Shown here: piece after piece, positions 1 through 64,000 of the stretch
How positions within the stretch are numbered: the stretch's first letter is position 1
Layout of the letters: every line of letters begins with the position of its first letter
Source: Rugalucina vietnamica
Taxonomy: Eukaryota > Mollusca > Bivalvia > Lucinida > Lucinidae
Direction: 5' to 3'
DNA: 64,000 nucleotides
Assembly (NCBI GenBank): GCA_964017185.1
Contig: OZ024877.1
Location: 6,178,006 to 6,242,005, forward strand
The notes under the pieces: model-generated
The model's database searches: none
What the model was told of the DNA's origin: nothing
The model's input: only the letters and a program-made list of their open reading frames with translations
Program-made: the position numbers and the translations under genes

Positions 1-893
1 CGTGTATAACATAGGTATACCACTTTTTCTCGAGAACAAGAGTTATCCCTGTATACCGACCCTACGCAAGTGAAAGAGTGTTACCATATCAACAAACACA
101 TCAGGATCTGGTCAAAAGGTTAAGCCTCTGGGTGGTAACATCGGGTGTCAAAAACCGGTTTCGACCTCATTGCATCCCCCCCCCCCTATTTTGATCCCCC
201 TTTTTCTCGAGAACAAGAGTTATCCCGTTATACCCAGCTACCTGGTTCCATCCCCGGGGGATCAATCGATATTATAAAAAGGATGACACCAGAAGGTTAA
301 GCCCATGACTTTCATTATTTGTTGCTGCTCAAACGTCGGTATATGCACTTATTTAGCGTGTATTACATAGGTATACCACTTTTTCTCGAGAACAAGAGTT
401 ATCCCGGTATACCGACCCCACGCAAGTGAAAGAGTGTTACCATACCAACAATCACATCGGGGTCTAGTCAAAAGGTTAAGCCTCTGGGTGGTAACATCGG
501 GGGTCAAAAACCGGTTTCGACCTCATTGCACCCTCTCCTATTTTGATCCCCCTTTTTCTCGAGAACAAGAGTTATCCCGTTATACCCAGCTACCTGGTTC
601 CATCCCCGGGGGATCAATCGATATTATAAAAAGGATGACACCAGAAGGTTAAGCCCATGACTTTCATTATTTGTTGCTGCTCAAAAGTCGGTATATGCAC
701 TTATTTAGCTTGTATAACATAGGTATACCACTTTTTCTCGAGAACAAGAGTTATCCCGGTATACCGACCCCACGCAAATGAAAGAGTGTTACCATACCAA
801 CAATCACATCAGGGTCTGGTCAAAAGGTTAAGCCTCTGTGTGGTAACATCGGGGGTCAAAAACCGGTTTCGACCTCATTGCACCCCCCCCCCC
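1..893 (-). repeat. Satellite array, about 2.5 monomers of a ~350 bp unit, right end
   Basis: Tandem copies with a period near 352-356 bp (the phrase TAACATAGGTATACC recurs near 8, 362 and 715). Each monomer holds CTCGAGAACAAGAGTTATCCC twice and a C-tract (6-12 C) just after CTCATTGCA. These monomers are a diverged subfamily of the large array at 9.6-37 kb, in the same orientation as its right arm. They carry AAGGTTAAGCC where the large array has GAAACTCAAGCC. The array stops inside a C-tract at about 893 and passes into the flank segment also found at the edges of the large array. Confidence 0.9.
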
Positions 894-1886
894 TACTTTT
901 GTCCATTATTTTGAATTCAATTATATCAAAAAATTGTAAAAGAAATATTCGCCAGTTGCGATCAATATGTATCTTCATTTGAATTTTTATTTTTTTTTAC
1001 AAAATCGAGGACGGACACTTCAAGGACAACGCTACCCATGCTTTGCAAGTTACGATGCATGTAACGTATATATGCGTTGCATTTGAATACATTTAAACAG
1101 AAGCAATGTGAATTCTTTACACATTAGGACTGATAAATGTGGCCAACCGAATACTTGTATGTTTTGGAAAACGGAGACCTGTTATTGCAACGTTGCAAGC
1201 GATTGGTCCAATGTTTGGGCAGATCTACCGCTGTAAATTTAAGATGTAATGCTACCTACGTTTATCTATCAACCGTCCTTTGTCACATGATAGTATAACC
1301 TTTCTTAAATGCATGTGTTTTGCTATATTGTGTGATTTATTCAGCTGCTGTTTTGCCATATAGTGGCCAAATTGCTGATGTAGAAATTTTTAAATTATCA
1401 TTTTATAATTGTTTAGCGACTTTGGTTTGACCCTATACAGCAAAAATACCGTCCTTGGATGCTGGCTAACACCCTATTTTTTGCTGCACTTGTACACGGC
1501 CTGGGGCGATCTCTCGTTTGCTGAATGTGTTGGGGTCCACTATGAGTTATGAAGCCTATGAATGAGTCTTGTTTTGGGGTAAATTACAATGGGAGTCTAT
1601 GGGAACAATAATTATAGGTCTCTGTCCTTGAGGCTCTTAATGATGCACATAAATCCCGACATGACTAAAAAGTGTTGAATTAGGCCTTATGCTAGAAAAC
1701 AAAACACACAAACATATAAGTATTTTATTAAATGGTTCAAAAAAGATAACTATAATAGCAGCACAAATGAACAATACGGACGTAATTTTTGTCCGAATGT
1801 GTAATACTGTTGGTGCTGCTGGGCTAATGCTGCAGTAATACTGCAGTACTGCAAGTACTGCTAACTTCACCGCCGTGTAAAATTCC
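893..1886 (+). repeat. Array-flanking segment F, forward copy
   Basis: Non-tandem sequence adjoining the satellite. Its reverse complement borders the large array at 8991-9599, and a shortened forward copy borders it at 37,046-37,281. Shared landmarks in order are TCAATTATATC, a stretch with AAATCGAGGACGG, ACATATAAGTATTTTATTAAATGG-like sequence, and a GCAGTACTGCAGTAATACTGC-type tract ending GCTAACTTCAC. Small open frames in it are not credible genes. Similarity to the 8991 copy fades just past 1886. Confidence 0.75.
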
Positions 1887-2345
1887 CATAAATTGGAATG
1901 GAGGCAACGAAAAGCAGCAGTTTGGTCCCCATTTATATTTGGTGTGAAGGAAGATAGCATATTGCTTCAACAAGAGGCTGTCTAAAGGCTGTCTTGCGCT
2001 TTAGCGGTCACTATTATTTCAATGTTAATTATAATTTCAAATCACCCCCCCCCCCATATTTCCGAGTCAATTTTGTTTATTCCACTTTACACCAAATTAA
2101 ATGGACGCAACCCTATCCGTCAGGAAAACATGTCCGTGTTATATACCCCCTTATACCCCACTTTCATATATATCGCAAAACATCTAGATTGTACTAACAA
2201 TCTATGCTTTGAGCAAAAATATTAAATATATAAAAAAATCCAATGACATTTTCATTTTTTACTACTGTAATTCTCTGTATATTACATGGGCAAGTTTTCG
2301 TAATGCAGAAAACGATCTGAATCAGCAGAGACCGGTAAACGGCAT
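1887..2345. other. Non-coding, contains a ~190 bp foldback element copy (R2 family)
   Basis: 2119-2307 resembles copies at about 4860-5046 and 56,463-56,720. All start near a GGAAAACATGTCC motif, pass through a segment about an ATCTATGTTTTGG/GAGCAAAAATA core, and end near CTCTGTATATTACATGGGC with GTTTTCGTAATG. The two ends are inverted relative to each other. No gene is visible here. Confidence 0.5.
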
Positions 2346-2570
2346 TCTCAACCTACCGTTCAGAGGCTGCATTTTTCAAAATCACACTTTTTTTATATAT
2401 GATTGTGCCACCCTTTTGCATCCCAAAAGTCCTACAAAGTGCTGCAAAATGTTTTGAAAATCGATTAACAAATAAAACAAAATGCAAGAAAGTAATAATT
2501 ATTTTGAATATGTCTTTTGGTTCCACTTATAAATTGTGAAAAAAAAAAAAAAAAAACAAAAAAAAAAAAA

Positions 2571-2606
<36 letters not shown>

Positions 2607-3121
2607 GGTTGTTTTTGTTACATATGCACCAAACATAAACAAAATTATGCAGTATACATGACTCATGCAAAACCACTTAAAATTATTCCACAGATTTGCT
2701 TGAATTCCAATTTTTAGGTACCAGCTTGTTCTATCCATCTCTATATGAGCCGCCCCATGGGAAAACAAACAATCTGCATAGGTGAAAACAAAGGCGCAGA
2801 TCAACTTCGCGGTAACCGAAACTGGTAAACTGTTTTCGCTACTCGGAGAGTTCAATTCCTCTTCTACTTAAATCCGAAATTTCAAGCTTTTAGCTCTTTT
2901 CTGTGCTTGTACAGGCCGGTTTGTGTCGGACCTGCTCGGAAACCACATTGTTGGTTTTCCCACGAGGTGGTTCATCTACTGCCACACGCCCTCGCGGACA
3001 GGAGCAAAAGATAAGTTTTGGGCATCTTTTTATGACTTTTAGATGCAAACTTTTCGGGGTGTTTTGGAAAGTGACGATTTTGAAAAAGGCGGTTTCTGGA
3101 AGATGGTGGAAGGACAGTAGT
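2346..3121. mobile_element. Inverted-repeat element (X family), interrupted by poly-A and an R1 element
   Basis: The left part (CTGCATTTTTCAAAATCACAC, near 2369) and right part (GATTTTGAAAAAGGCGG then GAAGATGGTGGAAGGACAGTAG, ending 3121) are inverted copies of the termini seen at 63,012-63,549 and 63,550-63,919. An A-rich tract (2538-2605, a few C interruptions) and a hairpin element (2745-2975) sit inside. Probably a non-autonomous DNA transposon with nested insertions. Confidence 0.55.
2745..2975. mobile_element. R1 hairpin element (MITE-like) nested in the X element
   Basis: About 230 bp. It begins ATGAGCCGCC-CCATGGGAAAAC and ends with the inverted equivalent GGTTTTCCCACGAGGTGGTTCAT. The interior has the family's GAAAACAAAGGCGCAGATCA stem and the phrase CAGGCCGGTTTGTGTCGGAC. 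This copy's central palindrome is decayed. Other copies: 41,965-42,157; 47,588-47,814; 56,975-57,209; 60,824-61,058; 62,510-62,736; partial near 45,150-45,215. Confidence 0.7.
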
Positions 3122-3600
3122 ATTTTTGTACCATAATTTTTATGTCGTTTGCTAAGTAAAAGTTTAGTTGCAAAGGATGTCGCAAATTTTGAAGGCCCGT
3201 CTGCAGCATATTCTTTGGGCTTTTTCTAAATGCACAGGTCATTAACGCCTTTTCAATAACGTATAATAGTAGCTGAAGTAGTCCATATTTCCCCAAAATA
3301 CTGACCTTTAATTAACATGAATGTTTTCGACACAAAAGGACGATCTTCTATTTTTTTTTCTTCGACGGAAGTCTCTCGCCATTACAACGTTGGAAAATGC
3401 GGAAATGACGTTTTTGCGCCAACGTTAACGTCGTAGTATCGAGTCTGGGCACATAACAGGTGCGACCGACGCACTGTTGAGCGGACGTGATCGTTACTCT
3501 CAAGCTCTGCATTGGGGTATGTTACCAGATTAGTTGCGTTTCAACGTCTGAAGGTATTAGGTTCGTGATTATTGCTTATTCTGACGTCTACCTCCTGTAA
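3122..3600. other. Non-coding stretch, nothing recognised
   Basis: AT-rich DNA with a few short open frames on both strands and no motif recognised. It includes GGAAATGACG and an AACGTTAACGTCG stretch near 3420. No exon-like sequence or splice pattern seen. Confidence 0.5.
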
Positions 3601-3965
3601 GTTAAAGGCCCGCTCAGACCACAACATATAGCGCCACCGTATGCCAGCGTAGTATGAAAAATTGTCCAGTACGCTGTCATACGCTGTCAAACGCTGAATT
3701 TGAGGTTTTAAAAACACAAAATCTTCATTTCGAACGTATTGATAGCTTATGAGGAACGTACATAACGAATGCATAACGTATTTCCAACGTACGAGGAACT
3801 TATTCATAACTTATTACTGGGGTACTATAACGTACGTATAATAGCGTACACACAGCGTATACCCAACGTTCCTGTAGCGTTCTTGACGTATGAGAAACTT
3901 ATGCATAGCGTTCGCCAAACTTATACAAAACGAATGCAAAGCGTGCTCGTGGCGAACTGAGCAAT
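3600..3965. mobile_element. Fragment of an element built from short ACGTAT/ACGCTG motifs
   Basis: Starts GCTCAGACCACAAC then ATAGCGCC and GTATGCCAGCG, which matches the reverse complement of the end at about 39,470-39,505. The body is degenerate short motifs (AACGTATN, AACTTAT) repeated about every 10-15 bp and changing orientation. The right limit is unclear. Non-autonomous DNA element by architecture. Confidence 0.6.
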
Positions 3966-4087
3966 CTTGACGTTCATCATTCTGTAAATAAAAATAAAAA
4001 TGAGATCCTTTAAGAGCAGTAAACATATTAATGAGAAAGGGAATGGGCCATACCGCGGTTTCGACTATTAAAGTCTGTAAACCTCTT

Positions 4088-4335
4088 TGACTGGATGGCT
4101 TCATCATGGTGGGTCAAAGACCAAAGACATCGTCGCCTACAAAGAAACATGGAACATCCTAGGTGTCATTGGGTAGAGGCTCTGGGTCGGGTAGTCCTAC
4201 GATTTCGTCTTCAGCGCACTGCTTCAACACTGAGGCATTGTAGATATGAGCGTCGGATGCGGATCCACAGCCTCCGAGGTCAGCCCGACTACAAGTCGGC
4301 GTCCACAAGCGCTAACAACACTACAGAGTAAAACC
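4088..4335 (-). pseudogene. Fossil of a HARBI1-type Harbinger transposase
   Basis: Reading the minus strand and allowing frameshifts and stops gives LLALVDADL, then SDAHIYNASVLKQC, then EIVGLPDPEPLPND, a stop, then CFFVGDDVFGL, a stop, and PTMMKP. This order matches the HARBI1 DDE domain: the second catalytic Asp in the SDA-type motif, then a P-x-P-PLPND-type loop, the G-D-D-A-F block and the MKP block. The expected following block with the catalytic Glu is absent. It is a short, broken remnant; the plus-strand open frame over it is a shadow. Confidence 0.55.
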
Positions 4336-5180
4336 CTTTGTAGTTATAGTAGAGGGATCCACTATCTGGAGGATTACGGATGACTATATATGTGCTTCCC
4401 ATCCAGTGCGCCGCATGTGTACCTGTAAAACTGGTCAGCTATTTTTTAAAGTTTCCAGTCGTCTGGAGTAGTTGGACACGATAATACTTCATTTTGATGT
4501 TCAACTGGGACAATTTACCTCAGTCAGCTAAGGGACGTTACCAAGGCGTTACCTGGAAAATTACCTGTGCAGATCAAATTTCGATTGTTTCCCATAGATT
4601 GCGATGTGTGCGATGTCCTATTTTGACACCTGAGGGACAATTACCAATATAAACCTGTGTTTTACAGGTAACTTGTGGCTAAGGCCTGGGATAGATTTAT
4701 GCAATTTGAGTTATATGAAATTGAAAGAAAAAGAGCCCATCATAGTATTAGTGATAAGAAAATGGATGTTTCAAGGGTTCTGACCAGATTAGACGTATTC
4801 CGTCTGTGCAGCCAAAGATGCATCATGAAAACAATACTCCCTTAAATCCCAAAATTATTTAGTTAAACTGGGGTATACAGGGTAACCTATTTTTTCATAT
4901 TTTTGCTCCAAAGCGGTTCTAACGTGTATCCTTATTCCATGTTTCGAGCAAAAATATGAAAAAATATCAAATATTTCCAGTGAAATGTTTCTATCATTAC
5001 CGCTGAAAAAAATCTCTATATATTGCACGAGGAAGTTTTCGCAATGGGTAAACTATATTTGAATTCTTGAAATTAGAAAAGATAATTATTTTTCATAAAA
5101 TTTACCACGCATGTACATGTTCCTTAGAATTGCAGGAGCGGACTTTGCTGTCGGTCTGGGTGCTTTTTGGTAATTAAAAT
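4336..5180. other. Non-coding, includes an R2 foldback copy at about 4860-5046
   Basis: 4860-5046 shows the R2 family marks: GGGGTATACAGGGTAACC, a GTTCTAACGTGTATCC centre, TTCGAGCAAAAATATG, and an end near CTATATATTGCACGAGG with GTTTTCGCAATGG. The rest shows no coding signal. Confidence 0.45.
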
Positions 5181-5184
5181 ACAG

Positions 5185-5300
5185 TAGAAGGGAGCTCCAT
5201 ATCGAGCGGTCCTGGGTTCGAAACCCTCATGTGGCACTGTGTTTTGTCCTTGAGCACGACGCATTAATTCCCTAGAGTAACGTTGTATGCATGGAAAGAA
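5185..5300 (+). mobile_element. tRNA-related SINE fragment
   Basis: Contains a pol III B-box-like GGTTCGAAACC (5215-5225) followed by CTTGAGCACGACGCATTAA, the same post-tRNA phrase as the fragment at 41,850-41,965 (CTTGAGCAAGACACATTAA). A short (GAAA)n tail follows near 5297-5315. Promoter A box not clear; probably an inactive fragment. Confidence 0.5.
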
Positions 5301-5527
5301 AGAAAGAAAGAAAACAAAACATGATGCAATTTATTTTTTATGATCAGGCACGAATCGCACAATAGAGGTACAAATTGCCTGCGGGGATTCAGTGTGCAGG
5401 CTAATCTTAAGTGTTCAGAGAGTGAATAGGGACCGGTCGATCCGATGGCCTATTGTCGTTAATTTTAGTTGTGAATTGTCACTTGACAAAACTGAAGCGT
5501 CTATCACCTCGATGCAGTTATTGACAC

Positions 5528-7455
5528 ATATTCCGCATCAAAGCGCTTGGTAAAGGGGTGATGATAGACGAGGACCTCGTATGCATATTGATGTACGCTG
5601 ATGACATTGTTTTCATATCAGAAAACGCCGAGGACCTGCAACTGATGCTCAATTGTTTGAATGAATGGTGCGGTGCAAATGCAATGTATGTAAATGCTTC
5701 AAAAAGCAATGTCGTTCACTTTAGACCAAACTCAATCCCCAAAACAGGCCACGGCTTTACTTGCGGTGAGCATCGTTTGGTTATCTCCGACAGATACACT
5801 TATCTAGGTTTGACGTTAAATGAATATCTTGATTTCAATGTGACTGCGAGGGCCGTTGCTCAAAGTGCCAGTCGTGCGCTAGGTCTCCTGATCGCTAAGT
5901 CTAAGTGCATGGGCGGAATGCCATATGATGTTTACAGTAAACTGTACGACACATTAGTCTGGCCTGTTATTAGCTATGGGGCTTCAATTTGGGGTACAAA
6001 GTCATATTCTTGTGTAAATGCAGTACAGAATCGTGCAATGAGATTTTTCCTTGGCACTGGAAAGTATACCCCCACCGCTGCAGTGTCAGGCGATATGGGC
6101 TGGCAATCTGCTTATGTTAAGCAATGGAAATGTATCTGCATTTATTGGAACCGAATGATTCATATGGACACAAATCGAGTTAATAGACGCGCATTTTGTT
6201 GGGCAGAAAATAAATCTGGCACGGGGTGCAAAAACAGTAACTTTGTTATAAAGGATAAATTTAGAAAGTTAGGACTGACACGATATTGTGATATCGGTAT
6301 AACATTTTCGCGTGACAAATTCATTAGTGACGTACTTGAGAAGTTGACGTTGGAATCTGTTGCAGAATGGCATGATGCTATTAACCGAGAGACTGGGCGT
6401 TCCGGAGTCGGTGGTAATAAGCTGCGTACCTATCGCATATTTAAATCGTCGTATGAAACGGAACAATATTGTAAAGTTTTATTACCCGTAACTCACAGAG
6501 CTGCATTTGCAAAATTTAGATGTGGAGTTGCTCCCATAAGAATTGAAACTGGCAGGTTCGAAAACCTGAATGTCGATCAACGTCTATGCCACTTTTGTAA
6601 TGACGCGATTGAGGACGAAACCCATGTGGTTTTATTCTGTTCCGCCTATGATGATCTTAGAAATAACTTGGTCAGCAAAGCTGTGTCAGTTTTATCTAAC
6701 TTTAGTGATTTTTCTGCAAAAGAAAAAATGAAGTTTTTATTTACTAATTCGGATATGATTCGAACTTGTGCCAAAACCTGTTTTAAAATTCTACAACATC
6801 GTAGTTTTCTCTTGTATAAGTAGCTTCTTTTTATGAGATTAGATTTGTACTTTAAGGAGATTTTCATTTACACATCTTTGTTTCTAGTACAACATGTATC
6901 GTTGTAAACGTCAGTAGACCCCCGCTTGCTCTGGGCACAACGCGACGTTCCTGGAGATGCGGGTGGTGGCTCGTGGAGAAGCTTTATGTAACGCTCCGGT
7001 GCCAGGTCTTGGTGAGTAAGTAACTGAAGACTCGCAGACTCGCTCCGTTGGTCTACTGGTGTTTACACGTTGCAGCGAACATTGTTTAATGTAATATACA
7101 GATAAGACATTTTTTTTTTTTTTTTTTTTTTAATTATTATTTCTATTATGTTTAACAGAATCCGTTTTGACTGGCCAACATTAAGCTGTTTAAAAACTTT
7201 TTGTATTGTATTTTTTTCTCTCTTTTTTATGCGTATGAATGCTTCTTAAATTTTATTTGATGCAATTTTTGTAGTTCTTCTGCTTCTTATGTTTTATTTG
7301 ATGTACATTCTGTAAATCTTTGATACTTGTATAATTGCAAAACTAAAGTGTCTCATAAGTCTATGTAGACTGGATATCAAATACGTTGTTGCATGTTTTA
7401 AACCTGTATATATATTGTTTGTATTTGATATGTGACACTGAAATAAACTATTAAA
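5528..7455 (+). mobile_element. 5'-truncated non-LTR retrotransposon (jockey/CR1-type LINE)
   Basis: Homology begins abruptly just upstream of the reverse-transcriptase YADD motif, with an in-frame TGA at 5522, as expected of a 5'-truncated LINE insertion. The remaining ORF2 C-terminus runs to 6823. The 3' UTR follows, with a GC-rich segment (about 6915-7060), a T-tract near 7110 and an AATAAA at about 7442. The 3' limit is taken shortly after that signal; target duplications were not identified. Confidence 0.7.
5558..6823 (+). pseudogene. LINE ORF2 C-terminal fragment (reverse transcriptase end plus C-terminal domain)
   Basis: 421 codons are open. Residues 13-16 are YADD, the catalytic metal-binding motif of reverse transcriptases, followed by a thumb-like region with the YLGLTLNE motif (about 80-90). 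A C-terminal CCHC knuckle of form C-x2-C-x8-H-x4-C lies at residues 344-361, typical of the C-terminus of jockey/CR1-clade ORF2 proteins. The endonuclease and the RT fingers and palm N-terminal to YADD are missing, so it cannot act alone. The annotated start is arbitrary because coding similarity runs a few codons upstream to the stop at 5522. The long intact frame suggests a fairly recent insertion. Confidence 0.8.
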
Positions 7456-8330
7456 CTATGTTGATTTGCACAAACACAGTCTCATGTCTTAAAATGAATT
7501 AGAATATAGACGCATTATTTTTCAGACTAAAAACTGTTTGTAATAAAAAAAAATCTATTTTTGTAGGTGAAAATTAGCTTCCTTCGTTTTGCGCCTAGAA
7601 ATAATGCTTTGTTATATTGCCGATCTCGGAGACTCGCCAATATGTATGTACGTGTTTATGGAGCAGATATGGTGTGCAGGCTGATCGAAACATGTTTTCT
7701 TATCCATATACTCAGATCTATATCCAAAGTCTTGGGTGCATCTAGTTTCTGTACTTGCGTAGAATATATAATGTTGGGCCTAGTCCTCTTTCACAGCGAT
7801 TTTTTTTTTTGTTTTCTACATGTCAATGAAAAATATCTTGTTTATTGCTTTATTCATTTACCTTTCAAATGAGACCAAAAACATAAAAATATGTTTACCA
7901 GGAGAAGCAGAATAAATTGTCTTGCAAACACAAAAATACATGGAAGTCTATGGAGTTTTCCGAAGGTGGCGAATAATTATGTCCACTGACTGTAGCTCTA
8001 AATAGATCATTTATTTTACGAAAAAAAAAAAAAAAAAAACATACGCAAGATGCAATCTCTATTCCAAACGCTGAATTTGTCAAAATCACCTATCGTCAAG
8101 GTAATACGGCCGCAGGCCCCAGCTTTTATTGCAGGGACTGTTTATTTAAGACACGCGCCACAAGTTGATTTGAGAATGACAACCTGATTCAATGTGTGAA
8201 CAATCAGTTTGGCCGCGACATGAAAAAAAAAATCTTGCTTAATGTTTTCACCAGCCTGTCATCAAACCAGGCCGGTTTGTGACTACAGATGATAACGCTC
8301 TTACAAAACTCGGAGTTTGGGACAGGTATA
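7456..8330. other. Non-coding stretch, nothing recognised
   Basis: AT-rich, with T- and A-homopolymers (7801-7810, 8022-8039). Open frames on both strands are short, low complexity and lack recognisable domains. Confidence 0.5.
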
Positions 8331-8332
8331 CT

Positions 8333-8560
8333 ATCTACATAGCAAAATCATGCACGCTGATTAAATGTTCAATTCTCATGCAGCTTATTTTCATCTATAA
8401 AAAGGTATCTAACATGTATTTCGCGTTAAAAGTTCTCACTGTGAGGTATTAGTTTTATTAAAAAAAGATGCATTTCATAAGTCAAAATCTTTAAATTCCA
8501 CAATTCATAAAATAAGTTCTTTAATTAAACATGATTTATACTTCATATTTTATTATCGTT

Positions 8561-8600
<40 letters not shown>

Positions 8601-8900
8601 TCACTTTCTTTCTTTCTTTCTTATACTATGCATTCTAACACGCACTGATTAATATATGTACAATTTCCATGCAGTTGATTTCTACCTGTTAAAAGTTGTC
8701 CATCATGGTGTCAACATGTATGTCGCGGTATATTAAATTCGCGGTATATTAAATGATTTAAAGTTCTCACTTCCAGCTAAACTGCTGTTGAGTAAAACAA
8801 ATCACTATAGCGAGTACAAACCTTTAATTTCTGCATTGAATTCGGCTCCTTTCATTAAAATAATTTCTTTAATTAAACATGATCTTTCATTCTTTCTTTA
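8333..8900 (+). repeat. Diverged tandem duplication split by a (TTTC)n microsatellite
   Basis: 8333-8555 and 8627-8900 share an ordered set of phrases: CACGCTGATTAA/CACGCACTGATTAA, CATGCAG then TTGATTT-like sequence, AACATGTAT-TCGCG, AAAGTTCTCACT, and TTCTTTAATTAAACATGAT. The simple repeat between them is about 8560-8622. Function unknown. Confidence 0.6.
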
Positions 8901-8990
8901 TTGAATAACCGACTCAACTGGTTACAGTGGTAGCGACGCTGCTCCTCTTGGTTTGGACTTAGGATGGTCAGGATGGTAGTTGCGAAACGC

Positions 8991-9599
8991 GTAATTTTGC
9001 ACGAGGGTGAAGTTAGCAGTACCAGCAGTACTGCAGTAATACTGCGGCATTAGCCCAGCAGCACCAGCAGTATTACACATCCGGACGAAAGTAACGCCCG
9101 TATTGTTTTTTTAGATTACTGGTGTATTGATCTTTTTGAACGATTTAATAACATACTTATATGTTTATGTGTTTGTTTTTCTAGCATAACGGCTGATTCA
9201 GCAATTTTTCAGTCATGTCGGGACAGTGCCACCACTCTCTGATCTGGTATGTTCATGTGTATTCTTAAGCGCCACGAACCACCAGCTTCTCGTCTACACT
9301 GTTCCAAAAATGATACTATTGGTTTTACCACATTCACATGTACCATTCCCCATATTTAAAGAATTCACAATGCTTATGTCTCACCGGTTCTATTTGAATG
9401 CAATGAATGCATGTTACATGCACCGTAGTGCAAAGCCTGAGTAGCGTTGTCCTCTAAGTGTCCGGCGCTGTCTTCGAAGTGGCCGTCCTCGATTTTTAAA
9501 AAAGAGAAATTCAAATACAGATACATATTGAATGCAACTGGAGAACATTTCTTTCACAAACTTTTGATACAATTAAAGTCTAAATAAGGGACACAGCTA
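8991..9599 (-). repeat. Array-flanking segment F, inverted copy at the left edge of the large array
   Basis: The reverse complement aligns with 893-1886: TTTAATTGTATCAAA, TTGAATTTCTC then AAATCGAGGACGG, CATGTAAC, and finally the GCAGTATTACTGCAGTACTGC-type tract with GCTAACTTCAC (end at 9007). An open frame at 9226-9444 lies entirely in this repeat and is not a credible gene. The match to 893-1886 continues for about 16 bp past the GTGAAGTTAGC tract and then ends. Confidence 0.75.
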
Positions 9600-12500
9600 T
9601 AGGGTGCAATGAGGTCCAAACCGGTTTTTGACCCCCGATGTTACCACCCCAGAGGCTTGAGTTTCTGACCAGACCCTGTTGTGATTGTTGGTATGGTAAC
9701 ACTCTTTCAGCTGCGTGGGGTCGGTATACCGGGATAACTCTTGTTCTCGAGAAAAAGTGGTATACCTATATTATAAAAGCTAAAATAGCGAAAATACATG
9801 CTTTTAAGCAGCAGCATGTCACGCAAGTCATGGGCTTGAGTTTCTGGTCTCACCCTTTTTATAATGTCGAGTGATCCCCAGTGGATGGAACCAGATAGGT
9901 GGCTATACCGGGATAACTCTTGTTCTTGAGAATTGGGGGGTCAAAATAGGGGGGTGCAATGAGGTCCAAACCGGTTTTTGACCCCCGATGTTACCACCCC
10001 AGAGGCTTGAGTTTCTGACCAGACCCTGTTGTGATTGTTGGTATGGTAACACTCTTTCAGCTGCGTGGGGTCGGTATACCGGGATAACTCTTGTTCTCGA
10101 GAAAAAGTGGTATACCTATATTATACAAGCTAAAATAGCGAAAATACATGCTTTTAAGCAGCAACATGTCACGCAAGTCATGGGCTTGAGTTTCTGGTCT
10201 CACCCTTTTTATAATGTCGAGTGATCCCCAGTGGATAGAACCAGATAGGTAGCTATACCGGGATAACTCTTGTTCTCGAGAATTGGGGGTCAAAATAGGG
10301 GGGGGGGGGTGCAATGAAGTCCAAACCGGTTTTTGACCCCCGATGTTACCACCCTAGAGGCTTGAGTTTCTGATCGGACCCTGTTGTGATTGTTGGTATG
10401 GTAACACTCATGCAGCTGCATGGGGTCGGTATACCGGTATAACTCTTGTTCTCGAGAAAAAGTGGTATACCTATGTTATACAAGCTAAAAAAGCGAAAAA
10501 ACATGCTTTTCAGCAGCAACATGTCACGCAAGTCATGGGCTTGAGTTTCTGGTCTCTCTCTTTTTATAATATCGAGTGATCCCCAGGGAATGGAATCAGA
10601 TAGGTGGCTATACCGGGATAACTCTTGTTCTTGAGAATTGGGGGGTCAAAATAGGGGGGTGCAATGAGGTCCAAACCGGTTTTTGACCCCCGATGTTACC
10701 ACCCCAGAGGCTTGAGTTTCTGACCAGACCCTGTTGTGATTGTTGGTATGGTAACACTCTTTCAGCTGCGTGGGGTCGGTATACCGGGATAACTCTTGTT
10801 CTCGAGAAAAAAGTGGTATACCTATGTTATACAAGCTAAAAAATCGAAAATTCATGCTTTTCAGCAGCAACATGTCACGCAAGTCATGGGCTTGAGTTTC
10901 TGGTCTCACCCTTTTTATAATATCGAGTGATCCCCCAGGGAATGGAATCAGATAGGTGGCTTCACCGGGATAACTCTTGTTCTCGAGAAGTGTGTGTGTG
11001 TGTGTGTGTGTGGGGTGTCAAAATAGGGGGGGGGGTGCAATGAGGTCCAAACCGGTTTTTGACCCCCGATTTTACCACCCCAGAGGCTTGAGTTTCTGAC
11101 CAGACCCTGTTGTGATTGTTGGTATGGTAACACTATTTCAGCTGCGTGGGGTCGGTATACCGGGATAACTCTTGTTCTCGAGAAAAAGTGGTATACCTAT
11201 GTTATACAAGCTAAAAAAGCGAAAACGCATGCTTTTCAGCAGCAACATGTCACACAAGTCATGGGCTTGAGTTTCTGGTCTCACTCTTTTTTATAATATC
11301 CAGTGATCCCCAGTGGATGGGACCAGATAGGTGGCTATACCGGGATAACTCTTTTACTCGAGAATTGGGGTGTCAAAATGGGGGGGGGTGCAATGAGGTC
11401 CAAACCGGTTTTTGACCCCCGATATTACCACCCCAGAGGCTTGAGTTTCTGACCAGACCCTGTTGTGATTGTTGGTATGGTAACACTCTTTCAGCTGCGT
11501 GAGGTCGGTATACCGGGATAACTCTTGTTCTAGAGAAAATATGGTATACCTATGTTATACAAGCTAAAATAGCGAAAATATATGCTTTTCAGCAGCAACA
11601 TGTCACGCAAGTCATGTGCTTGAGTTTCTGGTCTCACCCTTTTTATAATATCGAGTGATCCCCAGTGGATGGAACCAGATAGGTGGCTATACCGGGATAA
11701 CTCTTGTTCTCGGGAATTGGGGGGTCATAATGGGGTGGGGGTGCAATGAGGTCCAAACCGGTTTTTGACCCCCGATGTTACCACCCTAGAGGCTTGAGTT
11801 TCTGATCAGACCCTGTTGTGATTGTTGGTATGGTAACACTCATGCAGCTGCGTGGGGTCGGTATACCGGGATAACTCTTGTTCTCGAGAGAAAAAGTGGT
11901 ATACCTATATTAGACAAGCTTTAAAAGCGAAAATACATGCATTTCAGCAGCAACATGTCACACAAGTCATGTGCTTGAGTTTCTGGTCTCACTCTTTTTA
12001 TAATATCGAGTGATCCCCAGGGAATGGAATCAGATAGGTGGCTTCACCGGGATAACTCTTGTTCTCGAGAATTGGGGGGTCAAAATAGGGGGGGGGGGTG
12101 CAATGAGGTCCAAACCGGTTTTTGACCCCCGATGTTACCACCCCAGAGGCTTGAGTTTTTGACCAGACCCTGTTGTGATTGTTGGTATGGTAACACTCTT
12201 TCAGCTGCGTGGGGTCGGTATACCGGGATAACTCTTGTTCTCGAGAAAAAGTGGTATACCTATGTTATACAAGCTAAAATAGCGAAAATACATGCATTTC
12301 AGCAGCAACATGTCACGCAAGTCATGTGCTTGAGTTTCTGGTCTCACTCTTTTTATAATATCGAGTGATCCCCAGGGAATGGAATCAGATAGGTGGCTTC
12401 ACCGGGATAACTCTTGTTCTCGAGAATTGGGGGGTCAAAATAGGGGGGGGGGGGTGCAATGAGGTCCAAACCGGTTTTTGACCCCCGATGTTACCACCCC

Positions 12501-15500
12501 AGAGGCTTGAGTTTCTGACCAGACCCTGTTGTGATTGTTGGAATGGTAACACTCATGCAGCTGCGTGGGGTCGGTATACCGGGATAACTCTTGTTCTCGA
12601 CAAAAAGTGGTATACCTATGTTATACAAGCTAAAAAAGCGAAAATACATGCTTTTCAGCAGCAACATGTCACGCAAGTCATGGGCTTGAGTTTCTGGTCT
12701 CACTCTTTTTATAATATCGAGTGATCCCCAGGGAATGGAATCAGATAGGTGGCTATACCGGGATAACTCTTGTTCTTGAGAATTGGGGGGTCAAAATAGG
12801 GGGGTGCAATGAGGTCCAAACCGGTTTTTGACCCCCGATGTTTCCACCCCAGAGGCTTGAGTTTCTGACCAGACCCTGTTGTGATTGTTGGTATGGTAAC
12901 ACTCTTTCAGCTGCGTGGGGTCGGTATACCGGGATAACTCTTGTTCTCGAGAAAAAGTGGTATACCTATATTATACAAGCTAAAATAGCGAAAATACATG
13001 CTTTTAAGCAGCAACATGTCACGCAAGTCATGGGCTTGAGTTTCTGGTCTCACCCTTTTTATAATGTCGAGTGATCCCCAGTGGATGGAACCAGATAGGT
13101 AGCTATACCGGGATACTCTTGTTCTCGAGAATTGGGGGTCAAAATAGGGGGGGGGGTGCAATGAAGTCCAAACCGGTTTTTGACCCCCGATGTTACCACC
13201 CTAGAGGCTTGAGTTTCTGATCGGACCCTGTTGTGATTGTTGGTATGGTAACACTCATGCAGCTGCGTGGGGTCGGTGTACCGGTATAACTCTTGTTCTC
13301 GAGAAAAAGTGGTATACCTATGTTATACAAGCTAAAAAGCGAAAATACATGCTTTTCAGCAGCAACATGTCACGCAAGTCATGGGCTTGAGTTTCTGGTT
13401 TCACTCTTTTTATAATATCGAGTGATCCCCAGGGAATGGAATCAGATAGGTGGCTATACCGGGATAACTCTTGTTCTTGAGAATTGGGGGGTCAAAATAG
13501 GGGGGTGCAATGAGGTCCAAACCGGTTTTTGACCCCCGATGTTACCACCCCAGAGGCTTAAGTTTCTAACCAGACCCTGTTGTGATTGTTGGTATGGTAA
13601 CACTCTTTCAGCTGCGTGGGGTCGGTATACCGGGATAACTCTTGTTCTCGAGAAAAAGTGGTATACCTATGTTATACAAGCTAAAAAAATCGAAAATTCA
13701 TGCTTTTCAGCAGCAACATGTCACGCAAGTCATGGGCTTGAGTCTCTGGTCTCACCCTTTTTATAATATCGAGTGATCCCCAGAGGATGGAACCAGATAG
13801 GTGGCTATACCGGGATAACTCTTGTTCTCGAGAATTGTGGGGTCCAAATAGGGGGGGGGGAGGGGGTGCAATGAGGTCCAAACCGGTTTTTGACCCCCGA
13901 TGTTACCACCCCAGAGGCTTGAGTTTCTGACCAGACCCTGTTGTGATTGTTGGTATGGTAACACTCTTTCAGCTGCGTGGGGTCGGTATACCGGGATAAC
14001 TCTTGTTCTCGAGAAAAAGTGGTATACCTATATTATACAAGCTAAAATAGCGAAAATACATGCTTTTAAGCAGCAACATGTCACGCAAGTCATGGGCTTG
14101 AGTTTCTGGTCTCACCCTTTTCATAATGTCGAGTGATCCCCAGTGGATGAAACCAGATAGGTAGCTATACCGGGATAACTCTTGTTCTCGAGAATTGGGG
14201 GTCAAAATATGGGGGGGGTTGCAATGAAGTCCAAACCGGATTTTGATCCCCGATGTTACCACCCTAGAGGCTTGAGTTTCTGATCGGACCCTATTGTGAT
14301 TTTTGGTATGGTAACACTCATGCAGCTGCGTGGGGTCGGTATACCGGTATAACTCTTGTTCTCGAGAAAAAGTGGTATACCTATGTTATACAAGCTAAAA
14401 AAGCGAAAATACATGCTTTTCAGCAGCAACATGTCACGCAAGTCATGGGCTTGAGTTTCTGGTCTCACTCTTTTTATAATATCGAGTGATCCCCAGGGAA
14501 TGGAATCAGATAGGTGGCTATACATGGATAACTCTTGTTCTTGAGAAATGGGGGTCAAAATAGGCGGGTGCAATGAGGTCCAAACCGGTTTTTGACCCCC
14601 GATGTTACCACCCCAGAGGCTTGAGTTTCTGACCAGACCCTGTTGTGATTGTTGGTATGGTAACACTCTTTCAGCTGCGTGGGGTCGGTATACCGGGATA
14701 ACTCTTGTTCTCGAGAAAAAGTGGTATACCTATGTTATACAAGCTAAAAAATCGAAAATTCATGCTTTTCAGCAGCAACATTTCACGCAAGTCATGGGCT
14801 TGAGTTTCTGGTCTCACCCTTTTTATAATATCGAGTGATCCCCAGTGGATGGAACCAGATAGGTGGCTATACCGGGATAACTCTTGTTCTCGAGAATTGG
14901 GGGGGTCCAAATAGGGGGGGGGGTGCAATGAGGTCCAAACCGGTTTTTGACCCCCGATGTTACCACCCCAGAGGCTTGAGTTTCTGTCCAGACCCTGTTG
15001 TGATTGTTGGTATGGTAACACTCTTTCAGCTGCGTGGGGTCGGTATACCGGGATAACTCTTGTTCTCGAGAAAAAGTGGTATACCTATATTATACAAGCT
15101 AAAATAGCGAAAATACATGCTTTTAAGCAGCAACATGTCACGCAAGTCATGGGCTTGAGTTTCTGGTCTCACACTTTTTATAATGTCGAGTGATCCCCAG
15201 TGGATGGAACCAGATAGGTAGCTATACCGGGATAACTCTTGTTCTCGAGAATTGGGGGTCAAAATAGGGGGGGGGGTGCAATGAAGTCCAAACCGGTTTT
15301 TGACCCCCGATGTTACCACCCTAGAGGCTTGAGTTTCTGATCGGACCCTATTGTTATTGTTGGTATGGTAACACTCATGCAGCTGCGTGGGGTCGGTATA
15401 CCGGGATAACTCTTGTTCTTGAGAATTGGGGGGTCAAAATAGGGGGGTGCAATGAGGTCCAAACCGGTTTTTGACCCCCGATGTTACCACCCCAGAGGCT

Positions 15501-18457
15501 TGAGTTTCTGACCAGACCCTTTTGTGATTGTTGGAATGGTAACACTCTTTCAGCTGCGTGGGGTCGGTATACCGGGATAACTCTTGTTCTCGAGAAAAAG
15601 TGGTATACCTATGTTATACAAGCTAAAAAATCGAAAATTCATGCTTTTCAGCAGCAACATGTCACGCAAGTCATGGGCTTGAGTTTCTGGTCTCACCCTT
15701 TTTATAATATCGAGTGATCCCCAGTGGATGGAACCAGATAGGTGGCTATACCGGGATAACTCTTGTTCTCGAGAATTGTGGGGTCCAAATAGGGGGGGGT
15801 GCAATGAGGTCCAAACCGGTTTTTGACCCCCGATGTTACCACCCCAGAGGCTTGAGTTTCTGACCAGACCCTGTTGTGATTGTTGGTATGGTAACACTCT
15901 TTCAGATGCGTGGGGTCGGTATACCGGGATAACTCTTGTTCTCGAGAAAAAGTGGTATACCTATATTATACAAGCTAAAATAGCGAAAATACATGCTTTT
16001 AAGCAGCAGCATGTCACGCAAGTCATGGGCTTGAGTTTCTGGTCTCACCCTTTTTATAATGTTGAGTGATCCCCAGTGGATGGAACCAGATAGGTAGCTA
16101 TACCGGGATAACTCTTGTTCTCGAGAATTGGGGGTCAAAATAGGGGGGGGGTGCAATGAAGTCCAAACCGGTTTTTGACCCCCGATGTTACCACCCTAGA
16201 GGCTTGAGTTTCTGATCGGACCCTGTTGTGATTGTTGGTATGGTAACACTCATGCAGCTGCGTGGGGTCGGTATACCGGGATAACTCTTGTTCTCGACAA
16301 AAAGTGGTATACCTATGTTATACAAGCTAATAAAGCGAAAATACATGCTTTTCAGCAGCAACATGTCACGCAAGTCATGGGCTTGAGTTTCTGGTCTCAC
16401 TCTTTTTATAATATCGAGTGATCCCCAGGGAATGGAATCAGATAGGTGGCTATACCGGGATAACTCTTGTTCTTGCGAATTGGGGGGTCAAAATAGGGGG
16501 GTGCAATGAGGTCCAAACCGGTTTTTGACCCCCGATGTTACCACCCCAGAGGCTTGAGTTTCTGACCAGACCCTGTTGTGATTGTTGGTATGGTAACACT
16601 CTTTCAGCTGCGTGGGGTCGGTATACCGGGATAACTCTTGTTCTCGAGAAAAAGTGGTATACCTATATTATACAAGCTAAAATAGCGAAAATACATGCTT
16701 TTAAGCAGCAACATGTCACGCAAGTCATGGGCTTGAGTTTCTGGTCTCACCCTTTTTATAATGTCGAGTGATCCCCAGTGGATGGAACCAGATAGGTAGC
16801 TATACCGGGATAACTCTTGTTCACGAGAATTGGGGGTCAAAATAGGGGGGGTGCAATGAAGTCCAAACCGGTTTTTGACCCCCGATGTTACCACCCTAGA
16901 GGCTTGAGTTTCTGATCGGACCCTGTTGTGATTGTTGGTATGGTAACACTCATGCAGCTGCGTGGGGTCGGTATACCGGTATAACTCTTGTTCTCGAGAA
17001 AAAGTGGTATACCTATGTTATACAAGCTAATAAAGCGAAAATACATGCTTTTCAGCAGCAACATGTCACGCAAGTCATGGGCTTGAGTTTCTGGTCTCAC
17101 TCTTTTTATAATATCGAGTGATCCCCAGGGAATGGAATCAGATAGGTGGCTATACCGGGATAACTCTTGTTCTTGCGAATTGGGGGGTCAAAATAGGGGG
17201 GTGCAATGAGGTCCAAACCGGTTTTTGACCCCCGATGTTACCACCCCAGAGGCTTGAGTTTCTGACCAGACCCTGTTGTGATTGTTGGTATGGTAACACT
17301 CTTTCAGCTGCGTGGGGTCGGTATACCGGGATAACTCTTGTTCTCGAGAAAAAGTGGTATACCTATATTATACAAGCTAAAATAGCGAAAATACATGCTT
17401 TTAAGCAGCAACATGTCACGCAAGTCATGGGCTTGAGTTTCTGGTCTCACCCTTTTTATAATGTCGAGTGATCCCCAGTGGATGGAACCAGATAGGTAGC
17501 TATACCGGGATAACTCTTGTTCACGAGAATTGGGGGTCAAAATAGGGGGGGTGCAATGAAGTCCAAACCGGTTTTTGACCCCCGATGTTACCACCCTAGA
17601 GGCTTGAGTTTCTGATCGGACCCTGTTGTGATTGTTGGTATGGTAACACTCATGCAGCTGCGTGGGGTCGGTATACCGGTATAACTCTTGTTCTCGAGAA
17701 AAAGTGGTATACCTAAGTTATACAAGCTAAAAAAGCGAAAATACATGCTTTTCAGCAGCAACATGTCACGCAAGTCATGGGCTTGAGTTTCTGGTCTTAC
17801 TCTTTTTATAATATCGAGTGATCCCCAGGGAATGGAATCAGATAGGTGGCTATACCGGGATAACTCTTGTTCTTGAGAATTGGGGGGTAAAAATAGGGGG
17901 GTGCAATGAGGTCCAAACCGGTTTTTGACCCCCGATGTTACCACCCCAGAGGCTTGAGTTTCTGACCAGACCCTGTTGTGATTGTTGGAATGGTAACACT
18001 CTTTCAGCTGCGTGGGGTCGGTATACCGGTATAACTCTTGTTCTCGAGAAAAAGTGGTATACCTATGTTATACAAGCTAAAAAATCGAAAATTCATGCTT
18101 TTCAGCAGCAACATGTCACGCAAGTCATGGGCTTGAGTTTCTGGTCTCACCCTTTTTATAATATCGAGTGATCCCCAGTGGATGGAACCAGATAGGTGGC
18201 TATACCGGGATAACTCTTGTTCTCGAGAATTGGGGGGTCCAAATAGGGGGGGGGGTGCAATGAGGTCCAAACCGGTTTTTGACCCCCGATGTTACCACCC
18301 CAGAGGCTTGAGTTTCTGACCAGACCCTGTTGTGATTGTTGGTATGGTAACACTCTTTCAGCTGCGTGGGGTCGGTATACCGGGATAACTCTTGTTCTCG
18401 AGAAAAAGTGGTATACCTATATTATAAAAGCTAAAATAGCGAAAATACATGCTTTTA
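9600..18457 (+). repeat. 350 bp satellite array, left arm part 1
   Basis: About 25 head-to-tail monomers of 345-360 bp. Each contains GGATAACTCTTGTTCTCGAG twice, a variable G-tract before GTGCAATGA, and GGTTTTTGACCCCCGATG. Monomers fall into at least three types, told apart by ATAATGTCGAG versus ATAATATCGAG, ACTCTTTCAG versus ACTCATGCAG, and AAAATACATG versus AAAATTCATG. They follow one another in a repeating order. The first about 2.5 kb is more diverged, as expected at an array edge, and holds a (TG)n at 10,990-11,012. Open frames of about 78 aa on + and 70-136 aa on - recur in most monomers but show no known domain. Confidence 0.95.
18455..18457. repeat. Target-site duplication TTA, left copy
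   Basis: Uninterrupted monomers read GCTTTTAAGCAGC here. The left flank reads GCTTTTA and then the element begins; after the element the sequence resumes TTAAGCAGC at 21,783. The duplicated bases are therefore TTA. A 3 bp TWA duplication is characteristic of PIF/Harbinger insertions. Confidence 0.85.
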
Positions 18458-19095
18458 TGCCTAGGTCACACTAGCGCTTACGGATGCCGCGGATAGTTGC
18501 GAATACTATACGTAGCGATCCGCAGAATTTTGTGGGCGGGGCTAACGGTTCTTAATGAATTTATTACCTTTAAATACGAATAAATACGGGTAGTTCAGGA
18601 AAGATACGGATACGTTCGAAGATAGTTACGGATAAATTCGAATACATACGGTTAAGATACTTGACTACATACCTTTCGATACCATCTGTTACTTTTAGAT
18701 ACAGACATACACCTTCAGATACGTAATGTTGCGTTTTCTTGCGTATATAACGGTGAAATTTGATGCAAGAAAACGCAGGTTTTAGTCAAACTACAGTCAC
18801 ACTCGCACATCCGGATGCTGCGGACGCCGCGGACTGACCTTTCGTATCTATCCGTCATATCCGTAACAATTCGCATCTTTTCCGTATATGTTCGTATCTT
18901 AACGTATTGTATATGCAAGTCCGATTCCATCCGCGCCCAAATTTTGAAAAAAGTCAAAAATTGGGCACGGATGAAACATCCGTAATAGTACGTAGTGACA
19001 TGTAAATGAAGGCGTTGATTCGAATCTTTCCGTATCTAAACCGTAACACAAACGTATCTGCACCGTAAATGAACGCATCAACCAACGATCATATG

Positions 19096-20525
19096 GGGTG
19101 CCGTTTTACTATTTATTCCCTATTTATGGATATCCATAATTCATTTTGGATATCCAAAATTCATTTCTGGATACTTAAAATCGATTTATGGATATCCTTA
19201 ATTCGTCTGAATATTGGATATCCATAAATTGATTTTAGGATATCCAAAAATCGAACTATGGATATCCTAAAATACAATCCTATTTTTGGATATTCATAAT
19301 TCGATTTAAGGATATTATAAAATCGGGCTAATATTGGATATCCATAATTCGATTTATTGATATCCATAAATGAGTTATGGATGTACTTCAATAGAACTGT
19401 ATTTTAGGATATCCATAATTTAAGGATATCCTTAAATCACAAAAATGATGTACGTGCCTATGGGTGCCATTTTACTATTTATTTCCTATTTTTTTGGATA
19501 TCCCTCATTCATTTAAGGATATCCATAATTTATTTATGGATATCCTTTATTCATTTATGGATATCCTTAAATAATTTAGGATATCCATTAACATTTCTGG
19601 ATATCCTAAAATGAATTATGGATATCCATAAATGAATTATGGATAACCATAATAATTATGGATATCCTGAAATGAATTATGGATATCCTGAAATAAATTA
19701 TGGATATCCTTATTTTTTTCGATATCCAAAATTTATTTTTGGACATCCATAATTCTTTTTTGGATATCCATAATTCATTTTGGATATCCTAAAATCAAGT
19801 TAAGGATATCCATAATTCGTCTGAATATTGGATATCCATAAATAGATTTAGCATATCCTAAAACCGAACTATGGATATCCTAAAATACAATCCTATTCTT
19901 GGATATCCATAATTCGATTAAAGGATATCCTAAAATCGGGCTAATATTGAATATCCATTATTCGATTTATGGATATCCATAAATGAGTTATGGATTTCCT
20001 TCAATAGGATTGTATTTAAGGATATCCATAATTCATTTAAGGATATCCTTAAATCACAAAAAAATGATGTACGTGCCTATGGAGTGCCGTTTTACTATTT
20101 ATTCTCTATTTTTGGATATCCGTAATTTATTTAAGGATATTCATAATGTATTTATGGATATCCTTAATTCATTTATGGATATCCTACAATAACTAAGGAT
20201 AAATCGAATTATGGATATCCAGTATTAGCCCGATTTTAGGATATCCTTAAATCGAATTATGGATATCCAAAAATAGGATTTTATTTAAGGATATCCATAA
20301 TTCGATCATAGGATATCCTAAAATCAATTTATGGATATCCAATATTCAGCCGAATTAAGGATATCCATAAATCGATTTAAGGATATCCAAAAAAGAATTA
20401 TGGGTATCCAAAAATATATTATGGATATCCAAACATGAATTTTGGACATCCAAAAATGAATTTTGGACATCCAAAAATGAATTATGGATATCCATAAATA
20501 GGAAATAAATAGTAAAACGGCACCC
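19096..20525. repeat. Inner inverted-repeat unit bounded by GGGGTGCCGTTTTAC
   Basis: GGGGTGCCGTTTTACTATTT starts at 19,096. Its reverse complement ends at 20,525. Related starts occur in forward orientation at about 19,470 and 20,080, each preceded by ATGATGTACGTGCCTATGG. This suggests an element nested in the larger one, with internal tandem duplication of about 0.4-0.6 kb. Confidence 0.6.
19125..20490. repeat. GGATATCC palindrome array 1
   Basis: The 8 bp palindrome GGATATCC, usually within TTATGGATATCCATAA, TTTAAGGATATCC or TTTTGGATATCC contexts, recurs mostly at 19-22 bp spacing for about 1.4 kb. Spacers are A/T-rich and often end in AATT or ATTCAT. Open frames across it read as MDI/DIHNSFMDI-type peptide repeats, a by-product of the DNA motif. 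Confidence 0.95.
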
Positions 20526-20659
20526 CATACGTGCCTATGGGATATAATGATTTCTCCCTAGTCAGAGAATGGAGGCATCCGATGTGGTTGAATTTACGTT
20601 GGCTTCCGTTTCGTTCAGTTTAAGTTAGAAAAAATCATTATGGAAAAGAAATATTTTTA

Positions 20660-21150
20660 AAATGAATTATGGATATCCTAAAATCGAATTATGGATATCC
20701 TTAAAGCAGATCATTATGGATATCCAAAAAAAGAATCATGGATATCCAAAAATCGAATTATGGATATCCTAAATTCAAGCTTATTTTTGGATATCCTAAA
20801 ACACATTTAAGGATATCCTTAAATGAGCTGATTTAAGGATATCCATAATTCGATTTTTGGATATCCAAAAATCGAATTATGGATATCCATAATTCATCGT
20901 GATTTTTGGATATCCAAAAATGTATTTCAGGATATCCATAATTCAATTATGGATATCCATAATTCATTTAAGGATATCCATAATTCATTTATGGATATCC
21001 ATAATTCATTTAAATGGATATCCATAATTCATTTTAGGATATCCAAAAATATTGATGGATATCTTTAATTATTATAGGATATCCATAAATGAATTAAGTA
21101 TATTCATAAATGAATTATGGATATCCATAAATGAATTATGGATATCCTTA
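20660..21150. repeat. GGATATCC palindrome array 2
   Basis: A second run of the motif, separated from the first by about 150 bp without it (20,527-20,660). Spacing and context are the same as array 1. Confidence 0.95.
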
Positions 21151-21782
21151 AATAAATAAATTACCTGTATAATAGAAAAATGACGGACATATTTGTCAAA
21201 GAGACTATATATTCCAGAAACGTTCTTGTATGATTCATTCAAGCATTGGATACAGATTATGTTATGCCCAAACACTCAGCTCTAGAGGGCTCAGCCACAC
21301 GCTTATTAGCATTGTTCAAGTTGCATCCTGGTTTGATTCCGTTTTCATACGTGTGGCATGCTGTGTAAACTTTAGGAAAACCGTAACATTACGTGTTCGT
21401 ATCTGAACGTATTAAATTGTATCGAAAAGTGTGTATAAACGACAAAGACCGCAACCGAACGAAACAACACGTATGTAACAGTATCGATCCGCAACAAATG
21501 CTTGATCGCGGAATGATACGTTTAGATGCGATTAGATACGGACAGATTCGAATAAATGCCTTCAGTTACGCACCATTGCCTACCATTACCGATCGTCCAT
21601 CCGCGCATGCATTTTTGACAGTTATGAAAATTTGCCCGCGGATCTACCGCGCCCTGAGGATACGATACGTACAGTTACGGACATTACGGATGAGATACGA
21701 ATCGTTACGGATAGGACGGACAGATACGGAACACCTATCCGCAGCGTCCGCAGCGTACGTAAGCCCTAGTGTGACCTAGGCA

Positions 21783-24700
21783 TTAAGCAGCAGCATGTCA
21801 CGCAAGTCATGGGCTTGAGTTTCTGGTCTCACCCTTTTTATAATGTCGAGTGATCCCCAGTGGATGGAACCAGATAGGTAGCTATAACGGGATAACTCTT
21901 GTTCTCGAGAATTGGGGGTCAAAATGGGGGGGGGGGGGGGCTGCAATGAAGTCCAAACCGGTTTTTGACCCCCGATGTTACCACCCTAGAGGCTTGAGTT
22001 TCTGATCGGACCCTGTTGTGATTGTTGGTATGGAAACACTCATGCAGCTGCGTGGGGTCGGTATACCGGTATAACTCTTGTTCTCGAGAAAAAGTGGTAT
22101 ACCTATGTTATACAAGCTAAAAAAGCGAAAATACATGCTTTACAGCAGCAACATGTCACGCAAGTCATGGGCTTGAGTTTCTGGTCTCACTCTTTTTATA
22201 ATATCGAGTGATCCCCAGGGAATGGAATCAGATAGGTAGCTATACCGGGATAACTCTTGTTCTTGAGAATTGGGGGGTCAAATTAGGGGGGTGCAATGAG
22301 GTCCAAACCGGTTTTTGACCCCCGATGTTACCACCCCAGAGGCTTGAGTTTCTGACCAGACCCTGTTGTGATTGTTGGTATGGTAACACTCTTTCAGCTG
22401 CGTGGGGTCGGTATACCGGGATAACTCTTGTTCTCGAGAAAAAGTGGTATACCTATATTATAAAAGCTAAAATAGCGAAAATACATGCTTTTAAGCAGCA
22501 ACATGTCACGCAAGTCATGGGCTTGTGTTTCTGGTCTCACCCTTTTTATAATGTCGAGTGATCCCCAGTGGATGGAACCAGATAGGTAGCTATACCGGGA
22601 TAACTCTTGTTCTCGAGAATTGGGGGTCAAAATAGGGGGGGGGGGGTGCAATGAAGTCCAAACCGGTTTTTGACCCCCGATGTTACCACCCTAGAGGCTT
22701 GAGTTTCTGATCGGACCCTGTTGTGATTGTTGGTATGGTAACACTCATGCAGCTGCGTGGGGTCGGTATACCGGTATAACTCTTGTTCTCGAGAAAAAGT
22801 GGTATACCTATGTTATACAAGCTAAAAAAGCGAAAATACATGCTTTTCAGCAGCAACATGTCACGCAAGTCATGGGCTTGAGTTTCTGGTCTCACTCTTT
22901 TTATAATATCGAGTGATCCCCAGGGAATGGAATCAGATAGGTGGCTATACCGGGATAACTCTTGTTCTTGAGAATTGGGGGGTCAAAATAGGGGGTGCAA
23001 TGAGGTCCAAACCAGTTTTTGACCCCCGATGTTACCACCCCAGAGGCTTGAGTTTCTGACCAGACCCTGTTGTGATTGTTGGAATGGTGTCACTCTTTCA
23101 GCTGCGTGGGGTCGGTATACCGGGATAACTCTTGTTCTCGAGAAAAAGTGGTATACCTATGTTATACAAGCTAAAAAATCGAAAATTCATGCTTTTCAGC
23201 AGCAACATGTCACGCAAGTCATGGGCTTGAGTTTCTGGTCTCACCCTTTTTATAATATCGAGTGATCCCCAGGGAATGGAATCAGATAGGTGGCTATACC
23301 GGGATAACTCTTGTTCTCGAGAATTTTGGGGTCCAAATTGGGGGGGGGGTGCAATGAGGTCCAAACCGGTTTTTGACCCCCGATGTTACCACCCCAGAGG
23401 CTTGAGTTTCTGAACAGACCCTGTTGTGATTGTTGGTATGGTAACACTCTTTCAGCTGCTTGGGGTCGGTATACCGGGATAACTCTTGTTCTCGAGAAAA
23501 AGTGGTATACCTATATTATACAAGCTAAAATAGCGAAAATACATGCTTTTAAGCAGCAACATGTCACGCAAGTCATGGGCTTGAGTTTCTGGTCTCACCC
23601 TTTTTATAATGTCGAGTGATCCCCAGTGGATGAAACCAGATAGGTAGCTATACCGGGATAACTCTTGTTCTCGAGAATTGGGGGTCAAAATAGGGGGGGG
23701 GGTGCAATGAAGTCCAAACCGGATTTTGACCCCCGATGTTACCACCCCAGAGGCTTGAGTTTCTGATCGGACCCTATTGTGATTGTTGGTATGGTAACAC
23801 TCATGCAGCTGCGTGGGGTCGGTATACCGGTATAACTCTTGTTCTCGAGAAAAAGTGGTATACCTATGTTATACAAGCTAAAAAAGCGAAAATACATGCT
23901 TTTCAGCAGCAACATGTCACGCAAGTCATGGGCTTGAGTTTCTGGTCTCACTCTTTTTATAGTATCGAGTGATCCCCAGGGAATGGAATCAGATAGGTGG
24001 CTATACATGGATAACTCTTGTTCTTGAGAAATGGGGGGTCAAAATAGGGGTGTGCAATGAGGTCCAAACCGGTTTTTGACCCCCGATGTTACCACCCCAG
24101 AGGCTTGAGTTTCTGACCAGACCTTTTGTGATTGTTGGTATGGTAACACTCTTTCAGCTGCGTGGGGTCGGTATACCGGGATAACTCTTGTTCTCGAGAA
24201 AAAGTGGTATACCTATGTTATACAAGCTAAAAAATCGAAAATTCATGCTTTTCAGCAGCAGCATTTCACGCAAGTCATGGGCTTGAGTTTCTGGTCTCAC
24301 CCTTTTTATAATATCGAGTGATCCCCAGTGGATGGAACCAGATAGGTGGCCATACCGGGATAACTCTTGTTCTCGAGAATTGTGGGTCCAAATAGGGGGG
24401 GGGGGGGTGAAATGAGGTCCAAACCGGTTTTTGACCCCCGATGTTACCACCCCAGAGGCTTGAGTTTCTGACCAGACCCTGTTGTGATTGTTGGTATGGT
24501 AACACTCTTTCAGCTGCGTGGGGTCGGTATACCGGGATAACTCTTGTTCTCGAGAAAAAGTGGTATACCTATATTATACAAGCTAAAATAGCGAAAATAC
24601 ATGCTTTTAAGCAGCAACATGTCACGCAAGTCATGGGCTTGAGTTTCTGGTCTCACCCTTTTTATAATGTCGAGTGATCCCCAGTGGATGGAACCAGATA

Positions 24701-25697
24701 GGTAGCTATACCGGGATAACTCTTGTTCTCGAGAATTGGGGGTCAAAATAGGGGGGGGGTGCAATGAAGTCCAAACCGTATTTTGACCCCCGATGTTACC
24801 ACCCTAGAGGCTTGAGTTTCTGATCGGACCCTATTGTGATTGTTGGTATGGTAACACTCATGCAGCTGCGTGGGGTCGGTATACCGGTATAACTCTTGTT
24901 CTCGAGAAAAAGTGGTATACCTATGTTATACAAGCTAAAAAAGCGAAAATACATGCTTTTCAGCAGCAACATGTCACGCAAGTCATGGGCTTGAGTTTCT
25001 GGTCTCACTCTTTTTATAATATGGAGTGATCCCCAGGGAATGGAATCAGATAGGTTGCTATACCGGGATAACTCTTGTTCTTGAGAATTGGGGGGTCAAA
25101 ATAGGGGGGTGCAATGAGGTCCAAACCGGTTTTTGACCCAGAGGCTTGAGTTTCTGACCAGACCCTGTTGTGATTGTTGGTATGGTAACACCCTTTCAGC
25201 TGCGTGGGATCGGTATACCGGGATAACTCTTGTTCTCGAGAAAAAGTGGTATACCTATGTTATACAAGCTAAAAAATCGAAAATTCATGCTTTTCAGCAG
25301 CAACATGTCACGCAAGTCATGGGCTTGAGTTTCTGGTCTCACTCTTTTTATGATATCGAGTGATCCCCAGGGAATGGAATCAGAAAGGTGGCTATACCGG
25401 GATAACTCTTGTTCTCGAGAATTGGGGGTTCAAAATAGGGGGGGGGGGCAGTGAGGTCCAAACCGGTTTTTGACCCCCGATGTTACCACCCCAGAGGATT
25501 GAGTTTCTGACCAGACCCTGTTGTGATTGTTGGTATGGTAAAAGTCTTTCAGCTGCGTGGGGTCGGTATATCGGGATAACTCTTGTTCTCGTGAAAAAGT
25601 GGTATACCTATGTTATACAAGCTGAAAAAAATTGAAAATACATGTTTTTCAGCAGCAACATGTCACGCAAGTCATGGGCTGGAGTTTCTGGTCTCAC
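21783..25697 (+). repeat. 350 bp satellite array, left arm part 2
   Basis: Continuation of the left arm after the inserted element, about 11 monomers in the same orientation. Monomers cycle in types as in part 1. The last monomer (from about 25,440) is more diverged (CAGTGAGG, GTAAAAGTC, ATATCGGG) and is cut at GGTCTCAC (25,697), where the orientation reverses. Confidence 0.95.
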
Positions 25698-28600
25698 TTT
25701 TTCTCGAGAACAAGAGTTTATCCGGTATACCGACACCACGCAGCTGAAAGAGTGTGACCATACCAACCATCACAACAGGGTCTGGTCAGAAACTAAAGCT
25801 TCTTGGGTGGTATTATCGGGGGTCAAAAACCGGTTTGGACCTCATTGCACCCCCACCCCTGTTTCGACCCCCCAATTCCCGAGAACAAGAGTTATCCCTG
25901 TATAACTCCTTTCTGTTTCCATCCACTGGGGATCACTCGATGTTATAAAAAGGGTGAGACTAGAAACTCAAGCCCATGTCTTGCGTGACATGTTGCTGCT
26001 GAAAAGCATGTATTTTCGGTGTTTTAGCTTGTATAACATAGGTATACCACTTTTTCTCGAGAACAAGAGTTATCCCGGTATACCGACCCCACGCAGCTGA
26101 AAGAGTGTCACCATACCAACAATCAAAACAGGGTCTGGTCAGAAACTCAAGCCTCTGGGGTGGTAACATCGGGGGTCCAAAACCGATTTGGACCTCATTG
26201 CATCCCCCCTACTTTCGACCCCCCAATTCTCGAGTAAAAGAGTTATCCCGGTATAGCCACCTATCTGGTTCCATCCATTGTGAATCACTCGATATTATAA
26301 AAAGAGTGAGACCAGAAGCCAATGACTTGTGTGACATGTTGCTGCTGAAAAACATGTATTTTCGCTTTTTTAGCTTGTATAACATAGGTATACCACTTTT
26401 TCTCGAGAACAAGAGTTATCCCGGTATACCGACCCCACGCAGCTGCATGAGTGTTACCATACCAAAAACCAAAAATCACAACAGGGTCCGATCAGAAACT
26501 CAAGCCTCTAGGGTGGTAACATCGGGGGTCAAAACCGGTTTGGACCTCATTGCACCCCCCCCCCCATTATGACCCCCAAATTCTCGAGAACAAGAGTTAT
26601 CCCGGTATAGCCACCTATCTGGTTCCCCCATGATAACCCCCCCAATTCTCGAGAACAAGAGTTATCCCGGTATAGCCACCTATCTGGTTCCATCCAATGG
26701 GGATCACTCGATATTATAAAAAGGGTGAGACCAGAAACTCAAGCCCATGACTTGCGTGACATGTTGCTGATGAAAATCATGTATTTTCGCTTTTTTAGCT
26801 TGTATAACATAGGTATACCACTTTTTTTTCGAGAACAAGAGTTATCCCGGTATACCGACCCCACGCAGCTGTGTTACCATACCAACAATCACAACAGGGT
26901 CTGTTCAGAAACTCAAGCCTCTGGGGTGGTAACATCGGGGGTCAAAAACCGGTTTGGACCTCATTGCACCCCCCTATTTTGACCCCACCCAATTCTCGAG
27001 AACAAGAGTTATCCCGGTATAGCCACCTATCTGGTTCTATCCACTGGGGATCACTCGATATTATAAAAAGGGTGAGACCAGAAACTCAAGCCCATGACTT
27101 GCGTGACATGTTGCTGCTGCAAAGTATGTATTTTCGTTTTTTAGCTTGTATAATATAGGTATACCACTTATTCTCTCGAGAACAAGAGTTATCCCGGTAT
27201 ACCGACCCTGCGCAGCTGCATGAGTGTTACCATACCAACAATCACAACAGGGTCCGATCAGAAACTCAAGCCTCTAGGATGGTAACATCGGGGTCAAAAA
27301 CCGGTTTGAACCTCAATGCACCCCCCATTATGACCCCCCAATGCTCGAGAACAAGAGTTATCCAGGTATAGCCACCTATCTGGTTCTATCCACTGGGGAT
27401 CACTCGATATTATAAAAAGGGTGAGACCAGAAACTGAAGCCCATGACTTCCGTGACATGTTGCTCCTGAAAAACATGTTTTTTCGCTTTTTTAGCTTGTA
27501 TAACATAGGTATACCACTTTTTCTCGAGAACAAGAGTTATCCCGATATACCGACCCCACGCAGCTGAAAGAGTGTTACCATATCAACAATCACAACGGGA
27601 TCTGGTCAGAAACTCAAGCCTCTGGGATGGTAACATCGGGGGTCATAAACCGGTTTGGACCTCATTGCACCCCCTCCTCCTATTTTGACCCCCCACCCCC
27701 CAATTCTCGAGAAAAAGAGTTATCCCGTATAGCCAACTATTTGGTTCCATCCACTGGGGATCACTTGATATCATAAAAAGAGTGAGACCAGAAACTCAAG
27801 CCCATGACTTGCGTGACATGTTGCTGCTGAAAAGCATGGTTTTTCGCTTTTTTAGCTTGTATAACATGGGTATACCACTTTTTCTCGAGAACAAGAGTTA
27901 TCCCGGTATACCGACCCCACGCAGCTGAAAGAGTGTTACCATACCAACAATCACAACAGGGTCTGGTCAGAAACTCAAGCCTCTGGGGTGGTAACATCGG
28001 GGGTCAAAAACCGGTTTGGACCTCATTGCACCCCCCCCCCCTATTTGGACCCCCCAATTCTCGAGAACAAGAGTTATCCCGGTATAGCCACCTATCTGGT
28101 TCCATCCACTGGGGATCACTCGATATTATAAAAAGGGTGAGACCAGAAACTCAAGCCCATGACTTGCGTGACATGTTGCTGCTGAAAAGCATGAATTTTC
28201 GATTTTTTAGCTTGTATAACATAGGTATACCACTTTTTCTCGAGAACAAGAGTTATCCCGGTATACCGACCCCACGCAGCTGAAAGAGTGTTACCATTCC
28301 AACAATCACAACAGGGTCTGGTCAGAAACTCAAGCCTCTGGGGTGGTAACATCGGGGGTCAAAAACCGGTTTGGACCTCATTGCACCCCCCTATTTTGAC
28401 CCCCCAATTCTCAAGAACAAGAGTTATCCCGGTATAGCCACCTATCTGATTCCATTCCCTGGGGATCACTCGATATTATAAAAAGAGTGAGACCAGAAAC
28501 TCAAGCCCATGACTTGCGTGACATGTTGCTGCTGAAAAGCATGTATTTTCGCTTTTTTAGCTTGTATAACATAGGTATACCACTTTTTCTCGAGAACAAG

Positions 28601-31600
28601 AGTTATCCCGGTATACCGACCCCACGCAGCTGAAAGACTGTTACCATACCAACAATCACAACAGGGTCTGGTCAGAAACTCAAGCCTCTGGGGTGGTAAC
28701 ATCGGGGGTCAAAAACCGGTTTGGACCTCATTGCACCCCCCCCTATTTGGACCCCACAATTCTCGAGAACAAGAGTTATCCCGGTATAGTCACCTATCTG
28801 GTTCCATCCTCTGGGGATCACTCGATATTATAAAAAGGGTGAGACCAGAAACTCAAGCCCATGACTTGCGTGACATGTTGCTGCTGAAAAGCATGAATTT
28901 TCGATTTTTTAGCTTGTATAACATAGGTATACCACTTTTTCTCGAGAACAAGAGTTATCCCGGTATACCGACCCCACGCAGCTGAAAGAGTGTTACCATT
29001 CCAACAATCACAACAGGGTCTGGTCAGAAACTCAAGCCTCTGGGGTGGTAACATCGGGGGTCAAAAACCGGTTTGGACCTCATTGCACCCCCCTATTTTG
29101 ACCCCCCAATTCTCAAGAACAAGAGTTATCCCGGTATACCGACCCCACGCAGCTGCATGAGTGTTACCATACCAACAATCACAATAGGGTCCGATCAGAA
29201 ACTCAAGCCTCTAGGGTGGTAACATCGGGGGTCAAAAACCGGTTTGGACTTCATTGCACCCCCCCCCCCTATTTTGACCCCCAATTCTCGAGAACAAGAG
29301 TTATCCCGGTATAGCTACCTATCTGGTTCCATCCACTGGGGATCACTCGACATTATAAAAAGTGTGAGACCAGAAACTCAAGCCCATGACTTGCGTGACA
29401 TGTTGCTGCTTAAAAGCATGTAGTTTCGCTATTTTAGCTTGTATAATATAGGTATACCACTTTTTCTCGAGAACAAGAGTTATCCCGGTATACCGACCCC
29501 ACGCAGCTGAAAGAGTGTTACCATACCAACAATCACAACAGGGTCTGGACAGAAACTCAAGCCTCTGGGGTGGTAACATCGGGGGTCAAAAACCGGTTTG
29601 GACCTCATTGCACCCCCTATTTGGACCCCCCCCCCCAATTCTCGAGAACAAGAGTTATCCCGGTATAGCCACCTATCTGGTTCAATCCACTGGGGATCAC
29701 TCGATGTTATAAAAAGGGTGAGACCAGAAACTCAAGCCCATGACTTGCGTGAAATGTTGCTGCTGTAAAGCATGAATTTTCGATTTTTTAGCTTGTATAA
29801 TATAGGTATACCACTTTTTCTCGAGAACAAGAGTTATCCCGGTATACCGACCCCACGCAGCTGAAAGAGTGTTACCATACCAACAATCACAACAGGGTCT
29901 GGACAGAAACTCAAGCCTCTGGGGTGGTAACATCGGGGGTCAAAAACCGGTTTGGACCTCATTGCACCCCCCTATTTGGACCCCCCCAATTCTCGAGAAC
30001 AAGAGTTATCCCGGTATAGCCACCTATCTGGTTCAATCCACTGGGGATCACTCGATATTATAAAAAGGGTGAGACCAGAAACTCAAGCCCATGACTTGCG
30101 TGAAATGTTGCTGCTGTAAAGCATGAATTTTCGATTTTTTAGCTTGTATAACATAGGTATACCACTTTTTCTCGAGAACAAGAGTTATCCCGGTATACCG
30201 ACCCCACGCAGCTGAAAGAGTGTTACCATACCAACAATCACAACAGGGTCTGGTCAGAAACTCAAGCCTCTGGGGTGGTAACATCGGGGGTCAAAAACCG
30301 GTTTGGACCTCATTGCACCCCCCTATTTTGACCCAAATTTCTCAAGAACAAGAGTTATCCATGTATAGCCACCTATCTGATTCCATTCCCTGGGGATCAC
30401 TCGATATTATAAAAAGAGTGAGACCAGAAACTCAAGCCCATGACTTGCGTGACATGTTGCTGCTGAAAAGCATGTATTTTCGATTTTTTAGCTTGTATAA
30501 CATAGGTATACCACTTTTTCTCGAGAACAAGAGTTATACCGGTATACCGACCCCACGCAGCTGCATGAGTGTTACCATACCAACAATCACAATAGGGTCC
30601 GATCAGAAACTCAAGCCTCTAGGGTGGTAACATCGGGGATCAAAATCCGGTTTAGACTTCATTGCACCCCCCCCTATTTTGACCCCCAATTCTCGAGAAC
30701 AAGAGTTATCCCGGTATAGCTACCTATCTGGTTTCGTCCACTGGGGATCACTCGACATTATAAAAAGGGTGAGACCAGAAACTCAAGCCCATGACTTGCG
30801 TGACATGTTGCTGCTTAAAAGCATGTATTTTCGCTATTTTAGCTTGTATAATATAGGTATACCACTTTTTCTCGAGAACAAGAGTTATCCCGGTATACCG
30901 ACCCCACGCAGCTGAAAGAGTGTTACCATACCAACAATCACAACAGGGTCTGGTCAGAAACTCAAGCCTCTGGGGTGGTAACATCGGGGGTCAAAAACCG
31001 GTTTGGACCTCATTGCACCCCCCCCCCTATTTGGACCCAACAATTCTCGAGAACAAGAGTTATCCCGGTATAGCCACCTATCTGGTTCCATCCTCTGGGG
31101 ATCACTCGATATTATAAAAAGGGTGAGACCAGAAACTCAAGCCCATGACTTGCGTGACATGTTGCTGCTGAAAAGCATGAATTTTCGATTTTTTAGCTTG
31201 TATAACATAGGTATACCACTTTTTCTCGAGAACAAGAGTTATCCCGGTATACCGACCCCACGCAGCTGAAAGAGTGTTACCATTCCAACAATCACAACAG
31301 GGTCTGGTCAGAAACTCAAGCCTCTGGGGTGGTAACATCGGGGGTCAAAAACCGGTTTGGACCTCATTGCACCCCCCTATTTTGACCCCCCAATTCTCAA
31401 GAACAAGAGTTATCCCGGTATAGCCACCTATCTGATTCCATTCCCTGGGGATCACTCGATATTATAAAAAGAGTGAGACCAGAAACTCAAGCCCATGACT
31501 TGCGTGACATGTTGCTGCTGAAAAGCATGTATTTTCGCTTTTTAGCTTGTATAACATAGGTATACCACTTTTTCTCGAGAACAAGAGTTATACCGGTATA

Positions 31601-34600
31601 CCGACCCCACGCAGCTGCATGAGTGTTACCATACCAACAATCACAACAGGGTCCGATCAGAAACTCAAGCCTCTAGGGTGGTAACATCGGGGGTCAAAAA
31701 CCGGTTTGGACTTCATTGCACCCCCCCCCCCTATTTTGACCCCCAATTCTCGAGAACAAGAGTATCCCGGTATAGCTACCTATCTGGTTCCATCCACTGG
31801 GGATCACTCGTAAATTATAAAAAGGGTGAGACCAGAAACTCAAGCCCATGACTTGCGTGACATGTTGCTGCTTAAAAGCATGTATTTTCGCTATTTTAGC
31901 TTGTATAATATAGGTATACCACTTTTTCTCGAGAACAAGAGTTATCCCGGTATACCGACCCCACGCAGCTGAAAGAGTGTTACCATACCAACAATCACAA
32001 CAGGGTCTGGTCAGAAACTCAAGCCTCTGGGGTGGAAACATCGGGGGTCAAAAACCGGTTTGGACCTCATTGCACCCCCCTATTTTGACCCCCCAATTCT
32101 CAAGAACAAGAGTTATCCCGGTATAGCCACCTATCTGATTCCATTCCCTGGGGATCACTCGATATTATAAAAAGAGTGAGACCAGAAACTCAAGCCCATG
32201 ACTTGCGTGACATGTTGCTGCTGAAAAGCATGTATTTTCGCTTTTTTAGCTTGTATAACATAGGTATACCACTTTTTGTCGAGAACAAGAGTTATCCCGG
32301 TATACCGACCCCACGCAGCTGCATGAGTGTTACCATACCAACAATCACAACAGGGTCCGATCAGAAACTCAAGCCTCTAGGGTGGTAACATCGGGGGTCA
32401 AAAACCGGTTTGGACTTCATTGCACCCCCCCCCTATTTTGACCCCCAATTCTCGAGAACAAGAGTTATCCCGGTATAGCTACCTATCTGGTTCCATCCAC
32501 TGGGGATCACTCGACATTATAAAAAGGGTGAGACCAGAAACTCAAGCCCATGACTTGCGTGACATGCTGCTGCTTAAAAGCATGTATTTTCGCTATTTTA
32601 GCTTTTATAATATAGGTATACCACTTTTTCTCGAGAACAAGAGTTATCCCGGTATACCGACCCCACGCAGCTGAAAGAGTGTTACCATACCAACAATCAC
32701 AACAGTGTCTGGTCAGAAACTTTAGCCTCTGGGGTGGTAACATCGGGGGTCAAAAACCGGTTTGGACCTCATTGCATCCCCCCCCCTATTTGGACCCCCC
32801 AATTCTCGAGAACAAGAGTTATCCCGGTATAGCCACCTATCTGGTTCCATCCACTGGGGATCACTCGATATTATAAAAAGGGTGAGACCAGAAACTCAAG
32901 CCCATGACTTGCGTGACATGTTGCTGCTGAAAAGCATGAATTTTCGATTTTTTAGCTTGTATAACATAGGTATACCACTTTTTCTCGAGAACAAGAGTTA
33001 TCCCGGTATACCGACCCCACGCAGCTGAAAGAGTGTTACCATTCCAACAATCACAACAGGGTCTGGTCAGAAACTCAAGCCTCTGGGGTGGTAACATCGG
33101 GGGTCAAAAACCGGTTTGGACCTCATTGCACCCCCCTATTTTGACCCCCCAATTCTCAAGAACAAGAGTTATCCCGGTATAGCCACCTATCTGATTCCAT
33201 TCCCTGGGGATCACTCGATATTATAAAAAGAGTGAGACCAGAAACTCAAGCCCATGACTTGCGTGACATGTTGCTGCTGAAAAGCATGTATTTTCGCTTT
33301 TTTAGCTTGTATAACATAGGTATACCACTTTTTCTCGAGAACAAGAGTTATCCCGGTATACCGACCCCACGCAGCTGAAAGAGTGTTACCATACCAACAA
33401 TCACAACAGGGTCTGGTCAGAAACTCAAGCCTCTGGGGTGGTAACATCGGGGGTCAAAAACCGGTTTGGACCTCATTGCACCCCCCCCCCCCCCTATTTG
33501 GACCCCACAATTCTCGAGAACAAGAGTTATCCCGGTATAGCCACCTATCTGGTTCCATCCTCTGGGGATCACTCGATATTATAAAAAGGGTGAGACCAGA
33601 AACTCAAGCCCATGACTTGCGTGACATGTTGCTGCTGAAAAGCATGGATTTTCGATTTTTTAGCTTGTATAACATAGGTATACCACTTTTTCTCGAGAAC
33701 AAGAGTTATCCCGGTATACCGACCCCACGCAGCTGAAAGAGTGTTACCATTCCAACAATCACAACAGGGTCTGGTCAGAAACTCAAGCCTCTGGGGTGGT
33801 AACATCGGGGGTCAAAAACCGGTTTGGACCTCATTGCACCCCCCTATTTTGACCCCCCAATTCTCAAGAACAAGAGTTATCCCGGTATAGCCACCTATCT
33901 GATTCCATTCCCTGGGGATCACTCGATATTATAAAAAGAGTGAGACCAGAAACTCAAGCCCATGACTTGCGTGACATGTTGCTGCTGAAAAGCATGTATT
34001 TTCGCTTTTTAGCTTGTATAACATAGGAATACCACTTTTTCTCGAGAACAAGAGTTATACCGGTATACCGACCCCACGCAGCTGCATGAGTGTTACCATA
34101 CCAACAATCACAACAGGGTCCGATCAGAAACTCAAGCCTCTAGGGTGGTAACATCGGGGGTCAAAAACCGGTTTGGACTTCATTGCACCCCCCTCCTATT
34201 TTGACCCCCAATTCTCGAGAACAAGAGTATCCCGGTATAGCTACCTATCTGGTTCCATCCACTGGGGATCACTCGACATTATAAAAAGGGTGAGACCAGA
34301 AACTCAAGCCCATGACTTGCGTGACATGTTGCTGCTTAAAAGCATGTATTTTCGCTATTTTAGCTTGTATAATATAGGTATACCACTTTTTCTCGAGAAC
34401 AAGAGTTATCCCGGTATACCGACCCCACGCAGCTGAAAGAGTGTTACCATACCAACAATTACAACAGGGTCTGGTCAGAAACTCAAGCCTCTGGGGTGGA
34501 AACATCGGGGGTCAAAAACCGGTTTGGACCTCATTGCACCCCCCTATTTTGACCCCCCAATTCTCAAGAACAAGAGTTATCCCGGTATAGCCACCTATCT

Positions 34601-37045
34601 GATTCCATTCCCTGGGGATCACTCGATATTATAAAAAGAGTGAGACCAGAAACTCAAGCCAATGACTTGCGTGACATGTTGCTGCTGAAAAGCATGTATT
34701 TTCGCTTTTTTAGCTTGTATAACATAGGTATACCACTTTTTGTCGAGAACAAGAGTTATCCCGGTATACCGACCCCACGCAGCTGCATGAGTGTTACCAT
34801 ACCAACAATCACAACAGGGTCCGATCAGAAACTCAAGCCTCTAGGGTGGTAACATCGGGGGTCAAAAACCGGTTTGGACTTCATTGTACCCCCCCCCCCC
34901 TATTTTGCTATTTTGACCCCCAATTCTCGAGAACAAGAGTTATCCCGGTATAGCTACCTATCTGGTTCCATCCACTGGGGATCACTCGACATTATAAAAA
35001 GGGTGAGACCAGAAAGTCAAGCCCATGACTTGCGTGACATGCTGCTGCTTAAAAGCATGTATTTTCGCTATTTTAGCTTTTATAATATAGGTATACCACT
35101 TTTTCTCGAGAACAAGAGTTATCCCGGTATACCGACCCCACGCAGCTGAAAGAGTGTTACCATACCAACAATCACAACAGGGTCTGGTCAGAAACTCAAG
35201 CCTCTGGGGTGGTAACATCGGGGGTCAAAAACCGGTTTGTACCTCATTGCACCCCCCCCCCCTATTTGGACCCCCCAATTCTCGAGAACAAGAGTTATCC
35301 CGGTATAGCCACCTATCTGGTTCCATCCACTGGGGATCACTCGATATTATAAAAAGGGTGAGACCAGAAACTCAAGCCCATGACTTGCGTGACATGTTGC
35401 TGCTGAAAAGCATGAATTTTCGATTTTTTAGCTTGTATAACATAGGTATACCACTTTTTCTCGAGAACAAGAGTTATCCCGGTATACCGACCCCACGCAG
35501 CTGAAAGAGTGTTACCATTCCAACAATCACAACAGGGTCTGGTCAGAAACTCAAGCCTCTGGGGTGGTAACATCGGGGGTCAAAAACCGGTTTGGACCTC
35601 ATTGCACCCCCCCCCCCTATTTTGACCCCCAATTCTCGAGAACAAGAGTTATCCCGGTGAAGCCACCTATCTGATTCCATTCCCTGGGGATCACTCGATA
35701 TTATAAAAAGAGTGAGACCAGAAACTCAAGCACATGACTTGCGTGACATGTTGCTGCTGAAATGCATGTATTTTCGCTATTTTAGCTTGTATAACAAAGG
35801 TATACCACTTTTTCTCGAGAACAAGAGTTATCCCGGTATACCGACCCCACGCAGCTGCATGAGTGTTACCATACCAACAATCACAGCAGGGTCTGATCAG
35901 AAACTCAAGCCTCTAGGGTGGTAACATCGGGGGTCAAAAACCGGTTTGGACCTCATTGCACCCCCACCCCATTATGACCCCCCAATTCCCGAGAACAAGA
36001 GTTATCCCGGTATAGCCACCTATCTGGTTCCATCCACTGGGGATCACTCGATATTATAAAAAGGGTGAGACCAGAAACTCAAGCACATGACTTGCGTGAC
36101 ATGTTGCTGCTGAAAAGCATATATTTTCGCTATTTTAGCTTGTATAACATAGGTATACCATATTTTCTCTAGAACAAGAGTTATCCCGGTATACCGACCT
36201 CACGCAGCTGAAAGAGTGTTACCATACCAACAATCACAACAGGGTCTGGTCAGAAACTCAAGCCTCTGGGGTGGTAAAATCGGGGGTCAAAAACCGGTTT
36301 GGACCTCATTGCACCCCCCCCCCCCCCCATTTTGACACCCCAATTCTCGAGTAAAAGAGTTATCCCGGTATAGCCACCTATCTGGTCCCATCCAGTGGGG
36401 ATCACTGGATATTATAAAAAAGAGTGAGACCAGAAACTCAAGCCCATGACTTGTGTGACATGTTGCTGCTGAAAAGCATGCGTTTTCGCTTTTTTAGCTT
36501 GTATAACATAGGTATACCACTTTTTCTCGAGAACAAGAGTTATCCCGGTATACCGACCCCACGCAGCTGAAATAGTGTTACCATACCAACAATCACAACA
36601 GGGTCTGGTCAGAAACTCAAGCCTCTGGGGTGGTAACATCGGGGGTCAAAAACCGGTTTGGACCTCATTGCACCCCCCCCCCCCTATTTTGACACCCCCC
36701 CCCCCCCCCACACACACACACACTTCTCGAGAACAAGAGTTATCCCGGTGAAGCCACCTATCTGATTCCATTCCCTGGGGGATCACTCGATATTATAAAA
36801 AGGGTGAGACCAGAAACTCAAGCCCATGACTTGCGTGACATGTTGCTGCTGAAAAGCATGTATTTTCGCTTTTTCTAGCGTGTATAACAGAGGTATACCA
36901 CTTTTTCTCGAGAAGAAGAGTTATATATACCAACTCCACGCAGCTGAAAGATTGTTGCCATACCAACAGAGTCTCGTCAGAAACTCAAGCTTCTGGGGTT
37001 GGTAACACCGGGGGTCAAAAAACGGTTTGGACCTCATTGCACCCT
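25698..37045 (-). repeat. 350 bp satellite array, right arm (inverted)
   Basis: About 32 monomers in the opposite orientation to the left arm (CTCGAGAACAAGAGTTATCCC on the + strand). The innermost 2 kb (25.7-27.8 kb) is diverged with small deletions. 27.9-35.6 kb is homogeneous. The outer 1.4 kb (35.6-37.0 kb) carries the same private variants, in mirror order, as the outer part of the left arm. A (CA)n tract at 36,710-36,723 mirrors the (TG)n at 10,990-11,012. Confidence 0.95.
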
Positions 37046-37281
37046 GTTGTTCTGTTTCTCATTTAGAACTTAATTGTATCAAAGATATAAACATATAAGT
37101 ATATTATTAAATGGCTCAAAAAGTTCAATTTCTGCAGTACTGCTGGTACTGCTAACTTCACAATCAGTAATCATGAAAAGAACAATACGGGCGTAACTTT
37201 CGTCCGGATGTGTAATACTGCTGATGCTGCTGGGCTAATGCCGCAGTATTACTGCAGTACTGCTGGTACTGCTAACTTCAC
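37046..37281 (+). repeat. Array-flanking segment F, shortened copy at the right edge
   Basis: TTAATTGTATCAAA passes directly into ACATATAAGTATATTATTAAATGG, skipping the middle of F. AATACGGGCGTAAC, TCCGGATGTGTAATACTGC and the GCAGTATTACTGCAGTACTGC-type tract follow, ending GCTAACTTCAC at 37,281. Part of the last tract also appears earlier (37,132-37,162), a small duplication. Similarity to the other copies stops at about 37,281. Confidence 0.75.
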
Positions 37282-37905
37282 ATTCATCATCTTCTGAGTC
37301 AAATGGAAGAAATTTTGAAAATACTTATTTTATTATAAAACACATCAGATTAAAGCTTATAAAATTTTCTAAATGGTGATAACTTATAAAAAGTTCGCAA
37401 AAAATCCCAAATTTATGAAATTTAAGGCTAAAAATGACTTCTTACACCTTTTCGCAAAATTCCTACTGAGTCTATGAGATTAATATGGACGAACTTTCGA
37501 ATATGGAAGGATTTTCAATCGCAAAAGGAAGAAACAAGGCAAATACTTATTTTGTAAATTTTTATACCACATTTTATGGCATATTATAAACATTATGACC
37601 ATAACTTATAAAATTTTGTCGTAAAACGGAAAAAGTGTCATTTGTAACATTTTATATGGTTTTCCTATTCAATTGTGTACATCGCTCAACAGTAATTTCA
37701 CAGGTAAGCGCTCGGGTATTTTCGTAAATCCGATAATAGCCGATGGTGCTAGTGAAGACTATTGTTCCCTATGCCTCAATGATGGCTTCACACACTTCCC
37801 TTACCACTAGAGAAATTGTCTTTCGATCCGTCGCTTTACCCAGATCCCACGCCTTCGCTGACCCCCTCGTCTTCGGATCCTCCTATCCAGGACCAGAGCT
37901 GATTC
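37282..37905. other. Non-coding stretch, nothing recognised
   Basis: Two similar blocks (about 37,305-37,410 and 37,500-37,625) share GGAAGAAATT/GGAAGAAACA, ATACTTATTTT and TAACTTATAAAA phrases, suggesting an old local duplication. The open frame at 37,743-37,928 has no recognisable domain and runs into the mariner-type terminus. Confidence 0.4.
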
Positions 37906-37907
37906 TA

Positions 37908-38837
37908 CGTAGGTCATTCAAAAAGTAATGCAATATGTAGCGTATTTTTGTGTATTCTTATCTGACAGAGGTAATGTTTATGATTTCTGAAAGTTTGATC
38001 CAATCTGCATTCAGAAAAATAAACATCAACTAAATCGGACCATACACTTTATGTTGCTAAGCAACCATAGAATGGTAGCTAAGGTGTCATGGCCACGAAA
38101 ACCACTTTTCAAAAATCAAATAAGTGAACATAAACTTTTGGTATTTCTTTGATGGTGTTTTAAATGGCTATCTACTGACATGTTTGGGTAATGTCACCTT
38201 AGCCAGAACTTTCTAGGCAACTGCAATGTTCGTACAACCCAACGTGTGACAACTGTTGCTTAGCAACGCCAGAACCTATGCGATTTAGGTTTTGTGAATT
38301 TTCCATAGATTTTGGTTGCTAGGCAACGAAATATGTTATCTGAGAATTGCATTTTATAGCAAGTAGTTTACAAAGCGTCAATGGCAGAAACAAATAGGCA
38401 TATAAATGTTTGATTAAACAAACTAGATGTCAAATTATATTACAAATTGTATCTCTACCCCATTTTTCATCCTTCGATCTAGAAATTTTAGTCATTTTTT
38501 TCAACTTTGATTAGGCGTCATTTAAAATACATCAATCAGATAATATTATCTTGAACGCTTAATGCAACTATTTTATGCTCGGTGTAAGAAAATTAAGTGA
38601 ATACGTTTAATTTGGTTTTCCTGCCACCATGGCAACGGTTTTAAGAGTCGTGGCCAACTGCCTTTTTCCAGTGTTCTATTGTTGCTAGGCAACAGGAAGT
38701 CGAGCATGTGACTAAGTGTCGAACTGTCTCGCAGACGGCGAATTGAATTTATATTTCAAGAAAGGTTAATCAAACTTTAATAACGTGTTCAAACAAAAAA
38801 TACGGTCAATATTGCATTACTTATTGAATGACCCTCG
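37908..38837. mobile_element. 930 bp mariner-type non-autonomous element with TA target duplication
   Basis: The left end CGTAGGTCATTCAAAAAGTA and the right end (reverse strand CGAGGGTCATTCAATAAGTA) are inverted repeats that continue ATGCAATAT, flanked by TA on both sides (37,906-37,907 and 38,838-38,839). GGTCATTCAAAAAGTAATG resembles mariner termini. No transposase remains. The interior has repeated GTTGCTAGGCAAC-like palindromes. Confidence 0.75.
38053..38693. promoter_or_regulatory. Cluster of RFX/X-box-like palindromes inside the mariner-type element
   Basis: GTTGCTAAGCAAC (38,053), TTCTAGGCAAC (38,211, half intact), GTTGCTTAGCAAC (38,255), GTTGCTAGGCAAC (38,315), GCCACCATGGCAAC (38,624, imperfect) and GTTGCTAGGCAAC (38,681). 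The X-box consensus bound by RFX factors is GTNRCC-(0-3 bp)-RGYAAC. Matching the consensus is seen directly; binding is inference. Confidence 0.5.
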
Positions 38838-38964
38838 TATCACATCGCACTGGTGTCTGAGCACGGCAATTGTCTTCGCAACCTTTCAGGGTCTTCCATC
38901 TTCTTTGAATTCACAATCAAGAGTGAGGGTTAATTCATATGAGCATAATTTATATAGATGTACC

Positions 38965-39510
38965 CTAGAAAGCAAGAAGATACGCTACCCGTACGCTATA
39001 GATACGCTCAGTACGTTCCTCATAAGTTAGGTGTACGTTGTGTACGTTCCGTGTGCGTTGAACGAACGCTGATTACGTCAATGTACGTTTGGTATAAGTT
39101 ACACATACGTTAGTCGTGCGCTGCTTGCACGTTCGCCATACGTTATGCATACTCTACACACACGCTACATAAGCCCAGTCCCACAGGCAGTAACGTATGG
39201 CAACGTATGTAAACGTGTGAGTAACTTACACGTATCGTACAATAACGTATGTACAGCGTGTCTGTTGCGTACGCCTAACTTATGAGTAACGTATTATCAG
39301 TACTTCGGCATACGTCGGAAATTTTGTGCATGCACAAAACTCTTCGACGTATTCAGCGTATGACAACGTATACCAACGTATTATAGCGTACCCGTAACTT
39401 ATGCGAAACTTATGCCCAACGTATGCAACGTACGCCAACGTATCGGTTGAATTTCTCATACGCTGGCATACGTTGGCGCTATACGCTGTGGTGTGAGCAC
39501 CCCTCGACAT
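38965..39510. mobile_element. Element(s) built from short ACGTT/AACGTAT motifs
   Basis: About 38,965-39,165 is dense in TACGTT and TACGCTA motifs. From about 39,170 (AGTCCCACAGGCAGTAACG) the motifs appear in the opposite orientation (CAACGTATG, AACTTATG) to 39,505, where the end GGCGCTATACGCTGTGGTGTGAGC matches the inverted start of the 3600 copy. One element or two abutting ones cannot be decided by eye. Confidence 0.6.
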
Positions 39511-40144
39511 CCCGCGTGCCAAGCAATAACGCGATAATTATTATTGATAACGTGCTAAAGATTAAATATCAATGAAAAACAAATACATTTTGTTTTGTTT
39601 ATCAAGACTAAACGTCTTAAGATAATAATTTTCATAACTTGTCTGATCATTTTGACCACGTCATATGTAAAGTATAGATGATTTATTTAGACTTTGAGCC
39701 TGATAAATACTTAAAACAACCACATATGGCTATTTAATGACATGGAAAAAATTGTCTACGACGCTGAAATGTGTCCCAATATATAGTGCTTTGCAACAAG
39801 ATATGCTCGATGACCGTGATATTAAGTCTGAGAATAAATGCAGGCTGAGCGGGACACACATGACTTGATCAAGAGAACAAACTGCATTTGGTATGCCCAG
39901 ATTTAGTACGATGTGAGTATGATATAGTTGATTTTTTCATGACCGGCTGCATTCATTGTTTCAGCAGTTGTATATAGTATGAGTGGACTTTAGTTGATTT
40001 TATTACATATTTTGAGTAATAATTGGATATATACGTAATTGCGTTTTAGGATTTTTCGTAAAATTATAAAACGGTACTTGTTTTGTTTATTCAAATACAT
40101 GCATGAACATACGGGCGTTTGAACCTATGCTGTATTTTATTATA
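39511..40144. other. Non-coding stretch, nothing recognised
   Basis: AT-rich DNA without exon-like sequence, repeats of note or plausible open frames. Confidence 0.5.
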
Positions 40145-41325
40145 ATACCCCCATTCCACTGGGCGGCGTTTCCACTACGTTTCCAAATATGGGCATAAAA
40201 TACCGTGAAACGTAGAGAGAGCGCCAGAAGCGTAGTCGAAACGCCTTGATCGTAGTAGAAACGTACTGGCAGCGCCTTGAACGCCACCCAAAGTTGAAAG
40301 TTTTGACCCTGCTCAAAAATTTAAAACTTAAACGTAGAGAAAACGCCGTGGACTCGAAACGCAGTGGAAGCGTAGTAAAAGCGTAGTAAGAACGGTATTA
40401 TCGTAGCAGTATCGTAGCCGTAGCGTGCATAACGTAGAAGAAGCGTAGCAGCATCGCAGTAAAAGCGTAGCGATATTTGTCCGCGATCCCAGTACGCTTC
40501 TCCTACGCTATGTACGTCCTTGCCACGCTCTATTCTCACGCTTTCACTACGATTCCACCAAATTACCAATATCAACCAACGCGCTTCTTCTACGCTTCCA
40601 GTACGTTCTTTGTGTTTTGACTACGTTACCACTACGTTACCACTACGCTTCCACTACGCTCTTGGCGTCTTGACTGCGTTACCACTACGCTTCTACTACG
40701 CTTTGGCGTTTGAGCTACGTTCATGGCGATTTACAGCACGCACGTGCCAACCAGGGTATAAATACGTCACCTGTTTTAGCATTGTCTTCATTGTTAAATG
40801 TTAATTTAAGCAATCCACATCAAAGAAAATGCCACCTCGAAAGGGAAGAAAAGCAAACGCTACTAGTACTGCCATCCAGCCTCCGACAATTGAACCATAC
40901 TGGCACCATACGGTTCATCTTCTTTGAAGACTAGTTGTCAAATGATGTAAACGATCTTAACTTGTTGAGTTTTCATGGACAAAACGCAACAGAAACGCGG
41001 TGCCTGAGCTCCAAACGTAGATAGGACGCAGCAGGAACGTAGTAAGCGTAGGCAAAGCGTAGTCAAAGCGTAGACAGAAATCCCTTGACGTCGTGGAAGC
41101 GTAGCTGATGCGGCTTGGGGATTCCTAAAGCGCCGTAGAAGCGCTGTAGTAGCGCGACAAGAACATCGCTAGCGTAGCGAGAACGTAGTCGAAGCGTACT
41201 AGAAGCGTACTAAAAGCGTGGGAATCCTGTTTTTTTTTCACATGACGGCGCTTCCACGGCGTTTCACAAGTTTTTTAAGAACACCATGAACGTAGTGGAA
41301 ACGCCTTCCAGTGGAATAGGGGTAT
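40145..41325. mobile_element. 1.2 kb TIR element with subterminal GCGTAG motif arrays
   Basis: Inverted termini ATACCCCCATTCCACTGG and, at the right, the reverse of ATACCCCTATTCCACTGG, each continuing into GGCGTTTCCACTACG. The flanking dinucleotide is TA on both sides (40,143-40,144 and 41,326-41,327). Left and right thirds are dense in GCGTAGT/ACTACGC motifs, whose prevailing orientation flips along each third. The middle (about 40,742-40,980) lacks the motif and holds a TATA-like sequence and a short open frame. No transposase seen. Confidence 0.7.
40757..40927 (+). other. TATA-like box plus 32-codon open frame in the middle of the TIR element
   Basis: TATAAAT lies at 40,757-40,763. An ATG in good context (AGAAAATGCC) follows at 40,829 and opens a frame of 32 codons ending TGA at 40,925-40,927. 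The peptide starts MPPRKGRKANATSTA, a basic N-terminus. It could be the first exon or remnant of a lost transposase, or a captured host promoter and first exon. No family is recognised. Confidence 0.3.
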
Positions 41326-41568
41326 TAGTTTTACATCCCTTTCAAGATTATTTAAGCTCATGTGCGACGGGCTAATCATTAGGTAGGGCGATACAGGGGG
41401 AACCCTGAGAAGAACCACCTAGCAACACCCGCAAGCAGAACTTGGATTGTCTCACATGTGCCACTTGTAAGGCTCGTACCGTGCCAGAAAGTTCTAATGA
41501 AAGGCTACATGTATACATATCAGCGTACTTTGTGCTTTTATATTCATGTATCATGTCTTTCAAGGGCT

Positions 41569-41724
41569 ATGTTGTGGCGAACCTGGTTGATCCTGGGCAG
41601 TACCGTGACGGTGGTACTAGCCTACAGGGTGTTCGTGGTCCTGAACAGAGATATACCAGAGAACATCGAGAACCCCAATGTCGTTAGGTGGTTAGATGAA
41701 GCAGGGAGGATTGCAAACACGTTG
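41569..41724 (+). CDS. AADAC-like exon 1 (signal anchor)
   Basis: Fifty-two codons from ATG to the donor TTG|GTATGT. The peptide begins MLWRTW, then a hydrophobic stretch to residue 25, then a short acidic and proline-containing segment (DIPENIENP). In-frame upstream ATGs exist (from 41,458), but this one directly precedes the anchor. The join in phase 0 to the exon at 51,312 gives IANTL-SWICHQLG, similar in layout to the family. Confidence 0.65.
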
Positions 41725-44700
41725 GTATGTTAACAAATGTGTAAGACCTCCCCCCACCCCCATAAAACATAATAAGGGGAAATTACTTACAATGCCGATA
41801 GGTTATAGATATTATATGAGCCTGTGCACGAGAAAACACCGTGTTGTGCCCTTGAGCAAGACACATTAACTCCCTACAGTACTGGTTAAGCCCAGGAAGC
41901 GTTGGCTCCGTCCCGACATGACTGAAAAATATTATTAACTGGGACGTTAAGCCTCAACACAAACAAAACCAACAATTTGGATTCCGACCAGATCCGACAC
42001 AAACCAGACATTACAGTCACAGTAGATGGTTAGAGGCTAGAAATTTTGGATTTAGAAAGTAGAGGAATTTTACTATCCGTGTAGCGAAAACAAAGGCGCT
42101 GATCAGCCTTTGTTTGCGCCTATGCAGATTATTGGTTTTCCCATGCGGCGTCTCATATAGTACATGTATATGTACGGTAAGCCGAATGAAAACCTCTTTC
42201 TCAGAAGATGGTCACACATTGAATTTAATAATGTTCTTACCCCGCACGAAGCTAATACGACAGCTTGTGCACGTATGTTGGCATTTTTTGAAAAGTGGCT
42301 TCGAATCAAAGTTAGTACAAGATTTAAGAACATCATCGACCGACAATATCATAGCAGTTGGCAATAGACTATACCGGCAAGCATAACTTCACATGTTAAG
42401 TAGATTCCGGAATAAGATAATAAAGATTGAAACTATTGTGACGAATTGATTTTAATATTCATACATGAGAATGTTGACAGCACATTCATGTATTCATACT
42501 GGAGTTTTTATTACCTTCCGTGTATATGTCTCATTAATAAGTCTGGCATCCATTTTATGGACATAGGCAAACAGTATAGCCCCAGATGTGACGCCGCAGA
42601 ACGCAGCGTCCCATCTGGGGCTATTCTGTTTGCTTAGAGGAATTTCATCGAAAAATAAAAATTCAAAATCACTCCTGATGCCCCTAATAATGAAAGTGGA
42701 CTGACCCAAATGATAATGATGAGAGAATCCATTCGTCAAATATGGGTTAACAAGAAAAGATATGACACAAAGTGTCATATCAATTGACTCAATTATGAAA
42801 ATATGCTGCATTTACTTTTCTATACGGCTGAAAATAATTAGTCAGGTATCTCCCTTATCTGTTTTATTTGCCACGCATCCGACTTTCATTCTGGATCAAA
42901 AATAAAAAAAGTGGCATCATTTGTTGTTCTGAAATTTAAATGTTATTTCATCACCTTGTCGTAAAGTAGGACATGGTCATTACAGGGTTTCGATTTATAT
43001 ACATAATATTGTAGTATCGAGTCATTATTGCTTAAGGCCAAGTTTTTTTTTTGAAATCAGTCTACTGGTTTCAGAGTTTTTTTGAAGGGTTTTTATCATT
43101 TATGGACATGGTGGCTATATGTTCATATGATCTGTATTTTTATATACACATTGCTCCCCCCTTCTTAGAGATATGGCTTTACAAGCAGTTTCAGAGATCT
43201 TTGTAAGTGTTAACGTAGGATGCATGCCGGTTCGAGTACCATGCTATAAGCTAACCATGAGCCTTCGGCTCAGGTAAGCTAACAAGTAAAGCTTATACGC
43301 ATGTATGGGTGGTTGAAGAAAATCATCTTGATATGTTAGCGTTTAATCAGTTTTGTCATTTATTGAGTCATAAAGATGTAGGAAATGATGATTCTCTTTA
43401 ATACAGCCAATGTTTACATTAGGTGGGAAAGACGATGTATGTAGCCAGTTCGTTGGCATACTAAATTTTCACCATGTCAGCTGGTGACTTAGTTGAACAA
43501 AGAATCGGATAGTTGGTATAAAAACATAACAGAAGACAATGCTTATTGAATAATTTACTGTCTGTTTTTTAGTCATGAAATGCTAGTCATGGACTTTACA
43601 GCTGATGTTGATTCTATTGGGTGCCATGTAGAATATGGATTGTTTTGAATATAAAAATGGTTCAAGGTAGTAATGTTACATTTTTTTCCAAAATTTTCAT
43701 TAGGTTTGAAATGGAATTAAAATATGAATACTGGCAGTGAACAGGAATTTTTTATTTTAGGTCTAAATGAGTGTGGAGATTAAATCATCAGCTGTAATGT
43801 GACTATGCAGTGGTTACATGAACTGTTTCCAGATTATGTATGACATGGAAATTATATAGGAAGTAATGATTAAATTGAAACTGTGACATGGCATAACTAC
43901 CGAGATAACAAGATGTAGAACACAGGATATAAATGCCCATGACTAACTCAGCTAATTTTGAAGTACATGTAACAATAGACAAAGTAAATATGGAATATGT
44001 AAAAAAAGCTGGACATACAAACGTTACATATTATGCATAATGACTTTGGCTATGATATACATACTACATTGCTCTAAATCAGACATATGTATATAAATGC
44101 AAACCAGAAGACTTATGGTTATGTAAACGCTCACCTGAGACCGGAGATATATATTAATAAACTAATTTGACTAGAATGGGAATATACATGTATATAAAAC
44201 TAGGGCAGAGGCAGACAGCCGTCTGGGCCGAAATATTTTCATAAACATAAACCTTTTGTTCATTTGCTCATTTGCTTTATAGTAAGTTTTTTGCTATTAA
44301 TTGACATTACCTATTTTTTTGCATTCAAATGCATGGGTGATCTAAGTTGACTTTGCCTTTAAATAGGTCAAGGTCATCCCAGGGTCATGATTTATACAAA
44401 CTTTGTAGAGCTCCATTGTTTGATGCTTCATGCCAAGTTTCAAAATCATATGCTTTCTGGTTCTGAAGAAGAAGATTTTTAAAGGATTTTTGCTATTTAT
44501 AGCCATGGCGTTGATCTTGGTAATGTGACTTGGACTATTATACAATATTTTGTACCCCATTCCTAAGGATGTTCCACATGAAGTTTGGTTTTGATTGGCC
44601 AAGCGGTTTCAGATGAGAAAATCTTTGAAATTGTGGACGGACGGACGCCGGAGCATGGTTATCCTATAAGTTCACCTTGTGAGCCTTGGGTTCAGGTGAG

Positions 44701-47700
44701 CTAAAAAGTGTGTATGGGTGGCAGTTAATGAAATCTTTACTTAACTTTTTTTTAGAGGTAAAAATTCCAAAGATAGTCTGTAAAAGACCCATTTCAAGAA
44801 TTAAATTTCTAATGGTTAGCATTATGTATATGTGTACTGAATATGATTTTGTGTACATATTTTTGACATGGTGTATGTTGCAATGACTTTGAACACAAGA
44901 AAACAACAAACAAGCAACCCGTCATAACAGAACTTACACGTTTTGACTGGTTAGATTTCGACTTCTTTTGACTCTGGAAAAATAAATGCCGATACATTGC
45001 TCCTTTTAAATTGTTTGTGCTGAGTATCAAACATATACCAACTTTAAGTTGAGCATCAGGTTGATTTTTAGTATGAATTTTAGTAGAACAACGTTATTCA
45101 TAATGTCAAAAGACATAAAAAATAATTTCTCTTGCATGCTTCTTTGACTGTACAGGCTGGTGTGTGTCGGACCTGGTTGGAAACCTGAAGTGTTGGTTTT
45201 CTCACGTGAAGGCTCAATTCATACTCAAACAACGAAGATACTAATGCTTTTGTTGGGATGGTGACGTCGATGCTGGCTAAACCGCAAAGTCAAAAGATCC
45301 CTGGAATCGGTGCTAGATGCTATCTTGCAGGATTCAATGTCTTTGACGAAAAGACACCTTAGAGCACAAAATGTGCACAGCGCATGCAGCTAACTTTACG
45401 ACAGAAAAGAATAGAATACAATACAATGGGGCAGAACAGGGTAGATGAGAATTAGAATAGAATAGAATAGAGTAATTTCAATATCACTAGCTGATCCGAC
45501 ATACAAGTCTGACACAAATGTTATTGGTCCATGTGGAGCAATGGCAACCAAGCCCTTGGCTGTATGATGGTTCTTGTATGAGCTGAAAAGCACAGATTGT
45601 AGCACTAGATTGGATGATGGCTGTTGGAGGAATACCTCAGTACAGTCCACAATGCACCGCGTCTGGTCAAACCCTAGGTCCTTGAATGACTGTGGCATCC
45701 TTGATTGAATAAGTGACTTAGGTGGCCACAAGGGTAACTGAGAAAGTACATGTTCCATATGTTTAATCCACTTGCAGAAGATGTCACTCACTGTTGATTG
45801 GGAAACACCAAAGCGATGCGCAAGGTCTAGTTCTCTGTAACCCTGTCTTAACCTACACAGCACAAGGAATACTTGATTTTGAACACTCAACACTGGTTCT
45901 CTACCTCTCATTGTGGTGTATGAATCATGGATAGGTCTAGTCTGGTAATATATTGAAGAAACACGGTGTCGTTCTGGTTGGAGGAAATCACAAAATGCCA
46001 AGAATGTCATATAATCTGGCAGGCCCGTATAAAAACAGAAGTCGATTGGATTTCCTTTGAATCGATCAATTCCAAACAGTTGTTGCTTGAGACTTTCTTC
46101 CAATTCTAACTCGAGCTGTCTACTTTTGGCACGCTCTTCATCTAACAGCCTTTTCAACTCTTTGATGGTTTCATCCTTTATCACGGGTGTCTTGGTGGTG
46201 GTCACTTCAGAAACCTGAAAAATATTTTACATACACATCAGGAGAAAAATTTATACTGTCCTTGCAAAATCATTAGGAAGCAACCTGTTTTGCATTCTGT
46301 CTTTTTCAAAAACATAAAAATTAGTAATCCTTTATATAAATTGATTTTATGTAGTTTTAAAAGGATTTTATATATGCAAATCGATCAAAAGGTAATTTTG
46401 TTCTGCATTGTGAACAGACAATGTTGAAATGCTAAAAAAAGGTTTCCAAAGGATCGTGTATGGAGAGTAGTTATAAGATTTTGTTCATTAGGCCAAAAAA
46501 AAAAAAAAAAATAAGAATGTTTCCGGTAACATGCCAGAAAAAAAATGGGTCGATAGGTCGGGATTTTTTTTTTTTTTTTTTTTTTAGGGAAGCCTTATCA
46601 TGTAAAGTACCTGAACATAGATATACAGTTTAATCAGAATTAAACTGTTTTCTCGTCCAGTGCACATGCACAGCTTCTAAGTTAAAACTTCAATTCAACA
46701 TTTGTTATTCTTTTGCCGGTCCGATACTTGAAAAACATGATCTTTTTCTATTTTAGAGTTTTTATTTTCGGAAAACAGGAAAAAAATATTAGAGTCGGGG
46801 AGTTTTTGACAGGGTCGGTCGGGTTACCGGAAACATTCCTTTTTTTTTGGCCTTACATGACAGTTTGTGTTTTATATTTGTACTGGCCTACATGTATATA
46901 AAGCTCATTATTTTATCCATCTTTGTCTAGCATCAGATTCACAAAAAACATTTCCCATAGGATTTCTGATCAGGTCCCACACAAACCATGTACAGCTAAT
47001 GATTTTTTTGGGATTATAAGGTAGATGCTCAACTGCAAGAAGCAATTTTGATGAACATCACATGTTATACAATTCACTTAGACTATAATTTCAACATTGT
47101 TATATCACTCAAAATGTCGCAAAGCTTTGAACATGTTGAAGATGGAACAATATGTATTAAAATACATAATTTTATGCATTGTATGTACATGTAGATATTG
47201 TATAAATGTATCCTTGTAACATGTACCCCATGGCATTGTATTTATTTACCAAAACCTACCGATTGATGAAATAATCTTGAAAATGATGTAAAACTGAATT
47301 TAATATAGAGTATAGCCACTGAAAACCAAATAAAGATCATGGTGCGACACAAAACTTACTGACCCATATTGGGTATGAAAGGAGCAAACTTACTCCGTTG
47401 GGCTCTTTTCCTATCTTGTCTTTCATTAAAGATAGCTTCTTGGACAAGGGCGGTGATTTCACTGCAGATTGGACTGTCATGGTTGTAACGATACTCCGCA
47501 CAGTCGGTGACATAGCTTCAAGCTCACTGTGTTTACGCTTCACTGCCTCTCGAACCTAGAATATATGATTATGAATACATTTCATTTTCAGAAAACCAAC
47601 AATTTGGGTTCCAACCAGGTCCAACACAAACATGGGCTGTACAGTCACAGAAGATGGTTAGAGGCTGGAAATTTTGAATTTCAGGAAGTAGAGGAAATGT

Positions 47701-50700
47701 ACTATCCGTGTAGTGAATACAAAGGCTCTGATCAGAATTGCAGTTACTGTGAAGCTGATCTGGGACTTTGTTTTTGCCTATGCAGATTGTTGATTTTCCC
47801 TTGCAGTAGCTCAAATTACTTATCAGTCATGTATGAAAATGATTAGTATGAAATTTATTTATCTTTTTTTTTTAAATTATTTTCCCAGTAAACAATTTTC
47901 AGTTATGATGAGACAGCAAATTTAAGCTTTTCTGCATACATGGTATATTAACCAGAAATTACATGTATGCGAATTCAATGCAATTTGCTAAAACACAACC
48001 CAGAGCTCCTATGTGATTCTCTAGGCCACTGCACTCTTATATACTGTTTAACTACATACATGTATATGGCCTAAAAAAAAAAATGTTATGTTTCCGATTT
48101 CATCATAAATTTAGCATAGGGTCGGTAGGTAGGCTTTTTTTTTTTTTTTTTTTTTTTTTTTTTCTTGGAAAATCGGGATCGGTAGGTATTTTTATTTTTT
48201 TTTTGACCGGACTTTCTTCTTACCGCACATTTGACTCCAAATCGGAAACCTTTACACCGAGGATGGCCGTCTTCGTATAACAGGGATAACGGGACATTGT
48301 GCCGCAAGGCTTTTATTACATTTGAAGCAGGTATGTGGCTACATTTGTCGAAATAAATGGCGACTAATGTGCTTGGTCGTGTCAACACACTACACAGTAG
48401 CCATGTTGTTGCTCTTGATCGTAATTGTTAAAGACCGAAAATATCCGAAAATCGGCGCGGACAAATTCTCGTAACGAAATGGTTTTGACTTTTGATAAAA
48501 ACCGGAATCGTTGAACAGGGTCGGTCGCCGACTTTTTTTTTTTTTTTTTTCTGAGCGCTAAAAAAGTTGCAGTCGGCGCAGATTTTGACCAGTCGGTCGG
48601 GAAATCGGAAACATAACATTTTTTTTTTTAAGCCCATGCACTGTATGACATATTGGATGTTACCATCATGTACTGCTGAAATGATATTTTATTTTAGAAA
48701 AAAATATAAATTTGAAATTTTTGTTCTACATTTCATTAATCCTTCTAAAAAACCAAAGCTGGTATGCTTTATAACAAACAAGAAATGTGTTGATGGGCTG
48801 TAAACGCCACAATCAAATGACATTTTATGCTGCGGAGTGCTGCCTAGAATGAACTTGCAACAAAAGCACCTTTATCATTTACCAGAACTAAATGCACATT
48901 GTACCAGTCCATTTGCTGATGATTTATACCTGAAGAGTGAATAGCTAGCTGCACAAATATTCCACGATAAAACACCATTGACATTTATTTAAACAGCTAA
49001 ATGGCCATTTGAGTGCCACAAATAAAATAGTAAAATACCATAGCCTATCCAAAGCTCCTTGAAGAAGAGGAACAGTCAAAACTTGGGCTTTCATTTACAT
49101 GTTCTTCGTAGGTTTTGTGGTTAAACGTCCAAGTCAACTATTTTTCAGTCATGTTGGCAGTTTAAAATTTTTATATGAAAGTAAATGTATAAAAATAAGC
49201 AATGATCAGGAACTGTCGCAATCATTAATTAGGTGTCCTCGATGACCAATATACATGTACTATTGTGCACCAGTCATTTGTATCCCCGGCCCCCTAGGGC
49301 CAGAGATAGCGGGGACTCAGCGAGGCTGAAGTGCCAGGTTTTAACATCTGATGAGTCCCATGGATGTGCCGGGGACAACTCGCAGCTGTTGTTCCACATT
49401 ATGTCGGCCTCCGGGGAGCCGGGGCTTTTAGCAGGGATTTTACCACAAATCTGGCCCCGCAGTGCTGGGCTTTTAACAGGGCTTTAAAGATTGAAAAGTT
49501 AAAAGCCCCGCTAATCCCCGGCCCTATGGGGAGCCGGAGATACAAATGACTGGTGCATTATGTTCAACAAATGGGCAAAGATACAAACACATTTAAACTC
49601 TTAACGAAACCGCTGTTGTGTAGTGGTTAAGACACTGGCCTGACTAAGCAGGGGTCATGGGTTCGATCCCACCCCGGCTTCACTTTTTTCGGCTGGGACT
49701 TTAAACAGAAGCCCCTTCTCCGAATGACCTTAAGCTGCTGGTGTGTCGTTAAACCCCAACAAAAACGGAACCTTTTGATCATAAGCAGAACATAGCCATG
49801 TCTGTGAAATCTTGACTAGCCCGGTTATGAGGCATGTGTTGATTCTTACTGTAACATCCCGGTCAACAATTTCAGTCATGTCGGGACATCCAAGGAGTCC
49901 TTAACTTTAGTATGTAGCTATGTCAGCCATCATGGAGTGTATTGCCCAGACTCAACACAGTGGTGTTGGATAAAAACTATTTATTTTACACGAAATTCAG
50001 ACATTAACAGATTTAGGGTAGTTCTTACAGAATGCAATGAATTAAATACATGTATATACCTCTTTTGGTGGTGTTGCATTCAATGCTGACTGGATTTTCA
50101 GCAACTTGTCTTTCAAAGGAAGTGGTGTGTGTGGCTGGGAATTAGTGGGTGGGGATTCTTTTGGCTGCTTGGTCGTTGAAACTGGCGAGGTGAATGGGAG
50201 CTTTCTTATGATTGTCCGTCTCGTCTTCTGTTCAGGCCAAATCACTTCTTTCTTACTGTTCACTTTAGGAATAATAGTTGGCAAATTTCGTTTGTCCCCG
50301 TCCACGAAATGTCTGCTGCAAATTGCTACATCGTTTATTTGATTTCGGTTGGAAATGTCCGCTCGAGTGCTGAGAATTTTATCCTTCCAGGCATTCTTCA
50401 CATTTTCGTCCGTCAATGTCGCTAAATAGAAAAACTTCACGCCGGGAGATTTATCGTAGCTTTTCTCTGGGCATCCGCCGATAGCACAGGAATATTTTCC
50501 CATCTTTATTGGTAGAATTTCACGGATAATCCATTATCTTAATTACATTACGCTTCGATTCACTTGATTAGTCCGCCATCTTGTGTAAAGTTGTACCCGT
50601 GAACGAGACCCGGATGTAAGCTTGATGACGTCATCGCCATCTTTTCCGATAAGCGGAATTGACTAATCCGCCAATTAGTCTGCTATTCACGCTTTCAAAT

Positions 50701-52194
50701 CCGACACGTGCGCAGTGGAGCAGTCTACAATCTGTACCTTAACAGAACATCGAGTCTTTTCGACCCAATATAATATAAACATTATCACAAAAGGACAAAT
50801 AATAGAGCCAACAGTACATCACGAAAAACAAACCATATTAAATAATTATTCTCACGAATAGACAGTCAATTAAAGCATTATAATAAATTGCTGAAACATG
50901 AAGTTTGAACATTCTGTAATTATACTTTAGAAAGCAAAACAACAATATGTATCGAAATAAATGGGGGCGAAAAATATACGTCTCCCACAGACCATGAACT
51001 GAAATGGCTGGACAATTTACGCATTATGGCCAATAATCTCACTTTTCAATTCAAAACTTTAATACCATTCTAATTGTTAAGTAGCACAATTGACCAAACA
51101 ATTGATTTTCATTAATAGAATATAATATAATTTCAAAAAAAAAATAATTTGGACAAATAAACAGTCTTTCAAAAACGGACTATTTTGTCCCTCGGACGAA
51201 TATCTATAGTAAGTTTTGCAAAACATATATGACATCTATAATTATTTAGGGAGTGAAGAGCTTTGAGTCATAAAAAGATTGTGTTTATCAGTGGGGTATT
51301 TCTCATTACAGTCATGGATTTGTCACCAATTGGGGATCGAGCATGCCAGCTGGCCCGTTAAGACTTTCGTCAACTTTGGCTTCAAGGTGCTGTTGAATGG
51401 AATCAGCAATAAGATTGTCAATGTCACGGTAGGTCCTTATGATATATAACGTTACTAGCCAAAAGTTCCAACACGGCCACCAATCTTATCAAAAATGCTT
51501 AAAGAAACCATAATTTTTACATATCAAACATTTCCAATTTGATGTCTCCTAGAAATATACGACAATATTTACATTTCTATTGCAATCGCACTAGATGAAA
51601 GTATCTTTCTTGATGTTCGTCATTTTCCAATGAAAAACATGAAGTCACGTTATCTAGAGGCCACGCCTATGGACAGAGCGACGTCAAAACCCATCCAGTG
51701 ACGTTGTTTGTTTACTCTTGTTGGCGTGACCTCGGTCGCGTATCTCCATGACGTTAAGCGCGAAACTTTGACGTTTTGGCTGTTCCAAAAGTACGTGTAG
51801 TCGGATTTAAAGTCAAATAACATGAAAATGAGCGATGATATGTGCAATTAAAAATCTGATACTCGATTGATAATATAAAATGTAAATATAAGTATTGAAA
51901 TTCAGATTTTAGCTTTCACTGGATGATGAAAAACATTAGTTGTTTTAATGTCTCCGAGAAGCCTTTCGGGCTTCACAGACATTAAAACAGCCTAATGTTT
52001 TTCATCATCCAGTGAAAGCTAAAATCTGAATTTCAATCCTTAAATGCAAATATCGAATGAGTTCGTTGTTTTACATGCAGCGGCTGTCGACCAAGTTTAC
52101 CGTAAACATATCGACAGCCGTAACAATTGTGTCGCTGATCGTCACAGAACAACACCAATTTTTCAGATACATTTCAGAACAATTGATATCATCG

Positions 52195-52262
<68 letters not shown>

Positions 52263-54017
52263 TATTTCAGGTACATTTCACAACAATAGATAATGTTCAT
52301 GTGACACGATTTGTTCCTGATACCATACTAGCAGACGACAAATATACAACTGTGGTTTATTTCCATGGCGGAGGCTGGACTTGGCTCTCAGTTGGTAATT
52401 ATTCTTCCTTTTCAATCATTAAACGATTATTTTGCAACAATAAGAAAGTCGACTGTCCGGTGCTTTCAGGGCTTTCGATTGATAGAATAGTATATTTACC
52501 GAATAGCAGTCCTCGCATAAACATAGCTGTTGATATGACGTAAATCAAGAACGCATCAACAACTTGACATCAGATCTTCCATAACATTGTCAATCGACAT
52601 TTTTTTTTTTAGTCAGCAGGCCTAATTACAATATCACAAGTTCTCATATTTACTCGGCAAGGCTGAGAAATTGACAATTATTTGTATTCCCTGTTTTAGA
52701 CGTCTACTCCGGTTTCCTTGCCAACCTTGCCACCAGAAATAAAGTACAGATTGTTGCTGCTGAGTAAGAGATTATTTTTGCTTTCGTTTCTTTGTCACCA
52801 TTATCTCTGTTGAGACATCAAAGTGGCGTTCAATATGTCTTTAGAATTATAAAGGAGTCATGCATCATCTTGCTCGATTCAAATAAATAAATGAATTTCT
52901 TTGAGTTACTATTGTAGGCATTTCAGAAATAATCTCGATATACTAACTTTAGGAAGATGACATCCAAGAGGGCTGACATTTTATAGATTTAACAGTTTTG
53001 CCATTACAGAGGAAACGAAATCTAAATGTCTATTGTAAAAAAAGTTCAAATGTTTTATTAATTTGCCTGTCATCTTCGATATTTGCATTGATAGAAATGC
53101 GTATGATATTGTTAATTGTAGATTGTCGCAAAATTAAGGCTAAAAACTACAGGAACACGAGAAGACGCCAGGCTTACACTATGTACGTCATTTTATGGCT
53201 TAATTCCTGTTTTTGTTTTGTATGTTTCAGCTACAGAAAGGCACCGGAGCATCCTTTTCCAGCAGCGTTTGAGGATTGTCTTACAGTAACAACCGGCCTC
53301 CTGAAGAGATCGAACCAGTTCAAACTGAAGAAGAAACAAGTGATTTTGGCGGGAGATGGTGCTGGCGGGAATCTTGCTGCTGCAGTTTCGCAGACATTGA
53401 AAGGAAAGCGGATCCTGATGCAAATTCTGATAAATCCAGCCCTACAACTTCTTGACTTCCAGACGCCTTCGTACCAAGATAATGAGAAGGCACTTCCGGG
53501 AATATCGTCTGCGTACAGAAATGCTCATTTCTGGTTGTCGTATGCTGGAATTTCAAAGGATTTCCTGCAGATCGCTCTAGACAATTCACATGCTTCAAAA
53601 ACTGTAAGAGGGTCTCAGTTTAGTACGTATGTCGACAGTGAAAAATATCTGCCATCGTACCACATGGTTACCAAGAAAAAAACTAAGCGGACCTTTGATA
53701 GCAATTTCATTGTGTCGACTGCCTTTCAGAATGTTATAACGGATCCGCGGTTGTCGCCCATGATGGCCGTCGACGTGAAAGGAGTCCCAAATGTTTATAT
53801 GATTACGTCACAGTATGACGTTTACAGAGACGAAGCAATTATGTATACACACCGGCTGTTTGAAAATGACGTCAAAGTTAAACTGGAACATTACTCTAAA
53901 GGTTTCCATGGTTTCTTCCTGTTTTCTGGCCCAGGACCAATCAAGTTTGACGTCAGCGCGGAAGCGTTGGATGACCTAGTCAATTTCATGGACGTGACTG
54001 TACATCATCCAGTCTAA
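41569..54017 (+). CDS. Arylacetamide deacetylase-like (HSL-family) protein, nucleophile serine replaced by glycine
   Basis: Five exons join in phase with GT/AG sites: 41,569-41,724; 51,312-51,428; 52,271-52,394; 52,700-52,763; 53,231-54,017. They encode 415 aa, close to the roughly 400 aa of vertebrate AADAC. Residues 5-25 are a hydrophobic signal anchor, so an ER-membrane alpha/beta-hydrolase facing the lumen is expected. HGGGW (123-127) is the oxyanion hole. DYRKAPEHPFPAA (154-166) is the family signature. The nucleophile elbow reads GDGAGGN (195-201) instead of GDSAGG. Asp350 (QYDVYRDE) and His380 (GFHGF) complete the triad. Relatives hydrolyse esters and amides of lipids and xenobiotics, and without the serine this product is probably a pseudoenzyme. 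The exon 1 assignment rests on phase, the signal anchor and similarity in layout, because it lies 9.6 kb upstream. Confidence 0.8.
41850..41965 (+). mobile_element. SINE 3' fragment
   Basis: CTTGAGCAAGACACATTAACTCC, then GTCCCGACATGACTGAAAAA, then CTGGGACGTTAAGCCTCAAC and an AACAAA-rich tail. The same phrases occur near 1655, 5240, 9215 and 49,865, pointing to one dispersed family. Confidence 0.55.
41965..42157. mobile_element. R1 hairpin element
   Basis: Same family as 2745-2975, inverse orientation. The phrases AAAACCAACAATTTGG, GTCACAGTAGATGGTTAGAGG and ATCCGTGTAGCGAAAAC are present. The central palindrome is shortened to GGCGCTGATCAGCC. It ends GGTTTTCCCATGCGGCGTC. Confidence 0.65.
42563..42637. 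repeat. Short perfect-stem inverted repeat
   Basis: GCAAACAGTATAGCCCCAGAT and, after a centre of GACGCCGCAGAACGCAGCGTC, its near-exact complement ATCTGGGGCTATTCTGTTTGC. The centre itself pairs (GACGC with GCGTC), so the whole 70 bp can fold. No element with recognised termini was seen around it. Confidence 0.75.
42640..43040. other. Intronic non-coding, nothing recognised
   Basis: AT-rich DNA without repeats or exons that can be supported. Confidence 0.4.
43040..43285 (+). repeat. Dispersed repeat, 3' part, copy 1
   Basis: Shares with 44,345-44,705 the series GTTTCAGAG, TTTTT-AAGG-TTTTT, GGACATGGTGG/AGCCATGGCG, and the terminal hairpin GAGCCTTCGGCTCAGGTAAGC. Not assigned to a class. Confidence 0.5.
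43286..44344. other. Intronic non-coding, nothing recognised
   Basis: About 1 kb of AT-rich sequence. No credible exon, RNA gene or repeat structure was found. Confidence 0.4.
44345..44705 (+). repeat. Dispersed repeat, copy 2 with GGACGGACGGACGCCGG and terminal hairpin
   Basis: Contains CCAAGCGGTTTCAGATGAG, GTGGACGGACGGACGCC and the end CACCTTGTGAGCC-TTGGGTTCAGGTGAGC. The GACGGACG/GGTGAGCTAAAA ending is a pattern I associate with molluscan dispersed repeats. The minus-strand frame through it is not a gene. Confidence 0.5.
45150..45215 (+). mobile_element. R1 element, terminal fragment
   Basis: GTACAGGCTGGTGTGTGTCGG, then CCTGGTTGGAAACC and TGTTGGTTTTCTCACGTGAAGGCTC match the right half of the R1 family. 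The left half is missing. Confidence 0.5.
45396..46214 (-). CDS. THAP/DDE gene exon 3 (coiled coil, HTH, partial DDE_Tnp_4)
   Basis: Acceptor TTTTTCAG at 46,215; starts VSEVTTTK. The HTH of the Tnp_4 type is near residues 105-145 of the exon. The DDE domain has its first two Asp motifs. The last about 25 codons are a translated TTCTA microsatellite, so the true C-terminus is lost or lies in an unseen exon. Confidence 0.75.
   Translation of the reverse strand, partial: VSEVTTTKTPVIKDETIKELKRLLDEERAKSRQLELELEESLKQQLFGIDRFKGNPIDFCFYTGLPDYMTFLAFCDFLQPERHRVSSIYYQTRPIHDSYTTMRGREPVLSVQNQVFLVLCRLRQGYRELDLAHRFGVSQSTVSDIFCKWIKHMEHVLSQLPLWPPKSLIQSRMPQSFKDLGFDQTRCIVDCTEVFLQQPSSNLVLQSVLFSSYKNHHTAKGLVAIAPHGPITFVSDLYVGSASDIEITLFYSILILIYPVLPHCIVFYSFLS
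45396..50503 (-). CDS. THAP-domain / DDE_Tnp_4 protein (transposase-derived), C-terminus truncated
   Basis: Three exons join in phase 0 with consensus sites: 50,060-50,503; 47,394-47,555; 45,396-46,214. They give about 474 aa. Residues 1-90 are a THAP zinc finger: Cys6-x4-Cys11, Trp39, Cys62-x2-His65, and an LPTIIP block. A basic/proline-rich linker follows, then exon 2, a coiled coil (EELKRLLDEERAK type), a helix-turn-helix (RELDLAHRFGVSQSTV) and the start of a DDE_Tnp_4 nuclease with IVDCTEVF (first Asp) and GSASDIEIT (second Asp). The part with the last acidic residue is missing, and the frame ends in a (TTCTA)n tract. The gene lies inside the esterase intron on the other strand. It is either a decayed Harbinger-type transposase or a truncated, possibly domesticated, DNA-binding gene. 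Confidence 0.75.
45420..45480. repeat. (TAGAA)n-type microsatellite at the end of the transposase exon
   Basis: AGAATAGAATAGAATAGAGT and related pentamers. It coincides with the loss of DDE_Tnp_4 similarity. Confidence 0.7.
46488..46856. mobile_element. Inverted-repeat element with A-tract termini, THAP gene intron 2
   Basis: Left TTAGGCC-(A)n-GAATGTTTCCGGTAAC and right GTTACCGGAAACATTCC-(T)n-GGCCTTA. The inner segment has GGTCGATAGGTCGGG and its inverse AGGGTCGGTCGGG. Related to 48,067-48,636. Confidence 0.65.
47394..47555 (-). CDS. THAP/DDE gene exon 2
   Basis: Fifty-four codons between acceptor TTCTAG and donor GGA|GTAAGT. Peptide VREAVKRKHSELEAM onward, Lys/Ser-rich, no known domain. 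Likely linker. Confidence 0.7.
47588..47814. mobile_element. R1 hairpin element in THAP gene intron 1
   Basis: AAAACCAACAATTTGGGTTCC at the left, GCAGATTGTTGATTTTCCC at the right, with a decayed central stem (CTCTGATCAGAATTGCAG and partner). It lies about 30 bp upstream of exon 2 on the gene's strand. Confidence 0.65.
48067..48636. mobile_element. Inverted-repeat element with A/T-tract termini, THAP gene intron 1
   Basis: The left end GGCCT-(A)n-TGTTATGTTTCCGATTT pairs with the right end AAATCGGAAACATAACA-(T)n-AAGCCC. GGGTCGGTAGGTAGGC and GGGTCGGTCGCCGAC blocks, each next to long T-tracts, form inner repeats. Same general design as 46,488-46,856. Confidence 0.65.
49266..49557. mobile_element. 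292 bp GC-rich inverted-repeat element
   Basis: Begins TGCACCAGTCATTTGTATCC and ends with the reverse of TGCACCAGTCATTTGTATCT. CCGGCCCCCTAGGGCC and GGCCCTATGGGGAGCCGG lie just inside. GGGGACTCAGC, GCCGGGGACAACTC and similar phrases repeat within. No clear target duplication. Confidence 0.65.
49606..49775 (+). mobile_element. tRNA-derived SINE with A and B boxes
   Basis: A-box-like TAGTGGTTAAG (49,621-49,631) and B box GGTTCGATCCC (49,660-49,670) are spaced as in a tRNA. The tRNA-related part ends CCCGGCTTCAC. The body carries CGGCTGGGACTTTAAAC and GTCGTTAAACCCC with an ACAAAAAC tail. The 3' part shares the CGTTAA-CC-CAA ending with the 41,850 fragment. Confidence 0.7.
50060..50503 (-). CDS. 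THAP/DDE gene exon 1 (THAP finger)
   Basis: Starts MGKYSCAIGGCPEKS; the donor reads AAAGAG|GTATAT. The C2CH spacing (50 residues between Cys11 and Cys62) lies within the THAP range. The tail (TSPVSTTKQPKESPPTNSQP) is low complexity. Confidence 0.85.
50565..50645 (-). promoter_or_regulatory. Putative promoter of the THAP/DDE gene
   Basis: Upstream of the ATG at 50,503 lie CCGCCATCTTG (50,573-50,583, YY1-type motif), ACCCGGATG (ETS-like, about 50,608) and the CRE palindrome TGACGTCA (50,626-50,633), followed by a second CGCCATCTT. This cluster is typical of TATA-less promoters. Start site not determined. Confidence 0.4.
50650..51311. other. Non-coding end of esterase intron 1
   Basis: AT-rich; no repeat with recognised family and no exon before 51,312. 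Confidence 0.4.
51312..51428 (+). CDS. AADAC-like exon 2
   Basis: Thirty-nine codons between acceptor CATTACAG and donor ACG|GTAGGT. Only one of the three frames is open (SWICHQLGIEHASWPVK). Phase 0 at both ends. It encodes the cap-proximal helical region before the beta-sheet core. Confidence 0.75.
51880..52048. repeat. Long near-perfect hairpin in esterase intron 2
   Basis: The left arm ATTGAAATTCAGATTTTAGC then TTTCACTGGATGATGAAAAAC and TGTTTTAATGTCT is mirrored by the right arm down to GAATTTCAATCC. The centre is GAAGCCTTTCGGGCTTC (51,958-51,974). The stem is about 65-75 bp with few mismatches. A transcript of the esterase would contain it. Confidence 0.85.
52192..52260 (+). repeat. (ATC/TCA)n microsatellite
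   Basis: Uninterrupted TCA repeats for about 60 bp, ending 10 bp before the exon 3 acceptor, so it occupies the polypyrimidine region. Translated frames (poly-Ile, poly-Ser) are artefacts. Confidence 0.95.
52271..52394 (+). CDS. AADAC-like exon 3 (oxyanion hole HGGGW)
   Basis: Acceptor ATATTTCAG, donor GTTG|GTAATT, 124 nt, ending in phase 1. Includes VVYFHGGGW, the oxyanion-hole motif of the HSL group. Confidence 0.9.
52700..52763 (+). CDS. AADAC-like exon 4
   Basis: 64 nt between CTGTTTTAG and GA|GTAAGA, giving DVYSGFLANLATRNK then VQIVAA. Ends in phase 2 and completes the Asp of the DYRKAP signature with the next exon. Confidence 0.85.
53231..54017 (+). CDS. AADAC-like exon 5 (nucleophile elbow, Asp and His of the triad)
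   Basis: Acceptor ATGTTTCAG at 53,230; stop TAA at 54,015-54,017. The codon at the nucleophile position is GGT (53,358-53,360), one base from the AGT serine codon. The Asp codon is at 53,817 and the His codon at 53,907. An upstream in-frame ATG at 52,998 lies in the intron and is not the start. Confidence 0.92.
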
Positions 54018-54893
54018 ATTTATAATTGTTCTGGATTGGTTCATGTAGGCTACTATTGAAGTTACGAGAAACGAATCGAGAAACGAATGCAGCGCTACAC
54101 CGTCCATTACTCTATGTTAGGCATCTGCATTGTATTTTTTCTGCACATAGTATCTTTCATTTTTGAACTTAACAAATTAAAGTTTCTCTTGTTTCCTGAG
54201 TCTGCACATAGTATCTTTCATTTTTGAACTTAACAAATTAAAGTTTCTCTTGTCGTGCAATCTAGTAATATTCTATCTAAAGCAGTTAAGGCCAGTATGC
54301 TTATATGAAACATCCACCAGTCTATACTATGTAAATGGAAACATGGATTTACAGAAAGAAACATCAATACTGTGGTAGGGTTTTATTGATTATTGTAACA
54401 AAATAAATGCAAATATTTATTGTCAGCTTAAATACATTATGTGAACATCACATTATGTTCACAATGACAAATTGAACATCATATAGAACTAGAACTTATT
54501 CAAATAAAAAGTAAAATGAGAGAAAAATCAGTACAACAGGTCATAAAGGGCGGTTAAAAGGTTCATTTTTATGAGTAAATGAGGTGATGATAAAATCTAG
54601 TAAAATAATCTCATTTTTGTTTCTATTGTTTCCATACAACCTGTGTAACACTAAATGAATAAGCATTACAAAATAGGCAATTCATCAACAAAATGGAACT
54701 GTTCATGGGGTTGAGCATGTAAATAAATGCCAAGCCTGCTTTGATATTTAAAAAAGCTTCGTCAAATATTCAAATATGTCAAATAAACGTATAGGATACG
54801 AGTTTAGAAGTGAAATATTTTTAATATTCTTAAAAGTGAAATTTTAACATGTTATGGAATATTGAAGTCTCTCATAGCTCATAAATTGAGAGC

Positions 54894-54900
<7 letters not shown>
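54018..54900 (+). other. Esterase 3' UTR and downstream non-coding
   Basis: A 53 bp segment beginning TCTGCACATAGTATC occurs twice in tandem (54,140-54,192 and 54,201-54,253, period 61). AATAAA-type signals follow (for example near 54,402), so the 3' UTR probably ends within this stretch. Confidence 0.5.
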
Positions 54901-54954
<54 letters not shown>

Positions 54955-55010
54955 TGTGTGTATGTATGTATGTATGTATGTATGTATGTATGTATGTATG
55001 TATGTATGTA

Positions 55011-55082
<72 letters not shown>
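54901..55082 (+). repeat. (GT)n/(GTAT)n compound microsatellite
   Basis: (TG)n, then (TATG)n from about 54,960 to 55,016, then (TG)n again. Long frames in both directions are translated simple repeats. Confidence 0.97.
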
Positions 55083-55085
<3 letters not shown>

Positions 55086-55960
55086 TTTAATGTTGTTTAT
55101 AAGCCGTTTCATCATTTTTTGTTTGTTTTGATGATCATAGCTTAGCTTTTCCTGAAATATACTGTACTGTTTCCCGAGTCTGTTGGGTCAATGCAAACCA
55201 CCAATGTTCTCTAGTTACTCGGTAGGAGGTTTACTCGTCAAGTAGTGAGTACACATGGACGGACATCTGATATTTTAGTACAAAGATGTTATCAGAATAA
55301 TGCTGACTCGCGCACGTGACATAATTCCATCTGGTTTTATGTATAGTCATAGCCTTCATTAAAAAGATATCAAACAAAGACTGAGGTAGGTCCTCGTTAA
55401 GACAGTCAAGTCCTGCATACAAGTGATTGTTTGCGAAGAAAGCATTTGTCTTGAAAGCCTTACATGACATGTTCGTTCGTCAACAATTATCTCTAAAACA
55501 ACAATGTCAGAACTAATCTGACCATCATTATCAAAATATATTATGCATTTTATATTTACAATCACTAATACGTCCATTTATCTTTTCCAGTAGATAACGC
55601 CATGTAATAAAAAGTGTTATGACCACACGTGTATTATAACACTTTTGCGGGAATACGTAACGTCATGACGACGTCCGTGACAACAATGTTAAATTTCATT
55701 GAAAACATGTCATCACTGAAGGTTGGTCATTTCATATGAAATTTATCAAACTCGCCTAAGGCTCGTTTAATAATGGCCACTCGTGTAAGATCCTCTATAT
55801 AATCCAAAAAGTAATTTTATAGAATTCTTCAGAGAGAAAGCCATTTAAAAGGTATATACATGTATATTTAGTCATTTGAACATAACATGTTATACATGCA
55901 TTATTAGATCTGTATTATTACATATGTACATGTATGTTTCTTTTCAGATGATGCCATACT
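55083..55960. other. Intergenic, includes a small inverted repeat at about 55,609-55,646
   Basis: AAAGTGTTAT then GACCACACGTGT and ATAACACTTT can form a short hairpin with a palindromic ACACGTGT in the loop. No gene recognised. Confidence 0.4.
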
Positions 55961-55964
55961 CATA

Positions 55965-56340
55965 GACAAATATTTTCAAGTATTTCTTGGTGGACTTAGC
56001 ATGTAACACTGTTTTCTCATATTTTTGCTTGGACAAGTATGAAGTATGACTGCTATTGCGGGCCGCAATTTAAATGCATCAGCATTAAGCTTTATGAAAA
56101 CTTTCCCATGCAATACACAAGAGATTTTTTAAATTGTAAAAATGGAAAATTTTCTATAGATTTTTTTTTTTTTTATTTTTCTTATTTTTACTCAAAACAT
56201 AGAATGTGGGCCGAGGCTGTTCTAACAAGTACCCACAATCTATGTTTTGGAATAACAATAAGAAAAATATGTATACCCCTGCATACCCCAGTTTTGCTAT
56301 TAGGGGTTATACATAACAGGGACATGTTTTCCTGATATAC
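55965..56340. mobile_element. R2 foldback element copy (partial or rearranged)
   Basis: CACAATCTATGTTTTGGAATAAC, GTATACCCCTGCATACCCC and GGACATGTTTTCCTGAT are R2 landmarks. The left half carries TCATATTTTTGCTTGGACAAG. Confidence 0.5.
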
Positions 56341-56462
56341 AGAAGTACCTTCCTTCAATTTCAGAAACATGTACCATGTTCGTTTATAATAAAACATCTT
56401 AAAACTATCGGTCCAACGAATCCAAAAGCAATGACTAAAATATAAATAAATGCAAACCAGTT

Positions 56463-56720
56463 ACATCAGGAAAACATGTCCATGAAAAGTATACCCCCTA
56501 TGTAGTTAAACTTGGGTATACAGGGGTATACCTATCTTATTATTTTTGATCCAAATCATAGATTGTGGCTTCTCGTTAGAACCGCCTCGGCGAGGCGGTT
56601 CTAATGTATACCCACAATCAATGTTTTGGATCAAAAATAAGAAAAAAAATCTTCTGAAAATTTATTTTTTTACAGCTTTAAAAATCTCTGTATATTGCAT
56701 GGGCATGTTTTCGTAATGAA
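56463..56720. mobile_element. R2 foldback element with central palindrome
   Basis: The ends TCAGGAAAACATGTCCATG and (inverse) ATTACGAAAACATGCCCATG are inverted. TTTTTGATCCAAATCATAG and CAATGTTTTGGATCAAAAAT are paired inside. The centre AGAACCGCCTCG-G-CGAGGCGGTTCT (56,578-56,602) is a palindrome. Confidence 0.65.
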
Positions 56721-56974
56721 AACCAGGTACACAAGTTCACTATCATAAAATATGATCATGCTATTAACACTCAATCACACAACATAACAGCAAAAATTAA
56801 ATACAAAATCAAAATTATAGTATAAACCGTGACAAGCTCAACTATATTGCAACTGGAATGAGAAAAATCACACTTTAAATGACTAAATTACATGTGCAGA
56901 TAACTAAATCAATGACTCAACTTGTGTGAAAATTGTTTAAATTTCATGAATCACGAAACTTAAAGAAAGACATA

Positions 56975-57209
56975 GTGAGCCGCTGCATCAGAAAACCAAC
57001 AAGTAGCTTATGCGAAAACAAAGGCGCAGATCAGCTGTGCAGTAACTGCACAGCTGATCAGCGTCTTTGTTTTCGCTACACGGATAGTACAGTTCCTCTT
57101 CTCAAATCCGAAATCTCAACCATCCAGCCTTCGTCTGTGACTGTACAGGCCGGTTTGTGTGGAACCTGGTAGGCCCCCAAATTGTTAGTTTTCTCATGCG
57201 AAGGCTCAT
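56975..57209. mobile_element. R1 hairpin element with intact palindrome
   Basis: Termini GTGAGCCGCTGCATCAGAAAAC and GTTTTCTCATGCGAAGGCTCA. The central stem 57,012-57,076 pairs over about 30 bp per arm, with a core of GTGCAGTAACTGCAC in place of the TCGCGGTAACCGCGA of the 60.9 kb copy. Confidence 0.75.
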
Positions 57210-58102
57210 AATGATTTTGTTGAACCTCCTAAAACAAAACCACAGTATTTTTCTATTATAAACCAAACCATCTAAAAACTTATGCCAAAACTTGGAATCA
57301 TGAATTTCGTACCAACTCAATTATGCCAGTTTGAACGATCAAACCTCGAAAAATAATAATGTGACTGTGTGGTATTGTATTCAACAGCACAAAAAATATT
57401 TTCAAAGTTGGTTGTTACCTAAATCATGTGATAAGGTTGGTGCCTAAACCTAACGAATGTATTTGACACATCAGCAATCGAGTCTAGATAAAGATGCTAT
57501 AAAATATCAATAAAACACTTTGAACATTAGAATTGAAGAACACAAATTTTGAGAGTGAACAATTATGTGGAATCAACTAGATATCACATGAGCAAGCACT
57601 TCATTGTTATGTGAATGACTTGCACGAACAAATTTAACAATTTGTCTTTAACAGTTAAAATGAGGTAGTGCATAAACAATACAAACGCATATAAAAATAA
57701 AGTCAATTATCACAGATTTCTGGCTTTGATGTTTTGTTCTTATCCTACTTATGGAAAAGGGGAGTTTCTACAAATGTCATTGCACACGTTTCTTAGTTTG
57801 AGGTCCCCTGATTTAATTTTTTCAGTTCCATTCAGATATTCTAATTTAACTACTCAAGAGTTGTAATACTTATTGCTCGGTTCCATACACTGGACGAGCA
57901 ATGCCACTTGAAGCATGTATCATGACCGGATAACAATGTCAACAATTGCCTTCCCGGTCTGGATCAAAATATTTGGCCCGGATGCTCATGGTCAAAATAT
58001 TGAGTAACAATTGGTGGTGTTCTTTTCAATTTTGGGAGTAATGATGGTGCATGCAATATGTCAACAAGGACTGTTCTTCTATCCATCAGTTACCATGTGG
58101 TT
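57210..58102. other. Intergenic / phosphatase 3' UTR
   Basis: Downstream of the acid phosphatase stop codon (58,103). No second gene or repeat family recognised. Confidence 0.4.
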
Positions 58103-58560
58103 CTAGAGCAACTTTTCATCATCGTCGTCTTCAAAACATTCCCGAGACACTTCATCATCTATTCTAATACGGAGCTGAGGTTTTGCTGATCTGGACACAG
58201 AAACTCTTTGATATTCCGCAACTAACGCGCGCCGTCGTCTGCGACAGTAACAGACGACAGCCACTATCAAGACTATCACAATAAACGCTATCACAGAAGC
58301 TAGCACAATATAAACAATGTATCTGATTGGTGGAGGACAGAAACACGAGATATGAACATCACTTCCGTTTCCGGAGCACGAGATATTATGCACAAATGGT
58401 CCATGATTATTCTGTATGAGCCAGAAACTGTCGAGAATATTATTATCAGTTGTGTCTCTCTGGTCAAAATAGATATGTGATTTATTATGCACTTCTAAAA
58501 TTCCAATAGTAAAACGACTTTTTGTGTCTGCTCTGAAGGCTGACCACTCGTTGGATATAC
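58103..58560 (-). CDS. ACP7: ACP7-like last exon (C-domain end, transmembrane helix, cytoplasmic tail)
   Basis: 458 nt with stop at 58,103-58,105. EWSAFRADTKSRFTIG ends the phosphatase fold. NHGPFVHNISC follows with a Cys-rich spacer. The hydrophobic helix lies near 58,245-58,325, then five Arg and an acidic tail (FEDDDDEKLL). Confidence 0.9.
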
Positions 58561-61500
58561 CTGCAAAAGGCAAAGAAACATTAGAAGATAATCGTATTTG
58601 TATGTGTTGTTTTGTTTTCAGTTCTAAAGCGGGATATTGTGGCAATTTATAGTGTTTAGGTATTGAATTTGAATGAAATGTGAGATGAAGAACGCAAAAC
58701 TCAAGGCTTGTACCGAGATAAAAGATACAGATAAGAAACTATAAGGATTCTATCTGTTTTGAAACTTCTTATTATCAAACCAATATTGACAATGTCGGAA
58801 TCTATATCCAGCATAGCAACATATATCTGCATTTAGGTGTTGGTTTCTAAAAGAATAACCAATGTTATCGAAAATACGTTAGTATCTAACATTGATGTTG
58901 CGTCAAAGACACTGACCAAAATGTTCCTGAGCTCGACTGACCTGTGAGTGAAGACATCCAGTCGACCCCCTCTACACTGCCAGCAGCACCAGTGATGATG
59001 TGGACGGGGGCCTTGGGACTGTTGTAATCAAAGCTATAAACTTGCTCGTTGTACACTGGCCAAAGACGTTCATAGGAATGTTCATGGGCTTGGATGACTA
59101 GATCTACACCTTGGGCATGGAAAAGATCTTCAAGACTGCAAAGAAAGAAAGATGATCTATTAAATGAATCATTTTTAATCCGAAGCCATTATTAAATAGG
59201 GCATGCTCAGTGCACAGTCTCCTGAAATTGTAACAATACACTGGTTTCACGAGACAAATAAGACAATGCTAAATCATGGAATCAAGATGTTGAGTTGGCA
59301 CACTGTAGACTGTAAAGAAAAAGGCAGTGTTGAAATATAAAGCATTTTACCTGCAAAAGAAAATACATGTCTCTCTGAACAATATATGGTAGAAGTTTTA
59401 TCAAAATGGAATGGAATTTACAGAAGTGGTGTTGTTTTGAATATCCCTTGATTTCTGTTTGAGGGGGCGGCCATCTTGGATATTCATGAGACATTATGAC
59501 GCCATTTCACGTACATAATGTATTAAAGTGAAAACATATATAAACATTGATTATAAATTTTGAACCTACCCGTATTTTACCCATCTGTTAGTAAATCTAT
59601 TGGTACAATCATCTCCATTATTGTTTGAACAGTACATCGGTCTGTGACCCATGGCAATGATCCATGGGCGCTCTTCTCGATTCCGATTGGCTTCGATCAA
59701 GTCTTGAAGTAACCAATCAAATTGTGTGCAAACCAGGTCTTCGTTGTCGGTGAAAAATACTTCTGTCGAATAGCTGGAGAATACATTTAGCTAAAAGTGA
59801 TCAAAAGTGGGCAATGATCAGGAAATTGCGTATTCTGAAAGAAATTCCCACTCCAAAATTGAGGCGAGGAAGACCTAAATTAACAATCAGGTACTTATAC
59901 TAAGAAAATATCGTGTAAGCAAAGTGAGCAACTATTTCGCAATAGGCGGCCTCTCAGTTACACAAACTTAACAAAAAATATGAAAACGTACATAAGGTGC
60001 AAACAGCACAAACGTTCAGCACCAAAATATAAAACAATTAGAACCACTACAGAAGTATCGTCTTCGAAGATCAGTAATATAAAATTACAGCCGGGCTTAA
60101 AGTAGTTTTACAGTCGCCTAACCTCACCCTCAGCTTCTGTAGTGGTCCACAACTCTCAGTACAAAACGATATGCAATAACCAGCAACTGGCACGATCTAA
60201 CCCCAGGCCCGCACTTTCGTAATTACCTTATAAAATGGACCAGTCCAATATCAAAACTGTACCAGAGTTTGTCCTTCGGCATAGGCCAGGGTGTTCCGGG
60301 CATAGAGAATCTAGTGCCATAATGTTGAAAATCACTGCCAATTTCTGAAAACAAAATATAACATTGTTTACGTTAGTAAAGTAACGTAAGTTTTAAACAA
60401 GGAATTGTGATCCTTATGTTCTGATTTTAGCTCGCTTGTACGAATGTACAGGAAGAGCTATTACAGTCACCATTCAAATGTTAAAGCTTTTGGTTAAAGT
60501 TTATATAAGTCTACATCTCTTGAACATGATAATGGATCAAGTTGATGCTTTGCTTGTTGGTAGATATTCGTCTGAAGTTGTGTGCTGTACCATCAAGGTC
60601 ACGGACTTTTGTGTTAAAGATTTTGGTTATATCTTTTGAATATCTAGATTGATCAAGTTGATACTTTGATTGTTTGTAGATATTCGTCTGAAGTTTTATG
60701 CTGTACCATTATGACCCATCTGAGTGACCTTGTGGTTAAGGTCATGGATCATAGATTTTAATAGTGGGTAAAGCACACGTCAAGCGAGCTTCGCTGTCCT
60801 GCGACAGCTCTTACTGGGTAATTGAGCCGCATCGTGAGAAAACCGGATTTTTGCCTAGGCGAAAACAAAGGCGCAGATCAGCTTCGCGGTAACCGCGAAG
60901 CTGATCAGCGCCTTTGTTTTCGCTACACGGATAGTACAATTTCTCTTCTTCTTAAATCCGAAATTTCAAGCTTCTAGCTCTTTTCTGAGCTTGTACAGGC
61001 CGGTTTGTGTCGGACCTGGTCGGAAACCCCGAAGACCGGTTTTCTTGCGTCGCGGCTCGTATAGTAACAAACACTACACGTTTACATTCTACTAAAACAG
61101 CCATTAAAAAGTAAATGGTGTTCAATAGCTCTTATTTAAAAGAATTTGTGCGTGCCAAGACAACGTTTGAACCTAATCATCAAGCATCGACACGCACACA
61201 CGTTGTTATCAATCAAGATCACCAAAGTTATTTTATAATTTAAGACTACTCCCAGAACAATGTGAAAATAAAACAGAATAATTTACGTTCTTCCACTGAT
61301 CTCCACTGTGATTCTAACTGGTCTCAAATAAGGTCGAACGACTTATACTTGGAATTAATTATTTATATTTAGGCTGATGTTCTTTGATTCAATGGCATGC
61401 TAAAATGTCAGCTTTCTTCACATGGGTTAATTTACCGTGATTTCCCGGTGCCGTCATGTAGGGTACACGTGCAGCAAACGGCTGAATCTTGCGCAGAAAA

Positions 61501-62986
61501 TCATCGCCCACCTGGAAAATTAAAATTATATGTTAAACTTTAATATTGCTTGAAAAAGACGTGTTCATTCCACACGGAAGTAGAATGTTAAAGGGTGACC
61601 AAGGGACTATGCCTCTAGACGCTTTACATGGAAATGGTTTGGTATGGAAATATTGGATTTCAGTTTGGAATTCAAGATAAAAAAAGCGATTTTTAAAAGA
61701 AAAATGCCACACACCGTTTCTGGCAATGAAAATATTTTGACCCAAATAAACTCGAAAGCAAAGAGTAGCCGAGTCAGATACCTACCTTGCCATAATCAGA
61801 ATGTAGATCGTAGCCTAGATCTCCCACGTGCAATATGGCTTTGTAGTCACGTGACAGGATGAGCTCCTCGAGTAACCCGTATGTTGGTATGACGTCATCT
61901 GCACCCATGTCGCCATAGACAATGAACTTGTCAGGTCCTTGCTGAAAACATAACATTTTTGTACTCTGAATAACGTGAAAATTAAAGAGATTTAGTTAAT
62001 AATACATGCATGATGGTCTGTATTTGAAAATGTAAATGCCAGAACCTTTTTCAAGTTGAACGGTTAGTAAAACTGAACCCCTTTCAGTCCATAGGTGCAT
62101 ATTGTCTCTTCCTCTCGAAGACCGTCATGCGACAAACTCACACCACAACCTGACAAGAAAGCAAATGTATCTGAGGCTTAATACCAACTAGCAATGGAAT
62201 TATGAAGAATAACTGAATAATGATATAATTATTTTTAAAAGTCTTACGTTTTGATTATCGTACGTGGTGAAGGAGAACATGTCGCCATCTTGTCTCAGAT
62301 CCGGGTCATCATAACTGAATGAGACAACGCGATAGAAATAGGTCGTCCCTGGCCGTAAATGCTGAAAAAAGAGAAGCCGTTTAAAATCTTATAAAATGTT
62401 CATTTTTTTCTGGTTAATAAAATAAACGTCCACACTAATTCTTACGTTTAAAAATAACGTTAAACAACTGAGTGCAGAACTGCTGGTTTTCTCGTTCGTT
62501 TTCAGATTCATGAGCCGCCTTGTGGGAAAACCATCAATGTTGTTTCCGAACAGGTCTGTCACAAACCGGCCTGTACAAGCCTAGAAGCTTGAAATTTTGG
62601 AGTTAAGTAGAGGAGGAATTGCACTATCCGAGTAGCGAAAACAAAGGCGTGATCAGCTTCGCGGTTACCGCGAAGCTGGTCTGCGCCTTTGTTTTCGCCT
62701 ATGCAGATTGTTGGTTTTCCCATGGGGCGGCTCTCATTATTTTTTCATGTAGTACCCTGTCTTTTCATTACCTTTAGTTCGGCTTGATGTATGTATGGAT
62801 TGGCCTTCACATATTCCTGTGGGAGACTTGCAATTGAACTCGGGACAGCGAACGTCATATTCTCGGGTGTGACGCCATATTGGACAATGCCGCCTGTTAC
62901 GTGACGTGTAGACCACATGACCACCATGGAGTCGTTGTTGCCGAGACTGATGTGAACATGTTCTGGACGGTCGATGGACGCTGCCA
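58103..62986 (-). CDS. ACP7: Purple acid phosphatase, ACP7-like, with C-terminal membrane anchor (5' end missing)
   Basis: Eight exons join in phase: 62,772-62,986; 62,248-62,361; 61,786-61,941; 61,436-61,511; 60,227-60,344; 59,570-59,773; 58,942-59,135; 58,103-58,560. They give about 511 aa lacking the signal-peptide exon. The N-terminal fibronectin-like domain has PEHVHISLG, VVMWST and LRPGTTYFYRV. The metallophosphatase domain shows all five metal motifs: GDMG, GDLGYD, GNHE (Glu codon split by an intron), AMGH and AHEHSYER. Such enzymes use a dinuclear Fe-metal centre to hydrolyse phosphate monoesters. The last exon adds a hydrophobic helix of about 25 residues, CRRRRR and an acidic tail, making it a type I membrane protein. 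Convergent with the esterase gene. Confidence 0.92.
58942..59135 (-). CDS. ACP7: ACP7-like exon (motif AHEHSYER)
   Basis: 194 nt, acceptor CTTTGCAG, donor ACAG|GTCAGT. Two metal/substrate His residues in AHEHSYERLWPVY, then HIITGAAGS. Confidence 0.92.
59570..59773 (-). CDS. ACP7: ACP7-like exon (motif GHRPMYCS)
   Basis: 204 nt, acceptor TTCTCCAG, donor TACGG|GTAGGT. Contains ERPWIIAMGHRPMYCSN with the metal-ligand His. Confidence 0.92.
60227..60344 (-). CDS. ACP7: ACP7-like exon
   Basis: 118 nt, acceptor GTTTTCAG, donor ATAAG|GTAATT. IGSDFQHYGTRFSMPG and LWYSFDIGLVHFI match the PAP core. Confidence 0.9.
60425..60820. repeat. Dispersed repeat in phosphatase intron
   Basis: TTTAGCTCGCTTGTACG at the left and AAGCGAGCTTCGCTGTCCTGC at the right. 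Two internal tandem-like blocks share AGATATTCGTCTGAAGTT and TGCTGTACCAT (about 60,565-60,595 and 60,678-60,710). The frame 60,436-60,639 is not a gene. Confidence 0.55.
60824..61058. mobile_element. R1 hairpin element with perfect palindrome, phosphatase intron
   Basis: TIRs GAGCCGCATCGTGAGAAAACC and GGTTTTCTTGCGTCGCGGCTC. The central 65 bp (60,859-60,923) from GCGAAAACAAAGGCGCAGAT to its complement forms a hairpin of about 30 bp with a small AACC-type centre. Confidence 0.8.
61059..61435. other. Intron, nothing recognised
   Basis: AT-rich intron sequence, no repeat family or exon seen. Confidence 0.4.
61436..61511 (-). CDS. ACP7: ACP7-like exon (motif GNH)
   Basis: 76 nt, acceptor TTTTCCAG, donor CACG|GTAAAT. 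VPYMTAPGNH with the following Glu completed by the next exon. Confidence 0.9.
61786..61941 (-). CDS. ACP7: ACP7-like exon (motifs GDMG and GDLGYD)
   Basis: 52 codons, acceptor TTTTCAG, donor AAG|GTAGGT. Carries the first two metal-ligand motifs, including the tyrosine of GDLGY that gives these enzymes their purple colour. Confidence 0.92.
62248..62361 (-). CDS. ACP7: ACP7-like exon (end of Fn3-like domain)
   Basis: 38 codons, acceptor TTTTTTCAG, donor AAC|GTAAGA. HLRPGTTYFYRVVSFSY matches the end of the PAP N-domain. Confidence 0.9.
62510..62736. mobile_element. R1 hairpin element in phosphatase intron
   Basis: ATGAGCCGCCTTGTGGGAAAAC at the left and GTTTTCCCATGGGGCGGCTCTCAT at the right. 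The central stem is 62,635-62,698 with core TTCGCGGTTACCGCGAA. Orientation is opposite to the 60.8 kb copy. Confidence 0.78.
62772..62986 (-). CDS. ACP7: ACP7-like exon (Fn3-like N-domain)
   Basis: Acceptor TTTTTCAG, donor AAAG|GTAATG, 215 nt entering in phase 1. Encodes AASIDRPEHVHISLG and a WST strand. A preceding exon with signal peptide must exist upstream. Confidence 0.85.
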
Positions 62987-63011
62987 CTGAAAAATATATG
63001 GAGAAAAGGCG

Positions 63012-63549
63012 TCACTGTCTGTACACCATCTTTCAAAAACTGCATTTTTCAAAATCTCACTTTTCTGACACACCGCAAGAAAAATATATCATCTTCTTGC
63101 AACACAAAAGTCGTAAAAAATGCCGAAAATGTTTGAAAATCGGATTACTAATAAAATACTTATGCCAAAAAATGATTTTGAATAGGCATTTTACACCTTA
63201 AAATTGAAAATCAACTCTTTGGAAAGAAATAAGAGTTTGGCGCTGAGCTATGTATACTATACAATTTTGTTTTGGTGCATTTTGAATAAAAGTAACCAAT
63301 ATAGATTTTTTTCCGGGGAAAATAGTTACTTCCCTTGCTGACATTTTTACAATGAAAAAGTCCTATTTAAAATTATTTTCTGGCATAAGACTTTTATTTG
63401 TTGACCAATTTTCGATTTTTTTTTTGTGGCACTTTTTAAGACTTTTGGAATGCAAAGTGGTGACATGATCATATGTTTTTCTTGAGGTGTTTCAAAAAAG
63501 TGAGATTTTGAAAAATGCAGTTTCTTGAAGATGGTGAATAGACAGTAGG
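63012..63549. mobile_element. X inverted-repeat element, copy A (about 190 bp arms)
   Basis: The left arm CACTGTCTGTACACCATC then CTGCATTTTTCAAAATCTCAC runs about 190 bp. The right arm is its inverse, ending GATGGTGAATAGACAGTAG. Arms share TTGCAAC/TTGCATTCC-AAAAGTC and TTATGCCAAAAAATG-like phrases. The middle about 160 bp is not inverted. Confidence 0.7.
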
Positions 63550-63919
63550 CCTACTGTCTGAACACCATCGTTCAGAAACTGCATTTTGGCTTGATCATTT
63601 TTCATCTAAAATGCACCAAACCAAACCAAAATTGTTTTGTATGCATAGCTGAGTGCCAAACTCTTGAAATTATTCCACAGATTTGCTTAATTTTCAGTTT
63701 TAAGGTGTTTGGATTACCTCCCTTGCACATGCAAAATGCCAATTCAAAATGATTTTTGGCATAATTATCTTGTTAGTGAACTGATTTTCAAACTTTTTGT
63801 GGCACTTTTTAGGACTCATGAGTTGCAAAAAGATGACATGGTCATATTTTTCTTGTGAAGTTTCAGAAAAGTGAGATTTCGAAAAATGCAGTTTCTGAAA
63901 GATGGTGTCTAGACAGTAG
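63550..63919. mobile_element. X inverted-repeat element, copy B, abutting copy A
   Basis: Left CTACTGTCTGAACACCATCG and right GATGGTGTCTAGACAGTAG. The left arm is shortened after CTGCATTTTGG. The junction with copy A reads CAGTAGGCCTACTG, a palindrome. Confidence 0.65.
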
Positions 63920-64000
63920 TCTCGTATCCTATTCAAAGATGTCGATAAAATTTTCATTAAAACGGTCACTTTACATTTACCTACCAACTGCTAATTTACC

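Follow-up and report, generated by a model that had tools for sequence, protein, structure and literature searches.

A 28-kb inverted satellite unit of Rugalucina vietnamica is very probably a copy of a giant Foldback-type transposon family with satellite-bearing arms

The window, a 64,000-nucleotide stretch of DNA analysed as a whole (C9:6178006-6242005 of the 47-contig, 1.09-Gb genome), contains a unit of 28,287 bp (9001–37,287, F domains and outer tip hexamers included) in which two opposed satellite arrays are enclosed by inverted non-satellite ends. Very probably, the unit belongs to a family of giant DNA transposons of the Foldback type, which are non-autonomous and have terminal inverted repeats (TIRs) armed with satellite. 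The copies read through have long TIRs containing tandem repeats, and the family is dispersed in the genome with target-site duplications, though not at the window copy itself; both are features of the Foldback-type structural class.

Overall structure of the unit

Self-comparison and monomer parsing recovered mirror arrays and inverted ends, bearing out a sequence-only reading of this DNA, which had described the satellite as one giant inverted duplication rather than a simple tandem array. Monomers run on the + strand in the left arm, from 9602 to ~25,697, and on the − strand in the right arm, from 25,698 to 37,044. They are mostly 349–361 bp long (extremes, 337–414 bp, partial ones excluded), and each consists of two related half units. 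At the flip point (25,695–25,702), 4 to 8 bases are compatible with both orientations; monomer phase leaves an unpaired loop of ~101 nt, and a 601-nt piece across the flip gave a DNA fold z-score of −23.5 versus 20 shuffles. The left arm is divided into outer (9602–18,457) and inner (21,783–25,697) parts by the 3.3-kb insertion already recognised in the earlier reading, which is a separate TIR element (18,458–21,782) foreign to the unit, with termini TGCCTAGGTCACACTAG and TTA on each side; a copy of 96.5% identity lies in another element of the family (E7, see below). The body of this nested element is rich in ~21-bp repeats around GGATATCC and has no frame of ≥150 aa.

The F domain, which is the non-satellite part of the TIR, occupies 9007–9601 on the + strand at the c end, where it begins with GTGAAGTTAGCAGTAC (three-way alignment; genome copies mostly 91–98%), and 37,045–37,281 on the − strand at the t end (alignment). 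Both unit ends, and a third end at window 1–1870, align inward from the first base of F, which begins GTGAAGTTAGCAGTACCAGCAGTACTGCAGTAATACTGC. Immediately outside F are the outer tip hexamers ACGAGG (9001–9006, + strand) at the c end and ATTCAT (37,282–37,287; ATGAAT on the − strand) at the t end, assigned from the tip pattern of the pairs with flanks read. A non-satellite flank common to both outer edges and inverted between them had thus been correctly perceived, and the extent of 8991–37,281 given to the whole was roughly right, its start being ~ten bases and its end ~six bases off. The outermost 117 bp of the two F domains are 95.7% identical. The right F is internally shortened and its terminus is doubled by a second, inner copy (37,128–37,166), and a doubled terminus with 120-bp spacing is found also at C7:58.3 (C7:58320407 and C7:58320527).

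As for coding cargo, the unit has a sole frame of ≥150 aa, which measures 155 aa, lies within the array, and gave no Pfam match; Rfam gave no match within the window. The other content of the window comprises an Abhydrolase_3 frame, a purple acid phosphatase tail, a THAP frame, a DDE_Tnp_4/HTH_Tnp_4 transposase, and a reverse transcriptase piece. The DDE_Tnp_4/HTH_Tnp_4 frame (45,396–46,205) and the THAP frame (50,042–50,503) are both on the − strand, 3.8 kb apart, and may belong to one Harbinger/ISL2EU-like transposon.

Mirror relation of the two arms

Rare monomers pair across the flip of the window copy in mirror order (L4–R1, 99.4%; L5–R2, 99.7%; L15–R21, 99.7% identity), and a unique 171-bp half-monomer, present once per arm (15,277–15,447 on the + strand and 29,088–29,258 on the − strand), is 99.4% identical between the two. 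Among 487 monomers from nine elements, 22 of the 37 left-arm monomers have their nearest relative only in the mirror arm; the overall monomer identity is 95.1% within the left arm, 94.1% within the right arm, and 94.6% between the arms. The mirror is inexact, with gains and losses of blocks moving the register between −3 and +6 monomers. A stricter monomer-anchor test yielded three anchors in the window copy, all in order (permutation p, 0.175), and zero above threshold in the eight other copies read; the mirror claim therefore rests on the landmark monomers, by which the two arms of the window copy mirror each other in order as well as in orientation. A mirror-order test by unique 40-mers was discarded as confounded, because the arms taken included F.

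Occurrence of paired tips in the genome

With F (9001–9240) as the query, matches were found in inverted pairs across the chromosomes (best 40 of 276 candidates scored). Exact matches to the 17-base core tip pattern number 83 across the genome, versus none for its reversed control. As many as 64 of the 83 tips form 32 inverted pairs spaced by less than 70 kb, all of them converging, with 19 tips unpaired; random placement produced a mean of 0.12 pairs and a maximum of 2. The pairs measure 8,721 to 59,841 bp and sum to 1.01 Mb, and the sole other tip adjacency below 70 kb is the gap of about 7.1–7.2 kb between the two elements of the window. When up to two mismatches were allowed in a 22-base tip pattern, 58 + 59 places were found, versus 2 + 0 for the reversed control, and 31 pairs were present among the 100 of these 117 places that were listed. 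One ACG-type and one ATG-type tip were found in every pair with readable tip letters (24/24, of the 31 listed). At the level of hexamers, 16 of the 17 pairs with flanks read combine an ACGAGG or ACGACG tip with an ATGAAT tip on the opposite side, and thus show the unlike outer motifs that are characteristic of Tm1-like elements. The exception is C1:33.0, a pair outside the 32 exact-tip pairs, in which the c tip is degenerate.

Two tip subfamilies can be distinguished: subfamily A, with ACGAGG or ACGACG and ATGAAT (about 20 pairs), and subfamily W, with ACGGCG or ACGGAG and ATGGAT in the pairs with letters shown (12 pairs), the assignment of 7 of the 31 pairs being based on F similarity or on flanks read instead of tip letters. 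The F domains of A and W are about 84–87% identical. Both subfamilies are represented in the window, A by the copy described above and W by a terminal piece that the sequence-only reading had overlooked. This piece is the right (c) end of an adjacent element (1–1876, − strand; tip ACGGCG; alignment and tip census) with tips at C9:6150127 and 6179881, 29.8 kb in total, whose sequence was read within the window. Its monomers are ~87% like those of the A element of the window. In a search for W monomers (2 of 395 candidates scored), W-type monomers at C13:48412639-48414036 were found to reverse orientation at ~48412681, near a W tip without partner (C13:48415797), which hints at a flip in W copies as well.

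Target-site duplications

An exact 9-bp target-site duplication is present in 11 of the 17 pairs with both flanks read, whereas mismatched pairs used as a control gave 0/272. None of the 11 extends to 10 bp, the duplicated 9-mers differ in sequence among loci, and their length agrees with the 9 bp (8–11) of Mutator elements. Duplications were absent from the window copy (3/9) and from C5:44.0 (4/9), C7:62.7 (6/9), and C1:33.0 (4/9), while C7:35.1 (5/9) and C5:55.7 (6/9) resemble, by eye, 9-mers with an insertion of 2 bp and 5 bp, respectively, on one side. It is plausible that the duplication of the window copy was lost through later rearrangement. A target-site preference was considered and set aside, the 11 sites showing weak trends only (C at position 9 in 6/11). 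Between the two origins proposed by the sequence-only reading, the 32 inverted pairs and the 11 duplications speak for a TIR-type element of very large size whose body is satellite, and the other copies exclude a foldback or palindromic duplication, as a one-off local event, from being the general explanation.

Copies read through and their flip points

Besides the window copy, eight elements were read whole: E1 (C9:45.3), E2 (C5:44.0), E3 (C4:1.98), E4 (C7:62.7), E5 (C7:39.9), E6 (C4:67.9), E7 (C9:52.8), and E8 (C9:17.1). The order F, array (+), array (−), F was found in all nine (9/9), which belong to subfamily A and account for 9 of the 32 pairs; other units of the F–array–array–F type, for which the sequence-only reading had suggested a genome search, therefore do exist. 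In further A pairs, a monomer starts ~0.6–1.3 kb from the tip at both ends (six pairs) or at one end (three pairs). Of the other 14 pairs, 12 belong to W, for which the sequence covered is the end that lies in the window. The read arms are 3.5 to 21 kb long, with lengths varying widely both within and between copies. Nested inserts are carried by the window copy (3.3 kb), E7 (~3.6 kb), E3 (~0.24 kb), and E5 (inside both F ends). In E3, a short inverted-repeat insertion with ends ACTGAGAGGAACTAGAAACTT is located in the right arm, and the same end sequence adjoins the 3.3-kb insert of E7.

The two F ends of the same copy are 98.0–99.8% identical in 13/14 young copies. Those of E6 are 90.4% identical, one end having a different inner F, and those of E2, an older copy, 97.0%; the value for the window copy is 57.9% because its right F has been shortened. 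The c-end F of the window copy groups with C7:58.3 and C8:57.7, beside E2, and its monomers are 93–94% like those of other elements, versus ~96% among the seven young copies, which places the window copy on an older branch of the family. In the seven young copies read, monomers from different copies resemble each other as closely as those from a single copy.

The nine read copies have eight distinct flip junctions. The one in common is that of E3 (C4) and E7 (C9), which has the same shortened monomer alongside and is spanned by one 7.2-kb alignment, with different target-site duplications in the two copies. This common flip shows that E3 and E7 descend from one palindrome with an already formed centre, and that a second chromosome acquired a copy of this palindrome or of its ancestor. 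The 15 left-arm monomers beside the common flip show no greater likeness in register than out of it, so that the evidence for joint movement of long arms is limited to the flip and the 7.2-kb alignment. At 6 of the 8 junctions, 3–8 bases fit both orientations, with none in E8 and 10 unmatched bases in E2 (exact-word painting). All eight distinct centres are imperfect palindromes, in which monomer phase leaves loops of ~47 to 176 nt; these lengths are suggestive of an avoidance of perfect palindromes, but would arise in about 8% of cases by chance, and we make no such claim.

Search for a transposase

Mutator-type transposase domains are present in the genome, with at least 104 places for PF20700 and at least 59 for PF10551, and none of these is inside a tip pair; the listed tip nearest to a PF10551 place is 255 kb away. 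One PF20700 frame of 296 aa (C2:83435424-83436131) is located inward of an unpaired tip, C2:83423740, at a distance of 11.7 kb, a placement with a chance expectation of 0.007 (inner side, 12 unpaired tips) or 0.11 (any of 100 tips), and the 17-base census gave no second exact tip near it. We regard this frame as a candidate helper or autonomous relative, and as a lead only. In three regions (C12:28967974-28994502, C2:67350015-67382641, and C4:68178757-68230326), PF20700 matches recur at a mostly regular spacing of ~4.2, 4.6, and 5.0 kb, so that transposase units may be tandemly arrayed there. A Merlin affiliation was rejected: PF12762 (IS1595-type) has at least 56 places, and among the best candidates none is close to the tips, the nearest of the 83 being 201 kb off. 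A duplication of 9 bp together with asymmetric tips, as in Tm1, points to the Mutator side rather than to P/Galileo (7 bp) or Helentrons, and makes the family a putative Mutator member.

Proposed mechanism and alternative explanations

In the copies read, the whole element is a pair of TIRs with a 350-bp satellite array as their inner part, and a coding middle is absent; the W copies would share this plan. Recognition of the tips (GTGAAGTTAGCAGTAC and the asymmetric outer hexamers) is most likely due to a transposase encoded elsewhere, and the same enzyme would excise the element and insert it with a 9-bp target-site duplication in a cut-and-paste manner. The arms would then probably lengthen, shorten, and homogenise via unequal exchange and conversion. 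The centre may be repeatedly broken and rejoined, mostly through 3–8 bp of common sequence, to give a new flip and unequal arms; its re-formation could proceed through joining at short homologies or through template switching. As a tentative but serious possibility, palindromes of tens of kb may move intact, the satellite being the transposon body, with arms of perhaps 30 kb predicted for the largest pair (59.8 kb); each move or gap repair could re-form the centre, and transposition would spread, shuffle, and homogenise the satellite genome-wide.

Possible too, though less likely than not, is that small foldback elements with F and a few monomers per end were inserted, and that the arrays grew in place later. 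Such growth is compatible with the great variation in arm length and with the lack of strict mirror anchors in the eight other read copies, and the repeat number in TIRs is variable in Tetris (PMC4079207) and Galileo (PMC3573991). Against growth in place, the smallest of the 32 pairs is already 8.7 kb, E3 and E7 have a common flip with an alignment across it, and the monomers of young copies are equally alike between and within copies.

There is a slim chance that a palindromic segmental duplication, occurring only once and at the window locus, produced the mirror-image copy of the array with its flank. The mirror order of several landmark monomers and the missing target-site duplication of the window copy speak for this event, which is nevertheless refuted as a general explanation by the 32 inverted tip pairs and by the exact duplications of differing sequence in 11/17 pairs; it survives solely for the first origin of the ancestral palindrome. 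Assembly of long inverted arrays is difficult, and the flip at ~25,697 could in principle be an assembly join, but this is very unlikely: all nine read copies, with different flanks and mostly different flip points, contain a flip, 6 of the 8 distinct junctions share 3–8 bases, F stands on both sides, and target-site duplications enclose 11/17 pairs.

A Helitron/Helentron-type element with a central satellite, as in bivalves, has a negligible probability, given the inverted ends of ~0.6 kb, the inverted arms, and the 9-bp target-site duplications found here. To our knowledge, none of these three is a Helitron feature. What speaks for such an element is that oyster Helentrons carry dispersed satellite-like arrays (PMC7492417). 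An ordinary tandem satellite or chance is ruled out by the mirror-ordered monomers, the opposed arms, and the fixed paired ends.

Taken as a Foldback-type transposon family, these units bear on the long-standing question of how satellites reach many chromosomes, since a satellite carrier is visible here with defined tips, target-site duplications, 32 placeable copies, and two tip subfamilies. They also show that inverted repeats of 8.7–60 kb with almost no spacer persist in an animal genome, and are of value for studies of palindrome instability because eight distinct flip junctions are in hand.

Comparison with known elements

In their tips, these elements resemble Tm1, a Mutator/Foldback family of root-knot nematodes with 9-bp target-site duplications in most copies, unlike short motifs at the outer ends just inside the duplication, and TIRs composed of a variable number of tandem repeats, the two TIRs of one element being unequal (PMC3169594). 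In contrast, the tandem unit of Tm1 is 13–15 bp, versus ~350 bp here, and its elements are ~1 kb, shorter and MITE-like, or transposase-encoding (PMC3169594), whereas those described here are 8.7–60 kb, have no middle, and gave no transposase linked to a paired copy among the places scored. Rehavkus and Phantom MULEs likewise have 9-bp duplications (8–10 bp or not indicated for Phantom) and, in some cases, minisatellites, but they encode transposases and have TIRs of 26–400 bp (Rehavkus) or of 18–613 bp or none (Phantom) (PMC6446971). The Cg_HINE Helentrons of oyster are comparable as mobile elements that spread satellite-like arrays, and differ in having central repeats between unlike flanks and in belonging to another superfamily (PMC7492417).

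In architecture, they resemble Tetris, a foldback element of Drosophila virilis, in which the TIR consists of a flanking domain and ~220-bp tandem repeats, complete copies have 8–9 bp target-site duplications, no coding capacity was seen, and the element is a source of satellite (PMC4079207). Its TIRs of up to 1,735 bp enclose a middle domain, which is absent here, and its longer arrays are not described, in the text available, as arms of complete copies, whereas long arrays are such arms here (PMC4079207). In Galileo, of the P superfamily, the TIRs are likewise long, with tandem repeats inside them whose variation at one end is independent of that at the other, but these TIRs are at most about 1.26 kb and the duplications are 7 bp (PMC3573991). 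No satellite-armed foldback element of this size was found in a search of full-text literature, which had most subscription papers outside it. The arms read here (3.5–21 kb) are ~2 to 12 times as long as the longest TIRs of Tetris (1.7 kb) and Galileo (1.26 kb) in these sources. A foldback plan in which the TIRs contain satellite is thus already known from Tetris; what differs here is the scale, the absence of a middle domain, and complete copies that are almost entirely satellite.
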